NCBI GenBank assembly: GCA_022826645.1 | Contig: JAJDUM010000075.1 | Span: forward strand, 1 to 64,000 | Length of the DNA stretch: 64,000 nt | Direction of reading: 5' to 3' | DNA from: Candidatus Poribacteria bacterium | GTDB taxonomy: Bacteria > Poribacteria > WGA-4E > PCPOR2b | Shown: piece after piece, positions 1 to 64,000 of the stretch | Position numbering within the stretch: the first letter of the stretch is position 1 | How the letters are laid out: each line of letters opens with the position of its first letter | The notes under the pieces: generated by a model | Database searches by the model: none | The model's input: only the letters and a program-made list of their open reading frames with translations | What the model was told of the DNA's origin: nothing | Position numbers and translations under genes: made by a program

Positions 1-1127
1 ACGACAGTAAATGTCACCGGAACCCCTGCAAATGCCCGTCCCAGACTATCCCTCACTAAAATGGTAAGCGTGTTATTTGACGCCGAAATCACGCCTGAAA
101 TGTTCAAAAGCTCTGCAGCGGATCGGGAATCAAACTCAACCTTAACCCCTCTGCGTTGGAGGGTTGGGATATGTGTGTGAATAGATTGATAGCTCAGGGG
201 ATTTCCCTTTACCTCCAGGTCTATTAGGCGGTCTAAACCTTCCAAAGAGGAGAGGTCCAATATGTTGTTTTCACTCAAATACAGGTAATGCAGATTGGTC
301 AAACTCGCCAAAGGGGACAGGTCCGATATGTTGTTTTCATTCAGATTCAGGTCAATCAGATTGGTCAAACCTTCCAAAGGGGACAGGTCCGATACAGAAG
401 CGCGATCAAGCTGCAGGCTACTCAGCTTGGTCAAACCCGCCAAAGGGGACAGGTCCGATACAGAAGTCCAATCAAGATCCAGGTAATTCAGCTGCGTTAA
501 ACCCGCCAAAGGGGACAGGTCCGATACAGAGGTGCGAAAAAGCTGCAGGCGACTCAGCTGCGTCAAACCCGCCAAAAGGGACAGATCCGATACAGAGGTG
601 TGAGAGAGATCCAGGTGATTCAGCTGCGTTAAACCCACCAAAGGGGACAGGTCCGATACGCTGTTATTGCCAAACAACCCTAGGTGATTCAGCTGCGTCA
701 AACCCGCCAAAGGGGAGAGATCCGATACAGAGGTGCCAGAAAGCTCCAGGTGATTCAGCTTGGTCAAACCCACCAAAGGGGAGAGATCCGATACGTTGTA
801 AGCGTTATACAACTGTAGGCGATTCAGCTGCGTCAAACCCGCCAAAGGGGACAGGTCCGATACGTTGCCATTAATCACCAGCTTAGTCAGGTTCGTTGCA
901 CTTTCAAGGCCGGTCAAATCGCGCACACCCCCGTTGGCTTCAAGACTGGTTAAGTTCGCCATGTCCGCTGTGGTGATTATTGCCCCCGATGCTTTGCCAA
1001 GGGCGTGTTCAAACGCAGCGCGGAGGTAGAGGTCAGGGATGTCTACCACTTGTGCTGCCACACTCGGCGGAACAATCAGGCACATCAACAAAAAAAAGTA
1101 AAATGAAAAAGTTGTTGCTTTATACAT
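1..1127 (-). CDS. Secreted leucine-rich-repeat protein with Ig-like domain (C-terminus beyond window)
   Basis: The minus strand is open from an ATG at 1127 to the left edge, giving at least 375 residues without a stop. An N-terminal hydrophobic stretch (about residues 6-24, ending near AAQ) reads as a signal peptide. A short cap follows, then about a dozen 22-residue internalin-type LRRs whose repeated core is VSDLSPLAGLTQLNxLxL (about residues 55-310). After the LRR block comes a region resembling a bacterial Ig-like (Big_1/invasin-type) domain, with TILVRDSLGRAFAGVPVTFT visible at the edge. The repeat DNA is nearly identical from unit to unit, indicating recent expansion. LRR plus Ig architecture is usual for surface adhesion or protein-binding proteins; the ligand is unknown. 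The ribosome site is weak. Whether it ends in the WxxIK tail seen elsewhere in the window cannot be seen. Confidence 0.85.
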   Translation of the reverse strand, partial: MYKATTFSFYFFLLMCLIVPPSVAAQVVDIPDLYLRAAFEHALGKASGAIITTADMANLTSLEANGGVRDLTGLESATNLTKLVINGNVSDLSPLAGLTQLNRLQLYNAYNVSDLSPLVGLTKLNHLELSGTSVSDLSPLAGLTQLNHLGLFGNNSVSDLSPLVGLTQLNHLDLSHTSVSDLSLLAGLTQLSRLQLFRTSVSDLSPLAGLTQLNYLDLDWTSVSDLSPLAGLTKLSSLQLDRASVSDLSPLEGLTNLIDLNLNENNISDLSPLASLTNLHYLYLSENNILDLSSLEGLDRLIDLEVKGNPLSYQSIHTHIPTLQRRGVKVEFDSRSAAELLNISGVISASNNTLTILVRDSLGRAFAGVPVTFTV

Positions 1128-1816
1128 GCTGCACCGCTTGTCGTTTCATCACCGTAGGCCACCCTTTCCAACGCCCGATGAATCCCCGATAAATCGGGAT
1201 TAAGAAACAGGCAACTACAGTAAGGTCTTAGGTTTGTAGTAGCCCCGATAAATCGGGGTGTCCGGACGCGCAATAAATCCCCGATAAATCGGGATTAAGA
1301 AATGCGCTACTACAAACTGAACTGCGCAACTCCTATATCGATTAGTACTGCCCTAACACGTTGCGCTATCTTAACCGCGTAACTTCTATCCTGAAAATCC
1401 TTCAATCCTGCCTGCCTGTCCCGACGTGTCGGGGGCTTGTCCCGATTCATCGAGGTTTATCGGGGGAACGGAGTCCCGATCAAATCGGGGAAAATCCTGA
1501 TTCAGACAGACAAAACACCGACACCACTACTACGCTGTCCAATAAATTATGCTGGTGTATATTGATTGAAATTAAACGATAGCACATATAATAATTTCAA
1601 AACTTATCTGACGGTGTACTACTACTTCGTCAAATAAATTGTGACAAGTCACTCACCGCTCGGCTTGGATAGACATATCCAAGCCATCCGGACTATAGCG
1701 CAATGTGCTAGGTATCTATGTAGTGGATTTGTCAATCTACTACGAGCAGGATCACTAGCATTTACCTGACAGTGCACTACCAGCAACTTACGTTAGACTA
1801 ATGTCCAATCTGTACC
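1128..1816. other. Repeat-rich intergenic region without a convincing gene
   Basis: No credible coding frame is present. The stretch is packed with GC-rich palindromes (CCCCGATAAATCGGGG at 1243-1258 and near copies around 1182-1200, 1277-1295 and 1398-1500). There is also a perfect 10-bp hairpin, GGCTTGGATA/TATCCAAGCC, at 1662-1685, and an imperfect GTAGTGGATT/AATCTACTAC hairpin near 1719-1743. These lie between the 5' end of the LRR gene and the 3' end of the CDF gene and may be decayed copies of small mobile repeats. Confidence 0.6.
1232..1317. repeat. 86-bp MITE-like element with 12-bp terminal inverted repeats
   Basis: The perfect 12-bp inverted repeats GTTTGTAGTAGC (1232-1243) and GCTACTACAAAC (1306-1317) bound a segment holding two internal palindromes of the CCCCGATAAATCGGGG type (1243-1258 and 1277-1295). 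It is too small to encode anything. The structure fits a non-autonomous palindromic repeat. Related internal cores recur at 25202-25301 and 63097-63196 with different outer arms. Confidence 0.7.
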
Positions 1817-2893
1817 CTACACAACATGCGAGTGGGTCGGTAAACCGTCGTGGCTATGTTCCATAATACTGTGGTGATGTTCACCAGATTCTTCGACCGG
1901 GTCAATATGGATAACCGCCCTCGAAAGATAGCTCAGGTGATGGAAAAGCTGATGTTGAACCTCTTTTGCTATTGTATGTCCTTCAGCAACAGATAGGTGT
2001 GGTGGCACAGCAATATTCACCTCCGCATGCAGGCGGTGCCCGATCCAACGGCTGCGAACATCTGTTACCTCTTCAACACCCTCAACGTGGTGAGCGGCGT
2101 GGTTTATCTCATCAATTACATCAGCCTCTACACCGTCCAGCATGCGGGTAAATACCGCTTTTCCTGACTGCAGCACAATCCCAAAAATCGCGACGGTGAT
2201 AAGCACCCCGACGATGGGATCTGCAAGCGGGTAGCCGAGCCATATTCCAATTGCTCCCGCCAGCACCGCAAGACTCGTCCAACCATCAACACGTGCGTGA
2301 TAGCCATCCGCAACAAGTGCGGCACTTCCAATCTCTTTTCCAACTTTAATCCGAAATATGGCGACCCCCTCATTGCCGATAAAACCAATAACCGACGCAG
2401 CAGCGACGATCCCAAGGTGCCCGACGGTTTTAGGGTTGAAGAAGCGATTAACTGATTCGTAGCCCGCGATAATCGCGCTGAATAGGATTGTGAACACGAT
2501 TGCAATGCCCGCCAAGTCCTCAACGCGCCCGTAGCCGTAGGTAAACCGTTTGCTCGGTTTTAAGCGGGCGAAGGAGAAAGCAATCCACAATGGAATCGCA
2601 GTCGCCGCGTCGCCAAAGTTGTGAATTGTGTCAGAGAGTAATGCGACGCTGTTGGAAATCACAACCACACCGACCTGTAACAGCGCGGTTACCATCAACC
2701 CTAAAAAGGACCACTTTATCGCCCAGATGCCGCGTTCCGTGGTTACAATGGATGGGTCAATGACGCCGTGTGTATGACCGTGTTCTCCATGCTCTCCATG
2801 ATCGTGGCTATGATCGTGATCTTCGTGGTCGTGGTGGTCATGACCGTGATGGTGGTGATGGCCGCCGTGACGATGTGCTTTTTTCCTGAACAT
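1817..2893 (-). CDS. Cation diffusion facilitator (CDF) family metal exporter, His-rich N-terminus
   Basis: A 358-residue inner-membrane antiporter that would export a divalent metal (Zn, Co, Cd or Ni) in exchange for protons. Residues 1-45 are an extreme His/Asp cytoplasmic tail (HGGHHHHHGHDHHDHEDHDH), typical of CzcD/DmeF-type members. About six membrane segments follow between residues 55 and 265. Two HxxxD metal-site motifs are visible: DTIHNFGDAA in TM2 and DGYHARVDGW in TM5. The C-terminal cytoplasmic domain (about 270-345) is the dimerising metallochaperone-like fold, and the protein ends in a second His-rich run. The ATG at 2893 has a strong AGGAGGTGG site. Metal specificity cannot be decided from sequence. 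It appears to be a single-gene unit. Confidence 0.93.
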   Translation of the reverse strand: MFRKKAHRHGGHHHHHGHDHHDHEDHDHSHDHGEHGEHGHTHGVIDPSIVTTERGIWAIKWSFLGLMVTALLQVGVVVISNSVALLSDTIHNFGDAATAIPLWIAFSFARLKPSKRFTYGYGRVEDLAGIAIVFTILFSAIIAGYESVNRFFNPKTVGHLGIVAAASVIGFIGNEGVAIFRIKVGKEIGSAALVADGYHARVDGWTSLAVLAGAIGIWLGYPLADPIVGVLITVAIFGIVLQSGKAVFTRMLDGVEADVIDEINHAAHHVEGVEEVTDVRSRWIGHRLHAEVNIAVPPHLSVAEGHTIAKEVQHQLFHHLSYLSRAVIHIDPVEESGEHHHSIMEHSHDGLPTHSHVV

Positions 2894-2966
2894 TTAAGAA
2901 CCACCTCCTACAGGTTGGTGGGTGTGCTAGACAGTACCCCCTGAACGGTTCGGTCCTAATGTCTCC

Positions 2967-3995
2967 TTACTCCCGTGGTAGGGGCAAGTGAACCTTCGCG
3001 CTGTCGCGTGATTGCGAATACAATGCCCCCAGCATAATCTCCAATGTGTGTCTAGCGCGGCGTGGGGGTGAGCTGCTTGGCGCGTCATTCCACACCATCT
3101 GGGCGAGTTCCCGGACAGGATGGATTAAAGAATCGCCGAAGTAGTCTCCGTAGGTTTCGCCTTGGGGTGCTGGTGCCTCTGTCGCTGTCCCTTCGGGTTG
3201 ATCCGTTTTCCACGCTTTGCAGTGATTGTCGTTCAAAACGTAGCGGCCATTCGGTCCCTGGAGATCGAATTCGCAACCGGCGGGCGTCATCTTGGCACTG
3301 TTCACGATACCGCGCACCCCGTTGGAGAACTCAATAAAAATTGATGAACCAGGATCGAGAGCAGGATCTTTTCCACCCTCCCCTTTGTACTCAACGCCAT
3401 AATCTTCAAAACCCTGCTCGTGTGCAGCGATGAGCCACACCGGATCCGCATCGGCGAAGTAGCAGACCGCATCGATGAGATGGGTACCGTTACGGAAAAG
3501 CATCGATCGGCGGCCTCCCATGTGTGCGATGATACGGGTCAGGCCACCGATTTCACCGTCTCGGACCGCAGTTCGCACCCCTTGATATAGCGGCAGCCAA
3601 CTCCGTGTATGATCCACCGACATCTTGGTCCCGTTCCGCTCAACTGTTTCGATAATCCGATCGGCATCGTTGAGGTTGATTGTCAGCGGTTTCTCACAGA
3701 GAATCCCTTTGACTCCGGCGTCCGATGCGTCACAGACCGGGTTGGTGTGATAATCGTCCGGTGTTGCGACACTGACGACATCGAGATTCTCCTTTTCGAG
3801 CATAGCGCGGTAGTCGCTGTACTCATGGACCGAGCCGCGTGTAATCTTTGAACGCTCAAAGAAGGTGTCAAGCACATCGGGTTTCAAGTCACAGACTGCG
3901 ACAAGTTCAAATTCGGAGGCATTGGCGTAGGCGTATCCATGATATGATCCCAAGCCACAACCGATAACGCCTGCCCGTAATTTTTCGTTGCTCAT
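2967..3995 (-). CDS. Gfo/Idh/MocA family oxidoreductase
   Basis: A 342-residue NAD(P)-dependent dehydrogenase of the glucose-fructose oxidoreductase/inositol dehydrogenase family. The N-terminal Rossmann motif GVIGCGLGSYHGYAYA (about residues 9-24) binds the cofactor. The catalytic EKP motif is in GILCEKPLT near residue 100, and the C-terminal alpha/beta substrate domain begins around 125. The substrate is unknown; family members oxidise sugars, inositols or sugar derivatives. It is the last gene of a three-gene minus-strand operon behind the dioxygenase (27-bp gap). GAGGTGA precedes the ATG at 3995. Confidence 0.88.
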   Translation of the reverse strand: MSNEKLRAGVIGCGLGSYHGYAYANASEFELVAVCDLKPDVLDTFFERSKITRGSVHEYSDYRAMLEKENLDVVSVATPDDYHTNPVCDASDAGVKGILCEKPLTINLNDADRIIETVERNGTKMSVDHTRSWLPLYQGVRTAVRDGEIGGLTRIIAHMGGRRSMLFRNGTHLIDAVCYFADADPVWLIAAHEQGFEDYGVEYKGEGGKDPALDPGSSIFIEFSNGVRGIVNSAKMTPAGCEFDLQGPNGRYVLNDNHCKAWKTDQPEGTATEAPAPQGETYGDYFGDSLIHPVRELAQMVWNDAPSSSPPRRARHTLEIMLGALYSQSRDSAKVHLPLPRE

Positions 3996-4022
3996 CGTTC
4001 ACCTCGTTAATGTTGGTTTTTC

Positions 4023-4886
4023 TTACAGTTCAACAGATTGGGGTTGAGGTAGCCCTGCAGGGAAGCCGTAAGGGAGGTCATTCCGATCTGCGGGCAGGGG
4101 CCAGCTTTGCCCACCCAGATTCTGAAACGATTTGTGGCGACCACAGAGCCATAAGAACATCTCCGACACCTTGATTGTGTCGCGGAACTGCTCCACATAC
4201 GCCCCGCCAGGCCCAGTGTATTCAGCAGTCGCAAAATCGAAGTCTTGCTCGATTGCCCAGTCCCGTTGTGGCGGAGTGGTGCGCCAGTAGAAGTATTTGA
4301 GTAGATTACGGATACCCGACCCAGTTGAGGAGCCGCGGCGATGCCAGATGTGGTATACGGTGAGGAAGATAGAGCCGGCGGGTGCGGTAGTGGGGATAGC
4401 ACCCTTGATATTAGCCAGATGCCCCATAAACCTTGCCTTGTTTCGCACGAGATGGGTGCCAGGCACAATCTGTGTTGGTCCCATCTCAACGGGCGTGTCC
4501 TGTGGATAGTAGAAAACCTGCAAGAAGTTGAGTTCGTGCGTGTAGTGATAGTTGCCATCCACATGCCACCCACCCACAGACTGAATGGGACACTGCACAC
4601 GATGGTTGCTCATCAATATTGGCAGGTGAAAGTTAGCTCCCAAGAGGGAACGCACGGCTCCAGCAGCGGCCGGGTGAACTATCACATTTTCGAGAAACCA
4701 ATCCTCCTTCAGGATACCGCTTGGCTCCATATTGGGGTGTTGGTCACAGTATTCCATCGTCCTGCGATTGACCTCATCGGGGACAACACCTTCAAGCATC
4801 AGATAACCGTTCTTGCAGAACTCTAGCACCTCAGTATCCGTCATAGTCGGTTTGCAGTCGTAGGTTTTCTGTTCTGACATTCGCAT
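4023..4886 (-). CDS. Phytanoyl-CoA dioxygenase (PhyH) family protein
   Basis: A 287-residue Fe(II)/2-oxoglutarate-dependent oxygenase. The iron-binding HxD pair is in GGWHVDGNYHYTH (about residue 108), and the distal His and 2-oxoglutarate-binding Arg lie in the VYHIWHRRGSSTGSGIRN segment (about 180-195). The substrate is unknown. The PhyH family includes hydroxylases of small molecules as well as phytanoyl-CoA, and expansions of it are characteristic of Poribacteria. It lies 3 bp after the upstream unknown gene and 27 bp before the Gfo/Idh gene, so the three are probably co-transcribed. GGAGG lies before the ATG at 4886. Confidence 0.88.
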   Translation of the reverse strand: MRMSEQKTYDCKPTMTDTEVLEFCKNGYLMLEGVVPDEVNRRTMEYCDQHPNMEPSGILKEDWFLENVIVHPAAAGAVRSLLGANFHLPILMSNHRVQCPIQSVGGWHVDGNYHYTHELNFLQVFYYPQDTPVEMGPTQIVPGTHLVRNKARFMGHLANIKGAIPTTAPAGSIFLTVYHIWHRRGSSTGSGIRNLLKYFYWRTTPPQRDWAIEQDFDFATAEYTGPGGAYVEQFRDTIKVSEMFLWLCGRHKSFQNLGGQSWPLPADRNDLPYGFPAGLPQPQSVEL

Positions 4887-4889
4887 GGT

Positions 4890-5261
4890 TTACCTCCAGC
4901 GTTCAAGGATGAATTCAGCGCCCAAGCCGTAGAACTCTTTTTCATCCACAGTAAGCAGTGCCATATTTGGGAAAGAGATAATCCGCCAACCATCCCGGAC
5001 AGCTTCTATCACCGTCTGATAGGGCCAATCCTCTGGATCAAGCGGTCCCTCACGAAGTTCTCCATCCTCAACCAGCAGCATACCGACCACCGCCGCTCCA
5101 GGTGAGGTGGTCACCGCTTGCAGATAAAGGATATCCTGCCGTTTCGGGTTGTCCGCTCCCACGATGTCCGCGACTCCCTCGCGCAGACTCGTTTCCGTCA
5201 GTGTCCCTTGTTGGAGTTCCGCCACTAAGGTCTCCATGGTTTCTTTCTGGGTTTCAGTCAT
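4890..5261 (-). CDS. Conserved-looking hypothetical protein, first gene of PhyH operon
   Basis: A 123-residue soluble protein with no signal peptide, membrane segment or motif I recognise. Residues 40-120 alternate hydrophobic strands with charged turns (AAVVGMLLVEDGELREGP, WRIISFPNMALL), suggesting a small alpha/beta domain. It starts at ATG 5261 with GAGGAA upstream, is served by the promoter at 5326-5354, and ends 3 bp before the dioxygenase start. Tight spacing suggests a role with the dioxygenase, for example as an accessory or regulatory subunit, but that is inference. Confidence 0.7.
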   Translation of the reverse strand: MTETQKETMETLVAELQQGTLTETSLREGVADIVGADNPKRQDILYLQAVTTSPGAAVVGMLLVEDGELREGPLDPEDWPYQTVIEAVRDGWRIISFPNMALLTVDEKEFYGLGAEFILERWR

Positions 5262-5577
5262 CGCGCTTTTTCCTCGTTCAAGGTTGTGGTTCCACTGGCA
5301 AAAATTCCAATTATGCCTCTAGCGAATTATACACGAATTTAGTTGCCTTGCCAACAGAAAACGTGATAGGATTAAAAAACCTTCTGCTCCCTTGGTGCGC
5401 CACCGATTTCCAAGTCAGGATGCCCATCGAAAAGATCGAAAATCCTTTATAAATTTCTATACCGTGCAGCATTCATAAAAGCTCTATAAATCGTGATGTT
5501 ATAATTCTAAAGCGGATGGGACATACGACAGCAGCCCTGTCCAACTCCTTAGATCAAGATCTCAGAAAGGAATCAAT
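5262..5577. other. Divergent intergenic regulatory region
   Basis: This 316-bp spacer separates two divergent operons and has no coding potential. Besides the minus-strand promoter at 5326-5354 it holds a plus-strand extended minus-10 element TGTTATAAT (5497-5505) without a good minus-35, about 75 bp before the ATG at 5578. Confidence 0.55.
5326..5354 (-). promoter_or_regulatory. Sigma-70-type promoter for the hypothetical-PhyH-Gfo/Idh operon
   Basis: On the minus strand TTGGCA (5349-5354) is followed after 17 bp by TATAAT (5326-5331), about 65 bp upstream of the ATG at 5261. Both hexamers and the spacing are near consensus. Confidence 0.75.
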
Positions 5578-6537
5578 ATGTTAAAGGCAGGATTTATCGG
5601 TGCCGGCGGTCGCAGCCAAGGTGCACACTACCCAAACGTGAACCGCCTCGAAGATGATGTTGAGATGGTTGCTGTATGTGAGATTGATGAAGAGCGAATG
5701 AATCAGGTTGCCAAGAAATATGAATTCGCGCATACGTTCACAGATCATCGTGAAATGCTCGATAGTGTTGACTTGGATATCATCTACTGCGTCATGCGTG
5801 AGGAATGGATATTGCAACCGGCGCTCGATTGCCTCAACGCAGGGAAGCATATCTTCATCGAGAAGCCGCCTGGCGCAAACAGCGATGAGACGCAACAGTT
5901 GTTGGACGCAGCGATTGCGAACGATGTCTATGCAATGGTCGGTTTTCAACGTCGTTACGCTGCGGTAACCCGTGAGGCAATGCGCCGTGTGGCGGAGAAG
6001 GGCCGTGTTTCTACAGCGATAACTACCTTCAACAAACAGATTCTCGGTGGCGACGGCAAGGAGTTTACAACAACGCTCTGGAATGATGTATGTCACGTTG
6101 TCGATCTGCTTCGGTATATGGCGGGCGGTGAACCTGTCGAGGTAACGGCGTATCAGGATAAGTTCGGCAGCGAAAGTCGGAACTGTTACACCGCACTCGT
6201 TCGCTTTGATAACGATGTAACAGGTGTGTTACTTGGGAATCGAGCATCAGGAGGTCGGGTGCTTCGTTCAGAACTGCACGGTGTGGGGATTGGGTGTTAC
6301 ATGAAAATCCCGGCGGAAATCGAGATTCATGAAGACAACGAGAGTCACACGATGGGCGGCTGGGAGGTTGATGGCGTTGACGAGCGGGATACACCTCGAT
6401 ATGAAGGTGTTCTGACGATGCACGAGCACTTCGCAGATTGCGTCCGTAACAAGAAAGTTCCGATCAGCGATCTCCGTGACGCGATCCATTCGATTCACCT
6501 TGTTGACCAGATTGAAGGCACTTTACCTGACTCATAA
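5578..6537 (+). CDS. Gfo/Idh/MocA family oxidoreductase
   Basis: A 319-residue NAD(P)-dependent dehydrogenase. The Rossmann motif FIGAGGRSQGAHYPN occupies residues 6-20 and the EKP motif lies in HIFIEKPPGA near residue 97. The start ATG follows AGAAAGGAAT. It opens a plus-strand cassette with the glutamine-synthetase-like and phosphonatase-like genes downstream (84-bp and 4-bp gaps), suggesting the three act on one small amino- or sugar-containing substrate. Similarity to the other three family members in the window is at fold level only. Substrate unknown. Confidence 0.87.
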   Translation: MLKAGFIGAGGRSQGAHYPNVNRLEDDVEMVAVCEIDEERMNQVAKKYEFAHTFTDHREMLDSVDLDIIYCVMREEWILQPALDCLNAGKHIFIEKPPGANSDETQQLLDAAIANDVYAMVGFQRRYAAVTREAMRRVAEKGRVSTAITTFNKQILGGDGKEFTTTLWNDVCHVVDLLRYMAGGEPVEVTAYQDKFGSESRNCYTALVRFDNDVTGVLLGNRASGGRVLRSELHGVGIGCYMKIPAEIEIHEDNESHTMGGWEVDGVDERDTPRYEGVLTMHEHFADCVRNKKVPISDLRDAIHSIHLVDQIEGTLPDS

Positions 6538-6621
6538 AACGTAAGAGATGTCCAAATGCTTGGGAGATCAGCCGGTGTTGGACGCGACGGCTAATGCCCC
6601 GGTATGTGGAAGTAGGGATTT

Positions 6622-7986
6622 ATGGAAATAAATCAGATCAAAGCACATCTTGAGAGCGACAAAATTCAGAAGATTAAACTCGCTGGCTTCGATATTGATG
6701 GAGTCATGCGTGGCAAGTATATTTCGCTTAACAAGTTCTTTTCTGCGGTCGAAAAAGGTTTGGGTTTCTGTGATGTGACATTCGGCTGGGATATGATTGA
6801 CCAACTCTACAAGCAACCGACCGTCACAGGTTGGCATACCGGGTATCCGGATCTCCTTGCCAAGATTGACCTAAGTACGTATCGCGCGATGCCTTGGGAG
6901 CCGAATACAGCGCTGTTTTTGCTGGATTTCTATGAAAACGCAGATCAGCCGCTTGCGGTTTCCCCGCGCCAACTGCTCCAGACAGTCGTCCGTAAAGCGA
7001 ACGATATGGGATTCCAGCCGTTCATGTCAGCAGAATATGAGTACTTCATCTTCCGAGAGACACCCCACTCTTTAGAAGACAAAGGGTTTGAGAACATGAC
7101 GCCGCTCTCGCCCGGATGGTTCGGGTATAGCGTGCTGCGGGCGTCTGCGGCTGCGGAGATTGTTCACGCAATTATTGATGGGATGAAGGAATACGGCATT
7201 GAGCTGGAAGGGATACATACAGAAACGGGTCCTGGCGTCTATGAAACTGCTATTCAATACGACACAGCATGTAACGCCGCAGACAAAGCCGCACTGTTCA
7301 AAACTGGTGTGAAAGAGATTTTAGCCAGACATGAACTCGTTACAACCTTTATGGCGAAGTGGAGTTTAGACTATCCCGGTTGCAGCGGCCACCTGCACCA
7401 GAGTTTATGGAACTTGGAAGGGGAGGCAAACCTGTTTGCCGATGAATCCGATGCTTCGGGTATGTCTCAAACGATGAAACACTATATTGCCGGACAGATC
7501 GCTGCAATGCCTGAAATGATGGCATTCATCTGTCCGACAATTAACTCCTACAAACGAACCGTCCCCGGCGCATGGGCACCGACCAGTGCTTCTTGGGGAA
7601 TTGAAAATAGAACGACCGCCCTCCGTGCAATCCCTGGAACCTCCCCTAAATCCACACGGACCGAATACCGGTTAGCCGGTGCTGACGCCAATCCACACAT
7701 CGCTATGGCAGTCAGCCTCGCCGCCGGGTTATACGGTATCGAAAATCAACTCGATCCGGGCGAACCTTTCAGTGGCAATGCCTATAATGCTCCTCGCGAA
7801 CGATTTGAACTTTTGCCAAGATCCTTAGAGGACGCAACAGATGAGTTGATAGACGGTGAAATCAGTCGTGCCTGTCTTGGCGATGCGTTCGTGGATCACT
7901 TCGTAATCACACGTGAGCATGAAGTCTCGGAATTCCGCCGCGCCATAACGGATTGGGAACTGAAACGATACTTTGAGGTTATCTGA
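6622..7986 (+). CDS. Glutamine synthetase family protein (glutamate-amine ligase-like)
   Basis: A 454-residue protein with the whole glutamine synthetase fold. An N-terminal beta-grasp domain (about 15-105, containing LAGFDIDGVMRGKYI) is followed by the catalytic domain. Family motifs are visible: SAEYEYFIF (ExE metal site), ETGPGVYE, the ATP/glutamate segment CSGHLHQSLW in place of the usual GSGMHxHxSL, and the Arg-bearing NRTTALRAI. The family condenses glutamate with ammonia or, in paralogues such as PuuA, with an amine to form a gamma-glutamyl amide. Context beside a dehydrogenase and a phosphonatase-like hydrolase, and divergence from housekeeping GlnA, favour an amine or aminophosphonate substrate. 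That is inference. Confidence 0.85.
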   Translation: MEINQIKAHLESDKIQKIKLAGFDIDGVMRGKYISLNKFFSAVEKGLGFCDVTFGWDMIDQLYKQPTVTGWHTGYPDLLAKIDLSTYRAMPWEPNTALFLLDFYENADQPLAVSPRQLLQTVVRKANDMGFQPFMSAEYEYFIFRETPHSLEDKGFENMTPLSPGWFGYSVLRASAAAEIVHAIIDGMKEYGIELEGIHTETGPGVYETAIQYDTACNAADKAALFKTGVKEILARHELVTTFMAKWSLDYPGCSGHLHQSLWNLEGEANLFADESDASGMSQTMKHYIAGQIAAMPEMMAFICPTINSYKRTVPGAWAPTSASWGIENRTTALRAIPGTSPKSTRTEYRLAGADANPHIAMAVSLAAGLYGIENQLDPGEPFSGNAYNAPRERFELLPRSLEDATDELIDGEISRACLGDAFVDHFVITREHEVSEFRRAITDWELKRYFEVI

Positions 7987-7990
7987 TACT

Positions 7991-8686
7991 ATGTTTTCCC
8001 AACCGATTCAGTTGGCGATGTTTGATATGGCTGGGACCACTGTCAACGACAAAGTTGACGGATACCCGCTGATGGTCATCAGCATGATGCGAGCTTTCGC
8101 TAAGCACGGGATAGAGCTTTCCTCAGACGTAATTAACAAGCATCGGGGGAAGCAGAAGTCTGAGGCAATCCAAACCCTTCTGAAAGAGGTTGCAGAATTA
8201 TCCCCTGCCGATGCCGAGCGCGTTGGAGATAACGTGTACCGCGATTTTCTTCATGAACTGGAGAGTAACCTTTCGCGCATCTCGGAAATTGACGGCGCAA
8301 CCGAACTTTTCCGACACCTCAAATCCAATGATATTCATGTTGGAGTAGGAAGTGGCTTTCCGATGCAGGTTGTTCAATTAATCGTCTCTCAGCTGGGTTG
8401 GCTGGACGAAGGACTACTCGACTATGTCGGGAGTGCGGAGCAGGTTGGTGTAGGGCGTCCTAACCCGAAGATGATTCATGACGCTATGCAACAACTGGAT
8501 ATCACAGACGGGCGAGACGTCCTCAAAATTGGGGATACCGTAGTGGATGTTCAGGAAGGGAAGAATGCCGGTGCTTGGACGATTGCTGTGTTGACGGGGT
8601 CTCAGACAGAGGCACAGTTGATGGCAGCGGCACCGGATTACATTCTAGCGAGTATTCGAGAATTGAGAACATTGATTCCCCGGTAA
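7991..8686 (+). CDS. Phosphonatase-like HAD-superfamily hydrolase
   Basis: A 231-residue HAD protein. Motif I is FDMAGTTVND with the nucleophile Asp at residue 12 and Ala replacing the second Asp, as in phosphonoacetaldehyde hydrolase. The cap carries RGKQKSEAI with lysines at 54 and 56, near the position of the phosphonatase Schiff-base lysine. Motif II is GVGSGF, and motif III/IV is KIGDTVVDVQEGKNAGAW with GRPNPKM upstream. The family cleaves C-P or P-O bonds. The ATG at 7991 lies 4 bp after the glutamine-synthetase-like stop, so translation is likely coupled. A TTG at 7973 is an alternative start that would overlap. The actual substrate is not shown by the sequence. Confidence 0.85.
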   Translation: MFSQPIQLAMFDMAGTTVNDKVDGYPLMVISMMRAFAKHGIELSSDVINKHRGKQKSEAIQTLLKEVAELSPADAERVGDNVYRDFLHELESNLSRISEIDGATELFRHLKSNDIHVGVGSGFPMQVVQLIVSQLGWLDEGLLDYVGSAEQVGVGRPNPKMIHDAMQQLDITDGRDVLKIGDTVVDVQEGKNAGAWTIAVLTGSQTEAQLMAAAPDYILASIRELRTLIPR

Positions 8687-8717
8687 GCGCACTCTAGTTC
8701 TCAGCAGCGAAAAGCGT

Positions 8718-9680
8718 TTATCGGGCGATCTGTTTAAGCCGTCCCCACATCGTGAATTGTCTGTCCACAGGAGCAACCGCGAAAGCAGGACTATACCACG
8801 TAGGATGAGAGTCACGCACTACAGGGCTGTTGGTCAGATTTTGCTGGTTCTTGCCATCAATGTCCATCACGTAGATTTCCCAGTTCCCATCCCTATTTGA
8901 AGAGAAGGCAATCCGTCTGCCATTTGAGGACCATGAGGGTTCACGGTCAACATGGTGATTTTTGGTAAGTTGTTGAGGAATCCCGCCATCGGCGGTCATC
9001 ACGTAGATTTCCATGTCTTCCCCCTTCGGCACAGCAGTGAAAGCGATTTGCTTGCCGTCGGGAGACCATGAAGGTGCCCAGCTATCACGGTGACTTCCGG
9101 TGAGTTTCTGGATATTTCCTCCATTGGTATCCATCACATAGATATCCCAGTTAGCAAACTTATTGGAAGTAAAGGCAATGCGTTGGCTGTCCGGGGACCA
9201 CGAGGGATTACGGTCAATATGGAAACTGTTGGTGAGATTTCGATGATTACTTCCGTCGGCGTCCATTACGTAAATATCTGTCTTTTCCCGCTTACCAGCC
9301 CTATCAGAGGTGAAGGCAATGCGTTTGCCGCTTGGTGACCACGAAGGTTCCCAGTCACTATGACGGTTATCTGTGAGCTGTCGAAGGTTCCCACCATCAA
9401 TGTCCATGGCGTAGATATCCCAGTTTTTATTACTCAGGGAAGCGAAGGCGATACGTTTGCCATCGGGAGACCAAGAGAGAGAATTGTCAGCCCAGAGATT
9501 GTCTGTAAGTTTCCGAAGATTCCCGCCGTTGGTGTCCATTACGTAGATATCGACCTTATCATTAATCTCAGACGTAAAGGCGATTTGCGCTTGTGCGTCG
9601 GCACCTACCATCAGTGCAATCACAACCGACAGAGCAATGCTCGCTAAGATGAAATATGCTGCGTTATATTTCCGTTGCAT
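8718..9680 (-). CDS. Secreted PD40/TolB-like beta-propeller protein with C-terminal WxxLK tail
   Basis: A 320-residue exported protein. A signal peptide spans about residues 1-32, cutting near ADAQAQ. Six PD40 (WD40-like) repeats follow, each with the pattern DIYVMDxxGxNxxxLT...PSWSPDGKRIAF (about 33-295), giving a six-bladed TolB-type propeller without the TolB N-terminal domain. After a short linker the protein ends VAPVDRQFTMWGRLKQIAR, the tail shared with 12 other secreted proteins here. Start ATG 9680 follows AAGGAGGGAGGCACGCCAG. It is the third of three tandem paralogues. A periplasmic or surface scaffold or binding role is plausible; the ligand is unknown. Confidence 0.9.
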   Translation of the reverse strand: MQRKYNAAYFILASIALSVVIALMVGADAQAQIAFTSEINDKVDIYVMDTNGGNLRKLTDNLWADNSLSWSPDGKRIAFASLSNKNWDIYAMDIDGGNLRQLTDNRHSDWEPSWSPSGKRIAFTSDRAGKREKTDIYVMDADGSNHRNLTNSFHIDRNPSWSPDSQRIAFTSNKFANWDIYVMDTNGGNIQKLTGSHRDSWAPSWSPDGKQIAFTAVPKGEDMEIYVMTADGGIPQQLTKNHHVDREPSWSSNGRRIAFSSNRDGNWEIYVMDIDGKNQQNLTNSPVVRDSHPTWYSPAFAVAPVDRQFTMWGRLKQIAR

Positions 9681-9710
9681 CTGGCGTGCCTCCCTCCTTG
9701 TCGAAAACGG

Positions 9711-10676
9711 TTATTGGATGCCCTGTTTAAGCCAGCCCCAGATCGCGAATCGCTTACCCGCGGGAGCAACTGCAGCAAAAGAAGGACCATACCACGCGGG
9801 TTGAGAGTCATCCGCTATCGGATCTTTGGTTAGGTTTCGAGGGTTTTGTCCATCTGCATCCATCACGTAGATTTCCCAGTCCCCGTCTCTCTTGGAAGCG
9901 AAGGCAATGCGTTTGCTGTCGGAAGACCAAGAAGGTGAGTTGTCAGGATGGCGGTTTGCGGTCAAGTTTCGAGAATTCCTGCCATCAGCGTTCATTACAT
10001 AAATATCCGGGAGTTCATTGTGCCAATCTGTAACCCAAGACGAGAAGGCAATGTATTTGCCATCTGGAGACCAAGCGGGTAAACCATCGCGGCGGGCAGG
10101 ACTCTTAGTGAGGTTTCGAGGATTCTTACCATTGGCGTCCATCACGTAGATGTCCGGGTGAGCCTCCCGTTTAGACCGAGCCACGAAGACAATGCGTTTG
10201 CCATCTGGGGACCAGGCGGGGGCATATTCAACATGGCGACTAACTGTGATGTTTTGAGGAATTTTCCGATTGACATCCATCACGCAGATTTCACCATGGT
10301 CTCCCTTGACAGAAAAGAAAGCAATACGTTTGCCGTCGGGTGACCAAGCGGGATCACGATCAATCTCAGGATCGTCTGTGAGTTGTTGAAGATTATTCCC
10401 ATCGGCATCCATTACATAGATGTCCCAATTCCCCTCTCTGTCGGATTCGAAGGCGATGCGCTTGCCATCGGGGGACCAAGCGGGATCGCGGTCAGTTGCT
10501 GGATCGTTTGTGAGTTGTCGAGGATTTCCACCATGGACATCCATCACGTAGATGTCCGAGTTTCCATCTCTATTGGACACAAAGGCGATTTGTGCTTGTG
10601 CGTCGATGCCTGCCATCAGTGCTGTCAAACCTAAGAGGACAACTGTGGCCAACGCGAGAGTGTATCTCCGTTGCAT
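9711..10676 (-). CDS. Secreted PD40/TolB-like beta-propeller protein with C-terminal WxxLK tail
   Basis: A 321-residue paralogue of its neighbours. It has a signal peptide (about 1-28), then six to seven PD40 repeats, several with near-identical PAWSPDGKRIAF cores. The end VAPAGKRFAIWGWLKQGIQ carries the shared tail with Trp in place of the usual variable residue. The start is placed at ATG 10676 because GGAGG lies 8 bases upstream, exactly as in both paralogues; an in-frame ATG at 10700 would have no such site. The gap to the next propeller gene is 30 bp. Confidence 0.88.
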   Translation of the reverse strand: MQRRYTLALATVVLLGLTALMAGIDAQAQIAFVSNRDGNSDIYVMDVHGGNPRQLTNDPATDRDPAWSPDGKRIAFESDREGNWDIYVMDADGNNLQQLTDDPEIDRDPAWSPDGKRIAFFSVKGDHGEICVMDVNRKIPQNITVSRHVEYAPAWSPDGKRIVFVARSKREAHPDIYVMDANGKNPRNLTKSPARRDGLPAWSPDGKYIAFSSWVTDWHNELPDIYVMNADGRNSRNLTANRHPDNSPSWSSDSKRIAFASKRDGDWEIYVMDADGQNPRNLTKDPIADDSQPAWYGPSFAAVAPAGKRFAIWGWLKQGIQ

Positions 10677-10706
10677 CTGGCGTGCCTCCTTTGCTTTCAA
10701 AGACGG

Positions 10707-11687
10707 TTATCGTACTACCTGTTTGAGCCGGCCCCACATTGTGGATTGCTTGCCCGCGGGGGCGACTGAAAAAGTGGGAGCAACCGCAAAGGCAGGACCA
10801 AACCACGCAGGATGGGATTCATGTGCTAAAAGTGTGTTAGTTAGGTTTTGCGGATTTCCCCCGTCTGGATCCATCATATAGATGTCCCAATTCCCGTTCC
10901 TGCCAGACATAAAGGCAATGCGCTCGCCATCGGCAGACCATGAAGGGTAACTATCCATCGCGGGATCGTTTGTGAGTTGTTGAAGATTTCCCCCATCGGC
11001 ATCCATCACGTAAATGTCCGTTTCCTCACCCTGAACCGCCGCCGTAAAAGCGATACGTTTTCCGTCAGGAGACCATGAAGGTGCCCAGTTATTACGGTGA
11101 CTTCCGGTGAGATTTTGATGATTCTCCCCATCGGCATCCATCACATAGATGTCCCATCTAGCGCCCCTATGGGAGGCGAAGGCAATACGTTTGCCGTCGG
11201 GAGACCAAGCTGGGTAACGGTCGACATGGTGCGAGTTTGTGAGTTTTTTGGGATTCTCCCCATTCGCATCCATCACGTAAATATTTGCTTTTCCCCAGTC
11301 CTCCGCTCTATCGGACGTGAAGGCGATGCGCTCGCCATCGGGGGACCAAGAAGGCTCCCAGTCACTATGAATATTTTTGGTGAGTTTTTTCGGGTTCCCA
11401 CCATCGACCTCCACTATGTAGATGTCCCAATTTCTATTGCTCAGGGAAGCGAAGGCGATGCGTTTACCGTCGGGAGACCAGGAGAGCGGATCGTCAGCCC
11501 AGAGATTGTTTGTGAGTTGTCGAGGCTTCTGCCCTTCCGCGTCTATCACGTAGATGTCCACGTTGTCATTCGTTTCAGACGTAAAGGCAATTTTTGCCCG
11601 TGCGTCAACACCTATCACCAACGTCATTAGACCCAAGAGGACAACGCTAACTAGGATGAAATGTGCACTATTCCATTTCCGTTGCAT
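10707..11687 (-). CDS. Secreted PD40/TolB-like beta-propeller protein with C-terminal WxxLK tail
   Basis: A 326-residue first member of the three-gene propeller operon. The signal peptide covers about residues 1-30 (start MQRKWNSAHF, nearly the same as the third paralogue). Six PD40 repeats follow, then a linker with a small duplication (FAVAPTFSVAPAGK), and the end WGRLKQVVR. ATG 11687 has GGAGGCACGGCAG in front; the upstream in-frame ATG at 11711 lacks a site. Sequence order suggests it and the 8718-9680 copy are the closest pair, with the middle copy more diverged. Confidence 0.88.
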   Translation of the reverse strand: MQRKWNSAHFILVSVVLLGLMTLVIGVDARAKIAFTSETNDNVDIYVIDAEGQKPRQLTNNLWADDPLSWSPDGKRIAFASLSNRNWDIYIVEVDGGNPKKLTKNIHSDWEPSWSPDGERIAFTSDRAEDWGKANIYVMDANGENPKKLTNSHHVDRYPAWSPDGKRIAFASHRGARWDIYVMDADGENHQNLTGSHRNNWAPSWSPDGKRIAFTAAVQGEETDIYVMDADGGNLQQLTNDPAMDSYPSWSADGERIAFMSGRNGNWDIYMMDPDGGNPQNLTNTLLAHESHPAWFGPAFAVAPTFSVAPAGKQSTMWGRLKQVVR

Positions 11688-12060
11688 CTGCCGTGCCTCC
11701 TTCCCTCTCAAATAGGTTCTGTCGACATTTCAACGAAGCCAGATAAGATCTGACGTCAATCGTTGCCAAACGAAATGTACTTGGCTTGTTGACTACACGC
11801 AACTAAGTTAACCTGAATTGCTATCTAAGCATCCTGCAGTGGGGCATGTCTATAGAATATTGTCACTGACTTAAAAAATTTACAGGATATTTACATTCAT
11901 TTGCAACCAGTTTTTAGAAGTATGGACATAATCTGTCCATACTTCTAAAAAAGTGACCGAAATTCTTGTGTGATTGGTGGGTATTCTTATAATCACAATG
12001 GGGAGAGGTAGGGGTTTTTGAGTTGATACTTAAAATGGGAGAACCAACTGCAATATCAGA
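11688..12060. other. Intergenic region with a long perfect palindrome
   Basis: No coding frame is apparent. The region contains the leader of the propeller operon and the 3' flank of the enolase-like gene. Its one strong structure is the 18-bp inverted repeat at 11911-11951. I found no convincing minus-35/minus-10 pair. Confidence 0.5.
11911..11951. repeat. Perfect 18-bp inverted repeat (5-bp loop)
   Basis: TTTTTAGAAGTATGGACA (11911-11928) pairs exactly with TGTCCATACTTCTAAAAA (11934-11951) across TAATC. The arms begin with T and end with A on both strands, so no U-tract follows the hairpin in either direction. That makes a simple intrinsic terminator unlikely. It could be a protein-binding operator for the propeller operon, a small mobile palindrome, or an RNA-processing hairpin. 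Confidence 0.8.
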
Positions 12061-13308
12061 TCATCCTGCTGTGCGTGCCCACGCTTCCGCAAATGCCGCG
12101 GAACCATCGTCGTCCCAAAAATACATATCAACCGGATGATTGTAACCGGGACCGTGTCCATTAATAAAACTGGGTCCGGTGCCCAAACCGTCGCCTACAG
12201 TACGGACTGGCAGCCGTGCGTAAATCGGCGCGAGTCCTTCATATTGAATCTGTATCAAGGCGCGTGGTAACGGATCTGGCTCAACCTCTGACCAGTGAGC
12301 AAGCGCATCACGGTCAAGCGTCACGCCTAACCCCGGCTCCTCTGGCACACGTGCTGTTCCGCCAGCGACCTCTATCGCTGGTGACACGATGTCTTCTGCC
12401 CATAGATGGGTACAGGTAACGTGGTGCAGCGTTGCCATTGGAAAAACCGACGCCATGTGTGCGATGAACGCTCGTGTAATGTTTCCACCTGTGTTCTGCA
12501 TCATGAACGGTATATTTGCCGCTTCGAACAGTCCTGCTCGCTGAATCACCTGTCCAGGGGGCGCGTGCCCCAGCATGTAGCCGTCCGCAAGTCCCATCAA
12601 CGCCTCCCGTCCACCCAGCGGCAGGTGGTGGAAGTAAATAGGCAATGAACACTTGCTGCGCAGGGCGCGATACCCTTCAAAATCGTGTGTCCGCAACGGA
12701 TCTTCAATCGCCCCTGCGACGGAGAACTGTATCAATTCCCGCGCCAAGTCCAAGACATGCTCTACTGTATTGTCGAAGTTGATATCGTAATGAATCTTAA
12801 ATCCGGGTGGTGCCACCTCGTCAAGTTTAACCTGCATCGCCTCGGTCTGTGCTACAACGTTGTGGCAGTGGAAGGTGTGGAACTTAAGCCATGTATAACC
12901 CGCAGCGGCTGCGTGTTCTACCTCCTCTGCCATCTTCTGAGGCGTCTGTGAGACTGTCCATGCGGCCATCGGGACACGCGCACGGACTTGCGGTCCGAAC
13001 AGCTTATAGGCAGGAACATCGTTGTACTTGCCGACCAGATCGTAGATAGCTGGAGCGAGAGCGATAGGGAGCGCTGGATGCGCTAACCAATCACACGGAT
13101 TCGTACCGCGCAGCTGTTCGATCCAATCATCCATCCCATCCCATAACTTGCCGACATGTTCGCCTAAGCCTTCCAATCCATTATCGGTGCGAACGACAAA
13201 GACCGTACGATAACGGAAATCAAGTCCTTGATAGCGCGTCAACGCCTCGCTATTCCACGCCTGAAACGGTGGACAAATAACGTGTGTTTCGATATCAGTG
13301 ATTTTCAT
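12061..13308 (-). CDS. Enolase-superfamily (mandelate racemase/muconate lactonizing enzyme-like) protein with atypical active site
   Basis: A 415-residue protein with the N-terminal capping domain (about 1-130, starting MKITDIETHVI) and a C-terminal barrel. The second-strand motif reads LKFHTF, K-x-H where mandelate racemase has K-x-K. The first metal ligand is the Asp in HYDINFD and the second the Glu in IEDP. At the third-ligand position the sequence has IYFHHLP rather than an Asp/Glu, and MMQNTGG stands where the catalytic His often lies. It may be a dehydratase with a rewired active site, or inactive. It is the last gene of an operon with the HTTM pair (19-bp gap). GAGGAG precedes the ATG at 13308. 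Confidence 0.85.
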   Translation of the reverse strand: MKITDIETHVICPPFQAWNSEALTRYQGLDFRYRTVFVVRTDNGLEGLGEHVGKLWDGMDDWIEQLRGTNPCDWLAHPALPIALAPAIYDLVGKYNDVPAYKLFGPQVRARVPMAAWTVSQTPQKMAEEVEHAAAAGYTWLKFHTFHCHNVVAQTEAMQVKLDEVAPPGFKIHYDINFDNTVEHVLDLARELIQFSVAGAIEDPLRTHDFEGYRALRSKCSLPIYFHHLPLGGREALMGLADGYMLGHAPPGQVIQRAGLFEAANIPFMMQNTGGNITRAFIAHMASVFPMATLHHVTCTHLWAEDIVSPAIEVAGGTARVPEEPGLGVTLDRDALAHWSEVEPDPLPRALIQIQYEGLAPIYARLPVRTVGDGLGTGPSFINGHGPGYNHPVDMYFWDDDGSAAFAEAWARTAG

Positions 13309-13327
13309 GGTTTTGTCGTCTCCTCTT

Positions 13328-14161
13328 TTAAGCAGGCTCGTAACCTTTGTGCATGTTGTCGATAAAGTGATGAACCGAAGACGCGGGGATGAAGGCGAGA
13401 TACAGCAGAATCATAGCCAAAGTGAAAGTGCGGATAGGTAATAGGAGGTAAAAGAGAACATGCAAAACGATTCCAGCAGGCATCAAATATTTGCGGAATC
13501 TGGGGATATACAGTCCGAAAGCCAGGAGGAATTCCAGTGTCACGGTAGTGATCGCGATAACAGAACAGAGTATAGAAAATCCGGGAATACTTGCATAGTC
13601 ATATCCCGCATAATAGTTGTAAGCCAGGAGTTCTATACGGGCACCACTCAAAAATCCCCAGTAGAGTTTTTCGTAGCCGGTCCAAAAATAGACCATTGAT
13701 AATTGAATTGCAATGAGGCGCAAACCCCACAAATTGCCAATTTCAGGCGGTGGCGGCAAGCCGGACTTTAGCGAGCGGCGGAGTGCCAACCAACGATCTA
13801 AGGAGTATGAGCGACCGCATGGTGTCAGCGCAATAAAGCAGACAACCATGACCAAGAGGAAGGTGTGATGATGCTTGAATGACTGATGTATGTTAAACAT
13901 AATCGAGACAAGGATGGCGGCTCCGATTGATGACACCCGCGTCCATAGCCCAATGCACATCAGCCCGGTAAAGAGGAAAAACGCAGAATTGAGCAGAATC
14001 CCACTTGGTCGTACATCCCGACAGAGTATCAGTTTACCTGCCCATTCAGACCAGATGAGCAGAACCAATCCGATTCGGATTAGGCCCACCGAACGGGTGG
14101 AATCACGATAACACAACCCCCAATTATAATAACGTTGTAGGAGCCGTAACAAGGTTTTCAT
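13328..14161 (-). CDS. HTTM-like multi-pass membrane protein
   Basis: A 277-residue inner-membrane protein with about seven hydrophobic segments between residues 22 and 268. The layout (short N-terminus YNWGLCYRDSTRSVGLIRIGL, a His-rich loop FNIHQSFKHHHTFLLV, then WTGYEKLYWGFLSGARIELL) resembles HTTM/vitamin-K-dependent-carboxylase-like and DoxX-like membrane proteins. The conserved polar loop could hold an active site, but no activity is established. It lies between the 151-residue partner upstream (32-bp gap) and the enolase-like gene. ATG 14161 is chosen over the adjacent GTG at 14164. Confidence 0.72.
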   Translation of the reverse strand: MKTLLRLLQRYYNWGLCYRDSTRSVGLIRIGLVLLIWSEWAGKLILCRDVRPSGILLNSAFFLFTGLMCIGLWTRVSSIGAAILVSIMFNIHQSFKHHHTFLLVMVVCFIALTPCGRSYSLDRWLALRRSLKSGLPPPPEIGNLWGLRLIAIQLSMVYFWTGYEKLYWGFLSGARIELLAYNYYAGYDYASIPGFSILCSVIAITTVTLEFLLAFGLYIPRFRKYLMPAGIVLHVLFYLLLPIRTFTLAMILLYLAFIPASSVHHFIDNMHKGYEPA

Positions 14162-14193
14162 CACTTATGGCTCTCCAAGCAGATATACCTCGT

Positions 14194-14649
14194 TCACTCA
14201 ATACGTTTATCCACATATAGCGTTTTCCAGCCGTCGCGTGTGCCGATACGTGCGTTGACTCGCAAATCAACGGCACCTCCCATTTTCTGTCGTATACGTT
14301 GTCCCACACGCAACACACCTCTTTCCCCCATAATCCGTCGGGAGTGGTGGTGTGATCCCAGCAATTTGTCACGCCCTAATACTTGGAGATGATCAATGTG
14401 TTCGATGCGTTCATCTGGATGTCGGATGTAAAATTGTACATCACAGACATCGATTCCACGAGTATGATACATCTGCCATGATCGAAAGAGGTTGCCTCTA
14501 CCCTTCAAGACCTGCTTATAAAAGGGACCAAAAACAACATATAGCATCAGCAGCGTGAAAGCAACGACTCGGCAGACGATTGCCAGTTTGCTCTCAGCTA
14601 TTTCCTCCATCGCTGTTTTGTCAGATTGATATTGATTGGCTGGCGTCAT
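14194..14649 (-). CDS. Small single-pass membrane protein, partner of HTTM-like protein
   Basis: A 151-residue protein with one transmembrane helix (about residues 22-45, VCRVVAFTLLMLYVVFGPFY). A basic, beta-rich soluble part follows (FRSWQMYHTRGIDVCDVQFYIRHPDE...). I do not recognise the domain. GGGAAG precedes the ATG at 14649, and the gene ends 32 bp before the HTTM-like gene, so the two are likely co-translated and may form a complex. Confidence 0.68.
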   Translation of the reverse strand: MTPANQYQSDKTAMEEIAESKLAIVCRVVAFTLLMLYVVFGPFYKQVLKGRGNLFRSWQMYHTRGIDVCDVQFYIRHPDERIEHIDHLQVLGRDKLLGSHHHSRRIMGERGVLRVGQRIRQKMGGAVDLRVNARIGTRDGWKTLYVDKRIE

Positions 14650-14704
14650 TAATAATCTTCCCTTAGTTCAAAGGCATCAATACACTTCTCTCATGGCAGT
14701 TGGG

Positions 14705-16246
14705 CTAAAAGCGAACGACTAATTCTACATCTGTCAACACAATGTCAGAAGAAACCTTCGGGTGGCGCTCTTCAAGCACAACCTTGACTTCGTGAGAACC
14801 CGTGCCCGGAGGCGGATCCACATCGAAGCACAACCACGCCGCCCCGCTTACATCCGAAATATGATGTGGATCGTTGATGGTGCAATAGCGGATTGTGGGT
14901 GCATCAAGGGCTATTCCATCCCACGAGACCCTTACCATATCCCCACGTACCCACTGATCGAGTCGTACCCGTAACTCCACCTGTTCGGGGAGGTTATCTG
15001 AGAAATCGTCTGCGACATTTAGTATGATCGTTGGACCTTCGCCGGTGAGTGTCTGCTTGAGCGCGACCGGGACTTCACCCCAAAGGCGGTCATTTCGGTA
15101 AGCACCCCGCCATTCTCCCGTTTCTTGAAGGAAGCGATGGGTTGCCGCATAAATTTTGTCCGTGCCTTGCAGTGTGTCCGGCGAACCGATTTGTGATAGC
15201 AATTCCCGTCTTGAATCTCGGTTCGCGTGCCAGTTAAAGACGTAGATACCGTCTGCTCCTGCGCTGTGGTAGCGGCTAGCGATAGCACGGGTACGCATTC
15301 GGTCTTTGGTCTCAGTATCTTCGGGACCCACGAAGGGGTCGGGCAAGCCGCCATCAAATCCGGGGTAGACAGTGATCGGTTTATCTTGGCATAGCTCAAC
15401 AAAAGCTGCAACGTCCAAGGAAGGATCTGTCGCAGCACCGCCAGCAGGAATCAGTATGTCCACCAATCCCTCATTTACCCAGGTTGGGATGTCGTATCCA
15501 ATGTTGCGGCACATCTCCAGCGTACCAGACACACGCGCTGCTAAGTAGAACGGTTTGCCACGTTTCTGCGCGAGCGCATCGGTCATTTGTCGCACCGCAC
15601 GCTGGAGGTCGGTCAGAACATATCGGAATCGGTAGGCTTCGTCTGCGGGCAGGTGAAAGGCGTGTCGCTGCCAATCCAATTCGACGCCCTCCCAGTCGTA
15701 TCGCTCGCAGATCTCTTTGATGTGTGCGTAACGATGCTCCCGTATTTCAGGGACAGCGAAATTCCATGAAAGCGCGAACCATTCCGATGTCTGATCGCCG
15801 AGCAGCCACTCTGGATGTTCGATCCGCATCTGTGTCAGTTCTGTATGATGCAGCGTCTCTAAGTCAGCGATCTGCGCCCCACTAAAGTGATTGTCGTTCA
15901 TACGTACTGAGGCGTAGACATGCATGCCAAGTTGGTGCCCACGGTCAATAATGGCTTGCTGTGGATCTTCGCCGCGTTCCACCATCTGACGGATGTTCTC
16001 GGTGTGAGTGTACGACTGAGCACTTTCATAACGGCGACTGTGGATATCGCCGAGTTGTTCAAGGACATTGCTCTGCCAGCGGGCAGCATGTTCACCGATG
16101 CACCAGAAATGGGCGCCAACTTGTGTGTCTTCCAGAGGGGCGTAAGCCTTTTCCAAGAAGGCACTTACAGATTGTGGGGACTCAGAGTAGCCGTGGGGCG
16201 CGCCATCCCAGTTATAGATAACCCGATATTTAGGAGGAGTGGGCAT
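14705..16246 (-). CDS. Putative glycosidase-like TIM-barrel protein
   Basis: A 513-residue soluble protein without a signal peptide. Residues 1-375 look like a glycoside-hydrolase-type barrel: HFWCIGEHAARW, GMHVYASVRMNDNHF, a WEGVELDWQRHAF strand with acidic residues suited to catalysis, and YPGFDGGLPDPF. Residues 390-513 form a beta-sandwich-like C-terminal module (GPTIILNVADDF...HEVKVVLEERHP). The closest concept is a planctomycete/poribacterial family of uncharacterised barrel hydrolases; I cannot assign a CAZy family. The ATG at 16246 has AAGGA at 8-base spacing; the ATG two codons upstream (16252) would be too close. Confidence 0.7.
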   Translation of the reverse strand: MPTPPKYRVIYNWDGAPHGYSESPQSVSAFLEKAYAPLEDTQVGAHFWCIGEHAARWQSNVLEQLGDIHSRRYESAQSYTHTENIRQMVERGEDPQQAIIDRGHQLGMHVYASVRMNDNHFSGAQIADLETLHHTELTQMRIEHPEWLLGDQTSEWFALSWNFAVPEIREHRYAHIKEICERYDWEGVELDWQRHAFHLPADEAYRFRYVLTDLQRAVRQMTDALAQKRGKPFYLAARVSGTLEMCRNIGYDIPTWVNEGLVDILIPAGGAATDPSLDVAAFVELCQDKPITVYPGFDGGLPDPFVGPEDTETKDRMRTRAIASRYHSAGADGIYVFNWHANRDSRRELLSQIGSPDTLQGTDKIYAATHRFLQETGEWRGAYRNDRLWGEVPVALKQTLTGEGPTIILNVADDFSDNLPEQVELRVRLDQWVRGDMVRVSWDGIALDAPTIRYCTINDPHHISDVSGAAWLCFDVDPPPGTGSHEVKVVLEERHPKVSSDIVLTDVELVVRF

Positions 16247-16379
16247 GGTCATTTTCCTTCTGTTGGTTCATTTGTTCATTGATTGGTTCATTTGTGTAAT
16301 GCAAGTGTGGAACGTGGGTCTGTGTTCTATGCAGGGGCGAATGTACTAATGAACGCTTGAACGAATGGACTCTTCTTTG

Positions 16380-17918
16380 TTACTCCCACTCTATCGTGCT
16401 GGGCGGTTTGGAGCTAATATCGTAAACGACCCGATTGATGCCGCGCACCTCATTGATGATGCGGTTGGAAATGACACCCAGAACGTCGTGTGGAATCTTC
16501 GCCCAATCTGCTGTCATGCCGTCGGTGCTCGTCACAGCACGCAACGCTACAACATTTTCGTAGGTCCGCTCGTCACCCATCACGCCGACACTCTTGACAG
16601 GCAGAAACACGGTCAAGGCTTGCCAGATTTCGTCGTATAGTTCTGCTTTTTCCAGCTCTGCGATGAAGATTTCGTCTGCCTCGCGCAGCATGTCGAGATG
16701 TTCTTGAGTGATTGGACCCAGTATACGGACAGCTAAACCGGGACCGGGGAACGGGTGTCGTCCCAAGACAGATTTTGGGATATCCAACTCTGATCCGACT
16801 GCTCGCACCTCATCTTTGAACAATTCACGAAGTGGTTCAATCAGTTGGAACGGCAAATTCTCAGGGAGTCCGCCGACATTGTGGTGTGTCTTAATCGTTG
16901 CTGATGGTCCCTTGACGGACACACTCTCAATTACGTCAGGGTAGAGTGTGCCTTGCGCTAAGAAATTGATCTGACCAACTTGTGCTAACCCTTCTTTGAA
17001 GACTTCAATGAATTGGTTGCCTATGATTTTGCGTTTCTGTTCTGGGCTTTCAACGCCCGAAAGATATTCGAGAAACCGGTCGGTAGCGTCAACATAATAA
17101 ACATCGATGCCGAGCTCTCGAAAAGTTGACAGTACCTGATCCGCTTCATTTTTTCGTAGCAAGCCGTTATTGACAAAAACGCAAACAAGTGCATCTCCAA
17201 CGGCACGTTTAAGTAGCGTGGCAAGGACTGTCGAATCGACACCTCCGCTTACGGCGCATAACACGCGAGCCCCATCCGTTTCGGCGCGAATTTTCTCCGT
17301 GGCTTCGGTGATGAAGGATTGCATAGTCCATTCGTCACCACATTCACAGACTTCATAGACAAAATTGGCGAGCAGCTGATTGTCGTCTTGCGTGTGGATA
17401 ACCTCTGGGTGGAACTGCAAACCGTAAATATCCCGATCCAGATCTGCTATGGCTGCAATAGGCGAATTGTCGGTATGGGCAACGGGATGGAATCCATCGG
17501 GTAGAACATCGATCCGATCCCCGTGACTCATCCAGACATCCAGCCTCTTCGGCAAGTCCGCAAACAGCGGGATCGGCAAATCTACGGTCAGTTCAGCCGA
17601 ACCGAATTCACGTTCATCGGCAGGGTGCACTTTTCCATCAGCGGAAAGGTGCGCGATGAGCTGCATACCGTAACAGATACCAAGAATCGGTACGCCGAGC
17701 GTTAAAATCCTCGAATCGGTTAGGGGCGCGTCTGGTGCGTAGACGCTTGCAGGACCGCCAGAGAGAATGATGCCTTTCGGCTGTATCGATTCGAGCTCAT
17801 TAAGCGGAATATTATAAGGATGGATTTCACAGTACACCTTGTGTTCGCGCACACGCCGTGCGATTAGCTGTGTATACTGCGACCCGAAATCTAAAACAAC
17901 TATGGTTTCACGTTTCAT
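16380..17918 (-). CDS. guaA: GMP synthase (glutamine-hydrolysing)
   Basis: A 512-residue enzyme that converts XMP, ATP and glutamine to GMP in purine synthesis. The N-terminal class I amidotransferase domain (about 1-185) has the nucleophile Cys in GICYGMQ and the His/Glu pair in LQFHPEV. The ATP-pyrophosphatase domain (about 195-385) carries the P-loop CAVSGGVDSTVLA. The C-terminal dimerisation domain (about 390-512) ends in the family signature KPPSTIEWE. Length matches bacterial GuaA. AGAAGG precedes the ATG at 17918. It is divergent from sodA. Confidence 0.98.
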   Translation of the reverse strand: MKRETIVVLDFGSQYTQLIARRVREHKVYCEIHPYNIPLNELESIQPKGIILSGGPASVYAPDAPLTDSRILTLGVPILGICYGMQLIAHLSADGKVHPADEREFGSAELTVDLPIPLFADLPKRLDVWMSHGDRIDVLPDGFHPVAHTDNSPIAAIADLDRDIYGLQFHPEVIHTQDDNQLLANFVYEVCECGDEWTMQSFITEATEKIRAETDGARVLCAVSGGVDSTVLATLLKRAVGDALVCVFVNNGLLRKNEADQVLSTFRELGIDVYYVDATDRFLEYLSGVESPEQKRKIIGNQFIEVFKEGLAQVGQINFLAQGTLYPDVIESVSVKGPSATIKTHHNVGGLPENLPFQLIEPLRELFKDEVRAVGSELDIPKSVLGRHPFPGPGLAVRILGPITQEHLDMLREADEIFIAELEKAELYDEIWQALTVFLPVKSVGVMGDERTYENVVALRAVTSTDGMTADWAKIPHDVLGVISNRIINEVRGINRVVYDISSKPPSTIEWE

Positions 17919-18006
17919 TGTGACTAACCTTCTGATCTATTAAGTCGTAAATTTATTCTATCACAGAGTTACTAAAACCGTCAATTAAGCATTTATCAAA
18001 AATCGC

Positions 18007-18035
18007 TTGGCTTTAATTGTGCGATATGTTATAAT
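18007..18035 (+). promoter_or_regulatory. Promoter for sodA
   Basis: TTGGCT (18007-18012), a 17-bp spacer and TATAAT (18030-18035), with TG one base upstream of the minus-10 (extended element), lie about 90 bp before the sodA ATG. Confidence 0.75.
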
Positions 18036-18123
18036 TAACCACTACGCACTATATGTCTATTAGTTGGTGTTAGCTTATAACCTACAAACAAAATTAAAGG
18101 AATCTCTAAGGAGGCAAATCCTA

Positions 18124-18738
18124 ATGGCACATACACTACCCGACCTGCCCTATGCTCATAACGCTTTAGAACCGCATATTGACGAGCAAACGATGCAGAT
18201 CCATCACGGGAAACACCATCAGGCTTATATCACGAATCTCAACACCGCCCTTGAAGGACTTGATGATTTAGCAGCCCTATCGGTCGAAGAATTGCTCAGC
18301 AACATCGACCAAGTGCCGGAAGACAAACGGCAAGCTGTGATCAATAATGGTGGCGGACATGCCAACCATTCACTCTTCTGGACTATCATGGGACCCAACG
18401 GTGGTGACACCCCCACACCAGAGGTCGCCGCTGCAATCGAGTCCGCTTGTGGATCACTTGAAGCTGCCAAAGAACAATTTGTGACTGCCGCGACAACCCG
18501 TTTCGGATCCGGTTGGGCATGGGTTGTTGTTGATGAAACTGGCAGTATCCAAATCTACTCGACTGCTAACCAAGATAGCCCCATCATGCAAGGCCATACA
18601 CCGATACTGGGACTTGATGTGTGGGAACACGCCTATTATCTGAACTATCAGAACCTACGTCCCGCTTATATCGAAGCTTGGACAAACGTTATCAATTGGG
18701 AAGAGGTTGCCAGACGTTACGCCGCTGCAAAAGCCTAA
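18124..18738 (+). CDS. sodA: Superoxide dismutase, Mn type
   Basis: A 204-residue cytosolic enzyme dismutating superoxide to peroxide and oxygen. The four metal ligands are visible: His in [11 protein letters not shown] (about 27), His in [12 protein letters not shown] (about 82), and Asp and His in DVWEHAYYL (about 166-170). The TANQDSP segment (Gln before Asp) is the signature of Mn rather than Fe enzymes, and GSGWAWVV is canonical. The start is at 18124 with AAGGAGG 8 bases upstream; upstream in-frame codons are leader. Confidence 0.96.
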
Positions 18739-18760
18739 GGCGACGGTTACGGCCGAGTTA

Positions 18761-18792
18761 GCGCACCTTCGCTGAAACATCTGAAGGTGCGC
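18761..18792 (+). terminator. Hairpin downstream of sodA
   Basis: A perfect 10-bp stem, GCGCACCTTC/GAAGGTGCGC, with a 12-base loop begins 23 bp after the sodA stop. No real T-run follows, so it may act as a weak terminator or an mRNA-stabilising end. Confidence 0.6.
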
Positions 18793-18842
18793 TGCATCTC
18801 TAAAATATATAATCGATCTGATTCAAAACTGAATATACAAAA

Positions 18843-19178
18843 GCGATGAAGGGGAGGAGTAAGTCGAGCCGTCTTGACAGAGCGGGAAATCCACCGGCTG
18901 AGAGATTTTCCCAAGTAACCTCGACCGAAGGTCGCCCCGGAGCTGCTAACCTGAAAACGCCCCAGTAGGGTTAGCCGGGTTCATGCACGTTACGCATACC
19001 AATGAGTGCCCTTTTATACACACTGTTTAATCGACACAAGGGAATTGGAGTGGTACCACGGTAAGGACTTTAAGAGGAAGCCCTTCTCGTCTCCAAGTAT
19101 ATCCTCGAAAGTTGTTCCCTGAAATTTTCAATTGGGGAAACTTCTATTGAGGATTGGAACGGGAGGGCTTTTTTATTG
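18843..19178 (+). promoter_or_regulatory. T-box riboswitch leader of the ilv operon
   Basis: This 5' leader has the marks of a tRNA-sensing T-box. Near the start is a purine-rich GATGAAGGGGAGGAGTAAG (stem I base and K-turn region). Next is a stem I loop with GGCTGAGAGA. The near-canonical antiterminator bulge TGGAGTGGTACCACG is at 19046-19060. An intrinsic terminator follows, with AAGCCCTTCTCGT pairing to ACGGGAGGGCTT and then six T (19079-19174). Uncharged tRNA would stabilise the antiterminator and switch on ilvBNC. The specifier codon, expected to be for Ile, Leu or Val, I could not place with confidence. A TATAAT at 18808-18813 may be the promoter minus-10. Confidence 0.9.
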
Positions 19179-19369
19179 GACATATTTGCAATAGAAACCG
19201 TTAGGATTGATGACGAGGCTTCCTTGGTGAATTAGACACAAGTTCTGACCTCACCGGTGCAGAATCAAAGAAGCCTGTGACTGTTTAAGTTTCATTCAAG
19301 GATTTGAACGGGTTTTATCCTGAGAAGCTACCAATCCTTGAATCCTTACTAAATTTGAAGGAGAGTGTT

Positions 19370-21046
19370 ATGGAACTATCAGGAGCAAACATACTGATTG
19401 AAAGTCTCAAACAAGAGGGTGTGGAGTATATTTTCGGTGTCAATGGTGGCGCAGCAATGCCAATCTTTGATGCACTCTACGAACACCCTGATGTCAAGTT
19501 AATCATGATGCGGCACGAACAAGGTGCCTCACATGCCGCCGATGGATACGCTCGGGCAACAGGCAAGGTTGGTGTTACGCTGGCTACTTCGGGTCCCGGT
19601 GCAACAAACTTAGTGACCGGCATCGCAACCGCCTATATGGATTCAATTCCGATGGTGGCGATCACTGGACAGGTTTTTACCCACCTGATGGGGAACGATG
19701 CCTTCCAGGAATGTGACGTGATAGGTGTGACTCGCCCGGTCTGCAAGCATAGTTACTTAATTAAAAGCGGTGATGAGGTCGCTGAAGTCATAGCAGAAGC
19801 GTTCCATATTGCTAGTACAGGTAGACCTGGTCCCGTCGTCGTCGATTTCGCCAAGGATGCACAGATCCACGAATCGTTGTTCCGCTATCCAGAGAAGATC
19901 AATATCCGCAGCTACAAGCCGAAGGTGGATGGGCACCCTCGCCAGATCGCGAAAGCCGTTGAGTTGATTCACAACGCCGAACGACCGATGATTTATGCAG
20001 GTGGCGGTGTGCCGCTCGCTAACGCGTCTGAGGAGTTGCGTGAGCTGGCAATCAAAACGGGCATTCCGACCACCGTTACACTGATGGGCTTGGGCGCATT
20101 TCCTGAAACCCATCCGCTGGCAATGGAGATGCCCGGTATGCACGGCTCCTGCTGTGCCAACTACGCATTTACCGATTCTGATCTGGTCATTGCGGTCGGT
20201 GCCCGGTTCGATGACCGCGTTACGGGGGACTTGGCAAAATTCGCGCCGAACGCAAAGAAAATCCATATTGACATTGATGCTTCTTGTATCGGCAAGAACG
20301 TCCCGATTGATGTGCCGATTGTAGGTGATGCCAAGCGCGTATTGGCAGAAATGAACAAACTGGTGCATCGTGTGGACATCGAACCTTGGATGCGCCAAAT
20401 TGATGAATGGAAAGAGCAGTATCCCTTTGAGTACCAACAAAACGGTGATAATATCATGCCGCAGTATGTAATAGAGCAGATATATGACCTTTATTCCGAC
20501 GCAATCGTCGTTGGCGATGTTGGACAGCATCAGATGTGGGCGGCACAATATTTCAAATTCACCGAACCGCGTCAATGGTTAAACTCCGGCGGACTCGGCA
20601 CCATGGGATTCAGTTTGCCCGCAGCGATTGGAGCGCAGCTCGGTTGTCCTGACAAAACCGTTGTCAACATTAATGGGGATGGCTCCTATATCATGACGAT
20701 ACAAGAACTTGTTCCTGCCATCACGATGAAGCTCCCGCTCAAGATCTTCATCATTAATAACATGTATCTTGGTATGGTTCGACAGTGGCAGGAACTCTTC
20801 CATCAGAAACGGTACGCCGCCGTTGATTATCATGATAACCCGGACTTTGCACTACTTGCTGAGGCTTTTGGGGCAACAGGAATCCGTGTTGAGCGAATTG
20901 AGGATGTCCGTCCGGCGTTGGAGAAGGCAAAAGGCATTACCGATGGTCCCGTTGTTATTGATTTTATCGTCGATGAAGAGGAAAACGTGTTCCCAATGGT
21001 TCCAGCAGGTGCAGGACTTGGCGATGTTATACGAGGTTTAGCATAA
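19370..21046 (+). CDS. ilvB: Acetolactate synthase, large (catalytic) subunit
   Basis: A 558-residue TPP-dependent enzyme for the first common step of valine, leucine and isoleucine synthesis. The N-terminal pyrimidine-binding domain holds the catalytic Glu in MRHEQGASHAADGYAR. The central FAD/DHAP-synthase-like domain lies at about 190-330. The C-terminal TPP domain has the GDGSY...IINN motif (about 440-470) and the herbicide-loop region MVRQWQELF. The start ATG 19370 has GAAGGAGA at the right distance. It lies 192 bp past the T-box terminator stem and overlaps ilvN by one base (TAATG). Confidence 0.97.
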   Translation: MELSGANILIESLKQEGVEYIFGVNGGAAMPIFDALYEHPDVKLIMMRHEQGASHAADGYARATGKVGVTLATSGPGATNLVTGIATAYMDSIPMVAITGQVFTHLMGNDAFQECDVIGVTRPVCKHSYLIKSGDEVAEVIAEAFHIASTGRPGPVVVDFAKDAQIHESLFRYPEKINIRSYKPKVDGHPRQIAKAVELIHNAERPMIYAGGGVPLANASEELRELAIKTGIPTTVTLMGLGAFPETHPLAMEMPGMHGSCCANYAFTDSDLVIAVGARFDDRVTGDLAKFAPNAKKIHIDIDASCIGKNVPIDVPIVGDAKRVLAEMNKLVHRVDIEPWMRQIDEWKEQYPFEYQQNGDNIMPQYVIEQIYDLYSDAIVVGDVGQHQMWAAQYFKFTEPRQWLNSGGLGTMGFSLPAAIGAQLGCPDKTVVNINGDGSYIMTIQELVPAITMKLPLKIFIINNMYLGMVRQWQELFHQKRYAAVDYHDNPDFALLAEAFGATGIRVERIEDVRPALEKAKGITDGPVVIDFIVDEEENVFPMVPAGAGLGDVIRGLA

Positions 21047-21540
21047 TGACTGAAGAACGACACATCTTTTCCGTACTTGTTGAAAACCGATTCGGAGTCC
21101 TCGCACGAATTGCAGGACTGTTCAGTGGACGTGGATTTAACATTGACAGCCTCAATGTTGCAGAGACAGACGATCCGGCTGTTTCGCACATGACAATCGT
21201 CACACATGGCGATACGCAGATCATTGAGCAGATTTATAAGCATCTGAACAAGTTGATTGATGTCATCAAGGTGACAGATCTCACTGTCGAAAATCATGTC
21301 GAGCGGGAGATTATACTGATTAAAGTCTATGCCGAGCCGCAGCGACGCGGGGAAATTCTCCAGATTATGGAGATTTTTCGCGCCCATACGATTGATGTCA
21401 GTCCCGACTCTCTGATTATTGAAGTGACCGGTGACGAAGGGAAGCTGAAGGCGGTTGTTGATTTGCTACGTCCCTACGGAATTCAAGAACTTGTCCGCAC
21501 CGGCAAAATTGCAATCATGCGCGGTGCCGCAAAGCAATGA
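21046..21540 (+). CDS. ilvN: Acetolactate synthase, small (regulatory) subunit
   Basis: A 164-residue regulatory subunit that stimulates IlvB and confers valine feedback inhibition. The N-terminal ACT domain (about 4-75, [20 protein letters not shown]) has the usual GVLxRI...GFNIxSL pattern. The C-terminal domain (about 80-160) ends TGKIAIMRG. The ATG overlaps the ilvB stop, so translation is coupled. This IlvH-length form is commonly called ilvN or ilvH. Confidence 0.95.
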
Positions 21541-21574
21541 AACTATTTTCATGTTTCACATAGAAGGAGTATTC

Positions 21575-22567
21575 ATGGCAACGATTTATTACGATAGCGA
21601 TTCAGATTTTGATGTACTCAAAGAGCGAACGGTTGCTGTTATTGGCTATGGCAGTCAAGGGCGCGCCCAAGCATTGAATCTGAAGGACAGCGGCGCAAAC
21701 GTTGTTCTTGGGCTGCGCCCCGGCAGCCGTTCTCAACCGGCGGCAGAATCGGAAGGATTGACGGTAAAAAGTATCGACGAAGCTGCTGCTGAAGCGGATG
21801 TCGTTCAGATTCTGATTCCGGATGAACAACACGGGGCGGTGTATCGGAATCATATTGAACCGAATCTGGAAGCTGGCAACATGGTGATGGTTTCGCACGG
21901 TTTTAGCATCCATTTTGGTCAAATCGTTCCGGGAGATGGTATTGACGTGGCGATGATCGCACCCAAGGGGCCGGGGCTGCTCGTGCGAGAGGTTTTTGAG
22001 GAAGGCGGCGGTGTGCCGTGTCTCATTGCTATCCAGCAGGATGTAACAGGACATGCCAGAGACGTTGCACTTGCTTATGCCAAGGGGATCGGCGGTACGC
22101 GGGCTGGCGTCATTGAGACTACTTTTCGGGAAGAGACAGAAACAGATCTCTTTGGCGAACAAGCTGTGCTTTGCGGTGGGACTACCGCGCTCATCAAAGC
22201 TGCTTTTGATACCCTCGTTGAGGCTGGGTACCAACCTGAGATGGCGTTCTTTGAGTGCTTGCATGAGTTGAAACTGATTGTAGACCTAATCTACACAGGC
22301 GGACTCAGCAAGATGCGCAACGACGTTAGTAACACGGCGGAATTCGGCGATCTTACCCGCGGTCCTCGCGTCATTGATGAAGGTGTCCGAGAACGGATGC
22401 AAACAATTCTTAAAGAGGTACAGAACGGCGAATTTGCGCGGGAATGGGTACTGGAAAATCAAGCGAATCAACCCGTGCTGCAAGCACTGCGTCGTCGAGA
22501 ATCAGAGCTGCAGATCGAAAAGGTAGGGCAAGATCTACGGAGCATGATGAGTTGGCTTGATGAGTAA
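21575..22567 (+). CDS. ilvC: Ketol-acid reductoisomerase, class I
   Basis: A 330-residue enzyme converting acetolactate or acetohydroxybutyrate to dihydroxy acids with NAD(P)H. The Rossmann motif is [13 protein letters not shown] (about residues 23-35). The loop GLRPGSRSQ carries Arg/Ser phosphate contacts suggesting NADPH. The KARI C-terminal domain shows [11 protein letters not shown], the metal-binding [15 protein letters not shown] and [18 protein letters not shown]. Class I length. ATG 21575 follows AAGGAG. Last gene of the T-box operon; an intrinsic terminator follows at 22599. Confidence 0.98.
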
Positions 22568-22598
22568 CAGTTCCATCGTAAAATAGCATATCCCTATT

Positions 22599-22646
22599 AA
22601 AATCGTCACTTCGATTGCAATCACACTATCGAGGTGACGATTTTTT
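22599..22646 (+). terminator. Intrinsic terminator of the ilv operon
   Basis: AAAATCGTCACTTCGA pairs with TCGAGGTGACGATTTT, followed by a run of T, 32 bp after the ilvC stop. Strong stem with U-tract. Confidence 0.92.
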
Positions 22647-22677
22647 GTTTCGGTCTTGGAAAGGGCGTTTTTTCTTT

Positions 22678-23934
22678 ATGGATAGAGTTGAGAACGAGGT
22701 CGAGCAGCATGAAAAACGCAATCTTATCGTATTTGCGGCTAACCAGATCTTTATGCGGCTCGGTTGGATTTTCAAGACTGAATCGGTAGTAATGCCGGGA
22801 TTTTTAGATGTCTATACCTTATCGGGTTTTATCCGAGGACTCCTGCCTCTTATCTCTCGGATTGGGCAGAGCATTCCTCAGATTCTTATCGCACACCGCG
22901 TAGCAAAAATGCCAAGAAAGCGGATTGTGTTTATACTTTCCGCTTTCGGTATCACCATTCCTTGGCTAGTATTGGCGTTAACCCTTGAATTTGGAAGTTG
23001 GTCAAACAACGCAGTCGTAGTGATTTTCCTGACACTGTACGGCTTGCATTGGCTGACCTATGGCAGCAATGTCCTAGCGCACGGCACACTACAGGGAAAA
23101 CTGATCCGTCCTAGAAGACGGGGGCGTCTATTGGCTTATGCCAGCCTCATCGGTTGTACACTTGCAATTATTATTGTCTGGCTGGTGATGCCACATTGGG
23201 TTCGCGGTGACACTGCCAATTATGCTTGGATCTTTGGGATGACGGGGATGTTCTTTGGTTTTGCTGCGTGCTCCAGTCTGTTTTTCCGTGAGCCTCCTGA
23301 TGACCATTCCACGCAAACCGTGCCTTTTCTTAAGTATCTCAGTTCCGGCCTGATGCTGCTGCGGTATGACCGGAATTTTCGTATATTTGCGATTGTCCTG
23401 ATGTTGTTCTACACAGGTTGGCCCATTTTTCCACACTATACCGTTTTTGGAAAACGAACATTAGGATTAGTGTCGAGAAACTTTGTAACACTATTGATTG
23501 CACAGAACACGGTCAGTGGACTCGGTGCTCTGGTGATGGGGAATATCGCAGATCGGCACGGCAATCGAATTGTGATGCGTGTGCTAATCTTTGTTGCCGC
23601 ATGTGTGCCGCTGCTAGCGGTTGGTTTGAGCCGCTTGCCGATGGGAGCAAGCTGGTACTGGCTTGTGTATGCTTGCTTAGGATTTACTCCGGTATCGGGT
23701 CGTATTCTTACAAACTATACCCTTGAAATTTCTCCGCAAGCCAAACACCCACAATATTTAGGATTGCTAAGTGTTCTTCAAACAGTACCGTTGCTGGGAT
23801 CGCCGATGGTTGGTTTGTTGATTGATCGATTCTCTTTTGAATCCGTGTTTATCACTTGCTCGATCTTGGTCTTCTGTAGTGTCTTGCTGACCTTCCGACT
23901 CATTGAACCTCGATCGGAAAACGTGGGGAGATAA
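22678..23934 (+). CDS. Major facilitator superfamily transporter
   Basis: A 418-residue integral inner-membrane protein with about 12 predicted helices, no signal peptide and a short acidic N-terminus (MDRVENEVEQHEKRN). The MFS loop signature between TM8 and TM9 appears as MGNIADRHGNRIVMR. The substrate is unknown; the family includes drug exporters and solute porters. The ATG at 22678 is downstream of the ilv terminator; earlier in-frame codons fall inside that hairpin. The ribosome site is weak (GGAAAGGG about 15 bases upstream). Confidence 0.85.
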   Translation: MDRVENEVEQHEKRNLIVFAANQIFMRLGWIFKTESVVMPGFLDVYTLSGFIRGLLPLISRIGQSIPQILIAHRVAKMPRKRIVFILSAFGITIPWLVLALTLEFGSWSNNAVVVIFLTLYGLHWLTYGSNVLAHGTLQGKLIRPRRRGRLLAYASLIGCTLAIIIVWLVMPHWVRGDTANYAWIFGMTGMFFGFAACSSLFFREPPDDHSTQTVPFLKYLSSGLMLLRYDRNFRIFAIVLMLFYTGWPIFPHYTVFGKRTLGLVSRNFVTLLIAQNTVSGLGALVMGNIADRHGNRIVMRVLIFVAACVPLLAVGLSRLPMGASWYWLVYACLGFTPVSGRILTNYTLEISPQAKHPQYLGLLSVLQTVPLLGSPMVGLLIDRFSFESVFITCSILVFCSVLLTFRLIEPRSENVGR

Positions 23935-23972
23935 AGATGTAGAACAACTATCGTTTGAACAGGAGTATAATT

Positions 23973-24731
23973 ATGCCTAACGAATTAATGACTACCTTTG
24001 AAAAACTCTGGGTTGCCCTTCGCGCTGCGTGGTGCGACAATCACGACCTCAACGGCGCATTGGCTTTCACCCATGACCGCGGAGCGATGGACTTCTTTCA
24101 TCGCGTTGTACAGGTGAACGTAGACGACGCTCAAGTAGACAGGTTGATCGACGATGCAATTCGCCTGTTTCAAGAAAAAAAATACGACTGCATGTTCACC
24201 CTTTCGCCATTAGATCGTCCTGTTGACCTTGGTGAGCGGCTGGAGAAGCGCGGTTTCACAGAAGGTATGTTGGCGTCAGCGATGGTTTATGACCCACCCG
24301 CTGCGCCACCGTCTCCCCAAACTGTCGCGGAAATCAATATCTCGCCCGATGATGAATATGATCTGTGGGCGGATGTCATGTGTCGCGGATTCGGTCATGA
24401 CCAGACGATGGGAGAGATAGGGCGCGATGTGCTGATTGTGCCTGAGGTGCGCCGCTATCTTGCACATGTGGACGGTGCACCGGCGGCCACAACGCTGATC
24501 TACTCACAATTCGGCATGGGTTACATCGACCATGTTGCGACGCTATCAGACCATCGTCGCAAAGGGATTGCCTCCGCCATGATTGCGCGAGCGGTTGCGG
24601 ATTCACAGGCGATGGGTAACCGCTGGACAACGTTGGAGACGACAACGGGTAGCAACGCCGAGCGGGTATACCAACGACAGGGATTCCGCATTGCTTATCA
24701 TCGACGGCGCTACATCATGCCTCATGGGTAG
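23973..24731 (+). CDS. GNAT family N-acetyltransferase
   Basis: A 252-residue protein. The N-terminal half (about 1-110) is helical and lacks a recognisable motif. The C-terminal half is a GNAT fold with the acetyl-CoA pyrophosphate loop DHRRKGIASAMIARAV (Q/RxxGxG/A variant, about 190-205) and the final strand motif NAERVYQRQGFRIAYHRR. It would transfer an acetyl group to an amine of an unknown substrate. The start ATG 23973 has AGGAG upstream; a TTG at 23955 is less likely. Confidence 0.85.
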   Translation: MPNELMTTFEKLWVALRAAWCDNHDLNGALAFTHDRGAMDFFHRVVQVNVDDAQVDRLIDDAIRLFQEKKYDCMFTLSPLDRPVDLGERLEKRGFTEGMLASAMVYDPPAAPPSPQTVAEINISPDDEYDLWADVMCRGFGHDQTMGEIGRDVLIVPEVRRYLAHVDGAPAATTLIYSQFGMGYIDHVATLSDHRRKGIASAMIARAVADSQAMGNRWTTLETTTGSNAERVYQRQGFRIAYHRRRYIMPHG

Positions 24732-24835
24732 GAGTAATATTGGATCAGCAACGAAAATAAGGAGTTGATTAAGAGCCATTTCGACACAATTAGCACGAAA
24801 TTGAAGAAATTTATGGCGAAGTGGGAGGTCAATAC

Positions 24836-25093
24836 ATGAATAAGTATAGTGGTAGTAACTTTGATGATTTTCTCGCCGAGGAGGGTATCCTTGAAGAAGT
24901 ATCAGAAGGGGCACAAAAACGGTTACTAGCTATGCAAATCGAGGAGGATATGAACGCCACGAACCAAAAAGCAGAAGGATTAAACCCTGATCCTGTGGGA
25001 TTGAATCATTATCTGTTTGATCCGGATAATCCTTCCATTACCGTGGAATTTTTAAATAGCCTCACCCGTACTATGGCTTACGAATCGACCTAA
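24836..25093 (+). CDS. HigA-like antitoxin fragment or solo antitoxin
   Basis: An 85-residue protein. The start MNKYSGSNFDDFLAEEGILEEV and the QIEEDM segment match the N-terminus of HigA/XRE-type antitoxins, and LFDPDNPSITVEFLN matches the region after their helix-turn-helix. The HTH itself (about residues 42-58) is short and lacks the usual AxxMxxSRxxL pattern, as if several residues were lost. No toxin gene lies next to it. GGGAGG precedes the ATG. It is either a decayed relic or a diverged solo regulator. Confidence 0.65.
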   Translation: MNKYSGSNFDDFLAEEGILEEVSEGAQKRLLAMQIEEDMNATNQKAEGLNPDPVGLNHYLFDPDNPSITVEFLNSLTRTMAYEST

Positions 25094-25394
25094 ACTGCTG
25101 TTACGGTTGATGGCTAGCTTGGGAGGAGAGATTGTCTTATAATCAGCCCAACCAAAAGGATAAGGTTCATGTTAAGAATTAGTGCAACAGCTACTGAATC
25201 TTCGTAGGGGTTGGGTCCCCCAACCCTTACTGCCCCGATAAATCCCCGATGAATCGGGACAGGCGGGATGTGCCACGGGCGGGGTTCCCCCGCCCCTACG
25301 ATTTCGATTCGCGTTTTGCACTTTCTTTTTACATGAGCCAACTTCTTTAATGAGATGAAACTCTGTTCGTTTCGACAGAAAAGGAGCTCACAAC
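25094..25394. other. Intergenic region carrying a palindromic repeat
   Basis: No gene is visible. The space is dominated by the element at 25202-25301; the rest is AT-richer and ends in the ribosome site AAGGAG of the next gene. Confidence 0.55.
25202..25301. repeat. 100-bp MITE-like palindromic element
   Basis: The outer 9-bp arms TCGTAGGGG (25202-25210) and CCCCTACGA (25293-25301) are perfect. Inside are two strong hairpins (GGGTTGGG/CCCAACCC and GGGCGGGG/CCCCGCCC) and a core of CCCCGATAAATCCCCGATGAATCGGGA type, related to the palindromes at 1182-1295. Non-coding. Confidence 0.75.
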
Positions 25395-26738
25395 ATGGCA
25401 CTGCAAGCGTGGATACGCATCGGTCAACCCCTTGAACCGGTGATGAACGATTATGAACGGATCTTTGATGCTTGGGAAGCGGGTGGAATCAAAGGTTTTG
25501 TTTTTGGTCGCACAGTTTTTGCGGATGCAGGGGGGCAATTTACCGTTCCTGCTTTCCCGTCCAACCCTCAAGCGTATCGCAATCGCGGGTTAGAACCAAA
25601 CCGCCGCAACACAGAAACCGATCCGGCAAAAGAGAAGCTGCTCCACGCGATGCTTGACAACGCCAAAGCGCGCGGCTGGGAGATTTTCATCTTTGCCCCC
25701 GGTAGCGGAGCAACGGGTGCGAAGCCGCTTCCACTGGAGGAGGATCCTTACGGTGCGCTCGCAATGGCAGCGGTCTGGGAGGAAACGTTTGGCAGCTTTC
25801 CGCAAGTGGATGGCGGTATCATGGATGGCTGGACCGAGTCCGCTTATGAATTGATATGGCATCACGGAAACGCTGTGTTTGCGGATATACCTGAATCGAC
25901 CAAAGCCCAAGCCGTCGCTAGAGGATACGATCCAGAAAGACTTGAACGCGGCAGATCGCATCTCCATGAGCGTTTTCGCAGTCTGACCTCCGCTGAAGTA
26001 CGCTACTACGGTCCCTACGGCGTGCTGTCGGAGATGAACCTTTTTGATATCAATGAGGATGCTATTTACTGGCTGCGTTGGCGACGGGAAGATGGAATTA
26101 AAACGGGAGAAGCATTTCGGCGTGAACTGGACAAATTCCCACGCAAGTTGTTATTGGGGAATGGTCCCCGTTCGGCTGTATTCTCCGGTATGACTGCACT
26201 CGATTTCCATGCTTGGGATCAGATAGTGGATATTCTGTTGGTCAAGCACTACTTCTGGCATCGTGGCTTCGACGGTATGTATGGCACTGTTGCCCGTTGG
26301 GTGGGACAGATTCAGGAATGGAACCCTCGTCTGACCGAACAGGATTGCTTTGCGGTGGCGAAGGCGTGGTTAGGCATCGATTTACCGGAGGTCAACTCTC
26401 TGTCGGACATGGATTTAGGGTTCCCTCAAGCCTTCTTCGACCAAGTTGTGACGACCGAAACCGAGCGAGCGCTTGCAGCGGTCAGTCAGCCGGAGAAGAT
26501 TGTTCCTTGGGTGGATACGGGACGGATGCCGCACGGTGGAGATCCGATGACCGCCGGGGATCTGCATCGCATCCTCACAACCTCGGAGGAGGCGGGGCTG
26601 AAGCGTTTCCTTTTTCATAATCACGCACATCTTACGTCAGCGGAGTGGTGCGTAATCTCTCGGCTATGCGGACACGCTTGGGACGAAGATCCCAACGGGT
26701 ATTGGCCCCCCGCAACACCGAAACCATCGACTTACTGA
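25395..26738 (+). CDS. Uncharacterised TIM-barrel-like protein
   Basis: A 447-residue cytosolic protein without signal peptide. I do not recognise the family with certainty. The alternation of WEIFIFAPGSGATG, VDGGIMDGWTESAYEL, DILLVKHYFWHRGFDGMYG and RFLFHNHAHLTSAEW suggests a (beta/alpha)8 hydrolase-like barrel, with conserved Asp, Trp and His that could form a sugar-binding pocket. It is followed 22 bp later by an isochorismatase-family gene, and the two are probably an operon. The ATG has AAGGAG upstream. Confidence 0.7.
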   Translation: MALQAWIRIGQPLEPVMNDYERIFDAWEAGGIKGFVFGRTVFADAGGQFTVPAFPSNPQAYRNRGLEPNRRNTETDPAKEKLLHAMLDNAKARGWEIFIFAPGSGATGAKPLPLEEDPYGALAMAAVWEETFGSFPQVDGGIMDGWTESAYELIWHHGNAVFADIPESTKAQAVARGYDPERLERGRSHLHERFRSLTSAEVRYYGPYGVLSEMNLFDINEDAIYWLRWRREDGIKTGEAFRRELDKFPRKLLLGNGPRSAVFSGMTALDFHAWDQIVDILLVKHYFWHRGFDGMYGTVARWVGQIQEWNPRLTEQDCFAVAKAWLGIDLPEVNSLSDMDLGFPQAFFDQVVTTETERALAAVSQPEKIVPWVDTGRMPHGGDPMTAGDLHRILTTSEEAGLKRFLFHNHAHLTSAEWCVISRLCGHAWDEDPNGYWPPATPKPSTY

Positions 26739-26760
26739 TTGATTGGAACGGAGGTCTACT

Positions 26761-27435
26761 ATGGCTAATTTAACGCTTCCTGTGCGTTGGTACAGCAGTG
26801 GAACGCAGCACGGTGAGTTGGAACTTGAGCTGGAGCGAACCGCTTTCATGATTGTGGATAGCGACTGTAGCACCGGGAATCGGTATGTGGAAGATGGGAT
26901 TGTTCCGGCATTGGCTGCAGCACGCACCTCCGGCATGAGGGTGGTTTTTATTCATAACGATTTTTCCCTCGTTGATGAGCCGGGCAGTATCAAGCGAGAG
27001 ATTCACGGAGCACGCTGGGGTGACGTGCTTGCCGAAACGAGACCGTCACCTGCATCAAGAACGCCCTATAAACCGAATTACTCCCCGTCAATTCAGCCGT
27101 TACCGCATGAACCAGACTTTCCCAAGCGGGAGTGGTCGGCGTTTCATGAGACGCATGTCGATTACCATTTACGGTGTTACGACATTAAGAATCTGGTCGC
27201 AGTTGGATTCAGCCAGCGTGCGTGTCTATACCAAACCCTTGCCGGTGCAGTCGAGCACAATTATCGAGTCATTATGCTGCGGGATTGTACGCATTCCGCC
27301 GAGTATCCGGATACGGTCGATCCGAGTTTGCCAGAGGGAGGATGGCTGCGGAAGGTGATGATACGCAACTTTGAACATATCATCGGGTACACCTCGACCT
27401 CATCGGATTTTGTTGCAGCGTGCGAATCGCTTTGA
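26761..27435 (+). CDS. Isochorismatase-family cysteine hydrolase
   Basis: A 224-residue hydrolase of the isochorismatase/nicotinamidase fold. The catalytic triad can be placed: Asp in AFMIVDSDC (about 33), Lys in PKREWSAFHE (about 123), and Cys in GFSQRACLYQTL (about 153), where the usual GxxTNxCV is replaced. Such enzymes hydrolyse amides or ethers; the changed loop argues against a standard nicotinamidase. The start is at ATG 26761 with GGAGG upstream. Confidence 0.85.
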   Translation: MANLTLPVRWYSSGTQHGELELELERTAFMIVDSDCSTGNRYVEDGIVPALAAARTSGMRVVFIHNDFSLVDEPGSIKREIHGARWGDVLAETRPSPASRTPYKPNYSPSIQPLPHEPDFPKREWSAFHETHVDYHLRCYDIKNLVAVGFSQRACLYQTLAGAVEHNYRVIMLRDCTHSAEYPDTVDPSLPEGGWLRKVMIRNFEHIIGYTSTSSDFVAACESL

Positions 27436-27468
27436 AGTTCGGTGAGATCAGGATGTCGCAAATCTGAC

Positions 27469-28419
27469 TCACGCGTGTGTCATCAATCGCTCAACATGAG
27501 AGACGACCGATTCGGACAACCCTTTAAGGTCATATCCGCCCTCCAATGCTGAGATCAACCGTCCGCCACAAGTGTCCGCAGCAATTTCGCAAAGGATGTC
27601 AGTCAAACTGGCAAAACCGTCTGCGGTCATATTGATCGCAGATAGAGGGTCTAAACGGTGTGCGTCAAATCCAGCCGAGATTATCAGGAAATCGGGAGAG
27701 AAATCAAGTAGTGCTGGCTTGAGAATTTTTTGAAAGGTCTCGACATAGTTGCTGGGTTCGCTACCCGGAGGCATAGGTATGTTCAGCGTTGTGCCAACAG
27801 CATCACCTATGCCGGTCTCGTCTGCCATGCCGGTGCCGGGGTAGAGAGGCACCTGATGCGCCGAGAAAAAGAAGACAGAGGCATCATCATAAAAGATATC
27901 CTGTGTCCCGTTGCCGTGATGGACGTCCCAATCGACAATTGCCACCCGGCCCACCCCATGTTCACGCTGAAGGTATCGTGCAGCTATCGCGACGCTATTG
28001 AATAGACAAAATCCCATAGCACGGATCGGGGTTGCGTGATGACCAGGCGGACGAACCAGCGCGAAGGCATTGCTCACAGTCTCTGCCATGACCGCATCTG
28101 CTGCCCTCAACACGCCTCCAGTCGAAAGACGCGCAACGTCATAGGATGCAGGTGAGGTTGGTGTGTCGTAATCGAGGGGGAGACCGTTTTCACAATACTG
28201 CTTGATCCGATCGATATGATCTTGAGTATGCGCATAACACATCTGCTCAAGTGTTACAGGGGTGGCTTTGATCTGGTGCAAGTCGTCCCAAAAGTCAGAA
28301 ACCTGTAGTGCTTGGATACTCGCTTGTAGACGCTCCGGACGCTCAGGATTCTGTACGCCTGTATCATGCTTGAGATAATCGGTGTGGTAGACAAAACCTG
28401 TCTTTTTCTGAGAAGTCAT
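27469..28419 (-). CDS. Histone deacetylase family protein (acetylpolyamine or AcuC-like deacetylase)
   Basis: A 316-residue zinc amidohydrolase. Visible family motifs are NPERPERLQA near the N-terminus, the tandem His of PPGHHATP (about 140), the metal-binding VDWDVHHGNGTQDIF (about 175) and SAGFDAHRLDPL (about 258). It resembles class II HDACs. Bacterial members deacetylate polyamines or proteins such as acetyl-CoA synthetase. It is convergent with the isochorismatase gene and appears monocistronic. Confidence 0.92.
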   Translation of the reverse strand: MTSQKKTGFVYHTDYLKHDTGVQNPERPERLQASIQALQVSDFWDDLHQIKATPVTLEQMCYAHTQDHIDRIKQYCENGLPLDYDTPTSPASYDVARLSTGGVLRAADAVMAETVSNAFALVRPPGHHATPIRAMGFCLFNSVAIAARYLQREHGVGRVAIVDWDVHHGNGTQDIFYDDASVFFFSAHQVPLYPGTGMADETGIGDAVGTTLNIPMPPGSEPSNYVETFQKILKPALLDFSPDFLIISAGFDAHRLDPLSAINMTADGFASLTDILCEIAADTCGGRLISALEGGYDLKGLSESVVSHVERLMTHA

Positions 28420-28505
28420 AAGTTGGTTCCAAATTGAACGTAAGTATTTACCTCATATTATAGATTGTATTCTTTTTCAAAGCATACCGCAAGTGAATTC
28501 TCTGG

Positions 28506-28534
28506 TCTTGACACCCCCTGTCACTTCTGCTATG
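28506..28534 (+). promoter_or_regulatory. Consensus sigma-70 promoter
   Basis: TTGACA (28506-28511), 17-bp spacer, TATGAT (28529-28534), 56 bp before the ATG at 28590. Confidence 0.85.
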
Positions 28535-28589
28535 ATACCTCAATTGCCTTCAAAAAATCGTATGTACATACCGTCAAAATAGGGTAGAG

Positions 28590-30437
28590 ATGAAAATTCA
28601 GAAAATCTTTCTTGGCGCAGTTTGGTTTTTCATCAGTTTAATTAATCCAGTTATCGGTTCTGCTCAAGTACACACATCGGGTAATGTCGAAGTCCATATA
28701 GTCGGTGAAGGTTCACTTGGCGCAGTCCGGGACGATGAACTCGCTTACAACTTTAGGTTTCCTAAATCTGGAGGGAATTACTATCTGCACGAATTGTCGG
28801 AGATTTGGGTCGGTGATGCAAATGGAAATGTAGCCAGTGCGTGGGATTTAGATCCTGCTCAACCCGGTCCTCTCACAATTGGAGAGTGGGAAACTACATC
28901 AGCGAATGTAGAAAAAATAGGTGCCGCCGAACGACATACGATTGTCGCACGGTACGGTTCATCTGGAGTCGTCAATTTTCCACTCAATCTTTCGGTTGAC
29001 CAACAGAGTTTTTCTTGGAGTACCAACAATCATCCCGATGCAGATGATTTCGTTGTAATAAGATTAGTTGTGACAAACAACGGCAATACTGGGCTTGAGG
29101 GGATCTACGTTGCAACGATGGCGAATTGGGATGTTGATGGGACAGATTTAGAGGCTGGAGAGTTAAGCCGGGATTGGGTGGATTGGGATGAAACATATCA
29201 AACGTTGTTTACCTACGATGGGGATGACACTGACGGAATCAATGAGGTTCACACTGGCCTCACCCTGCTGGACGGAAAGTTAAGCACCCATCAGATCTTT
29301 CTGTTTTACGGTCCCGAAGGACAACCAACCGCCAACCTTTTTTTAGATGAAAGCCGATCCGGGTTCATGGCCGATCCGACCGCTTTTGCTACCAATAAGA
29401 GGGATATCGAGGCGCTTGGATTTCCGGCGTGGGATTATGTATCCATTATCTCAGCGGGACCCTATGACATACCGGCTAAACAGTTTATCGCTGTTACTTT
29501 TGCCCTTGTTGCTGGTGAGAACTTAGTAGATCTACAAAAAAATATCGGTGCCGCGAGAACCCTTACCTTTACGCCACAACGATTGGTGGCTGAGGTGATA
29601 AGAGGGAACGTCCAGTTGCAATGGGAACCTGCAATCAATTTAGGTCTGGCTGGCTATGCCGTCCTGAGGCGGGCGAAGAGTGAGAATGAATTCCAGCAGG
29701 TTGGCAGGGTTACCCAAGCGACTACCTTTGACGACACAGGGGTTCAAGGAGGCGTAGAATACACCTACAAGATCCGTCCTGTCCATGCCAGTGGACAGCT
29801 GCTTGAATTTGATTCTTCGGAGGTCAGTATCATCCCAGGCGATGTTCCGGACGCGCCTGTAGGATTAACGGCGGCGCTCAACGAAGACCAGATTATTCTT
29901 AATTGGACAACATCTGCGCGTCAGATCAGCAAATATCTTATCTATCGCAACCGCACGGGCAGACCGCCATGGACGCAGATTGCATCGGTCCCACCGGGAG
30001 TTTCCACTTTTGTTGATCGGGATGTTTATCCGGGATCAAAGTATTTCTATGCAGTCGCGGCGACAAATCCAGCCGGTGGAGAAGGTAAACTTTCCCAAAT
30101 TGTTGATGTTACCCTCCCTGAGGAAGCCATCATACCCCCCGAAGCAAATTTGGATAAAGTGATCTTTGTCCCGAATCCATACCGTCTGAACGGGAATGCG
30201 AATGGGATGGAGTTCCGCAATCTGCCCGACCGCGCGACAATCCGAATCTACAACAGTACCGGCGATCTCATTAGACAGATTGATCATCGCAACAACACCT
30301 CCATTCAACGTTGGGATGGGCGGACGGAGGCAGGTGAACAGATTTCTGCCGGCATCTACGTCTATCACATTGAGTCCATGAGGGAAGGGCAAAGGGGAAG
30401 GAATTCGGTAAGTGGGAAGTTTGCAGTGATTCGTTGA
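28590..30437 (+). CDS. Large secreted protein with Fn3 domains and FlgD-like C-terminal Ig domain
   Basis: A 615-residue exported protein. The signal peptide spans about residues 1-25 (ends GSAQV). Residues 30-325 are an uncharacterised beta-rich domain. Two fibronectin type III domains follow (about 330-415 with GYAVLRRAK..., and 420-510 with KYLIYRNR...TFVDRDVYPG). The C-terminus (about 520-615) is a FlgD-type Ig module: VIFVPNPYRLNG, RIYNSTGDLIRQID, RWDGRTEAGEQISAGIYVYHI. In other phyla this module is a sorting or anchoring domain of secreted proteins. Unlike the other exported proteins nearby it does not carry the WxxIK tail. Confidence 0.85.
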   Translation: MKIQKIFLGAVWFFISLINPVIGSAQVHTSGNVEVHIVGEGSLGAVRDDELAYNFRFPKSGGNYYLHELSEIWVGDANGNVASAWDLDPAQPGPLTIGEWETTSANVEKIGAAERHTIVARYGSSGVVNFPLNLSVDQQSFSWSTNNHPDADDFVVIRLVVTNNGNTGLEGIYVATMANWDVDGTDLEAGELSRDWVDWDETYQTLFTYDGDDTDGINEVHTGLTLLDGKLSTHQIFLFYGPEGQPTANLFLDESRSGFMADPTAFATNKRDIEALGFPAWDYVSIISAGPYDIPAKQFIAVTFALVAGENLVDLQKNIGAARTLTFTPQRLVAEVIRGNVQLQWEPAINLGLAGYAVLRRAKSENEFQQVGRVTQATTFDDTGVQGGVEYTYKIRPVHASGQLLEFDSSEVSIIPGDVPDAPVGLTAALNEDQIILNWTTSARQISKYLIYRNRTGRPPWTQIASVPPGVSTFVDRDVYPGSKYFYAVAATNPAGGEGKLSQIVDVTLPEEAIIPPEANLDKVIFVPNPYRLNGNANGMEFRNLPDRATIRIYNSTGDLIRQIDHRNNTSIQRWDGRTEAGEQISAGIYVYHIESMREGQRGRNSVSGKFAVIR

Positions 30438-30452
30438 AAGAGAAAGCGTAAA

Positions 30453-30490
30453 ATAAAAAAAAGCGACGCCACATGATATGTGCGTCGCTT
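30453..30490 (-). terminator. Intrinsic terminator of tRNA-Leu
   Basis: On the minus strand AAGCGACGCACAT pairs with ATGTGGCGTCGCTT and is followed by eight T. It begins 12 bp past the tRNA 3' end. It may also end the upstream plus-strand gene. Confidence 0.88.
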
Positions 30491-30501
30491 CTGCTAATAG
30501 A

Positions 30502-30587
30502 TGCCGGGAAGGGGATTTGAACCCCTACGGGCGAAAGAGCCCACTAGATCCTGAATCTAGCTTGTCTACCAATTCCAACATCCCGGC
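30502..30587 (-). tRNA. tRNA-Leu (anticodon CAG)
   Basis: An 86-nt class II tRNA. The acceptor stem GCCGGGA/TCCCGGC with discriminator A, D-loop TTGGTAGAC, anticodon stem CTAGA/TCTAG with loop TTCAGGA (anticodon CAG), a long variable arm (GGGCTCTTTCGCCC) and T-arm AGGGGTTCAAATCCCCT are all present. CCA is not encoded. It has its own promoter and terminator. Confidence 0.97.
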
Positions 30588-30621
30588 GTGATCGCATTAG
30601 CGCCGGTTTGACAGCCGATAC

Positions 30622-30651
30622 AGTCTACATCAAAGGTGGTTGGCTTGTCAA
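30622..30651 (-). promoter_or_regulatory. Promoter of tRNA-Leu
   Basis: Minus strand TTGACA (30646-30651), 18-bp spacer, TAGACT (30622-30627), about 35 bp upstream of the mature tRNA 5' end. Confidence 0.75.
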
Positions 30652-30740
30652 GGAATTTCTATTTCCGAACAACCTAGACTGAATCTCACTCGCGCATTTT
30701 CCGGCGGGTATCAAGTGGAAAAACCGGTAGCAGCTAACGT

Positions 30741-31595
30741 TCATCTGCGCGCCTTAATCTCACCCCATTTTACGGCTATTTTGCCGGTAGGTTCGACGGC
30801 AGCGACTGGCGCATACTTGTCGAGCGACTTGCCCCGCTCACCTAACTCCTTGGCTTCTTTAACTTGAGCGGCGGTCAGTGCGTGGCTGAGGACCACCACT
30901 TCATCCATGACGCCTTGGACATATCCCAACTGATCTCTGCGCACTTTGCCCGCGTCCGGGTCGCGCAAATCGTGGCCAATGGTCAACGGGAAGTCAGTTG
31001 GTCGAAACGCGCCCCTCTGTTCCTTAACGATTTTTTCCTTTCCGTTGGTATAAACTCTGACCTCCTTGCCATCCGCAACCCCGGCAACGTGATACCAATC
31101 GTTTGCTAAAAGAAAATCTGGATCCACCGCAGCCGTTCGTCCACCTTCCGTATTGGCATCAAATGCGAACCCGCCTAGTTTAAACCCTTCACGAAACGTT
31201 CGCAGTGCATAAGAAGCCCAAAATCGCTTGTTTGAGTCCTTGAAAGGTGCGTTTTTCCAAACCAAGGACTGATCTCTTCCGAAATCGGGTCGCGTAAATT
31301 TAACCCAGCACATCAGCGTGACCTGATCCGTTGCATTCAGACTGTTGTCATGGGGAACCTCAAAGTAGGAGTCCGCCCCTTCCTCCAGTATAACACCGCC
31401 AGCAACTTTTCCCTTTGGCGTCCAACCGGCGCCCCCTTTGAAGTCGCCGTGGTTGCTGTTTGGAGAAGAATCTCTATGTGCATTTGCTTTGACATCAAAC
31501 GTCCAATAACCGAGGAGTTTGGCATCAACATCTATCAGAAAAGAACCGAGAAGGAAGATGAGCACTCCCCCAAAAATGATAAATCGTCGAGACAT
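30741..31595 (-). CDS. Secreted LamG (concanavalin-like) protein with WxxIK tail, paralogue 8 of 8
   Basis: A 284-residue protein. The signal peptide (about 1-25, ends VDAK) is followed immediately by the domain start LLGYWTFD, and a LamG/concanavalin A-like jelly roll fills about 26-245. Visible core strands are VTLMCWVKFTRP, WYHVAGVADGKEVRVYTNG and LGYVQGVMDEVVVLSHALT, the last being the MDEV motif of LamG folds. The end is VEPTGKIAVKWGEIKARR. LamG domains bind carbohydrates or proteins. AGGAGG lies before the ATG at 31595. It is the last gene of the array in transcription order. Confidence 0.9.
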   Translation of the reverse strand: MSRRFIIFGGVLIFLLGSFLIDVDAKLLGYWTFDVKANAHRDSSPNSNHGDFKGGAGWTPKGKVAGGVILEEGADSYFEVPHDNSLNATDQVTLMCWVKFTRPDFGRDQSLVWKNAPFKDSNKRFWASYALRTFREGFKLGGFAFDANTEGGRTAAVDPDFLLANDWYHVAGVADGKEVRVYTNGKEKIVKEQRGAFRPTDFPLTIGHDLRDPDAGKVRRDQLGYVQGVMDEVVVLSHALTAAQVKEAKELGERGKSLDKYAPVAAVEPTGKIAVKWGEIKARR

Positions 31596-31660
31596 TGGTC
31601 ATACCTCCTGTTAGTCGAATTAACTCCCGCTAAGGTGCTGCAAGCCTAACAAAGATTAAA

Positions 31661-32536
31661 CTACTTTGCCGTTTTAATCTCGCCCCATTTAATCGCTAAT
31701 TTGTCTTGAGGTTCCACTCCGAAGACAGGCTGGAAACTCTCAAGTGACTTCCCTCTTTCGCCCAGTTCCATTGCTTCTTGAATTTGACCCGCGGTCAGTG
31801 CATGGTCTAAAATCACCACTTCATCCATGATGCCCCGAACGAATCCCAGAAAGTGTCGCGCAACGGGTTCATCCGGATCGCGCAGATCAAACCCGATTGT
31901 CAACGGGTCATCAGAAGGTTGGAATACGCCCCGCTGCTTGCCAACTGCTTTCTCTTTTCCGTTAGTATAGACTCTAACGTTTGTACCATCAGCAGTTCCT
32001 GCAACGTGATACCATTCATCCACGACGAGCGGAAAATCTGGATCAATTGCAGCTGTTCGTGCTTCCGTCATATTTGCGTCAAACGAAAAGGAACCTCGAT
32101 TAATCCCGGGGCGATAGAGTCGCAAGGCGTACGAAGTCCAGAATCGCTTGTTTTCCGCAAAAGGAGCATTTTTCCAAATCAAGGAACCATCCTCGCCAAA
32201 ACCTTCAAAAGCGCCGGGATCCGTAAATTTGATCCAGCACATCATGGTGATTTGCCCTGTCTTCACGTTCAGACTTTCATGATGAGGGACTTCGAGCCAA
32301 GCTTCTTGCGCGTTCTCCAGTTGTAGTCCTCCACGGACTTTGCCCTTGTCCGTCCATTGTGCTTCACCGATGAACGCCTTGGTTTCCCCATCGTTGCGGT
32401 TTGGGGAGAGATCCTTTCCCAGATTATTTTTATCCTCGAAAGCCCAATAACCGAGGAGTTTGGCATCGGTGGTAGTTAAGGGACAATAGAAAAGATAGAT
32501 TAGCAGAGCGGCGAAAACGAGCACAATACGCAACAT
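31661..32536 (-). CDS. Secreted LamG protein with WxxIK tail, paralogue 7 of 8
   Basis: A 291-residue protein with signal peptide (about 1-26) and LamG fold. It differs from its neighbours by an acidic insertion in the first core strand pair (PGAFEGFGEDGSLIWKNAPF) and by MTEARTAAIDPDFPL before the WYHVAG strand. The tail is VEPQDKLAIKWGEIKTAK. ATG 32536 is preferred over the adjacent TTG because AGGAGG sits 9 bases upstream. Translation is independent of neighbours (65-bp gap downstream). Confidence 0.9.
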   Translation of the reverse strand: MLRIVLVFAALLIYLFYCPLTTTDAKLLGYWAFEDKNNLGKDLSPNRNDGETKAFIGEAQWTDKGKVRGGLQLENAQEAWLEVPHHESLNVKTGQITMMCWIKFTDPGAFEGFGEDGSLIWKNAPFAENKRFWTSYALRLYRPGINRGSFSFDANMTEARTAAIDPDFPLVVDEWYHVAGTADGTNVRVYTNGKEKAVGKQRGVFQPSDDPLTIGFDLRDPDEPVARHFLGFVRGIMDEVVILDHALTAGQIQEAMELGERGKSLESFQPVFGVEPQDKLAIKWGEIKTAK

Positions 32537-32632
32537 CAATTGTCCTCCTGTCTATAGCTGTAGCAGAATTCGTGAGAATACGGGGAGTTTAGCAACCTCG
32601 GTGGTGAATCAGGGAACCGCTAACCCGAACCC

Positions 32633-33490
32633 CTACCTCCTTGCTTTAATCGCGCCCCATAGGGTGGCTAACTTGCTCTCGGGCTCAACGGCGAAGATGG
32701 GATTGTACCCCTCAAGCGGCTTCCCTTTCTCGCCCAACTCCATTGCATCTTTGATTTCGGCACCGGTCAATGCTTTGTCGGCGACTATAACTTCGTCCAT
32801 GACACCGTTCATAAAAGCAAAATGTATCAATATGGGACGTAAATCATGACCAATTGTTAAAGGCAGGTCGGAAGGTTGGAACTCGCCCCTTTGGGGTCCC
32901 TTCCCCGTCTCTTTTCCGTTGGTATAGACTCGGATTTCGGTTCCATCGGCGGTCGCTGCAATGTGAAACCATTCCTTCTCCAGTTGATCCACTTCAGGAA
33001 ATTTTTTATCAACGACTGCGCTACGACCCTCCGTCATATTGGCATCAAATCCGAAACTACCGAATTGCGATTTGGGACGCCATATACGCAAGGCGTAAGA
33101 CGCCCAAAAGCGTTTGTTTGTTTCAAATGGTCCATACTTCCAGATTAAAGATTGTTCCCGACCATCACCTGTAAAATCGCCGGGATTACCAAATTTAGCC
33201 CAACACATCAAGGTAATCTGATCCTTTACGTTAAGGCTATTATCGTGCGGGACTTCAAGCCAAGACTTACCATCAAATTTGATCCCACCTCCGACTTTGC
33301 CCTTCGCAGTCCATTCCGCTGAACCTTCGCCTTTTAGTTCCCCATGATTGCGGTTTGGAGACGAATCCTTGCCAATCTCGTTTTTGCTCTGGAAAGCCCA
33401 ATAACCGAGGACTTTCGCATCAGCATGCATCGTCGAACAATATAAAAGGCAGATTAACAAAACCCAAGTACCTAAAACGGCACGCAACAT
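32633..33490 (-). CDS. Secreted LamG protein with WxxIK tail, paralogue 6 of 8
   Basis: A 285-residue protein with signal peptide (about 1-24, ends MHADAK) and LamG fold. It is very close along its whole length to the 33563-34420 copy (shared KDSSPNRNHGELKGEGSAEW, REQSLIWKYGPFETNKRFW), so the two are a recent tandem duplication. Tail VEPESKLATLWGAIKARR. The ATG at 33490 follows AAAGGAGAA. Confidence 0.9.
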   Translation of the reverse strand: MLRAVLGTWVLLICLLYCSTMHADAKVLGYWAFQSKNEIGKDSSPNRNHGELKGEGSAEWTAKGKVGGGIKFDGKSWLEVPHDNSLNVKDQITLMCWAKFGNPGDFTGDGREQSLIWKYGPFETNKRFWASYALRIWRPKSQFGSFGFDANMTEGRSAVVDKKFPEVDQLEKEWFHIAATADGTEIRVYTNGKETGKGPQRGEFQPSDLPLTIGHDLRPILIHFAFMNGVMDEVIVADKALTGAEIKDAMELGEKGKPLEGYNPIFAVEPESKLATLWGAIKARR

Positions 33491-33562
33491 TAAAAATTCT
33501 CCTTTTATCTTAGAGCCAGATTAGGCAGCGGGTACATGTCTGATTTTAGACACGAACAACCC

Positions 33563-34420
33563 CTACTGTCTCGCTTTAATCGCGCCCCATTGGGTGGTCA
33601 ATTTGTCCTCGGGTTCAACGGCGAAGATCGGATTGTACCCTTCAATTGGCTTCCCTCTGTCGCCCAAATCCATCGCCGTTTTAATTTCAGCAGCAGTCAG
33701 TGCCTTGTCGGCGACCACAACCTCATCCATGATACCGTTGACAAACGCATGATGACGTAATATGGGACGCAAGTCATGACCAATTGTTAGCGGGAGATCC
33801 GAAGCCTGAAACTCGCCTCTTTGGGGACCTTTTCCCGTCTCTTTCCCATTGGTATAAACTCGGACTTCAGTACCATCGGCGGTCGCTGCAATGTGAAACC
33901 ATTTTTTCTCTACGTCATCCACTTCAGGAAATTTCTTATCAACAGCTGCACTGCGTCCCTTTGTCATGTTGGCATCGAATCCGAAGCTACCGAATTGCGA
34001 CTTAGGACGCCACACGCGCAAGGCGTAAGAGGTCCAAAAGCGTTTGTTTGTTTCAAAGGGGCCATACTTCCAGATTAAGGATTGTTCCCGCCCATCACCT
34101 GTAAAATCGCCAGCGTTCGCGAATTTAACCCAACACATGAGGGTAATCTGATCCTTTGCATTGAGGCTATTGTCGTGAGGTACTTCAAGCCAAGAGTTAC
34201 CGTCAAATTTTATGCCGCCCCCGACTTTGCCCTTTGCAGTCCATTCCGCTGAGCCTTCTCCCTTTAGCTCTCCATGATTGCGGTTTGGAGACGAATCCTT
34301 GCCAATATCATTTTTGTTCTTGAAAGCCCAGTAGCCGAGGACTTTCGCGTCAGCATTCATTGTCAAACAAAATAGGAGGTAAGTTAACGAAACCGAAGTA
34401 CCCAAAACAATACGAAACAT
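33563..34420 (-). CDS. Secreted LamG protein with WxxIK tail, paralogue 5 of 8
   Basis: A 285-residue protein, near-duplicate of the previous copy; both the DNA and protein are highly similar. Signal peptide about 1-24, ending MNADAK. MDEVVVADKALTAAEIKTAMDLG closes the LamG domain, then VEPEDKLTTQWGAIKARQ. The start is placed at 34420 with AAAGGAAAA upstream, matching the N-terminus of its paralogues; an in-frame ATG at 34480 would add 20 residues without a ribosome site. Confidence 0.88.
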   Translation of the reverse strand: MFRIVLGTSVSLTYLLFCLTMNADAKVLGYWAFKNKNDIGKDSSPNRNHGELKGEGSAEWTAKGKVGGGIKFDGNSWLEVPHDNSLNAKDQITLMCWVKFANAGDFTGDGREQSLIWKYGPFETNKRFWTSYALRVWRPKSQFGSFGFDANMTKGRSAAVDKKFPEVDDVEKKWFHIAATADGTEVRVYTNGKETGKGPQRGEFQASDLPLTIGHDLRPILRHHAFVNGIMDEVVVADKALTAAEIKTAMDLGDRGKPIEGYNPIFAVEPEDKLTTQWGAIKARQ

Positions 34421-34480
34421 TAAAAATTTTCCTTTCATCTTAAAGCCAAATTGTGTATTGGCTTCAGGTACAGCGAACAT

Positions 34481-35338
34481 TTACTTCTGCGCTTTAATCG
34501 CCCCCCATTGGGTGGCTAATTTGTCCTCGGGCTCAACGGCGAAGATGGGATTAAATCCCTCAATTGACTTCCCTTTCTCACCCAAATCCATTGCCGTTTT
34601 GATTTCAGCAGCGGTCAGTGCTTTATCGGCAACCACAACTTCATCCATGGTACCCCTGACAAAAGCATGATGTGCTAATATGGGACGCAAATCATGGCCA
34701 ATCGTTAGCGGGAGATCCGAAGCCTGAAACTCGCCCCTTTGGGGTCCCTTTCCCGTCTCTTTGCCGTTGGTATAGACGCGGACTTCTGTTCCATCGGCGA
34801 CCGCTGCAATGTGATACCAGTTTTTTTCTACGTCACCTTGTGCGGGGAATTTTTTATCAACGGCCGCACTGCGTCCCTTTGTCATGTTGGCGTCAAATCC
34901 GAAGCTACCGAAGTCTGATTTGGGACGCCACACGCGCAAGGCGTAAGATGTCCAAAAGCGTTTGTTTGTTTCAAAGGGTCCATACTTCCAGATTAAGGAC
35001 TGCTCTCGACCACCGCCCTCGGCAAAATCGCCAGGAGCACTAAATTTAACCCAACACATCAGGGTTACTTGATCCTTAAGGTTAAGACTGTCATCGTGCG
35101 GGACTTCAAGCCAACCATTATCCAGCTGTAACCCGCCACCCACCTTGCCCCTTGCGTTCCATTCAGCGGTGCCTTGTCCCTTTAACTCTCCATTGTTACC
35201 GAATGGTCCCGAATCCTTGCCAACGTCCTTTTTGGTATTGAAAGCCCAATAACCGCGGACTTTTGCATCAGCATTCATCGTTGACCAACACAAAAGGCAG
35301 ATTAGCAAAATCCCAGCACTTAGAATGATACGAAACAT
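34481..35338 (-). CDS. Secreted LamG protein with WxxIK tail, paralogue 4 of 8
   Basis: A 285-residue protein with signal peptide (about 1-24) and LamG fold, belonging to the same recent subgroup as copies 5 and 6 but with an altered N-terminal part (KDSGPFGNNGELKGQGTAEW). Tail VEPEDKLATQWGAIKAQK. Start ATG 35338 follows AAAGGAGAA; an in-frame ATG at 35356 overlaps that site. Confidence 0.88.
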   Translation of the reverse strand: MFRIILSAGILLICLLCWSTMNADAKVRGYWAFNTKKDVGKDSGPFGNNGELKGQGTAEWNARGKVGGGLQLDNGWLEVPHDDSLNLKDQVTLMCWVKFSAPGDFAEGGGREQSLIWKYGPFETNKRFWTSYALRVWRPKSDFGSFGFDANMTKGRSAAVDKKFPAQGDVEKNWYHIAAVADGTEVRVYTNGKETGKGPQRGEFQASDLPLTIGHDLRPILAHHAFVRGTMDEVVVADKALTAAEIKTAMDLGEKGKSIEGFNPIFAVEPEDKLATQWGAIKAQK

Positions 35339-35412
35339 TGGACATTCTCCTTTCATCTTAAAGCCAAATCGAGTAATGAACGCATGCGTTTAATTTTAGA
35401 CGCAGCTCACCG

Positions 35413-36273
35413 TTACTTTCTCGTTTTAATCTCACCCCATTGCGTGGCTAATTTACCTTCGGGCTCAACAGCGAAGACGGGATTGAACCCTTCAAGTGAC
35501 CTTCCTTTGTTACCCAAATCCATTGCTCCGTTGATTTGAGCTTCAGTCAGTGCTGTATCTACGATTACAACTTCATCAATGATCCCATAGAGAAACTCAC
35601 GCCCACCTAGCAAGCCGGGACGTAAATCGTAGCCAATCGTTAAGGGAAGATCTGTTGCTTGAAACTCCCCTCGTTGCGGGGAAGCTTTCTTCTCTTTCCC
35701 ATCGGTATAAATGCGGACTTCTGCTCCATCAGCGACACCCGCGATGTGATACCATGTTTTGTCGGCGTCCCCTGGGTCAGGAAAATCCGGATCTGCTGCC
35801 GCACTCCGACCACCTACCAAGTTAGCATCAAACCCGAAGCTACCAAACTTGGTATGCCTACGCCATACCCGCAAGGCATAAGAGGTCCAGAATCGCTTGT
35901 TTTTGGCAAAGGGACCATTCTTCCAAACAAGGGACTGATCTCGGCCAGTACCGCCAAATGGATCACCCTCGCCGCTAAATTGAACCCAACACATCATGGT
36001 AATTTGGTCCTTGACGTTAAGGCTATCATCGTGAGGTACTTCAAGCCAACCGTCTTTCAGTTTCAACCCGCCACCCACTTTGCCTCTTGCAATCCAATCG
36101 GCAGTTCCGTTGCCTTTCACCTCTCCGTCGTTGCGGTTCGGAGAGGAATCCTTGCCAAGATCATTTTTGCTGTTGAAAGCCCAGTAGCCGAGAAGTTTGG
36201 CATCAACAGTTATCAAGGGAAAGCAGAGACAGCAGATGATGACACAACCCAAAATAAACAATCGTCGAGACAT
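35413..36273 (-). CDS. Secreted LamG protein with WxxIK tail, paralogue 3 of 8
   Basis: A 286-residue protein. The signal peptide is longer and Cys-rich (CVIICCLCFPLITVDAK), but cleavage before DAK is still more likely than lipidation. The LamG fold contains GRDQSLVWKNGPFAKNKRFW and YGIIDEVVIVDTALT. Tail VEPEGKLATQWGEIKTRK. Start ATG 36273 has AAAGGAG at good spacing. Confidence 0.88.
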   Translation of the reverse strand: MSRRLFILGCVIICCLCFPLITVDAKLLGYWAFNSKNDLGKDSSPNRNDGEVKGNGTADWIARGKVGGGLKLKDGWLEVPHDDSLNVKDQITMMCWVQFSGEGDPFGGTGRDQSLVWKNGPFAKNKRFWTSYALRVWRRHTKFGSFGFDANLVGGRSAAADPDFPDPGDADKTWYHIAGVADGAEVRIYTDGKEKKASPQRGEFQATDLPLTIGYDLRPGLLGGREFLYGIIDEVVIVDTALTEAQINGAMDLGNKGRSLEGFNPVFAVEPEGKLATQWGEIKTRK

Positions 36274-36360
36274 TGATAACACTCCTTTCATCAAAACAGT
36301 CTATCTACCCACCTTTGTTATGGGAAGATAAATAGGATCAAATCGTGTTATTGGTCTGTT

Positions 36361-37227
36361 TCACTTATTTCTGGCTTTTAGTTCCCCCCATTTGACAGCC
36401 AATTTGCCTTGGGGGGCAACGTCAAAGAGCAACTCGAAATCCTCGAGCGATTTTCCTTTGTCACCTAACTCCATTGCTTCTTTGACTTGGGCTTGGGTTA
36501 TTGCCTTATCGAGGATAATCACTTCATCGAGGAGTCCGAAATGATAAGGCTTGGAGCCACCGCGGTCGGGTGGAATACGCAGATCAAAGCCAATCGTTAA
36601 CACCTGCTCCGACGGCTTAAACTCACCCCGCTGGTCGGCGACAGCTTTTTCTACCCCGTTGGTATAAAGTCGAACCTTTGTGCCATCGGCGGTTGCTGCG
36701 ATATGATACCACTCATTCACTTCGGGATGATCTTTATCTCCGGGGGCTGTAAACACACGCCCCTCAGTCATTTGGGCTTCGAATATAAAACTTCCCAACT
36801 TCTTTCTTGGACGAAGCTTTGCCAACGAATAGGAGGTCCAAAATCGCCGGTCTTTCTGATCCCCTTCTAATATGAAAGGACCGTTCTTGTAAATCAAAGA
36901 CACTTCACTCGATTCGCCTAAGGCACCGGCGTCAAAATTTGCCCAACACATCAGGGTAATCTGATCCTTGGGGGTGAGACTATCATCATGCGGGACTTCA
37001 AGCCATGAGATACCATCCAATTTCAAGGCACCACCGACCTGTCCCTTCACATCAAAGGCAGCAGCCTTTTTCGGCTCGCCGTGATTATCAAAGCCCGAAG
37101 AGTCCTTCCCTAATTTATCTTTGTCGTCAAACATCCAGTAACCGAGGGCTTTGGCGTCAACGTGGCTAGGCAACACACTGAGAAAATAGATGCACAGAAA
37201 CACAAGAATTGATCCAATACGATACAT
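36361..37227 (-). CDS. Secreted LamG protein with WxxIK tail, paralogue 2 of 8
   Basis: A 288-residue protein with signal peptide (about 1-24, ends HVDAK). Together with copy 1 it forms a second subgroup: both carry the insertion FILEGDxKDRxFW between core strands where the other six have a short NKRFW turn. Tail VAPQGKLAVKWGELKARNK. ATG 37227 follows AAAGGAGGG. Confidence 0.88.
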   Translation of the reverse strand: MYRIGSILVFLCIYFLSVLPSHVDAKALGYWMFDDKDKLGKDSSGFDNHGEPKKAAAFDVKGQVGGALKLDGISWLEVPHDDSLTPKDQITLMCWANFDAGALGESSEVSLIYKNGPFILEGDQKDRRFWTSYSLAKLRPRKKLGSFIFEAQMTEGRVFTAPGDKDHPEVNEWYHIAATADGTKVRLYTNGVEKAVADQRGEFKPSEQVLTIGFDLRIPPDRGGSKPYHFGLLDEVIILDKAITQAQVKEAMELGDKGKSLEDFELLFDVAPQGKLAVKWGELKARNK

Positions 37228-37317
37228 GGATAGCCCTCCTTTTGCGAAAAAACCCACTATCCATCTCAATACGGGTCAGATAGTGGGTCTAGGGTGTTTA
37301 CACAGCATGCAAGCAGC

Positions 37318-38187
37318 TTACTGTCTTGTCGATTTAATTGCGCCCCACTGCGTGGCTAATTTGCCTTCGGCTTCCACCGAAAAAATCTCCACCATCTCGG
37401 TGAGGGACTTCCCTCTTTCACCCAGATTAAACGCTTCTTGAACCTGAGCTGGGGTCAGCGCCTGATCGAGAATCATCACCTCATCTATGGTTCCCCGCAG
37501 GTGGCGTCTCGCACCGCCGACACGTTCCACCGGAACGCGGTGGTCGTAGCCGATTGTCAAGGACTGCTCGGAATTCCTAAACGGACCCCGCTGCACACCT
37601 TTCGCTCTCTCTTTGCCGTCTCGGTAGATTTTAATTTCGGTGCCATCCGCCACTGCTGCAACGTGGTGCCAATCATTTGGTTCCGGAATCAGCGGATCCC
37701 CGGGCAACACAGCCGATCGACCGCCTTCTGTGTTCGCATCGAATCCAAAAGTACCACATGCACATCTATCGCGCCACTTGACCAATCCGTAAGATGACCA
37801 AAACGTCCGATCCTTCTTGTCACCTTCCAGTATGAAGGGACCGTTTTTGTAGATTAAACTCTGTTCTTCCGCGGGACCGCTAAAACTGATCCAACACATC
37901 AGTGTTACTTGATCTTTGACATTCAGACTGTTATCATGGGGCACCTCAAGATAGTGTGGAGCTTGGTCTCCCCCGCCCGTCAGATTCAAGGCACCGCCGA
38001 CTTTTCCCTGCCGTGTCCAAGCACCTGCCTTCAACTCACCGTCATTCCTGAAGTGTGACAAATCCTCTCCGAGCTTCTTTTCGTCGTCGAAGGTCCAGTA
38101 GCCGAGGACTTTGGCACCCGCATCTATTGGTAGGAACAGGCAAATTAGCGGAATGCCAATTAAAAATAATAAAATAATACGAGCCAT
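37318..38187 (-). CDS. Secreted LamG protein with WxxIK tail, paralogue 1 of 8
   Basis: A 289-residue protein with signal peptide (about 1-26, ends DAGAK). LamG fold with the FILEGDKKDRTFW insertion and an unusual Cys pair (DRCACGTFGF). Closing motif GTIDEVMILDQALTPAQVQEAF. The tail is VEAEGKLATQWGAIKSTRQ, the only one of 13 with Ala instead of Pro at position -8 from Trp. GGGAGG precedes ATG 38187. It follows the ThuA-like gene by 105 bp. Confidence 0.9.
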   Translation of the reverse strand: MARIILLFLIGIPLICLFLPIDAGAKVLGYWTFDDEKKLGEDLSHFRNDGELKAGAWTRQGKVGGALNLTGGGDQAPHYLEVPHDNSLNVKDQVTLMCWISFSGPAEEQSLIYKNGPFILEGDKKDRTFWSSYGLVKWRDRCACGTFGFDANTEGGRSAVLPGDPLIPEPNDWHHVAAVADGTEIKIYRDGKERAKGVQRGPFRNSEQSLTIGYDHRVPVERVGGARRHLRGTIDEVMILDQALTPAQVQEAFNLGERGKSLTEMVEIFSVEAEGKLATQWGAIKSTRQ

Positions 38188-38292
38188 AATAATCCTCCCT
38201 AATATCCTTAGCTATCCTCCTTTAATCTTTATGAAAATTGTGGAAAGGGGACAAGTTTAACTTGCCCCCAAGTATTGAGTTGACGTTTGTTT

Positions 38293-39219
38293 CTATCGAC
38301 CGGTCTTGATCTGTGCCCAAGTCATGGGTAGCTTTGTCTTCGGGTTCACTGCGCGAAGGTTCGCATCTTCAAACCAATCGATCATGTTCCGCCAGAGGAG
38401 CCATGAATTTCCTTGACCTAACTCCTTCTGACCGAAGCCCATGTTCATATTGGTGATTTCGGCACTGCCGCTCAGGACATAAGCCCCTCTTTGAACTCGT
38501 CCATAGACGATGATGGCAATATTCGGATCACCGATATCTTCGGCTGCCACCTCAGCGTGTCCGGGCAACAGACCTACATCGTAACCGGGAAAATCCCCGT
38601 CGCCTACGAAGGTCGGATCTGGAGACTTAGAGGTATCGATGATGCCACCCACCATATCTTTGGTCAGCGGCGTGCCTTCAACGTACGCAAGGCAGCATTT
38701 GTCCGCTACAGGGAACCCTGCCAACGCCTTGTCCATACCGTCCCAAAGGGCTACCAACGGTCTATCTTCGGGATCCCGACCGCCGGTGCTGATGACGCCG
38801 TGACCTTCGTCCATGAACTCCTTGAGTTTGTTACCATTTTTTTCAATCCATGCTTGCAGGTCAGGACTATCCCGCCAGATGTGGTAATTGAATACAATAA
38901 CATCCCACTCGCCACTCCAGAGTTCCCTTTCAAATCTGGCTACATCGTCGCCAATGATCTCCAGAAAATCTTTACCTTCTGTAAAGCCAAATTGCTTGAA
39001 GATCGCGTCGTACCACGTACCTTGAAGCGCGGTTTTAATTTTTCCGCCATCAAATGCAGCGGGATCTCGAGCGGGCGGTCCCCAAACACCCCAGCTTTCG
39101 GGCGTGTTGTTAAACACTAAAACTGTGACGTCACGTGCCTCAACGGCTGAGGGTAAGCTCCAAATGGCTCCAATAGCGAGGAGCGTTATAAGGATTAAAG
39201 ATACATTCATCCGTAACAT
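38293..39219 (-). CDS. Secreted ThuA-like (class I amidotransferase-fold) protein with WxxIK tail
   Basis: A 308-residue exported protein. The signal peptide covers about 1-29 (ends AVEA). Residues 30-285 resemble ThuA/trehalose-utilisation-type domains of glutamine-amidotransferase fold: VTVLVFNNTPESWG, DVIVFNYHIWRDSP, FMDEGHGVISTGGRD, and NIAIIVYGRVQRGAYVLSGSAE. The nucleophile Cys of true amidotransferases is absent, as usual for ThuA. It ends VNPKTKLPMTWAQIKTGR, the same tail as the LamG proteins despite an unrelated fold. GGAGG precedes ATG 39219; it is the first gene of the array and lies behind promoter and palindrome at 39349-39410. Confidence 0.8.
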   Translation of the reverse strand: MLRMNVSLILITLLAIGAIWSLPSAVEARDVTVLVFNNTPESWGVWGPPARDPAAFDGGKIKTALQGTWYDAIFKQFGFTEGKDFLEIIGDDVARFERELWSGEWDVIVFNYHIWRDSPDLQAWIEKNGNKLKEFMDEGHGVISTGGRDPEDRPLVALWDGMDKALAGFPVADKCCLAYVEGTPLTKDMVGGIIDTSKSPDPTFVGDGDFPGYDVGLLPGHAEVAAEDIGDPNIAIIVYGRVQRGAYVLSGSAEITNMNMGFGQKELGQGNSWLLWRNMIDWFEDANLRAVNPKTKLPMTWAQIKTGR

Positions 39220-39348
39220 TGTCTTATCCTCCATAATTTAAAGTGTCCATCCAAAAAATCCGAGGGAGTTACCTATATGTTGCGCCGGTCTTCCCATTTG
39301 ACTTTCGGGATAGGTTTATTAATCGTTTTCAACTTTTTGAGTTGGGCA

Positions 39349-39367
39349 GTATTGTCAATGACAATAC
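39349..39367. promoter_or_regulatory. 19-bp operator-like palindrome
   Basis: GTATTGTCAATGACAATAC is a perfect palindrome with 9-bp arms around one central base. It lies 15-33 bp downstream of the minus-10 of the LamG-array promoter, where a bound repressor would block transcription. No regulator gene is visible close by. Confidence 0.75.
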
Positions 39368-39381
39368 CCCTTATATTATCC

Positions 39382-39410
39382 AATTTATCAGAATTGCAAG
39401 TGCGTGTCAA
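39382..39410 (-). promoter_or_regulatory. Promoter of the ThuA-like/LamG array
   Basis: Minus strand TTGACA (39405-39410), 17-bp spacer, TAAATT (39382-39387). A leader of roughly 155 nt precedes the first ATG at 39219. Confidence 0.75.
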
Positions 39411-39596
39411 CTGAAAAATTACAAATTTTAAAAAAGTGTTAAGCAGATATGACGTTACACTTGGATGAACAATCCTACAAATATAGTGTATCAATACGCT
39501 TAAAATCCTCGCGGACTGCTTCATGGTATCTAAATGGGGATCTATTGAGAGGCGCCAATAACCGATTCTATCTCCTTGTAAGCTATAAGACAATCC

Positions 39597-39625
39597 TTGA
39601 CAAGAAACAGGAGATAGGCTAAAAT
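39597..39625 (+). promoter_or_regulatory. Promoter of the ABC importer operon
   Basis: TTGACA (39597-39602), 17-bp spacer, TAAAAT (39620-39625), 38 bp upstream of the GTG start at 39663. Confidence 0.85.
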
Positions 39626-39662
39626 TGCACGTGGAAAGCGAATCGACAGTCGGAGGAGAGCA

Positions 39663-41036
39663 GTGGCAGGACTAACGCGGCGTGATTTCATTAAAACATC
39701 GGCGTTGGCAGGTGCTGGTTTGATGACAGGCTGCCTGCGGCAAAAGCCCGAAGGGGTCATTTTCAAAGGTTGGCCCTATGAACCGGACCTCGTGCGCGAG
39801 AATATCGAATATTTCGAGCGTCAATCTAATGTAAAGGTTGCCTACGAAGCGGTATCGGGCAACTACCACGATAAGATGGTTGCGCTATTCGTTGGGAAGA
39901 CGCCGATGGATTGCTGCTACGTTCGTGACGATGATCTGGCGGAGTGGGTCGAAGCTGGCTGGCTGCGTCCTTGCGATGACCTGCCCGGCGCCGATCAGTA
40001 TCTGGAAGATATCTTCGATTATAATACGGATGCCATGACCTATGGGGGTAGACGCTACGGGCTTCCCTATTATACCGACTTTACTGTCTGGCTCTATAAC
40101 GAGCAGATGCTTCAGGCAGCAGGCTTTGACGCACCAGCGCAGACCTTGGACGAATTGACCGAACAAGCAATCAAAGTCAAAGAGGCACGGGTGAAATCTC
40201 CAGACGGGGATGTTATCAAATATCCAATTGTGTTGGGCTTCCGTCAGAATGTCACCGGTTTCAACGATTGGTGGTCGCTGAACTACGCAAGCGAGGTTGA
40301 TCTCTTTGATGACGACATCAACCCAATTTTCCCGGACGATGAAGGGCGACAGGCGGAGAAAATCCTTCAATGGCTTGTCGACGGCATCCACAAGCACCGC
40401 ATTATCGACATCAACTCATTAACGATGCCGGATATTCGAGAGAACATTGCAGCGGGTAGACAGACATTTTGCTTGATGAGCAAGTATGACGTAGAATGGA
40501 TAAACAACCGCGAAAACTCCGCTGTCTCTGAAGCGTATCTGAGCCAACGCGGCATCCCTGAAACAGAAGCTCTCCACGCAAAGGTTATCAAGATGGCACG
40601 CCTCCCTTCTCTCGAACCCGAACAGCACGGCACTTTGGGGTGGACACGGATGTATAGTCTAACCGCTCACTGCCAAGAGGACCAGCTACTAGAGGCGTGG
40701 AAGTTGATGCAATTCCTCGGTGGCAGGGACGCGACCGGTGACTATTATACCGCGCGGCGCTGGTTCCAGCTTCGGGGCTTGGGATTCGCGTTCATATCTC
40801 TGATGGATGATCCGGAAATTGTTGCGCTGACGGAGAAGTGGGGGAATATCCAGCTGGTTAAGGAACTATCGAAGGTCGCCCGCATCCGGGAAAACATCAA
40901 AGCCCCATGGTTCCCCGATTTTAACGTGTACTACCAGCCGGAGATCCAGAAAATCCTGCTGCGTCAACAATCTCCCCGCGATGGACTGGGACGGATGGCG
41001 AAGCGGTGTCAGGACTTCAAGCGGGAGTGGACCTAG
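39663..41036 (+). CDS. Tat-exported lipoprotein ABC substrate-binding protein (sugar type), copy 1
   Basis: A 457-residue extracellular solute-binding protein of the family 1 (MalE/UgpB) type. The N-terminus has a twin-arginine motif TRRDFIK and a lipobox LMTGC (Cys about 21), so it should be exported folded by Tat and then lipidated. The binding fold shows the typical NVKVAYEAVSGNYHDKMVALFVG, PMDCCYVRDDDLAEW and YGLPYYTDFTVWLYNEQML. Start GTG 39663 with GGAGGAG upstream. Sugar or polyol ligands are typical of the family. Confidence 0.92.
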   Translation: MAGLTRRDFIKTSALAGAGLMTGCLRQKPEGVIFKGWPYEPDLVRENIEYFERQSNVKVAYEAVSGNYHDKMVALFVGKTPMDCCYVRDDDLAEWVEAGWLRPCDDLPGADQYLEDIFDYNTDAMTYGGRRYGLPYYTDFTVWLYNEQMLQAAGFDAPAQTLDELTEQAIKVKEARVKSPDGDVIKYPIVLGFRQNVTGFNDWWSLNYASEVDLFDDDINPIFPDDEGRQAEKILQWLVDGIHKHRIIDINSLTMPDIRENIAAGRQTFCLMSKYDVEWINNRENSAVSEAYLSQRGIPETEALHAKVIKMARLPSLEPEQHGTLGWTRMYSLTAHCQEDQLLEAWKLMQFLGGRDATGDYYTARRWFQLRGLGFAFISLMDDPEIVALTEKWGNIQLVKELSKVARIRENIKAPWFPDFNVYYQPEIQKILLRQQSPRDGLGRMAKRCQDFKREWT

Positions 41037-41081
41037 CACGCTGATAGCTCGTTTCTGAAAGTATAAGCAGGAAAGGGAGAA

Positions 41082-42455
41082 GTGGCAGGACTAACGCGGC
41101 GTCATTTTCTCAAAACATCAGCGTTGGCGGGTGCTGGCTTGATGGCAGGCTGTCTGCAGCAAAAGCCCGAAGGAATTATCTTCAAGGGGTGGCCCTACGA
41201 GCCGGACCTCGTGCGTAAAAACATTGAATATTTCGAGCAGCAGTCAAACATCACTGTCGCTTACGAGGCGGTGTCGGGTAACTACCACGATAAAATGGTC
41301 GCATTGTTCATTGGTAAGGCACCAATGGATTGCTGCTATGTGCGCGATGACGACTTTGTTGAATGGATTGAGGCGGGGTGGATCCGTCCGTACGAGGGTA
41401 TGCCCGGAGCGGATGAATACGGCGACGACATCTTCGACTACAACCTAGAAGCGATGAGTTACAAAGGGGAGCGCTACGGGTTGCCCTATTACACGGACTT
41501 TATGGTATGGGCATACAATGAGTCGATGGTGCAGGCAGCGGGATATGAGAAATCGGCGCGGACGCTGGACGAGTTGACGGAACAGGCGATAAAAATAAAG
41601 GAAGCGCGGGTCCGTAGTCCTGACGGTGATTTAGTTGAATATCCGATTATGCTGGGTTTTCGGCAGGTCGTTACCGGTTTCTTTGATTGGTGGACGTTGA
41701 ACTACGCCTCCGAGATTGATCTGTTTGATGACGATCTGAATCCAATTTTTCCCGACGATGAGGGACGACGTGCGGAGAAGATCCTTCAGTGGATTGTCGA
41801 CGGCATCCACAAGCACCGTATTATCGACATCAATTCCCTGACTTCGCCACTGATTCTGGAGAATTTCGCAGCGGGGCGTCAAGCGTTTGCGATGATCATC
41901 CGGCACAATATGGAATGGGTCAATAATCGCGAGAACAGTGCCGTTGTCGAAGCAGACCTTCGGGCGCGGGGTATCCCCGAATCTGAGATCCTCTATGCTA
42001 AACCCCTTAAAATGACATACATCCCCTCCCTTGAACCGGGGCAAAACGGTACGCTCGGCTGGACGCGGATGTACTGCCTAACGACGCACTGTCGTGAGGA
42101 ACACCTGTTAGACGCTTGGGAGTTAATGCAGTTTTTGGGGGGCAAAGATGCAGCGGGCGACTATTACACAGCGCGGCGCTGGTATCGCTTATCCGGCTTG
42201 GGTTTTGCCTTCAAGTCCCTCCTCAACGATCCCGACATTATCGACCAGACCAACCTATGGGGTGATATCGAGATGGTCAGGGCATTGTCGGAGGTCGCGC
42301 GTATTCGCGAAAATATCAGGGCCCCATGGTATCCCGATTTCAACTTCTATTCGCAGCCCGAAATCCAGAAGATTCTTATCCGCCAAGTCTCTCCACGCGA
42401 TGGGTTAGCGCGGATTGCGAAGCGGTGTCAGGAATTGAAGCGGGAGTGGACTTAA
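41082..42455 (+). CDS. Tat-exported lipoprotein ABC substrate-binding protein (sugar type), copy 2
   Basis: A 457-residue tandem paralogue of the preceding gene, the same length and clearly homologous throughout. It has Tat motif TRRHFLK and lipobox LMAGC. Differences cluster in the predicted ligand region (for example VWAYNESMVQAAGYEKSART against VWLYNEQMLQAAGFDAPAQT), consistent with a different ligand for the same permease. GTG start with AAGGGAGAA upstream; 45-bp gap after copy 1. Confidence 0.92.
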   Translation: MAGLTRRHFLKTSALAGAGLMAGCLQQKPEGIIFKGWPYEPDLVRKNIEYFEQQSNITVAYEAVSGNYHDKMVALFIGKAPMDCCYVRDDDFVEWIEAGWIRPYEGMPGADEYGDDIFDYNLEAMSYKGERYGLPYYTDFMVWAYNESMVQAAGYEKSARTLDELTEQAIKIKEARVRSPDGDLVEYPIMLGFRQVVTGFFDWWTLNYASEIDLFDDDLNPIFPDDEGRRAEKILQWIVDGIHKHRIIDINSLTSPLILENFAAGRQAFAMIIRHNMEWVNNRENSAVVEADLRARGIPESEILYAKPLKMTYIPSLEPGQNGTLGWTRMYCLTTHCREEHLLDAWELMQFLGGKDAAGDYYTARRWYRLSGLGFAFKSLLNDPDIIDQTNLWGDIEMVRALSEVARIRENIRAPWYPDFNFYSQPEIQKILIRQVSPRDGLARIAKRCQELKREWT

Positions 42456-42477
42456 AGATTAGTGAGGACTTTTAACT

Positions 42478-43449
42478 GTGAGTGAAAACACTTTGGAGGA
42501 TCCAACCGTCGCAGAAAGCAAAACCGTTTCGGGTTTGACAACGAAAGAGCGTGGTGATCGCATTTTCGCCTATCTGCTCAATGTGCCGAGCGTCATTCTC
42601 ATCCTTGCACTGATTGCGTATCCGGTTGTCGTATCATTATGGACCAGTTTACACCGCTACAATCTGCGGCGTCCGGAGGAATATGCCTTTGTTGGCTTGG
42701 GTAATTATGTTGATGTATTGACCAGTTACGATTTTTGGCATTCGCTCCGCGTTACCCTCTATTTTGGAGGGATGTCGGTGGCGTTGGTTATCGTTGTTGC
42801 GATTAGCATTGCCGTACTGTTCAACGAGCAATTCAGAGGGCGAGGACTCGCGCGTGCGCTGTTATTAATTCCGTGGGCAGTGCCGGGTATCGTCAACGGC
42901 TTGATGTGGGCGGGTCTATTCGGTGAGCACGGCGCGTTTAACCAGATGATGGGCGATTTCGTCGGGTTGTTCAATCGCCTAACAGGTGCTGAGATTGAGT
43001 ATCTGGGCATGGCTTCGCCGTTTGTCGCACTCAACGCCGCGATTGCCGCTCACGTCTGGCGGAGCGTACCGTTTGCATGTATTATCTTTTTGGCTGCGTT
43101 GCAGGCAATTCCCGGCGAGCAATACCGCGCGGCACAGGTGGATGGCGCGAGCGCATGGCGTCGTTTCCAACACATCACGCTGCCGTGGCTGCTACACCCA
43201 ATCATGATCGTTGCTATCATTGAGACAATGAATGCTTTCCGAGGTGGCTTCGACATCATCTACGCCCTAACTGCGGGTGGTCCTGGCGATGCAACCTACG
43301 TCATCGCGTGGCAGACTTACAAAGAAGCCTTTGGACGCCTCAACTTCGGCGGGTCAAATGCCTACTCCTATCTAATCACGCTTATTACCATGGGACTGGC
43401 GATTATTTATATTCGGGTGTTGTATCGTCGAGGTACCGTTCAAGGTTAA
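42478..43449 (+). CDS. ABC sugar transporter permease (MalF/UgpA-like)
   Basis: A 323-residue inner-membrane permease with six helices. The EAA loop contacting the ATPase is EQYRAAQVDGASAWRRFQHITLP (about 215-237). A cytosolic N-terminal tail of about 30 residues precedes TM1. GTG start with GAGGA upstream; 22 bp after copy 2. It pairs with the next permease. Confidence 0.94.
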   Translation: MSENTLEDPTVAESKTVSGLTTKERGDRIFAYLLNVPSVILILALIAYPVVVSLWTSLHRYNLRRPEEYAFVGLGNYVDVLTSYDFWHSLRVTLYFGGMSVALVIVVAISIAVLFNEQFRGRGLARALLLIPWAVPGIVNGLMWAGLFGEHGAFNQMMGDFVGLFNRLTGAEIEYLGMASPFVALNAAIAAHVWRSVPFACIIFLAALQAIPGEQYRAAQVDGASAWRRFQHITLPWLLHPIMIVAIIETMNAFRGGFDIIYALTAGGPGDATYVIAWQTYKEAFGRLNFGGSNAYSYLITLITMGLAIIYIRVLYRRGTVQG

Positions 43450-43461
43450 GAAAGGGATCTT

Positions 43462-44319
43462 GTGAATAGACCAGGTGTCAAACGAACGATTTTATATGTA
43501 CTTGTAGTGATTGCGGCACTGTATATTGTAATACCGTACCTGTGGGTTGTGTTGGTTAGCTTCATGCAGGAGCGCGAAGCGACTCAACTGCATTGGATTC
43601 CACGCGAGCCAACGATGGAAAACTATCTGATGTACTTCCGTGTATATGGTGATAGTGCGGAAATCGGTGCGGCAACAGCGCGGCAGTTTCCGCGTGCGAT
43701 TCTCAACAGTTTCATCATCGGGGGGACGGTGATGTTTATCAATCTGTTCTTCGGATCGCTTGCAGCGTATGCGTTAGCACGGATGAATTTTGGCGGGAAC
43801 CTTGCCCTATTGTTGTTTTATCTCGGTTCGCGTAGCGTGCCGGGTGTGGCGATTATGATACCGATGTATCTCGTCATGCGCAGCTACGGTTTGTTAGATA
43901 CTCACATTGCCGTCATTCTTGCGCATGTAACCTTTACGCTACCGTTCACTATCTGGATCCTTAAGGGCTATTTCCAAACAGTACCGCTCGATTTGGAGCG
44001 CGCGGCGCGGGTCGATGGCTGCTCCCGTCTCGGTGCACTGTTCCGTGTGTTCCTGCCGGTAACAACGCCGGGCATGATTGCAGTGGGTATTTTCTCCTTC
44101 ATCTCGTCGTGGGGCGAGTTTTTCTTCGCCCTCTTGTTCACTTCTACCATATTCTCAAAACCTGTGACTGTAGTGGCGTCGGACTTTGCACAGGAGCTGC
44201 AAATCGACTTCACAATTATTGCCGCCGGTGGAGTGTTGGTGGTACTGCTTCCGATTATCTTGGCGTTCATCTTCCAACGATTCATCATTCACGGCATTGG
44301 CGGTGCGGTGACGGGATAG
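43462..44319 (+). CDS. ABC sugar transporter permease (MalG/UgpE-like)
   Basis: A 285-residue inner-membrane permease with six helices and the EAA motif DLERAARVDGCSRLGALFRVFLP (about 175-197). GTG start with AAAGGG upstream; 12 bp after its partner permease. Confidence 0.94.
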   Translation: MNRPGVKRTILYVLVVIAALYIVIPYLWVVLVSFMQEREATQLHWIPREPTMENYLMYFRVYGDSAEIGAATARQFPRAILNSFIIGGTVMFINLFFGSLAAYALARMNFGGNLALLLFYLGSRSVPGVAIMIPMYLVMRSYGLLDTHIAVILAHVTFTLPFTIWILKGYFQTVPLDLERAARVDGCSRLGALFRVFLPVTTPGMIAVGIFSFISSWGEFFFALLFTSTIFSKPVTVVASDFAQELQIDFTIIAAGGVLVVLLPIILAFIFQRFIIHGIGGAVTG

Positions 44320-44373
44320 CCCTACAAAAAGAAAAGCAGTAAAATCTGTGGAGGGAAGGATAGGTAATTTTCC

Positions 44374-45159
44374 GTGAAGCGAGGGACAATTATATTAATA
44401 CTAATGTTGCTGCTATCATCGGCCTCCGCAGAGGTACTTCGTCATGATTTCAACAATCTGGATTTGGAGGGTTGGGTTATCAGCGAAGATCACCAGATCG
44501 CATCAATTGAAAATGGTGAGTTGATTGCAGGTGTCCCGCCTCCCCAACCAGACATCACAACTCTCGTTCTGTTACCCTTTGAAGGGATGCCCGCCAGTGA
44601 TTATGATGTCGCGGTGTCTGTGAAACTCGATCTTTTCGTGGTCCACCCGATTGTTGCTAACGGAACAGGAATTGGACTCCGTGGGCATTCAACTGAAAAA
44701 TTCTTCGGGCTTGTAGATAACGACAAGTTACAAGATCCACGATCTCTGGGTGACTTAGGTTACTATTTTTTTATTGGACAGAACACCGAAGGACAATGGG
44801 GTGTTGGCGCATCAATTTGGCATATCGAGCAGGTGCTGGTGAATGCAGAAGGAATTATTCGGGGAATATTCGTAGAGAATACATTGCTGAGATTTGCACC
44901 GTTTGATGTCAAATTGGGTGAGTGGTATCGCCTAAGGGTCATTGCAGAGGGAAATCTGTTCCGAGTCTTTGTCAACGAAGAACAGATGTTGGGGTTGAGA
45001 GATGTCCGCTATTCCGAAGGGATAATCTTTTTGTCGTCGGGATTTGGCAACCTTGCTCGCTTTGACGACTTTGAGGTAACATACGATGCCGCTGCCGCTG
45101 TCCAACCGCAGAAAAAATTGGCAACAATGTGGAGTGAAATAAAAACCGAAGCCCAATAA
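44374..45159 (+). CDS. Secreted LamG/DUF1080-like protein with WxxIK tail, inside ABC operon
   Basis: A 261-residue exported protein. Signal peptide about 1-19 (ends SSASA). A concanavalin-type beta sandwich follows (about 20-235: DFNNLDLEGWVIS, VKLDLFVVHP, WYRLRVIAEGNLFRVFVNEEQML, ARFDDFEVTYD), resembling DUF1080 or LamG-type sugar-binding modules. It ends VQPQKKLATMWSEIKTEAQ, the tail found on the LamG array. Its position between permease and ATPase genes ties the tail-bearing proteins to the importer. GTG start; the ribosome site is weak. Confidence 0.78.
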   Translation: MKRGTIILILMLLLSSASAEVLRHDFNNLDLEGWVISEDHQIASIENGELIAGVPPPQPDITTLVLLPFEGMPASDYDVAVSVKLDLFVVHPIVANGTGIGLRGHSTEKFFGLVDNDKLQDPRSLGDLGYYFFIGQNTEGQWGVGASIWHIEQVLVNAEGIIRGIFVENTLLRFAPFDVKLGEWYRLRVIAEGNLFRVFVNEEQMLGLRDVRYSEGIIFLSSGFGNLARFDDFEVTYDAAAAVQPQKKLATMWSEIKTEAQ

Positions 45160-45235
45160 ATTGGTACCTGAAAAATTAAAGTAATTTGAACACGTTTTAG
45201 ATATATAGTTGAGCGCATGGGATAGGAGGACTTCT

Positions 45236-46336
45236 TTGGCAAAAGTTGTTATTGAGCACCTTACGAAACATTTTGGAGAGGTTGTTGCAGTAGATGATCT
45301 TTCATTAGAAATTGTAGACCGCGAATTTTTGACATTGCTTGGACCGTCGGGTTGCGGCAAAACCACTACGTTGAACATTGTCGCAGGATTAGAAGATCCA
45401 ACAAGTGGACGCGTATTTTTCGACGACGACGATGTGACTGATGTTCCACCGGAACGACGCGACATAGCGATGGTTTTCCAAACCTACGCACTATACCCCC
45501 ACATGCGAGTTTACGATAATATTGCCTTTGGGTTGCGGATGCGCGGCACACCGACTGACGAGATCGACAGGCTTGTGCAAGATGCGGCGAAAGCGATGGA
45601 GATTGATCACCTGCTCAAGAGAAAACCGCGTGAACTCAGTGGAGGGCAGCGACAGCGGGTCGCATTAGCCCGTGCAATCGTCCGGAATGCACATGTGTTC
45701 CTGCTTGACGAACCGCTCTCGAATCTCGACGCCAAATTGCGCGTGACGATGCGTACCGAACTCAAGCGGCTGCACGCTGAATTGGAAAAAACCTTTGTCT
45801 ATGTCACGCACGACCAAGCGGAATCGCTCATCATGTCGGATCGGATTGTGGTGCTCAATGAGGGGAAACTCCAACAGCTAGGGACACCTGAAGAGATCTA
45901 CAATCAGCCTGCCAATGCGTTTATCGCAGGCTTTGTTGGAAGTCCACCGATGAATTTCTTTGACGGTCAGTTGCAAAATGGCGGTGGAGAAGGGTGGGTA
46001 GTGAAGGGAGAAGAATATACCTGCAATTTTACACCGGCATCGACACGACGTCTAATTGAGAACGCCTCGACAGAGATACAACTCGGGGTACGTCCGGAAG
46101 ATATTGAGGTGCTACCCGATGAATCACCTTCTGCCCAAGCCACCGTTGTGGTGCGAGAACCGTTGGGCAGCGACCTATTTCTCACATTGGAATTGGGGGG
46201 CGTGACTTTTAAGGCGCGAACTCACCCCGACGCGCGCATTGACCGTGGCGACAATGTGCCAATCCGTTTTAGGCCTACCAAGGTACATCTGTTCAATCGA
46301 ACCACAGGGGCAACGCTCCTTGAGTCCAGGCAGTGA
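45236..46336 (+). CDS. ABC transporter ATPase (MalK/UgpC-like)
   Basis: A 366-residue cytosolic ATPase. Walker A GPSGCGKTT (about 36), Q-loop VFQTYALYPHM, signature LSGGQRQR, Walker B VFLLDEPLSNLD and H-loop YVTHDQ are all intact. The C-terminal TOBE domain (about 240-366) is the regulatory extension of sugar importers. The start is a TTG at 45236 with ATAGGAGGA upstream; residues encoded before it have no function in the family. Last gene of the importer operon. Confidence 0.93.
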   Translation: MAKVVIEHLTKHFGEVVAVDDLSLEIVDREFLTLLGPSGCGKTTTLNIVAGLEDPTSGRVFFDDDDVTDVPPERRDIAMVFQTYALYPHMRVYDNIAFGLRMRGTPTDEIDRLVQDAAKAMEIDHLLKRKPRELSGGQRQRVALARAIVRNAHVFLLDEPLSNLDAKLRVTMRTELKRLHAELEKTFVYVTHDQAESLIMSDRIVVLNEGKLQQLGTPEEIYNQPANAFIAGFVGSPPMNFFDGQLQNGGGEGWVVKGEEYTCNFTPASTRRLIENASTEIQLGVRPEDIEVLPDESPSAQATVVVREPLGSDLFLTLELGGVTFKARTHPDARIDRGDNVPIRFRPTKVHLFNRTTGATLLESRQ

Positions 46337-46352
46337 GGCAACCAAGACCCCT

Positions 46353-47216
46353 CTACGGGATTTCAAACGGGATTGTCGCTAAAAATGTTGCTTCCGTTCG
46401 GCGATTGTGCGTCTGTGCAGCGACCACGGAACCGTAGACATTCCCCAGATAGAAGATACCCCCAAGCGTTCCAAGTGCCCAGCCCTTGCGAGATGAAAGT
46501 CCATTTTCGGAAAATCCGTCGTAAGTTCCCCATCCCAATACACCTAAAAAGAACACGGTGAGCAGCGCGTCATTGAGACGTCCGACATAGACCCTACCGC
46601 TGCCTGGCAGGATGGTGGATAGGAATCCCGCCAACAATGGACTTTTGGACGGAAGCGCTTTCCCATCTTCACCGTACCTTTTGTATACTGACACACGATG
46701 GCTGGCCGCCTCTGGTATTCCGCTCAAGTCGAACTGATCGAAGTGTTGAATAGCACTTTCCCACCGCTTTTGCGTTAGTTTGTTCATGCCAATCAGCATC
46801 TGTGATTTCCAGCGATATTCCCCTGCCTGAAACAGTCCTTGTGATGCCTTGAGAAAGTCGATGGATTCGTCGTACCGCTCCATCAAGAAGTAGGTTGCAC
46901 CGAGTTCATATCGTGCTGCATTGGAATCGGGTTGTGTCTGAAGGAATTGAACTGCGCGATCGGGTTGTCCACTCAACCGATAGCTCTCGGCGATGCGGCG
47001 TAAAATATTGTCGTCCAAACCTGCCGGTTGAGAAAAGAAGTAACGCTGATATTCACCCGCTGCGCGGAGATAGTCACCTTGTACAAAAAGATAATCTGCA
47101 AATTTGCGGATGTTTGTGGGCTGATAATAATCGATTGGTGGGCTGTCTGCAATTGCTATCAATCCTGGAAACAGAGAGCAAAACGCGGTGAGGAAAATGG
47201 CGTGACGATAAATCAT
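46353..47216 (-). CDS. Exported TPR protein with C-terminal membrane segments
   Basis: A 287-residue protein. Signal peptide about 1-23. Tetratricopeptide-like helices span 35-185 (DYLRAAGEYQRYFFSQPAG, ARYELGATYFLMERYDESIDFLKAS, KRWESAIQHFDQF). Two or more hydrophobic segments then follow (SPLLAGFLSTILPGSGRVYVG, ALLTVFFLGVLGWGTYDGF, GTLGGIFYLGNVYGSVV), reminiscent of DUF5683-type membrane tails. Its start overlaps the YidD-domain stop by ATGA, so they are co-translated and probably act together in envelope assembly. Function not established. Confidence 0.75.
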   Translation of the reverse strand: MIYRHAIFLTAFCSLFPGLIAIADSPPIDYYQPTNIRKFADYLFVQGDYLRAAGEYQRYFFSQPAGLDDNILRRIAESYRLSGQPDRAVQFLQTQPDSNAARYELGATYFLMERYDESIDFLKASQGLFQAGEYRWKSQMLIGMNKLTQKRWESAIQHFDQFDLSGIPEAASHRVSVYKRYGEDGKALPSKSPLLAGFLSTILPGSGRVYVGRLNDALLTVFFLGVLGWGTYDGFSENGLSSRKGWALGTLGGIFYLGNVYGSVVAAQTHNRRTEATFLATIPFEIP

Positions 47217-47659
47217 CTGGTCAACGCCTCCCGTGAGTATGCCTCAACCGGATCAATATACTTGCCTATTGCTTCATCAAAGGTATAGTGAGTATGTAGC
47301 GCGATTCCGTTATCGCGCAGCAGGCGATCAGCGGTCAGCAGCACACCGCGAAGGAAGCCATATTTTTGGATTGACCCCATTCCGAATCGGGAACAACTTG
47401 GATGGAAGTTGCAGACGGGTTGGTCTTGCGTCGAAATGTATTTTTGGTAGAGACGAATTAGCCCAGTTGAAAATAGGCGGATCGGTGTAGATTCCCTGGG
47501 ATTGAAAGGGATGGCTTCCTGCTTTTGGTGTGAGATCTGGATTGGATTTGCACGCAGGATAAAGGTGAGATCGGCAGCCTCCCCAGGTGTGGAAGCCCAT
47601 CCCCAAGACGAAGCACACAGAATTAGGATGATCCAGATACCGAGTAGACGAATTACCAT
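47213..47659 (-). CDS. YidD-domain protein with N-terminal signal sequence
   Basis: A 148-residue protein whose residues 60-125 match the YidD (membrane insertion efficiency factor) domain: GLIRLYQKYISTQDQPVCNFHPSCSRFGMGSIQKYG, keeping the paired Cys. Normal YidD is about 75-90 residues and cytoplasmic. This one has a signal-peptide-like start (LLGIWIILILCASSWGWAS) and about 35 extra residues before the domain. GGAGG precedes the ATG; overlap with the TPR gene downstream. Confidence 0.82.
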   Translation of the reverse strand: MVIRLLGIWIILILCASSWGWASTPGEAADLTFILRANPIQISHQKQEAIPFNPRESTPIRLFSTGLIRLYQKYISTQDQPVCNFHPSCSRFGMGSIQKYGFLRGVLLTADRLLRDNGIALHTHYTFDEAIGKYIDPVEAYSREALTR

Positions 47660-47711
47660 TTGACCTCCATGATTTTCACCTCTTTGGGTATCTTGGATTG
47701 TCCAATTCGAT

Positions 47712-48422
47712 TTACATCAGAGGTGTCCGGATGACTGCCTCAAGAACGTGAGCACGTGGGGACTGCGACACGAGAAGCAGGATTAAATCCGCGACCTCTT
47801 CTGGCAAGGTTAGATGCTCGATGACATCGTCTGGGTGGTTGTCTCGACGCATCTTGGTGTCAACGGGTCCCGGACACACCACACTCGCTTTGACACCGTG
47901 TGGACGACCTTCGTTGTTCGTGGTTTCGGTAAATCCGACAACGCCAAATTTGGAGGCGCAGTACGCTCCGCCGTTGGGGTGCCCAACTTTGCCGGAGACC
48001 GACGAGACATTGACGATATGTCCAGACTTCCGCTTGCACATGTGACTGAACACCGCCTGTGTGCAGAGGAAAACACCTTTGAGGTTAACGGCGATATTGA
48101 GGTCCCAATCCTCCTCCCGAATCTTAGGAATTGGATTATGGATGGCAACGCCGGCGTTGCTGACAAGAATATCGATCCTGCCGAACCTGTCGAGCGTCTG
48201 TTTCACCATCGCGTCCACCTGCGATTTTTGCGTTACATCGGTTGGTATTGCGAGGGCTTGACGACCGAGTGTACATACCTCGTCTACGACGGCTTCAATC
48301 TCTGAGGACGTTCGCGCCGCAAGCACCAGATCTGCACCCTCTTGCGCAAAGGCGAGCGCAGTTGATCTGCCAATGCCGCGTCCGCCACCGGTAATGATTG
48401 CAACTTGGTTTTCGAGTTTCAT
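47712..48422 (-). CDS. Short-chain dehydrogenase/reductase (FabG-like)
   Basis: A 236-residue NAD(P)-dependent oxidoreductase. Cofactor motif GGGRGIGRS (about 12-20), NNAG-type loop as SNAG (about 88), and catalytic Ser-Tyr-Lys in VSSVSGKVGHPNGGAYCASKF. The C-terminus is somewhat short. In an operon with enolase-superfamily and mutarotase genes, it may oxidise a sugar or sugar acid. Start ATG 48422 with GAAGGAA upstream. Confidence 0.9.
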   Translation of the reverse strand: MKLENQVAIITGGGRGIGRSTALAFAQEGADLVLAARTSSEIEAVVDEVCTLGRQALAIPTDVTQKSQVDAMVKQTLDRFGRIDILVSNAGVAIHNPIPKIREEDWDLNIAVNLKGVFLCTQAVFSHMCKRKSGHIVNVSSVSGKVGHPNGGAYCASKFGVVGFTETTNNEGRPHGVKASVVCPGPVDTKMRRDNHPDDVIEHLTLPEEVADLILLLVSQSPRAHVLEAVIRTPLM

Positions 48423-48472
48423 CAGTACGACTTTTCCTTCAATTGGTGGAAATATACCTCTGCTCGGTTCAT

Positions 48473-49618
48473 CTATTTCCCGGTCTCGACACTGTTTTCT
48501 TCGATGTAATCGAAATTGATATCGTAGCCTAATCCCGGTCCCTGCGGCAAATGGACATATCCCTCGTCGTCCATAGCGTCAATCTTTGAATGCAGCCAAG
48601 GCTCAACCTCATCATAGTCGATAAACGGGTGGAGCAGCCCCCTCTCGTAGAATTCGCCGGGGATACCCATGGCGCCTAACACTTGGAGATTTCCGCCTCC
48701 GCCTCCGTGTACTTCCATCGCCATCCCAAACGACTCTGCCAGATGAACGGTTTTCATCAACGGTGTAATCCCGCCCACATCTCCCACACCGCCCCGCAGG
48801 ATGTCCGCAGCACCGCGCAGAATCCACTCTGCTCTGGTGTACATCTTTCCTTCAGCGGTTTCGGGTCCCACAACCGGGATATCCAACTGTTCTGCCAGCC
48901 ACGCATAAGAAGAGGTGCTGTGTTCATCCATCGGCTCCTCAAACCAGTAGTAGTTGAGTTTCTCAAGTTCCCTGCCGATATAGAGTGCCTGTTCCCGACT
49001 GTAGTAGTGGTAGCAGTCCAACATCAGAGGAATATCGTCACCGACCGCCTCTCGCACGGCGGCGCACGCCTTGACATCCATCTTGGGGTCAGGAGCCCAT
49101 GCAATGGGTGGCATCCAAGTGTGCAGCTTGATCGCTTTGTAGCCACGCTGTATGCACCACTCGGCGAACCGAGCGTAGTCATCTGGGCTGCTGAGCCCTC
49201 CTGGCTCTTCGTCACCGCACATGGTGCTCGCGTAGGCGAGGACTTTGTCTCTATAGCCGCCTAACAGTTTGTAGACCGGCTGATCAAAGCAACGACCTGC
49301 AAGATCCCACAGCGCCATGTCCGCCACACCGATTACATTGTCTGTGAGATTTCGATGGATGCGCTGCCAATGCTTGAGGCGTTGCCATAGCTTTTCACGA
49401 TAGAATGGATCTTCCCCAACCAGTGCGGGCTTGAAGATCTGCTCTGCGATGGCGGGGTTGACGCCAAAGGCGTAACCCGCTGGGCCTTCATCGGTGACAA
49501 TCGTGAGCAGCGTCTGAGTTGCATCATGTTCAGGTCCAGGATGTCCGTGGCCCTCGGAGTCTCTGACGTGGTTCGTCTTATATTTGAATGTTCGGGTTTT
49601 TATGTCTACAATCTTCAT
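48473..49618 (-). CDS. Enolase-superfamily sugar-acid dehydratase-like protein
   Basis: A 381-residue member of the mandelate racemase/muconate lactonizing enzyme family. Capping domain about 1-120, then the barrel with KAIKLHTW (K-x-H at the usual K-x-K site), metal ligands Asp in MLDCYHYY, Glu in WFEEPMDEH and Glu in GPETAEG, and the catalytic His in MEVHGGGGGN. A dehydratase of an aldonic acid is the best guess. It follows the SDR gene by 50 bp in the same operon. Confidence 0.9.
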   Translation of the reverse strand: MKIVDIKTRTFKYKTNHVRDSEGHGHPGPEHDATQTLLTIVTDEGPAGYAFGVNPAIAEQIFKPALVGEDPFYREKLWQRLKHWQRIHRNLTDNVIGVADMALWDLAGRCFDQPVYKLLGGYRDKVLAYASTMCGDEEPGGLSSPDDYARFAEWCIQRGYKAIKLHTWMPPIAWAPDPKMDVKACAAVREAVGDDIPLMLDCYHYYSREQALYIGRELEKLNYYWFEEPMDEHSTSSYAWLAEQLDIPVVGPETAEGKMYTRAEWILRGAADILRGGVGDVGGITPLMKTVHLAESFGMAMEVHGGGGGNLQVLGAMGIPGEFYERGLLHPFIDYDEVEPWLHSKIDAMDDEGYVHLPQGPGLGYDINFDYIEENSVETGK

Positions 49619-49652
49619 TGTTATTTGCCTTTTACGTTTTACGTATCATATT

Positions 49653-50525
49653 TCATTTGCGCAGTTTTTCAATCATCCCAAACAGATTTTTCAGGCAGAT
49701 CCGAGAGGCTTCCTCCCCTGCTTCGGAAAACGCAGTCCCGCCCGGGCGATTGAGCAGGGCGTCATCGATCTTTAAGGTTGGACGCCAGTGCGTTTCGAGG
49801 CAAAGGTGTCCCTCGTAACCGTCGTCAACAAACGCCTGAAGCTGTCCCTGCCAATCGATTACACCTTCACCAACCTCAACCGATTCCAACTCGCCCGTTT
49901 CAGGATTTTCACCGGCATCCTTCAGATGAGCGTGCACCATCAGCGGTTTGATTCTATCATAGGCGTTGGGATAGGGCTGTTCGCCGCCTTCCGCGTGGGC
50001 TTCGTTCGCGGGGTCCCAAATAGCACGGATGTTGGGAGAATCAATTTCGCGGATAAATCGCTCTGTTAACTTAACGGTTGATAGGGAGGTTGAGGCTTCG
50101 TTTTCCATCCCCAAGATCATCCCCTCTCCATTCGCCATCCGCAACGGTTCGTCGTAGGAGGCGATAATCTCGTCCCATCGTTCCTCGACGTTGTCCGTTC
50201 TCCAAAAGACGAAGGTGCGGATGAGGTTGATATCAAACGCTTTCGCTACCTCGATACATTGCTTAAGAATTCCAAGGTGTTCCTCCCGCTCCTCCGCGTT
50301 GTCAATATCACACTTGAAGAATGGCGAGGCGATTCCAACGATTTGAATTCCTGTTCCATCAAGAATTCGCTTCATTTCATTGATATCGTTTTCTGTTAAA
50401 TCCTGCGGTGGCTTATCCCACACAGATCGGATCTCGATTGAGTCAAGATTCAGTTCCTGTGCAACATTGACAACCGTTTGAAAATCCTGCGAAATTTCAT
50501 CACCAATAACGCCTATTTTGAACAT
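49653..50525 (-). CDS. Sugar phosphate isomerase/epimerase family TIM-barrel protein
   Basis: A 290-residue xylose-isomerase-like barrel (AP endonuclease family 2 fold). Typical segments are LDSIEIRSVW, RTFVFWR, GMENEASTS with metal-ligand Glu, IRAIWDPANEAH, MVHAHLKDAGE and CLETHWRP. It would isomerise or epimerise a sugar or inositol derivative. AAGGAGTAG precedes ATG 50525. Confidence 0.9.
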   Translation of the reverse strand: MFKIGVIGDEISQDFQTVVNVAQELNLDSIEIRSVWDKPPQDLTENDINEMKRILDGTGIQIVGIASPFFKCDIDNAEEREEHLGILKQCIEVAKAFDINLIRTFVFWRTDNVEERWDEIIASYDEPLRMANGEGMILGMENEASTSLSTVKLTERFIREIDSPNIRAIWDPANEAHAEGGEQPYPNAYDRIKPLMVHAHLKDAGENPETGELESVEVGEGVIDWQGQLQAFVDDGYEGHLCLETHWRPTLKIDDALLNRPGGTAFSEAGEEASRICLKNLFGMIEKLRK

Positions 50526-50580
50526 TATCTACTCCTTGTGCGCAAAGCACAGTGAATTTATATTTACGCTCTGTGCTGAT

Positions 50581-51354
50581 TCAATGATATGAGTGCCCTC
50601 CACCGGGGAAGAGTCCTTGCTGAACTTCTAATTTATAGTGTGTAACAGCACGGTGAATTTCTTTCCCCATGTTTGCGTATTGCTTGACGAATGACGGGGA
50701 ACGGTCAAAGAGCCCCAGTATATCATGGACCACCAACACCTGACCATCGCAGTCAGGGCCTGCACCGATGCCGATTGTGGGAATCTGTAACGATTTCGTA
50801 ATTTTTCCCCCCAATTTTTCTGGGATCGATTCGAGCACAATTGCAAAGCATCCAGCATCCTCAAGTGCCTTTGCATCATCAGCAATGAGCAAGGCCTCGG
50901 ACCGCTTGCGTCCATGCACCCGAAATTTTTCACTCGTTTGCGGTAATAACCCAACATGTCCCATCACCGGAATGCCAGCATCGACAAGAGCTGTTACAAT
51001 CTCTGGTTTATTACCCTCGAATTTAACCGTATCGGCGCCGACATCACAAAGGGCACGTGCGTTTTTGACCGCTTGTTCCGGAGTTTCATAAGCCTGATGC
51101 GGAAGATCTGCAACCAATAAACAGGTTGTATTGGCTCGTGCCACGATGCGGGTGTGATGGATCATATCCGCCATCGTCACTGACCGTGTGTCTTCGTAGC
51201 CTAAAACTACCATGCCGAGCGAGTCCCCAACAAGGATGATGTCGATATCAGCATCGTTGAGGATACGAGCTGTCGGGTAGTCATACGCAGTCAGCATCGC
51301 AATTTTTTGTCCATTCTGTTTCATTGACTGAATGACATCAACTGTTTTTTTCAT
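50581..51354 (-). CDS. panB: 3-methyl-2-oxobutanoate hydroxymethyltransferase
   Basis: A 257-residue first enzyme of pantothenate synthesis, transferring a hydroxymethyl group from methylene-tetrahydrofolate to 3-methyl-2-oxobutanoate. Family motifs are MLTAYDYPTARI, LVGDSLGMVVLGYEDT (metal-binding Asp), VKFEGN, GHVGLLPQ and FAIVLESIPEKL. The start is placed at ATG 51354 by comparison with family N-termini; an ATG at 51378 is possible, and neither has a good ribosome site. Confidence 0.95.
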   Translation of the reverse strand: MKKTVDVIQSMKQNGQKIAMLTAYDYPTARILNDADIDIILVGDSLGMVVLGYEDTRSVTMADMIHHTRIVARANTTCLLVADLPHQAYETPEQAVKNARALCDVGADTVKFEGNKPEIVTALVDAGIPVMGHVGLLPQTSEKFRVHGRKRSEALLIADDAKALEDAGCFAIVLESIPEKLGGKITKSLQIPTIGIGAGPDCDGQVLVVHDILGLFDRSPSFVKQYANMGKEIHRAVTHYKLEVQQGLFPGGGHSYH

Positions 51355-51404
51355 GGTTATTTCACGGTCTTGATTCATCTTTTATCAGCGTTGCTATTTG
51401 ATGT

Positions 51405-51737
51405 TCAGAGTTCAAAGACGCACTCCATCAATGCCCACCACTCCTCCGGTTTTCTTTCGGGCACTGGCTCCTGATAGGTTCGCATCAGTTCATCCCACTC
51501 ACGGCAGCGCGGATGCTGTTCCAGATAGCGTGGGAAGTCCTTTTCGACATCAAACGCATCAACTGTTTCCATTGCCATAAACATCCTGCGACCGAGTAGG
51601 TAGATATTCATCTTCGTGATGCCGATTGTGTGCAGACTCTCTAAGACTTCGGGCCAAACGTTGCTGTGATATTCTTTGTATTTTTCGATAATTTCTGGAT
51701 CGTCTTTCAGATTGATTGCCAAACCGAAATGCTTCAT
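51405..51737 (-). CDS. L-rhamnose mutarotase family protein (RhaM/DUF718)
   Basis: A 110-residue protein matching the RhaM family: LKDDPEIIEKYKEYHSNVWPEVLESLHTIGI, then MNIYLLGRRMFMAMETVDAFD. The family interconverts anomers of L-rhamnose or related 6-deoxy sugars. In this operon it probably feeds the dehydrogenase and dehydratase genes. AAGGAGAC precedes ATG 51737. Confidence 0.9.
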   Translation of the reverse strand: MKHFGLAINLKDDPEIIEKYKEYHSNVWPEVLESLHTIGITKMNIYLLGRRMFMAMETVDAFDVEKDFPRYLEQHPRCREWDELMRTYQEPVPERKPEEWWALMECVFEL

Positions 51738-51853
51738 TTTTGTCTCCTTCTATCTATTGCGAAAATAGCGCGGTCATTGTACAATATCGTCACATAATTA
51801 TCACTGAATTATTAGGATCTGTCAATAGCAAATTTTGTGAGTCAGAATTCTCA

Positions 51854-51882
51854 TTGACACGATTTCCTATGATAAGTATAAT
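51854..51882 (+). promoter_or_regulatory. Consensus promoter for ppk2
   Basis: TTGACA (51854-51859), 17-bp spacer, TATAAT (51877-51882), 77 bp upstream of the ATG at 51960. Confidence 0.88.
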
Positions 51883-51959
51883 TCAATGGATTTCAGACAC
51901 GGTGGAATCGTCAGAGAAGAGGCGACGAAATACAAGCTCGCGGTGGCAAGGGGATAGTC

Positions 51960-52844
51960 ATGTCGAAAAAGCACAAGGATAAAGAAACCAAAAAGTGGAA
52001 AGACCAACACACTGAAAAAGATTTCATCAGGACCCAGCCGACGGATAAGCCCGTAGAAGAACGAAAGAAATTAAAGCGTAAGTTCTATGAGAAAGAACTT
52101 GACCGACTTCAGCTAGAGTTAATCAAGTTTCAAGAGCATATTCAGGGCAACGGGTTGAAGGTCGTCGTGGTTTTTGAAGGTCGTGACACTGCAGGCAAAG
52201 GGGGAACCATTCAGCGAATTACGGCACCACTAAATCCTCGTATCTGTCGAGTCGTTGCTTTGGGCACCCCGACTGAACGTGAGAAAACGCAATGGTACTT
52301 TCAACGATATGTGTCCCATCTGCCGGCCTCCGGTGAGATGGTGGTTTTTGACCGAAGTTGGTACAATCGCGCTGGTGTCGAACGGGTGATGGGTTTCTGT
52401 ACTGAGGAAGAATACTACGAGTTTTTACGCTCCTGCCCGGAATTTGAGCGAATGCTGGTGCGATCCGGCATTATTCTGATCAAATATTGGTTATCGGTGG
52501 ATGCTGGAGAGCAAGCGCGTCGTTTCCAGAAGCGGATCAGCAATCCAACCAAACGTTGGAAACTCAGCAAGATCGATCTAGAATCTCGTAAAAGATGGGT
52601 TGATTATTCCCGTGCTAAAGATGAAATGTTTAAATATACGGATATTAAACAAGCACCTTGGTATGTGGTTGATGCCCATGACAAAAGACGTGCACGGCTG
52701 AATTGCATTCATCACCTACTGGGTCAAATCCCTTACGAAGCCCTACCCCATACAACCATAGAATTGCCACCCCTCCAAGATGATACCGGGTATGTCCGAA
52801 CCCCCATCACAGATCAAACCTTTGTGCCGGAACTGTACCCGTAA
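51960..52844 (+). CDS. ppk2: Polyphosphate kinase 2
   Basis: A 294-residue PPK2-family enzyme using polyphosphate to phosphorylate nucleoside diphosphates (class I). Walker A is VVFEGRDTAGKGGTIQRIT (about 67-85), Walker B VVFDRSWYNRAGVERVMGF (about 130), and the lid SNPTKRWKLSKIDLESRKRW is rich in basic residues. The extreme N-terminus (1-40) is Lys-rich. Single-gene unit with its own promoter. Confidence 0.94.
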   Translation: MSKKHKDKETKKWKDQHTEKDFIRTQPTDKPVEERKKLKRKFYEKELDRLQLELIKFQEHIQGNGLKVVVVFEGRDTAGKGGTIQRITAPLNPRICRVVALGTPTEREKTQWYFQRYVSHLPASGEMVVFDRSWYNRAGVERVMGFCTEEEYYEFLRSCPEFERMLVRSGIILIKYWLSVDAGEQARRFQKRISNPTKRWKLSKIDLESRKRWVDYSRAKDEMFKYTDIKQAPWYVVDAHDKRRARLNCIHHLLGQIPYEALPHTTIELPPLQDDTGYVRTPITDQTFVPELYP

Positions 52845-53207
52845 ATTTGTAAGTCTCTAATCCACGTCACCATAAACCGACTGCACTCAATCTTAGGTGC
52901 GATTTGTGTTATAAGCTATTACTTAACACAGGTTTCGTATGCTATATATTGTAGGGAACACAATTTTTATGACCTACGTAGCCAACTGTAGGCGGGGCAT
53001 CCCCGGTGACAGGGTCCTCTCGGACTTGCCCCGTACCAACTGTGCTGAAAGATGTAAGTCTGTAGGCAGAACACTTGCCTCGCTCTGAAATGCGTAAGTC
53101 CTATTTTTGTAACTTTTGGGCAGCCGTTCACGTTTCGTATCACGAACTTACGCAAACATGAATTTGTATCTATTTTATTGCACCGATGTGTCGCTAAGGA
53201 GAGCTAA
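52845..53207. other. Intergenic region with repeat remnants
   Basis: No gene is visible. TGCGTAAGTCCT at 53091-53102 is the exact reverse complement of the AGGACTTACGCA end of the element at 63097. Small GC palindromes (GGGGCATCCCC near 52996) and a further ACTTACGCA at about 53149 suggest fragments of the same repeat family. Confidence 0.55.
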
Positions 53208-54197
53208 ATGCCCAAACATCATACTTATGTCGCCACCTGCATAAAAGAGGCACCGCTCCAGTGGGGAATGGAACTTGAAGCGCTAGACAATCCAGTACCG
53301 TCCAAAATTGTACGTTTTCCAAATTTGACGCAACCGCTTAACACGACACCATATTTTCAGTCGAACTGCGATCCGATAGTTTATTTTAAGCAACTGGTCA
53401 AAGGTATGCCAGAAATGCTTCGAGAGTATCACGCGCGGATTCTCAGACAGATTCAAGGGCGAATGGATCAATTGGAAGTCGGGGAGTGTTGCTACGTTAA
53501 AATTTCATATATTGATAGCAGGGGAGGTGTCAGTCCTTATAAGTACAACATCGAGCTTATTGACCGTCCGCCTGATGAATTACACGATGATTGCCCAAAT
53601 GAGGTTGAACTTGAAAGTGCAGGGCTGCCTTCCGCTGCACCAAGCATAGATAACCTCTACCCTCCTTTTATGGATGAAATAGGTTCGGATTGGGAGGAAT
53701 CGAATGCAATGCCTGGTGATGAGCAGATCGACTTGCCTATCAACAACGACACTGATCCGCTCGAGCTCATCACGCAATTGCACGAGGAGATCCAGGAATT
53801 ACAAGGAGATTTAGATCGGATCAAAGATAGAATTGCAGAAGCAGTGGTTCCAGCTTGCCAAAGCTTGGGCCAGCAGGTAGAATTGAGTTCAGAGCGAGTT
53901 CCAATGGAATGCACGGAAATTGCGGAAATACAGGAAACGGCTGCGGACTTGCCGGTGGTCGAGGACGATCAACGCAAGGAAATACTCCTCAATTTAGACG
54001 AGCAGAGTGCGATTGAATACATGATCAACGAGCAGGTAGTTACCGAATCGCAGCTGAGAGATGCGTGCCATATCTCTAATCCGGTTGGTGTGATGAATCG
54101 TGTGATTGAAAAGATGGAACAGTGCAATTTTCCGTGGATTTCCACGGAAGAAAACCAAAATGGAGAGCTTATTTATATGTGGAGAGCTCCAGGGTAA
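53208..54197 (+). CDS. Orphan protein with coiled coil and possible winged helix
   Basis: A 329-residue cytosolic protein of no family I recognise. Residues 1-130 form a predicted alpha/beta domain (WGMELEALDNPVPSKIVRF, CYVKISYIDSRGGVSPYKYNIELI). An acidic linker spans about 130-185, and a coiled coil about 188-215 (LITQLHEEIQELQGDLDRIKDRI). A compact helical C-terminus (about 265-325, SAIEYMINEQVVTESQLRDACHI...) could be a winged helix. AAGGAGAG precedes the ATG. Confidence 0.7.
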   Translation: MPKHHTYVATCIKEAPLQWGMELEALDNPVPSKIVRFPNLTQPLNTTPYFQSNCDPIVYFKQLVKGMPEMLREYHARILRQIQGRMDQLEVGECCYVKISYIDSRGGVSPYKYNIELIDRPPDELHDDCPNEVELESAGLPSAAPSIDNLYPPFMDEIGSDWEESNAMPGDEQIDLPINNDTDPLELITQLHEEIQELQGDLDRIKDRIAEAVVPACQSLGQQVELSSERVPMECTEIAEIQETAADLPVVEDDQRKEILLNLDEQSAIEYMINEQVVTESQLRDACHISNPVGVMNRVIEKMEQCNFPWISTEENQNGELIYMWRAPG

Positions 54198-54203
54198 TTA
54201 AGG

Positions 54204-55184
54204 CTACTCACTTCCTGTACTATTCGCGTAGATATCAGCGATAATCGCGTTTATCTTTAACCCTACCTCCCCTGTACAGCGGATTGGCAAACCTGTACGC
54301 ATTTGATTGACGAGGGCTTCAACTAACCCCGTGTGCATATACGGGGTGGTTGGTTGATCGAATGACTTGCTTTTGTCCTGCGTCTCAAGCGTCAGGTTTC
54401 CGCTGTTAAGTGGGTTACAACGTAAACTCCCTTCCGTACCGTAGACCTCAACTTCGTCAATCGACACGCCAACATTCCAGTTGATATTCGCGACGGCATG
54501 TGTCCCGTTTTCGAAGCGTAATGTGAAGACGGCAGAATCGTCAACCGGATAGGGCAGATGCACATTTTCTGCGTACCCACACGCTGATACCACATCCCCC
54601 AACAGATACATCAGCAAATCGATTCGGTGGCTTCCCAAGTCCATTAAGACACCTCCACCGCTAATCTCCGGATCAGTGCGCCACGCACCCCACTCATGAT
54701 TGCTTGGATCGTAAGAAGCGGTGTGATTCACTCGTGCCAACACCACCTCCCCGATTGCGCCCGCCTGCATCAATTCCTTCATTTTTATCATATTTGGGAA
54801 AAAGGGTCTGTAGTAAGCAATTGTGAGTGTGACGTTGTTCTCACCACAGGCATCGACCATCTGCTGGCACTCGGCGACATTCATCCCCATCGGCTTTTCA
54901 CAAAGGACATGCTTCCCCGCCTCTGCGGCGAGAATTGTCTGTTCGCAATGGAGATGTGGCGGTGTTGCGATATAGACTGCGTTAATCCCGTCATCCGCCA
55001 GCAGCCCTTCAACCGTATGATAGGCGCGTTTTGCGCCATGTCTTGCTGCAAAATCGTCCGCCTTCTCTCTGTCACGGCGCATTACCGCTATTAGTTCAGA
55101 ACCTTCAACTGTATAGAGCGGTGGACCGCCTTTGTACTCCGCCACATCACCGCAACCGAGTATTCCCCATTGTAGTAGTGCCAT
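54204..55184 (-). CDS. Gfo/Idh/MocA family oxidoreductase
   Basis: A 326-residue NAD(P)-dependent dehydrogenase. Rossmann motif WGILGCGDVAEYKGG (6-20), EKP in HVLCEKPMG (about 92-100), and the substrate-domain HNHEWGAWR...GGGVLMDLGSHRIDLL. It is the last gene of the operon with the GNAT-glycosidase fusion and a second Gfo/Idh. GAGGAAG precedes ATG 55184. Confidence 0.92.
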   Translation of the reverse strand: MALLQWGILGCGDVAEYKGGPPLYTVEGSELIAVMRRDREKADDFAARHGAKRAYHTVEGLLADDGINAVYIATPPHLHCEQTILAAEAGKHVLCEKPMGMNVAECQQMVDACGENNVTLTIAYYRPFFPNMIKMKELMQAGAIGEVVLARVNHTASYDPSNHEWGAWRTDPEISGGGVLMDLGSHRIDLLMYLLGDVVSACGYAENVHLPYPVDDSAVFTLRFENGTHAVANINWNVGVSIDEVEVYGTEGSLRCNPLNSGNLTLETQDKSKSFDQPTTPYMHTGLVEALVNQMRTGLPIRCTGEVGLKINAIIADIYANSTGSE

Positions 55185-55238
55185 ATCTTCCTCTTCGTAG
55201 ATTTCGTCAGTGAGTTGTTGTTTTCGCTCAATAATTCT

Positions 55239-57053
55239 TTACGGTTGTAGCCGTTTCAACCAATTTTCAACGCGGAGTTGCAGAAACGCGTGAGCCCGAC
55301 CTGACCAGAGATAATCGAGCGTCAGACCCCGAAAAATTGGCATCGGGCTCATCTGAAAGCGCAGGTCCTCGGTGAACACTTCAAGCGCTTGATCACCCAA
55401 TCCTTGTGACAATCGCTGCAGCAAGGTCGCTCCATCGGCAAGGTTTCTGACAGAATCGTGCCTTTCCCTAAGAGCGTTGAGTCCTACCACAGCGTCAGCC
55501 AGATCCTGTTCCCGCCGATTGTTCCACCACCGGTCGAGCGACTCTACCGCTGATGCAAAATGGGTTCCGTCATCTTGGAATTCTTCTCTCTGATATGGGT
55601 TGCAAATGTACTCACCAAGCTCTGTGAGGATGGAGTCTCTCGACTGCGCGGGATTTAGTTGTCTGCGAAAAAAGTAGTAATCCCCCGGATACTGCGTATA
55701 CGGTGTCAATCGATAGGCGAGCGAGGCGGGGTGTCTCTCCTCAAGTCCTCTTTCGAGCCACCTGTCAATCTGCTGTAATTTGGGTTCAGGCAAGATATTA
55801 TTCGACTCAAAACCGCCCTCCGGGTCAAGGAAGAACGCAAGCGGCAACGGAACTAATCCACCCTCTCGCATGATGTCAATCGTTTCGTATTCGACACTTC
55901 TGATGATTACCTTGCTTCCTTCCGGGAGCTCTGACGCAATTCGACGGCGCAGATTTGGGTGCGGCGCAAATCCACTTTCTCCGGCTTCGATATTTTCAAT
56001 CCACCAAGGACAGGCTGTGATTGCTGCCCTACCATCGACGATCGCAGACAAAGTGTGTAGGGCATCTAACATAACCCGCAGGTAGTCCCGGCATTCCGAA
56101 CAGATACAGGCACCTGGATCCGCGAACCATAGAACAAAGCTATCCGCCACATCCGCGAAGGTATCGATCAGGTATTCCTGATAAGGTAGGATACGATCTT
56201 TTCCGCGCTGCCAGCAGAGGGTAATGCCGGTGTAATTAATATCTTCTGCTCGTAGTTCGGGGTAGCGCAGCCATGTCGAAGGTGGCACGGTTCCGCTCGA
56301 AAATCCGACATGGGTTTCCATACCCATCACGCGGGCGTACGCCAGTGCGTCATGCCAGACCTGATAACGCCACGCATTGGAACCCAACCCCGGCTCGTCC
56401 GGGTGATAATACTGCGTGGGCCAGATATAGAGCTTCAGTAGATTACAGCCCGCTGCATTGAGAAGTTCAATGTACCACTTCCAATCGTCGAGGCTCCACG
56501 TATCCGTTGTCAACGGTGCGATGTTCCACGGAATGCTTGAAGCGTACACACCTCGTGTTGTATAGGGTGTATCATCATCAGCAAAATTGCGAACCATACG
56601 AAACTGAACATCGTCCCCGGTCCTTCCGACGAGACGATATCCCTGCTTGGCATAGACGCGGATTGCCCGATAATTCTCCCGGTAACAGGTCAACGCGAGT
56701 CCCTGTTCCCCGCGCTCACGGGCGATATCCTCGATCTGTTGCATCAACTTTTGACCGATACCTTTGTTGTGGAAGGTATCGACAACCGCAACGCCCAAGC
56801 CCGGATAACCGTCTTCGCCTCCGCCACGGTACCAGACATGCCCGACCAACTTTTCGTCGCTAAACGCACCGATATGGACGCAGCTTGAATTGTGAAGTTC
56901 TTCTGCAATCTTCGCAACCGCGCCTTGATCGAAGGAGTATGGATAATAAAAAGAGCGACTTGCCTCGGAAAGCCCGTCGAAGAAGGTGGAAATCTTTGGA
57001 ATATCGGCATCAGCGAGGAAGCGGATGGTTAAGTTTGTTACGTTGTCATCCAT
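55239..57053 (-). CDS. GNAT acetyltransferase fused to a glycosidase-like barrel
   Basis: A 604-residue two-part protein. Residues 5-160 are a complete GNAT domain with the acetyl-CoA loop DTFHNKGIGQKLMQQIE and motif B YRAIRVYAKQGYRLVGR. From about 165 to 470 runs a TIM-barrel-like region: RGVYASSIPWNIAPL, NLLKLYIWPTQYYHPD, VLWFADPGACICSECRDYL (Asp and paired Cys), and AITACPWWIEN. A helical C-terminal domain (about 470-604) follows. No stop or frameshift separates the parts. It could remove a sugar and acetylate an amino sugar, but this is inference. ATG 57053 is the most likely start. Confidence 0.82.
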   Translation of the reverse strand: MDDNVTNLTIRFLADADIPKISTFFDGLSEASRSFYYPYSFDQGAVAKIAEELHNSSCVHIGAFSDEKLVGHVWYRGGGEDGYPGLGVAVVDTFHNKGIGQKLMQQIEDIARERGEQGLALTCYRENYRAIRVYAKQGYRLVGRTGDDVQFRMVRNFADDDTPYTTRGVYASSIPWNIAPLTTDTWSLDDWKWYIELLNAAGCNLLKLYIWPTQYYHPDEPGLGSNAWRYQVWHDALAYARVMGMETHVGFSSGTVPPSTWLRYPELRAEDINYTGITLCWQRGKDRILPYQEYLIDTFADVADSFVLWFADPGACICSECRDYLRVMLDALHTLSAIVDGRAAITACPWWIENIEAGESGFAPHPNLRRRIASELPEGSKVIIRSVEYETIDIMREGGLVPLPLAFFLDPEGGFESNNILPEPKLQQIDRWLERGLEERHPASLAYRLTPYTQYPGDYYFFRRQLNPAQSRDSILTELGEYICNPYQREEFQDDGTHFASAVESLDRWWNNRREQDLADAVVGLNALRERHDSVRNLADGATLLQRLSQGLGDQALEVFTEDLRFQMSPMPIFRGLTLDYLWSGRAHAFLQLRVENWLKRLQP

Positions 57054-57090
57054 AATGCTCTCTCTCGTTGGACGAAGAAGCACCTGCGAT

Positions 57091-58095
57091 TTAGCCCGAA
57101 ATCCCGCCTGTTGCGCGCAGCAAGGTTTCCTGCACGAGCAGTTCGTGTGACATCGGTCGATCCGGCGACTGTTTCCCCTCGATGGTTGCTACAAAGGCTT
57201 CCAATTCCAGTTCATACGTTCTACCGCGACCCTCCCCGTCTATCTGCACAAACTGCTCGCCTTCTTGGTAACCATCTTTAGCTTCTGCCAGACAGAGACG
57301 GATTTGTAGACCGGGTTCAAAAGGTTCGACGATGATAGCACTCCCCTGACTGCCGTACACCTCAAAGCGGCGTGCCGCTGGTTGTACCTCCATTGCGGCA
57401 ATGTCAATAAAGGCAAGGGCGTTTTCAAACTCGAAGACTCCCAAGGTATTATCCTGAAACGCTGACACCGAACCGGTGTCGTTCCTTAAAAACGCAGTTA
57501 CCTTTACTGGGCGCCCCAAAATCCAGACGACCTGATCGAGCATGTGACCGCCCAAATCAAAAAAGATGCCGCCATGATGCGTATCACTGATCCGAATGCG
57601 GGCATCTTCAGTTATATTGGTGGACATGTGTGCACGCACAGCAAACACATCGCCTAAAAAGCCTGACTTTGCCCAACTGGCAACCTGCTTGAAAGCTGAG
57701 TGATAGCGTAGCATAAAGCCCATCTGAATGAGCAACCCCTTCTCTTCTGCGGTAGCGACCGTTCGCTGCCACTGGGGCCAGTTGTCGCCGGCGGGTTTGT
57801 CGTACCAGACGTGCTTGCCAGCATTGACAATCTCCTCGGTCTGATCGAGACTTTCCGCGTTGAGACCCTCGGAGGCGATCGCCACAATACTTTCATCGTC
57901 CAACATCTCGCTTTTGTTGTCGAACCAGTGAACGCCCTCAAAGGCACCGCCTGATCCTTCAAGCGCAGCGCGTTGTTGCTGGTCAGGTTCAAAAACTCCC
58001 GCAATTTCGACCTCATCGTTCACTTGCATCGCCTGCAATTTGCCGGAGGCGTGTCCATGTTTAGTTCCGTACTGAGCCATTCGTATTTTTGCCAT
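57091..58095 (-). CDS. Gfo/Idh/MocA family oxidoreductase with DKP variant
   Basis: A 334-residue family member. The Rossmann region is less typical (RMAQYGTKHGHASGKLQAM), and the usual EKP motif reads HVWYDKPAG, with Asp for Glu. The substrate domain has the GGIFFDLGGHMLDQV segment. It is the first gene of the operon, transcribed from 58179-58207. GGAGA precedes ATG 58095. Confidence 0.85.
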   Translation of the reverse strand: MAKIRMAQYGTKHGHASGKLQAMQVNDEVEIAGVFEPDQQQRAALEGSGGAFEGVHWFDNKSEMLDDESIVAIASEGLNAESLDQTEEIVNAGKHVWYDKPAGDNWPQWQRTVATAEEKGLLIQMGFMLRYHSAFKQVASWAKSGFLGDVFAVRAHMSTNITEDARIRISDTHHGGIFFDLGGHMLDQVVWILGRPVKVTAFLRNDTGSVSAFQDNTLGVFEFENALAFIDIAAMEVQPAARRFEVYGSQGSAIIVEPFEPGLQIRLCLAEAKDGYQEGEQFVQIDGEGRGRTYELELEAFVATIEGKQSPDRPMSHELLVQETLLRATGGISG

Positions 58096-58178
58096 GTTTT
58101 TCTCCAAAATTTTCGTTACGAGTTTGCCCCAATTCGACGGGGTTTATAGCCACCTATCCAAAGGGTTAATGCACTCTA

Positions 58179-58207
58179 ACTATACTCGGAAATCTATACC
58201 GTGTCAA
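58179..58207 (-). promoter_or_regulatory. Promoter of the Gfo/Idh - GNAT-glycosidase operon
   Basis: Minus strand TTGACA (58202-58207), 17-bp spacer, TATAGT (58179-58184), about 85 bp before ATG 58095. Confidence 0.85.
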
Positions 58208-58246
58208 GTGCTTTGCAGTGATCGCATTGGCGGTAAGAATTCCTGC

Positions 58247-58275
58247 TTGTGCGAGGTATTGCGATGGGGTATTAT
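58247..58275 (+). promoter_or_regulatory. Possible promoter of the phosphodiesterase gene
   Basis: TTGTGC (58247-58252), 17-bp spacer, TATTAT (58270-58275), about 80 bp before ATG 58354. Confidence 0.55.
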
Positions 58276-58353
58276 AGAAAGGAGCAATCAAAATTCGTTG
58301 GTATTCTGGTATGTACCGGTTAAAGTCATTTCACACGATTGGGAGGGAATTTT

Positions 58354-59163
58354 ATGCAGAATTCTTCAAGCTACGGCACGATCCTCATTGTCATCGATGG
58401 TTGCCGTCCAGACGGTATCCAGCAAGCAAATACACCGAGCATTGATACGTTGATCGCACGTGGGGCTTACACCTTCAACGCACAGAGCGTTGTCCCATCC
58501 TCTACGCTACCGTGCCATACCTCGATGTTTCGCGGCGTAACCCCGTCACGGCACGGTATCACAACCAATACGTGGATCCCGATGGTACGCCCCGTGCCGA
58601 GTATCACTGAAGCTGCGCACGCAATGAAGAAGAAGACAGCGTTCATCTATAACTGGGAGCAGCTTCGGGATTTGGCAGCACCGGGGTCCCTCGATTTTTC
58701 CTATTTCAGGGAAAACCTTGACGAACCGGAGGGCGACCTAACAATCGGGCAGATTGCAGCGGAACACATAGTTGCTGAACAACCGGATTTCTGCTTTGTC
58801 TATCTGGGGGTAGTCGATATTGTAGGGCATCGGCATGCATGGATGTCTGATGAATATATTGAACAGATTGGTATTGCAGACCAAGCGATCGGAATCCTGC
58901 TGGAAGCGCTTGAAAAGGCTGATCTACTGGAACGCTATTTTATCCTCGTCCAGAGCGATCACGGTGGGCACGGAAAGAGTCACGGGACAGATATGCCGGA
59001 AGATTTGACGATTCCGTGGATTACAGCCGGACCGAAGATTAAGCAGGCCGGTGAGATCAAAGGACCGGTGCGTATCTTTGACACTGCGCCGACGCTCGCT
59101 CACGTCTTAGACGTGCCACTGTCGGAAGACTGGGAAGGGCAGCCAATCATGGAAATTTTTTGA
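58354..59163 (+). CDS. Alkaline phosphatase superfamily phosphodiesterase
   Basis: A 269-residue enzyme of the type I phosphodiesterase/nucleotide pyrophosphatase group. Metal sites and nucleophile are visible: ILIVIDGCRPDGI (Asp), VVPSSTLPCHTSMF (Thr nucleophile), DIVGHRHAW, and the second metal site QSDHGGHGKSHGTD. No signal peptide, so it is cytosolic, unlike many relatives. GGGAGGG precedes ATG 58354. Confidence 0.9.
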   Translation: MQNSSSYGTILIVIDGCRPDGIQQANTPSIDTLIARGAYTFNAQSVVPSSTLPCHTSMFRGVTPSRHGITTNTWIPMVRPVPSITEAAHAMKKKTAFIYNWEQLRDLAAPGSLDFSYFRENLDEPEGDLTIGQIAAEHIVAEQPDFCFVYLGVVDIVGHRHAWMSDEYIEQIGIADQAIGILLEALEKADLLERYFILVQSDHGGHGKSHGTDMPEDLTIPWITAGPKIKQAGEIKGPVRIFDTAPTLAHVLDVPLSEDWEGQPIMEIF

Positions 59164-59203
59164 TTATCGCATTAAGTCGGTAGGGGTACGGTACTACTAT
59201 CTA

Positions 59204-59902
59204 TCAATCAGGTGTTCCCTCAAACGCAATCACGCGCAACGGAATGGCATCTGTTCCAAGAACGGGCAGCGGTTGTGCAAAGACGTACACGCGGCTCTCT
59301 CGAAGATCTTCCAGATGGGCGAGACTCTCGATTAACGGAATACCCCGGTTAAATAGAATGTGGTGGTTAATCAGTTCGCGGCTGCCCGGCACCTCAAGGC
59401 CAGGACTATCTATGCCGAGTAGTTTTATTCCCGGATCAATCAGCCATTGGAGCGCATCAGGCGTAGGATAGGGCGGCCCCCCACCTTCAGTCGCAGCACG
59501 GCGATCCCAACCGAAATAAATAAAGACGATGTCGCCCGCACGGATTCCCCCAGCTTGTGAAGCTGCTTCCTCAAGACGCGGACGCTCAATAGGCATCGAC
59601 CAAGGCACATCGCTGAGATCCAAGATAGCAGCTTCGCCAAAAAATTGCTCGACCGGTACTTCGCCAACCGCGGCACCGTTCTCGACCGCGTGCAGGGGTG
59701 CCTCGACATGGGTGCCTGCATGGCCACTCATCCCGATCTGTGTGACCACATACCAGCGACCTGACAGCGGGGCGGTGTCGGGATCGTTGACGATGCTGTC
59801 AATCTGTGTTTCATAGCGCACCCACGGATGCTGCCCCTCGCTCGGAGTTAGCGGACGTGAAAGATCAACGATGCGGTTGTAGTGGAAGGTGGGTGCTGTC
59901 AT
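59204..59902 (-). CDS. Cyclase family protein (kynurenine formamidase-like)
   Basis: A 232-residue metal-dependent hydrolase. The family motif HxGTHxDxPxH appears as HAGTHVEAPLH (about 55-65), with Glu at the metal-binding Asp position. LSRPLTPSEGQHPW near the N-terminus and GIDSPGLEVPGS are also typical. The start overlaps the stop of the upstream epimerase gene (ATGA). The substrate may be an amide or lactone. Confidence 0.88.
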   Translation of the reverse strand: MTAPTFHYNRIVDLSRPLTPSEGQHPWVRYETQIDSIVNDPDTAPLSGRWYVVTQIGMSGHAGTHVEAPLHAVENGAAVGEVPVEQFFGEAAILDLSDVPWSMPIERPRLEEAASQAGGIRAGDIVFIYFGWDRRAATEGGGPPYPTPDALQWLIDPGIKLLGIDSPGLEVPGSRELINHHILFNRGIPLIESLAHLEDLRESRVYVFAQPLPVLGTDAIPLRVIAFEGTPD

Positions 59903-60711
59903 TTCCTCTCCCCTCCTTCACGAGCGAACCGTTTGAGTGCTGCGGCAGCTTCTGTCGGTGAATCGTAAGCGGGTAGATCTCCCGTTTGCGTCACGCGCCC
60001 GTAATATCCAGCCTCGCATAACGCTCGTAGATATGCTGCGTGCTCAGCCGGGGTTGTCTGCGGACGCCCTCGCCCGGGCTCGGCGATGTGTGCGTGGATT
60101 AGGTATGGACCCGCCGCTGCAAGTGTATCGAACGACTCTCCGTTCAGCCGCATGTGGAAGAAATCTGCCATCAACTGGATGCCGGGGCGGCTGACCTTCT
60201 GAACCATCTCAATCCCCTCTGGAACCGTATTAATAAGGTTCGCGTCGTCGTAGTTGTACGGTTCGAGCGCGACCTGTACGCCGCGAGGTTCACCAAGGTC
60301 GGCACACATCTGAAGAAAATCGTTCACCTGCCCCAGTGCACGGTCGCGAGAAAATTCGTCGGGGACGAAACGAGACCCACCGCTGCCGTAACCGATAACT
60401 GGAACTCCAGCCTGCTGCATCGCGTCGAAAAGGCGTATGACGTAGTCGCGCACATGTGCGTTGTCAATCTCTGGTCCAACCACTTTTGATCGAGCGAGAA
60501 AGCCGCACATCGCTGTAACAGGCACCGGCGACCCCTGAATTTGTTCAAGTGCTTTTTGCTCGATAGTTCCACCGGCCTCATCAATTCCAAGGAGACCGGG
60601 AGAGATTTCAGCGTAGTCATAGCCCCACGCTGCCACATTCTCCAACTGATCGAGGCTTCCGATAAGTAGGCCTATTTCCATCGCGACAGATTCCGTTGCT
60701 TCATGATCCAT
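59899..60711 (-). CDS. Sugar phosphate isomerase/epimerase family TIM-barrel protein
   Basis: A 270-residue xylose-isomerase-like barrel. Ligand positions include Glu in VQVALEPYNYDDANLIN, Asp in QLMADFFHMRLNGES, and His/Glu in LIHAHIAEPGRGRP. It differs from the 49653 paralogue beyond the fold. AGGAGGTG precedes ATG 60711; overlaps the cyclase gene, forming a two-gene unit. Confidence 0.9.
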   Translation of the reverse strand: MDHEATESVAMEIGLLIGSLDQLENVAAWGYDYAEISPGLLGIDEAGGTIEQKALEQIQGSPVPVTAMCGFLARSKVVGPEIDNAHVRDYVIRLFDAMQQAGVPVIGYGSGGSRFVPDEFSRDRALGQVNDFLQMCADLGEPRGVQVALEPYNYDDANLINTVPEGIEMVQKVSRPGIQLMADFFHMRLNGESFDTLAAAGPYLIHAHIAEPGRGRPQTTPAEHAAYLRALCEAGYYGRVTQTGDLPAYDSPTEAAAALKRFAREGGERK

Positions 60712-60737
60712 GGCTCACACCTCCTACTACAAAAATC

Positions 60738-60766
60738 TTGAGTAAAACCGCAGGTTCTGATACACT
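60738..60766 (+). promoter_or_regulatory. Possible promoter of the amidohydrolase gene
   Basis: TTGAGT (60738-60743), 17-bp spacer, TACACT (60761-60766), 64 bp before ATG 60830. Confidence 0.55.
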
Positions 60767-60829
60767 TGTAATTAATGCTCGGCTCCGAAACGATTATACC
60801 ACGATTCTAAGTTAGAAAGGACAAGAAAT

Positions 60830-62122
60830 ATGGCAACAGATCTTGCACAACATATCCAGACGACTCCTATGGTCGATACACATGAACACCTGCGAAAAGA
60901 ACCTGATTGGCTGGAAGATGGTCCTGATATTTTGCAGGACCTGTTCGGGAATTACGTTCCTGCAGATCTCAACACAGCGGGTGCATCGTCCGAAGCGATG
61001 CAATATTTGATGGATGCGTCGGATCCGGATATCGCCGGACGTTTCGAGGGGATTCAGGAGGCGTGGGAAGCGACGCAATTCACTGGGTACGGCGAGGCGG
61101 TGCGACTCATTGCGGAGCACGTCTACGGAATTGGTGAGCTCACTGGAGCGACCCTAGAGGCAGCACAAGAGAAAATCAAAGCACTGCGCAAACCCGGTGA
61201 ACGTTATCGCCTGCTGCACGATGTTGCGAACCTTGACCATGTGCAGACTGACGATTTCAGTTGGCACTGTCTGCCCGATCATTCCGGGTTGGATTTCTTC
61301 CTCTATGACCTCTCATGGGCTGGATTTTGTAATGGGCAGATCGACACGGAGCAGATCCATGCTGAGACAGGTGTTGAAGTGAAAGATCTCCGAACGCTGA
61401 AGCAGGGGATGGAGGCAATTTTCGCGAAGCACGGACCGTGTGCGATTGCGGTGAAGGCACAACACGCCTACAACCGAACCCTCAATTGGATCGAGCGGAA
61501 CGATGTTGAGGCATCGGCTGCGCTCTCCCAGGTATTAAACCAACCTGCTGAGGAACTCAGTGTCGAAACCTACCTCTGCTTGGGCGACTGGTGTTGGGCG
61601 CGCGGAGTCGAGTTGTCGATCGAGCACAACCTGCCGTTCAAAATTCACACAGGCTACTACGCAGGCAATGACCGAATGCCGGTTAGTCGAATCCCCGCCG
61701 GAAATATGTGCGAACTCTTTGCCCGTTACTTGGATGCCAAATTTGTCCTGATGCACATCGCCTACCCCTACAACGATGAGCTTGTCGCTTTAGCGAAGCA
61801 TTATCGCAACATCTGGGTTGATCTCTGTTGGGCGTGGAGTATAGATCCGTATAGCTCCCGCGACTTCCTGCGTCGATTCATACATGCAGTGCCATCGAAT
61901 AAGATCTTTGCTTTTGGAGGGGATACAGGCTGGCCCACCAGTTCAATGGCTTACGCAATTCAAGCGCGTAACGAAATTCGCCGCGCCCTTGAGGGTGAGA
62001 TTGCGGACGGCTATATGACCGAGAAACAGGCGATGCAGTTTGCCACGCGCCTAATGCGGGACAATCAGTTCGCTTGTTTTGATGTGAAGGGGACACGCGC
62101 GAATATTCGTGCTGCGGCTTGA
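60830..62122 (+). CDS. Amidohydrolase family protein
   Basis: A 430-residue metal-dependent hydrolase. The N-terminal metal pair is in MVDTHEHLRK (H-x-H, residues 15-17). The barrel includes LPFKIHTGYYAG (His), FVLMHIAYPYND (His) and FAFGGDTGWPTS (Asp near 365). It resembles amidohydrolase 2/uronate isomerase-like proteins that act on sugar acids or lactones. AGAAAGGA precedes the ATG. It is divergent from the cyclase/epimerase pair and may share its pathway. Confidence 0.88.
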   Translation: MATDLAQHIQTTPMVDTHEHLRKEPDWLEDGPDILQDLFGNYVPADLNTAGASSEAMQYLMDASDPDIAGRFEGIQEAWEATQFTGYGEAVRLIAEHVYGIGELTGATLEAAQEKIKALRKPGERYRLLHDVANLDHVQTDDFSWHCLPDHSGLDFFLYDLSWAGFCNGQIDTEQIHAETGVEVKDLRTLKQGMEAIFAKHGPCAIAVKAQHAYNRTLNWIERNDVEASAALSQVLNQPAEELSVETYLCLGDWCWARGVELSIEHNLPFKIHTGYYAGNDRMPVSRIPAGNMCELFARYLDAKFVLMHIAYPYNDELVALAKHYRNIWVDLCWAWSIDPYSSRDFLRRFIHAVPSNKIFAFGGDTGWPTSSMAYAIQARNEIRRALEGEIADGYMTEKQAMQFATRLMRDNQFACFDVKGTRANIRAAA

Positions 62123-62212
62123 TATAAAGGACGAAAATTAAATCATTCCTGTGCACTCGTTGGGAATTGTCAAATTTCGTCGGGGTGGTAAAACACTGCC
62201 CCGGCGCTTGCC

Positions 62213-62626
62213 CTATCCGGGATCTTTGACCCGGTCAAACGGGATCACTGCCACCGCTTCAATCTCAATTATCCACTCAGGGTCCACCAACCGGCTCACT
62301 TCTACCAACGTGCTAGCGGGATACGGCGGATCGAAAAACTCAGCACGTACCGCGTGGATATCGGCGAGTGTCGACATATCGGTTACAAAAACCGTGACTT
62401 TGGCGATGTCCGACATCTCGCCTCCGACGCTTGATAGGACGGTCTGAATGTTTATCAGCGTCTGCCGGGTCTGTGCACGAATATCACCTACCCCGACCGT
62501 GTTGCCATCCGGGTCCTGCGAAACATGCCCAGAAATATGTAAGACCTTGCCCTCCGGCTGCCATGCAGCACCCGAAAAAATTCCAAACGGCTTGACGACA
62601 CCTGGTGCGTTAAATCCATCTGCCAT
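62213..62626 (-). CDS. RidA family protein (YjgF/YER057c/UK114)
   Basis: A 137-residue protein of the family that hydrolyses reactive enamine/imine intermediates. Visible segments are VLHISGHVSQDPDG, IRAQTRQTLINIQTVLSSVG, ITKVTVFVTD-like IAKVTVFVTDMST and the C-terminal PASTLVEVSRLVDPEWIIEIEAVA. The catalytic Arg of true RidA deaminases (RxxxEV) is replaced by STLVEV, so it may not be a deaminase. GAGGAGA precedes ATG 62626. Confidence 0.9.
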   Translation of the reverse strand: MADGFNAPGVVKPFGIFSGAAWQPEGKVLHISGHVSQDPDGNTVGVGDIRAQTRQTLINIQTVLSSVGGEMSDIAKVTVFVTDMSTLADIHAVRAEFFDPPYPASTLVEVSRLVDPEWIIEIEAVAVIPFDRVKDPG

Positions 62627-62681
62627 ATCAATTTTTCTCCTCTATTTATTTAGCTTTAAATGAGATCACATACCTTCCGGC

Positions 62682-62711
62682 ATTATATCAGATGTTCTCT
62701 TTCACTGCCAG
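62682..62711 (-). promoter_or_regulatory. Possible promoter of the RidA-family gene
   Basis: Minus strand CTGGCA (62706-62711), 18-bp spacer, TATAAT (62682-62687), about 56 bp before ATG 62626. Confidence 0.55.
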
Positions 62712-63096
62712 CGAATACTCAATTCCCAATCTGTCATCTATTCACTTTCAAAGAGTAAGAAAACATACCAAATCAAAAATAAACTGAAGAATATTGCGGG
62801 GTGTGCGTTAAAAAGTTAAAACGGCAAGATATTCTATCGCTATATTTTAGGCGAAGGATTCCCAAATACCCTGTGGATCTCAGAAGTGAATTTCCGCTAT
62901 TAATTAGGCGTTACGCACTTCAGCCCTAATTGTATCGGTTCCGTTCCGATGCGTCAGGCGTAAAGGTGGGCTTTTGTACCACAATCTGTATGAGGTTTCA
63001 GAAAATAAATGGGTAATTCTATATTTTCCCCATCCCCGGTAGGTGCGGTTTCCAACCGCACCGGACATCACTCGGAAATTATCGAATTAATAAATC

Positions 63097-63196
63097 AGGA
63101 CTTACGCACTCCAGATTGTAGTTGCCCGTCTGTCCCGATAAGTCGGGGATTCATTGCCGAACTACAGGGCTTTGACCGTTCAACTGCGTGACTCCT
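63097..63196. repeat. 100-bp MITE-like element with imperfect 12-bp inverted ends
   Basis: AGGACTTACGCA (63097-63108) faces TGCGTGACTCCT (63185-63196), 10 of 12 positions complementary. Inside are an inner GTAGTT/AACTAC inverted repeat and a TCCCGATAAGTCGGGGA palindrome related to the cores at 1182-1295 and 25230. Non-coding. Confidence 0.65.
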
Positions 63197-63302
63197 AAGG
63201 CCTATTGCACCGGAAAAATACCCAGCATCTCGTCTTTTCATCGGACGCACAGAAGTTGGTTCTGATTCCCTCTGGTGTTGATTTCAATTTGTTTAAGAAC
63301 AA

Positions 63303-64000
63303 ATGCGTACTTTTACAGTTATCTGGTTTGGTCAGCTCGTTTCATTACTGGGCACGGCCATGACCCGCTTCGCCTTGCTGATTTGGGCTTATGAACAAAC
63401 CGGCAAAGCAACGACACTGGCGTTACTCGGCTTCTTTTCATTCGGCTTAGATATATTGTTGAGTCCGATAGCAGGGGTTTGGGTTGACCGTTGGGATAGA
63501 CGGTTGGTACTGTTGTTTGCCGACCTCGGTGCCGGGTTGATGACGGTCACGATACTGATCTTATACATGACAAATGCTCTACAGATTTGGCACCTTTATG
63601 TGGTACAAACGCTAACGGGTGGATTCACAGCGTTTCAAGCACCCGCATATACCGCTGCCACGACTATGCTGGTTCCGAAGTCGCAATATACACGGACCAG
63701 CGGCATGCGTTCTCTCGCAAGTTCCACGTCGCAGGTGCTTGCTCCGGTGTTTGCCGGGGTTATGCTAAGACTAATAGGCATCGGCGGCGTGATGCTGATT
63801 GACGTTGCGACTTTCCTCGTCGCCGTGACAACGCTCTTGATTGTGTCCATTCCGCACCCGACAGCAACACAAAAAGATTCGACAGAAAGCCGAATGTGGA
63901 GGGAAGTCGGCTTCGGCTTCCACTACATCCGCCATCGGTATGGTCTCCTTGGATTGGTAATTCTTTTTATGGGTATCAATTTTTTTGCTGCCCTGACCTA
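63303..64000 (+). CDS. MFS transporter, N-terminal part (continues past window)
   Basis: The frame is open from ATG 63303 to the right edge (232 codons). The start MRTFTVIWFGQLVSLLGTAM and at least six hydrophobic helices, with the loop signature SPIAGVWVDRWDRR between TM2 and TM3, mark a major facilitator of the MFS_3/enterobactin-exporter-like group. A stop TAA lies three codons upstream, so the start cannot be earlier. Ribosome site weak. Distinct from the 22678 transporter. Confidence 0.85.
   Translation, partial: MRTFTVIWFGQLVSLLGTAMTRFALLIWAYEQTGKATTLALLGFFSFGLDILLSPIAGVWVDRWDRRLVLLFADLGAGLMTVTILILYMTNALQIWHLYVVQTLTGGFTAFQAPAYTAATTMLVPKSQYTRTSGMRSLASSTSQVLAPVFAGVMLRLIGIGGVMLIDVATFLVAVTTLLIVSIPHPTATQKDSTESRMWREVGFGFHYIRHRYGLLGLVILFMGINFFAALT

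Follow-up and report, generated by a model that had tools for sequence, protein, structure and literature searches.

This study focused on a 64,000-nt stretch of Poribacterial DNA (the window), in which 13 genes encode proteins that end in a shared, Trp-anchored tail. All 13 ORFs were present where they had been predicted, and are listed here together with a tail-less neighbour (tails were assigned by alignment and HMM unless more is indicated).

8718–8786, minus strand: Trp tail of the PD40 protein 8718–9680
9711–9779, minus strand: Trp tail of the PD40 protein 9711–10700
10707–10775, minus strand: Trp tail of the PD40 protein 10707–11711
28590–30437, plus strand: tail-less protein with a T9SS/FlgD-type C-terminal domain at about 30156–30434 (CHU_C match)
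30741–30806, minus strand: Trp tail of the LamG protein 30741–31595
31661–31726, minus strand: Trp tail of the LamG protein 31661–32539
32633–32698, minus strand: Trp tail of the LamG protein 32633–33490
33563–33628, minus strand: Trp tail of the LamG protein 33563–34480
34481–34546, minus strand: Trp tail of the LamG protein 34481–35356 (alignment, HMM and AlphaFold)
35413–35478, minus strand: Trp tail of the LamG protein 35413–36294 (top score in the genome with the 13-tail HMM)
36361–36429, minus strand: Trp tail of the LamG protein 36361–37269
37318–37386, minus strand: Trp tail of the LamG protein 37318–38187, with Ala replacing Pro at -8
38293–38358, minus strand: Trp tail of the protein 38293–39234, which has no Pfam match at E ≤ 0.1
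45091–45159, plus strand: Trp tail of the 3keto-disac_hyd (DUF1080)-type protein 44374–45159 (alignment, HMM and Pfam)

When anchored on the Trp (position 0), the tails aligned in the gap-free WxxIK pattern described in the original prediction. All 13 have Val at -10, Lys or Arg at -5, Ile or Leu at +3, Lys at +4, and 7–8 residues from the Trp to the chain end, while Pro at -8 is present in 12, the exception being the 37318 protein. An HMM built from these tails recovered the same 13 and nowhere else in the window. The bodies had been described as unrelated, and four families are indeed represented, but 8 of the 13 bearers are tandem LamG paralogues and three are tandem PD40 paralogues, so that no more than these four families stand behind the 13 tails. 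A 'ThuA-like' label given to the 38293 protein found no counterpart in Pfam at the threshold listed above. The 28590 protein lacks the tail, as had been noted, and its C-terminal end is a T9SS/FlgD-type domain (CHU_C, E = 1.2e-6); it was both a seed of the C-terminal domain profile A8 and a match to it.

The home genome carries about 100 copies of the tail (at least 107 places at E ≤ 10 with the 13-tail HMM, 150 of 203 candidates having been scored). The home-genome loci studied were the matches to this HMM, four weak matches being set aside, of which one was added later, and one of the 101 ORFs was left out because a regular expression had picked another Trp. All 84 Poribacteria genomes searched contained the tail, from at least 29 to at least 107 copies per genome, and by this measure it is in use throughout the phylum. 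In a pattern scan that matched 115 stretches, 79 of the 80 loci listed were labelled Poribacteria, and the remaining one (L111) lies on a 3.7 kb contig from a MAG labelled 'Deltaproteobacteria'. Since L111 is the single match in its 4.0 Mb genome, and that genome is the only one of 297 in its phylum with a tail, it is probably a mis-binned contig and was not accepted as an occurrence outside Poribacteria. Further phyla were covered by the pattern scan alone, with 80 of the 115 stretches listed, and viral contigs gave no match to the tail pattern.

A tag of this kind was expected at chain ends rather than within proteins, and 342 of 345 matches (E ≤ 0.01, stop-ended ORFs, 190 sources, 1.48 Mb, some overlapping) lay no more than 12 residues from the stop, as did all 83 exact pattern matches (80 listed loci of 115 stretches). 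Scoring without the Trp column gave 329 C-terminal matches against none in an internal control. The tail pattern is not due to chance. Among 332 non-redundant tails, Lys+4 was found in 99%, Val-10 in 98%, Lys-5 in 96%, and Trp in 100%, the last figure being fixed by row selection; four residues (Val, Lys, Gly, Lys) were near-invariant, and in 276 of these tails the chain ended 2–4 residues past Lys+4. Identity across body clusters was 57% in the tail and 8% directly upstream, in rows selected by tail score. The tail is basic and non-hydrophobic, and the reported absence of a hydrophobic helix was borne out by a 12-residue Kyte-Doolittle mean that averaged 0.12 and reached a maximum of 1.2 over the 332 tails. 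An amphipathic cargo helix was not supported, the mean hydrophobic moment (0.292) not being raised over that of shuffled tails (0.277). That the tail matches no known tag was likewise upheld: none of 72 tails matched NCBIfam, including its curated C-terminal sorting models, at E ≤ 10, Pfam gave no meaningful match for them (two unrelated families, one member each), and no CTD family model in either collection matched. A PDB sequence search with the tail returned two matches alone (E 0.35 and 0.59), and no comparable tail was announced in the literature surveyed.

The bearers look exported rather than cytosolic, as had been anticipated. Signal-peptide-like N-termini were found in 86 of 100 bearers versus 80 of 271 control ORFs by a home-made rule, and in 280 of 312 bearers by a second, looser home-made rule applied without a control. 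Lipoprotein anchoring was rejected, with a lipobox-like site in just 9 of 312 bearers. The tail follows unrelated bodies (lectin-like, CBM-like, propeller), and in two AlphaFold models (a window protein and a bearer encoded in a second Poribacteria genome) it appears as a low-confidence end piece and not as a packed part of the fold, with pLDDT values of 43–58 for tail blocks versus mostly >80 for body blocks; both models draw a low-confidence helix at this point. In the LamG protein 34481–35356, ten-residue blocks scored 73–98 in the body and 58, 57 and 50 in the tail. The fold of the L120 protein gave no Foldseek match at E ≤ 0.001.

The T9SS C-terminal domain (CTD) had been mentioned in the original prediction as an unrelated analogue, but the tail in fact matches the stem that links other Poribacterial proteins to a T9SS-type CTD, usually with Leu in place of Trp, and it is this match that appears to be new here. 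Comparison of the Trp-tail and Leu-stem profiles, both made from motif-picked sequences, gave 97.2% (E = 4.5e-11). When the motif was scored without the Trp, 6 of 55 CTD proteins (the distinct ORFs read from the home genome's 79 CTD matches) exceeded 20 bits, while none of 4894 control windows exceeded 8 bits. The Leu-stem profile had 15 matches in the home genome at E < 0.05, and in 12 of these the CTD begins 10–13 nt downstream; the other three comprise two contig ends and one Trp tail (C26:50198, E = 0.025). Nine of the 12 CTD-joined stems were read letter by letter and three by profile match only, and one has Phe instead of Leu at position 0. A single Leu-type stem without a CTD belongs to a gene at the end of contig C119, probably the same gene as at the end of C50, and is the ORF left out of the 101-ORF set. 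Because only 12 of the 79 CTD matches are preceded by a stem match, T9SS-type cargo does not require the stem.

The spacing from Lys+4 to the Asn of N[FY]PNPF was six residues in all 29 fused stems (4–8 being allowed), compared to a background of 20 in 14550 random windows; the 82 CTD starts scanned include stem-favouring loci, so that 29 of 82 should not be read as a frequency. Trp and Leu do not divide the free and fused forms absolutely, as five of the 29 fused stems, in proteins of other genomes, keep the Trp, and although Trp is present in 329 of 329 free forms, these loci were mostly picked by the Trp-form profile and the ratio is not unbiased. One PD40 body occurs in a tailed and a CTD-ended version, which are 35% identical over 353 residues. 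Where free tails stop, 2–4 residues past Lys+4, many fused stems read Lys-Arg-Thr-Ala/Ser-Leu, and T9SS cleavage is described in the excerpted text of PMC11969387 as usually preferring a small residue after the cut. At the level of sequence, the Trp tail is the same element as the pre-CTD stem, and the occurrence of one stretch in both settings makes the tail look like an undescribed envelope address or attachment tag.

Poribacteria have T9SS-type signals, and a 2014 paper reportedly found no structural genes of a T9SS. Candidates for the missing machine were detected in nearly all of the 84 genomes: SprA-like proteins in 83 at E ≤ 0.001 (distant matches, one genome being above the curated cut-off), the PorV family over cut-off in 84, and Peptidase_C25 over cut-off in 83. 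The home genome itself encodes one SprA-like protein, 15 PorV-family matches and two C25 proteins. GldM/PorM gave no match in 13 genomes, where the positive control was equally silent. Operon linkage to sprA was rejected, since the neighbourhoods of nine sprA loci mostly differ and have no common tail gene. At one of the nine, a tail gene adjoins sprA.

The reading we favour, with a probability of about one half, sees the Trp tail as a tag for attachment or sorting which imitates the C-terminus of mature T9SS cargo. The earlier suggestion of a sorting, anchoring or complex-assembly tag is supported, with a function that we infer: the outcomes named beforehand as refuting it (mostly internal or cytosolic matches, or a tail packed into each fold) did not occur. 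The model builds on the shared element, its position, the export signals, the phylum-wide presence, and the co-existing T9SS-type genes, all read from sequence, whereas the point of cleavage, the receptor, the chemistry and a location at the surface are its predictions. The tail would serve as a C-terminal address on Sec-exported proteins. In CTD cargo, PorU, the C25 peptidase that acts as the T9SS sortase, would cut the CTD off at about this point and leave the stem as the C-terminus of the mature protein, whereas Trp-tailed proteins would be made with a mature-type end already exposed. The exposed stem would then keep its protein on the outer membrane or cell surface, whether through recognition by a T9SS-associated component, such as a PorV-family barrel or a C25 enzyme, or as an acceptor for C-terminal conjugation, and the Trp would provide the binding for which the Leu form relies on its CTD. 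It counts against this model that it leaves unexplained how Trp-tailed proteins without a CTD cross the outer membrane. Also, PorU cleavage in Porphyromonas is termed sequence-independent in the excerpted text of PMC4804311, at odds with a conserved cleavage motif. Further points against the model are that most CTD matches of the home genome have no stem before them, that the SprA matches are distant, that the sprA neighbourhoods have no tail gene in common, and that five fused proteins contain the Trp. An extension, in which there is a second, CTD-free T9SS/surface-attachment branch and a 17–20-residue Trp peptide suffices for envelope placement, is possible but tentative.

It is unlikely that the tail is a docking tag independent of the T9SS, by which a putative scaffold gathers Sec-exported proteins, either in the periplasm or at the cell surface. 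Its modular use on lectin-like, CBM-like and propeller bodies would suit such a role, as would the absence of a CTD from the bearers and the basic, non-hydrophobic composition, but the fixed-spacing occurrence of the element before T9SS-type CTDs would then have no explanation, and the searches, which covered the tail, CTDs and T9SS parts, brought up no candidate scaffold. This common element would be accounted for if the tail were a minimal T9SS export signal, with SprA/PorV recognising the 17–20-residue stem and exporting CTD-less proteins, and the T9SS-type parts in 83–84 of 84 genomes and the Trp in every free form (of loci mostly picked by the Trp profile) are consistent with this. We regard it as slightly less likely again, as known T9SS signals are described in the excerpted text of PMC11969387 as beta-sheet domains, whether predicted or solved, that carry motifs B, D and E and span 40–55 residues even in their short form in Prevotella intermedia, and the tail has no CTD-family match. 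It is very improbable that the tail is the vestige of a lost CTD, former cargo genes retaining the linker alone: the PD40 body with either ending would fit, but the tail is conserved (Val, Lys, Gly, Lys near-invariant over 332 proteins), the free form has Trp instead of Leu, and one marginal CTD-like match was all that lay within 360 nt downstream of these 332 tails. The same count led to the rejection of stop-codon read-through into a CTD; the stops after the tails are TAA 174, TAG 107 and TGA 51 (207, 143 and 127 in control ORFs). A degradation or quality-control signal for a periplasmic protease would agree with the short motif and extreme C-terminal placement, but is hardly plausible given the apparent waste of putting such a tag on about 100 proteins in every genome, which is an argument and not a test. 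That each body fold has the tail as its final structural element is scarcely credible, for despite the helix drawn in both AlphaFold models, the tail blocks fall far below the bodies in pLDDT and one tail type follows unrelated bodies.

The favoured reading, an attachment or sorting tag, can be set beside known systems. Like the tail, the T9SS CTD (TIGR04183 type A, TIGR04131 type B, PF13585) is found at the C-terminus of Sec-exported proteins with unrelated bodies, and in Poribacteria it is physically joined to a tail-like stem. However, it is a beta-sheet domain of 69–82 residues in the long form and 40–55 in the short (excerpted text of PMC11969387), while the tail has about 20 residues, no CTD model match, and a low-confidence helix in two AlphaFold models. 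The linker of T9SS cargo, or PorU cleavage region, lies like the stem between mature body and CTD, at the predicted mature end; it is described, in part of the literature, as flexible with a short cleavage preference, whereas the Poribacterial stem has a conserved 17-residue motif that also occurs alone at chain ends. PEP-CTERM, GlyGly-CTERM and LPXTG are also modular C-terminal sorting tags but have a hydrophobic helix, and the tail has no hydrophobic transmembrane stretch. Encapsulin and microcompartment cargo peptides are short terminal peptides shared by many proteins that act in the cytosol, in contrast to the mostly signal-peptide-like N-termini of tail bearers.

C-terminal sorting tags have repeatedly led to whole secretion systems, and this one, present in 84 of 84 genomes searched yet without a Pfam or NCBIfam model, offers a direct way into the surface proteome of sponge symbionts that are not in culture. 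It also reopens a question left over from 2014: T9SS-type signals are present in Poribacteria, and candidates for the missing machine now emerge in nearly all of the genomes. The switch between Trp in the free form and Leu in the CTD-joined form gives a simple clue, open to testing, to what holds T9SS cargo once it has been exported. If true, the CTD-free branch would place dozens to more than 100 lectin-like or propeller proteins per cell on the envelope, and the Trp peptide, built on the plan of the pre-CTD stem, would be the smallest sorting signal tied to the T9SS.

The 13 tail genes of the original prediction were all recovered as open reading frames, and their C-terminal ends align without gaps around the Trp (position 0), with Val at -10, Lys/Arg at -5, Ile/Leu at +3 and Lys at +4 in 13/13 and Pro at -8 in 12/13. 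Their bodies, described as being of different folds, do represent different families, yet only four: PD40 propellers (three), LamG (eight), 3keto-disac_hyd (DUF1080)-type (one), and a single protein for which Pfam gave nothing at E≤0.1. These assignments came from a Pfam scan of seven of the 13 and of the 28590 protein, which is secreted without a Trp tail and ends in a T9SS/FlgD-type C-terminal domain (CTD); the remaining paralogues were assigned by alignment. Nine tail genes lie in a row at 30741-39234 (reverse strand), back to back with genes at 39663-44319 (forward strand), two of which resemble solute-binding proteins by eye and two ABC permeases; beyond these lies another tail gene, 44374.

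Across the home genome (6.04 Mb, 127 contigs), 107 sites matched an HMM of the 13 window tails at E≤10, the best 150 of 203 candidates being scored. Forty stretches covering nearly all of these matches held 101 C-terminal tail copies; one was dropped, and the 100 tail-less bodies formed 17 clusters (45, 26, 8, 4, 3, 2, 2 and ten singles, one of these a 49-residue fragment). Pfam at E≤1e-4 identified PD40 in 45/100 bodies, Laminin_G_3 in 31 and Kelch in 8, with CBM9, DUF2927, DUF3108-like and sub-threshold 3keto-disac_hyd matches among the rarer ones; bodies in other genomes include CBM9, DUF4960 and a sub-threshold F5/8 type C match. One protein array of the home genome (stretch L038, C26:107000-123000) has unusually long tails, with about 12 residues after the Trp (WGKVKRGNTYGVR type).

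The tail is C-terminal and not internal, as had been proposed: in 342 of 345 matches (E≤0.01, stop-ended ORFs, 190 sources, 1.48 Mb) no more than 12 residues separate the end of the match from the stop, and the three non-terminal matches include one sequence counted twice. The consensus of 332 non-redundant tails is (F/L)(A/S)V-E-P-x-G-K-L-A-T-T-W-G-x-(I/L)-K, then usually three residues, with conservation of 99% at Lys+4, 98% at Val-10, 96% at Lys-5 and 89% at Gly+1. Between body clusters, identity is 57% in the tail, a value inflated by the choice of rows on tail score, versus 8% in the preceding 14 residues. The 332 tails average a net charge of +2.8 from position -6 onward and show neither a hydrophobic stretch nor a raised helical moment. 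None of 72 tails had an NCBIfam match at E≤10, and Pfam returned two families, each with a single member.

The expectations that tail bearers are exported and that the tail stands outside the body's fold were both supported. A home-made rule classed 86/100 bearers as signal-peptide-like, versus 80/271 control ORFs, and a looser home-made rule did so for 280/312 in a larger set, in which a lipobox-like site was found in 9/312. In the AlphaFold model of LamG protein 34481, body blocks scored 73-98 and tail blocks 58, 57 and 50; in a protein of a different body cluster from another Poribacteria genome (L120), the terminal segment 272-289 scored below 50.

A profile of 72 tails found the Trp tail at E≤0.01 in 84/84 genomes and 21/21 genera of the phylum, with 29 to 107 matches per genome when at most the best 107 candidates were scored; with the best 150 scored, the counts in three named Poribacteria genomes were 78, 118 and 137. 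A DNA pattern for KLATTWGxIK, run on 84,980 species, each represented by one genome, with about one match expected by chance (our estimate), matched at least 115 stretches. Among the matches listed, 79/80 loci were labelled Poribacteria, and all 83 pattern matches within the 80 had a stop codon within 12 residues downstream. There were no matches to this pattern in viral contigs. The lone exception in label among the matches listed lay on a 3.7 kb contig of a 'Deltaproteobacteria' MAG:

L111 (JAFDHL010000343.1) 2639-2695, reverse strand: Poribacteria-type tail preceded by a short frame, adjoining an ORF esterase-like by eye

It was the sole match in that MAG and among 297 genomes of that phylum, and the contig is probably mis-binned.

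Judged from profile matches, T9SS-type SprA-like, PorV-family and Peptidase_C25 genes are present phylum-wide, contrary to the 2014 report of none found: passages of Kamke et al. 2014 (PMC3909097) describe TIGR04183 domains in Poribacteria and no structural genes of T9SS. Abby et al. 2016 (PMC4793230) reported T9SS in 60/97 genomes of Bacteroidetes, the one clade where they found it. SprA-like matches (E≤0.001) occurred in 83/84 genomes, most of them in ORFs some 2200 residues long, with one genome above the curated cut-off; PorV-family matches exceeded their cut-off in 84/84 (8-24 matches each at E≤0.001) and Peptidase_C25 in 83/84. GldM was matched in 0/13 genomes, its control being equally silent. 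The home genome carries:

C24:133983-137219, reverse strand: SprA-like gene
C74:7613-8710, reverse strand: PorV-family gene
C110:25046-26173, reverse strand: Peptidase_C25 gene

Each of the five C25 proteins read has a C-terminal domain alignable with the window's CTD. At L239 and L242, two of these five loci, the following gene has by eye a PorV-type barrel-like end, and at a third locus, L243, a non-C25 gene with a CTD end is followed by a PorV-family match:

L239 1004-8271, reverse strand: CTD-ending gene, then a gene with a PorV-type barrel-like end
L242 5205-12643, forward strand: the same arrangement
L243 4771-8910, reverse strand: the same arrangement

Another Poribacteria genome, G081, has a tail-bearing gene immediately ahead of its sprA-like gene (L227 6255-7061, forward strand).

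The motif also occurs as a stem within CTD proteins. Three weak internal matches of the 13-tail HMM directly precede T9SS-type CTDs, and a profile of seven Poribacterial CTDs, including that of the 28590 protein, gave 79 matches in the home genome, from which 55 distinct ORFs were read. With the Trp column ignored, the tail motif exceeded 20 bits in 6/55, each with Leu at position 0, which lies 11 residues upstream of the Asn that opens NFPNP or NYPNP. True tails had a median of 41 bits, and of 4894 windows from other parts of the same CTD proteins not one reached 8 bits. By eye, four further CTD proteins were similar: L065, which has Trp, and three with a shift of one residue. In the home genome as a whole, 15 sites matched a profile built from 20 Leu-form stems at E<0.05; 12 run into a CTD 10-13 nt on, so that 12/79 CTD matches have a stem match before them, one is a Trp tail, and two lie at contig ends:

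C119:26629-26682, reverse strand: Leu-form stem, stop seven residues after Lys+4, without CTD
C50:20556-20609, forward strand: Leu-form stem, stop seven residues after Lys+4, without CTD

These two are probably one gene. The fused stem is widespread in other genomes: a stem+CTD profile had matches in 12/12, covering the stem itself in 10/12 among the matches listed. Lys+4 and the CTD are separated by six residues in 29/29 fused stems from fetched loci (4-8 allowed), with Leu at position 0 in 23, Trp in five and Phe in one; the same expression fitted 20/14550 random windows. Two Trp-bearing fused stems (L293, L294) read as ordinary tails running on into a CTD. Profile comparison of tails with Leu-stems gave 97.2% and E=4.5e-11, and a PD40 protein that carries both stem and CTD shares 35% identity over 353 residues with a Trp-tailed PD40 protein ending after the stem.

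Among the matches listed from the open-licence PMC literature, titles and abstract openings yielded no report of the Trp tail or of Poribacterial T9SS machinery, and the T9SS content seen in PMC7313196 concerns Bacteroidetes. In Bacteroidota, according to excerpts of the sources, PorV hands cargo from SprA to PorU (PMC11969387; PMC12618676 for PorV), and PorU removes the CTD by a cut within the linker, then attaches the resulting C-terminus to surface polysaccharide, a small residue after the cut being usually preferred (PMC11969387); cleavage is described as sequence-independent in an excerpt of PMC4804311. The Poribacterial stem sits where Bacteroidota T9SS cargo has the linker cut by PorU. 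Many fused stems have Lys-Arg-Thr-Ala/Ser-Leu ahead of the CTD, and Trp-tailed proteins end 2-4 residues past Lys+4 in 276/332; the linker position, these residues and the stop just past Lys+4 thus make the Trp tail resemble a mature cargo end. On sequence grounds it looks like the mature end of T9SS cargo, encoded directly. The stem may act in the mature protein, as an anchor, ligand or acceptor, and such a role best accounts for both the free and the fused forms, with use of the T9SS by the Trp-tailed proteins being putative.
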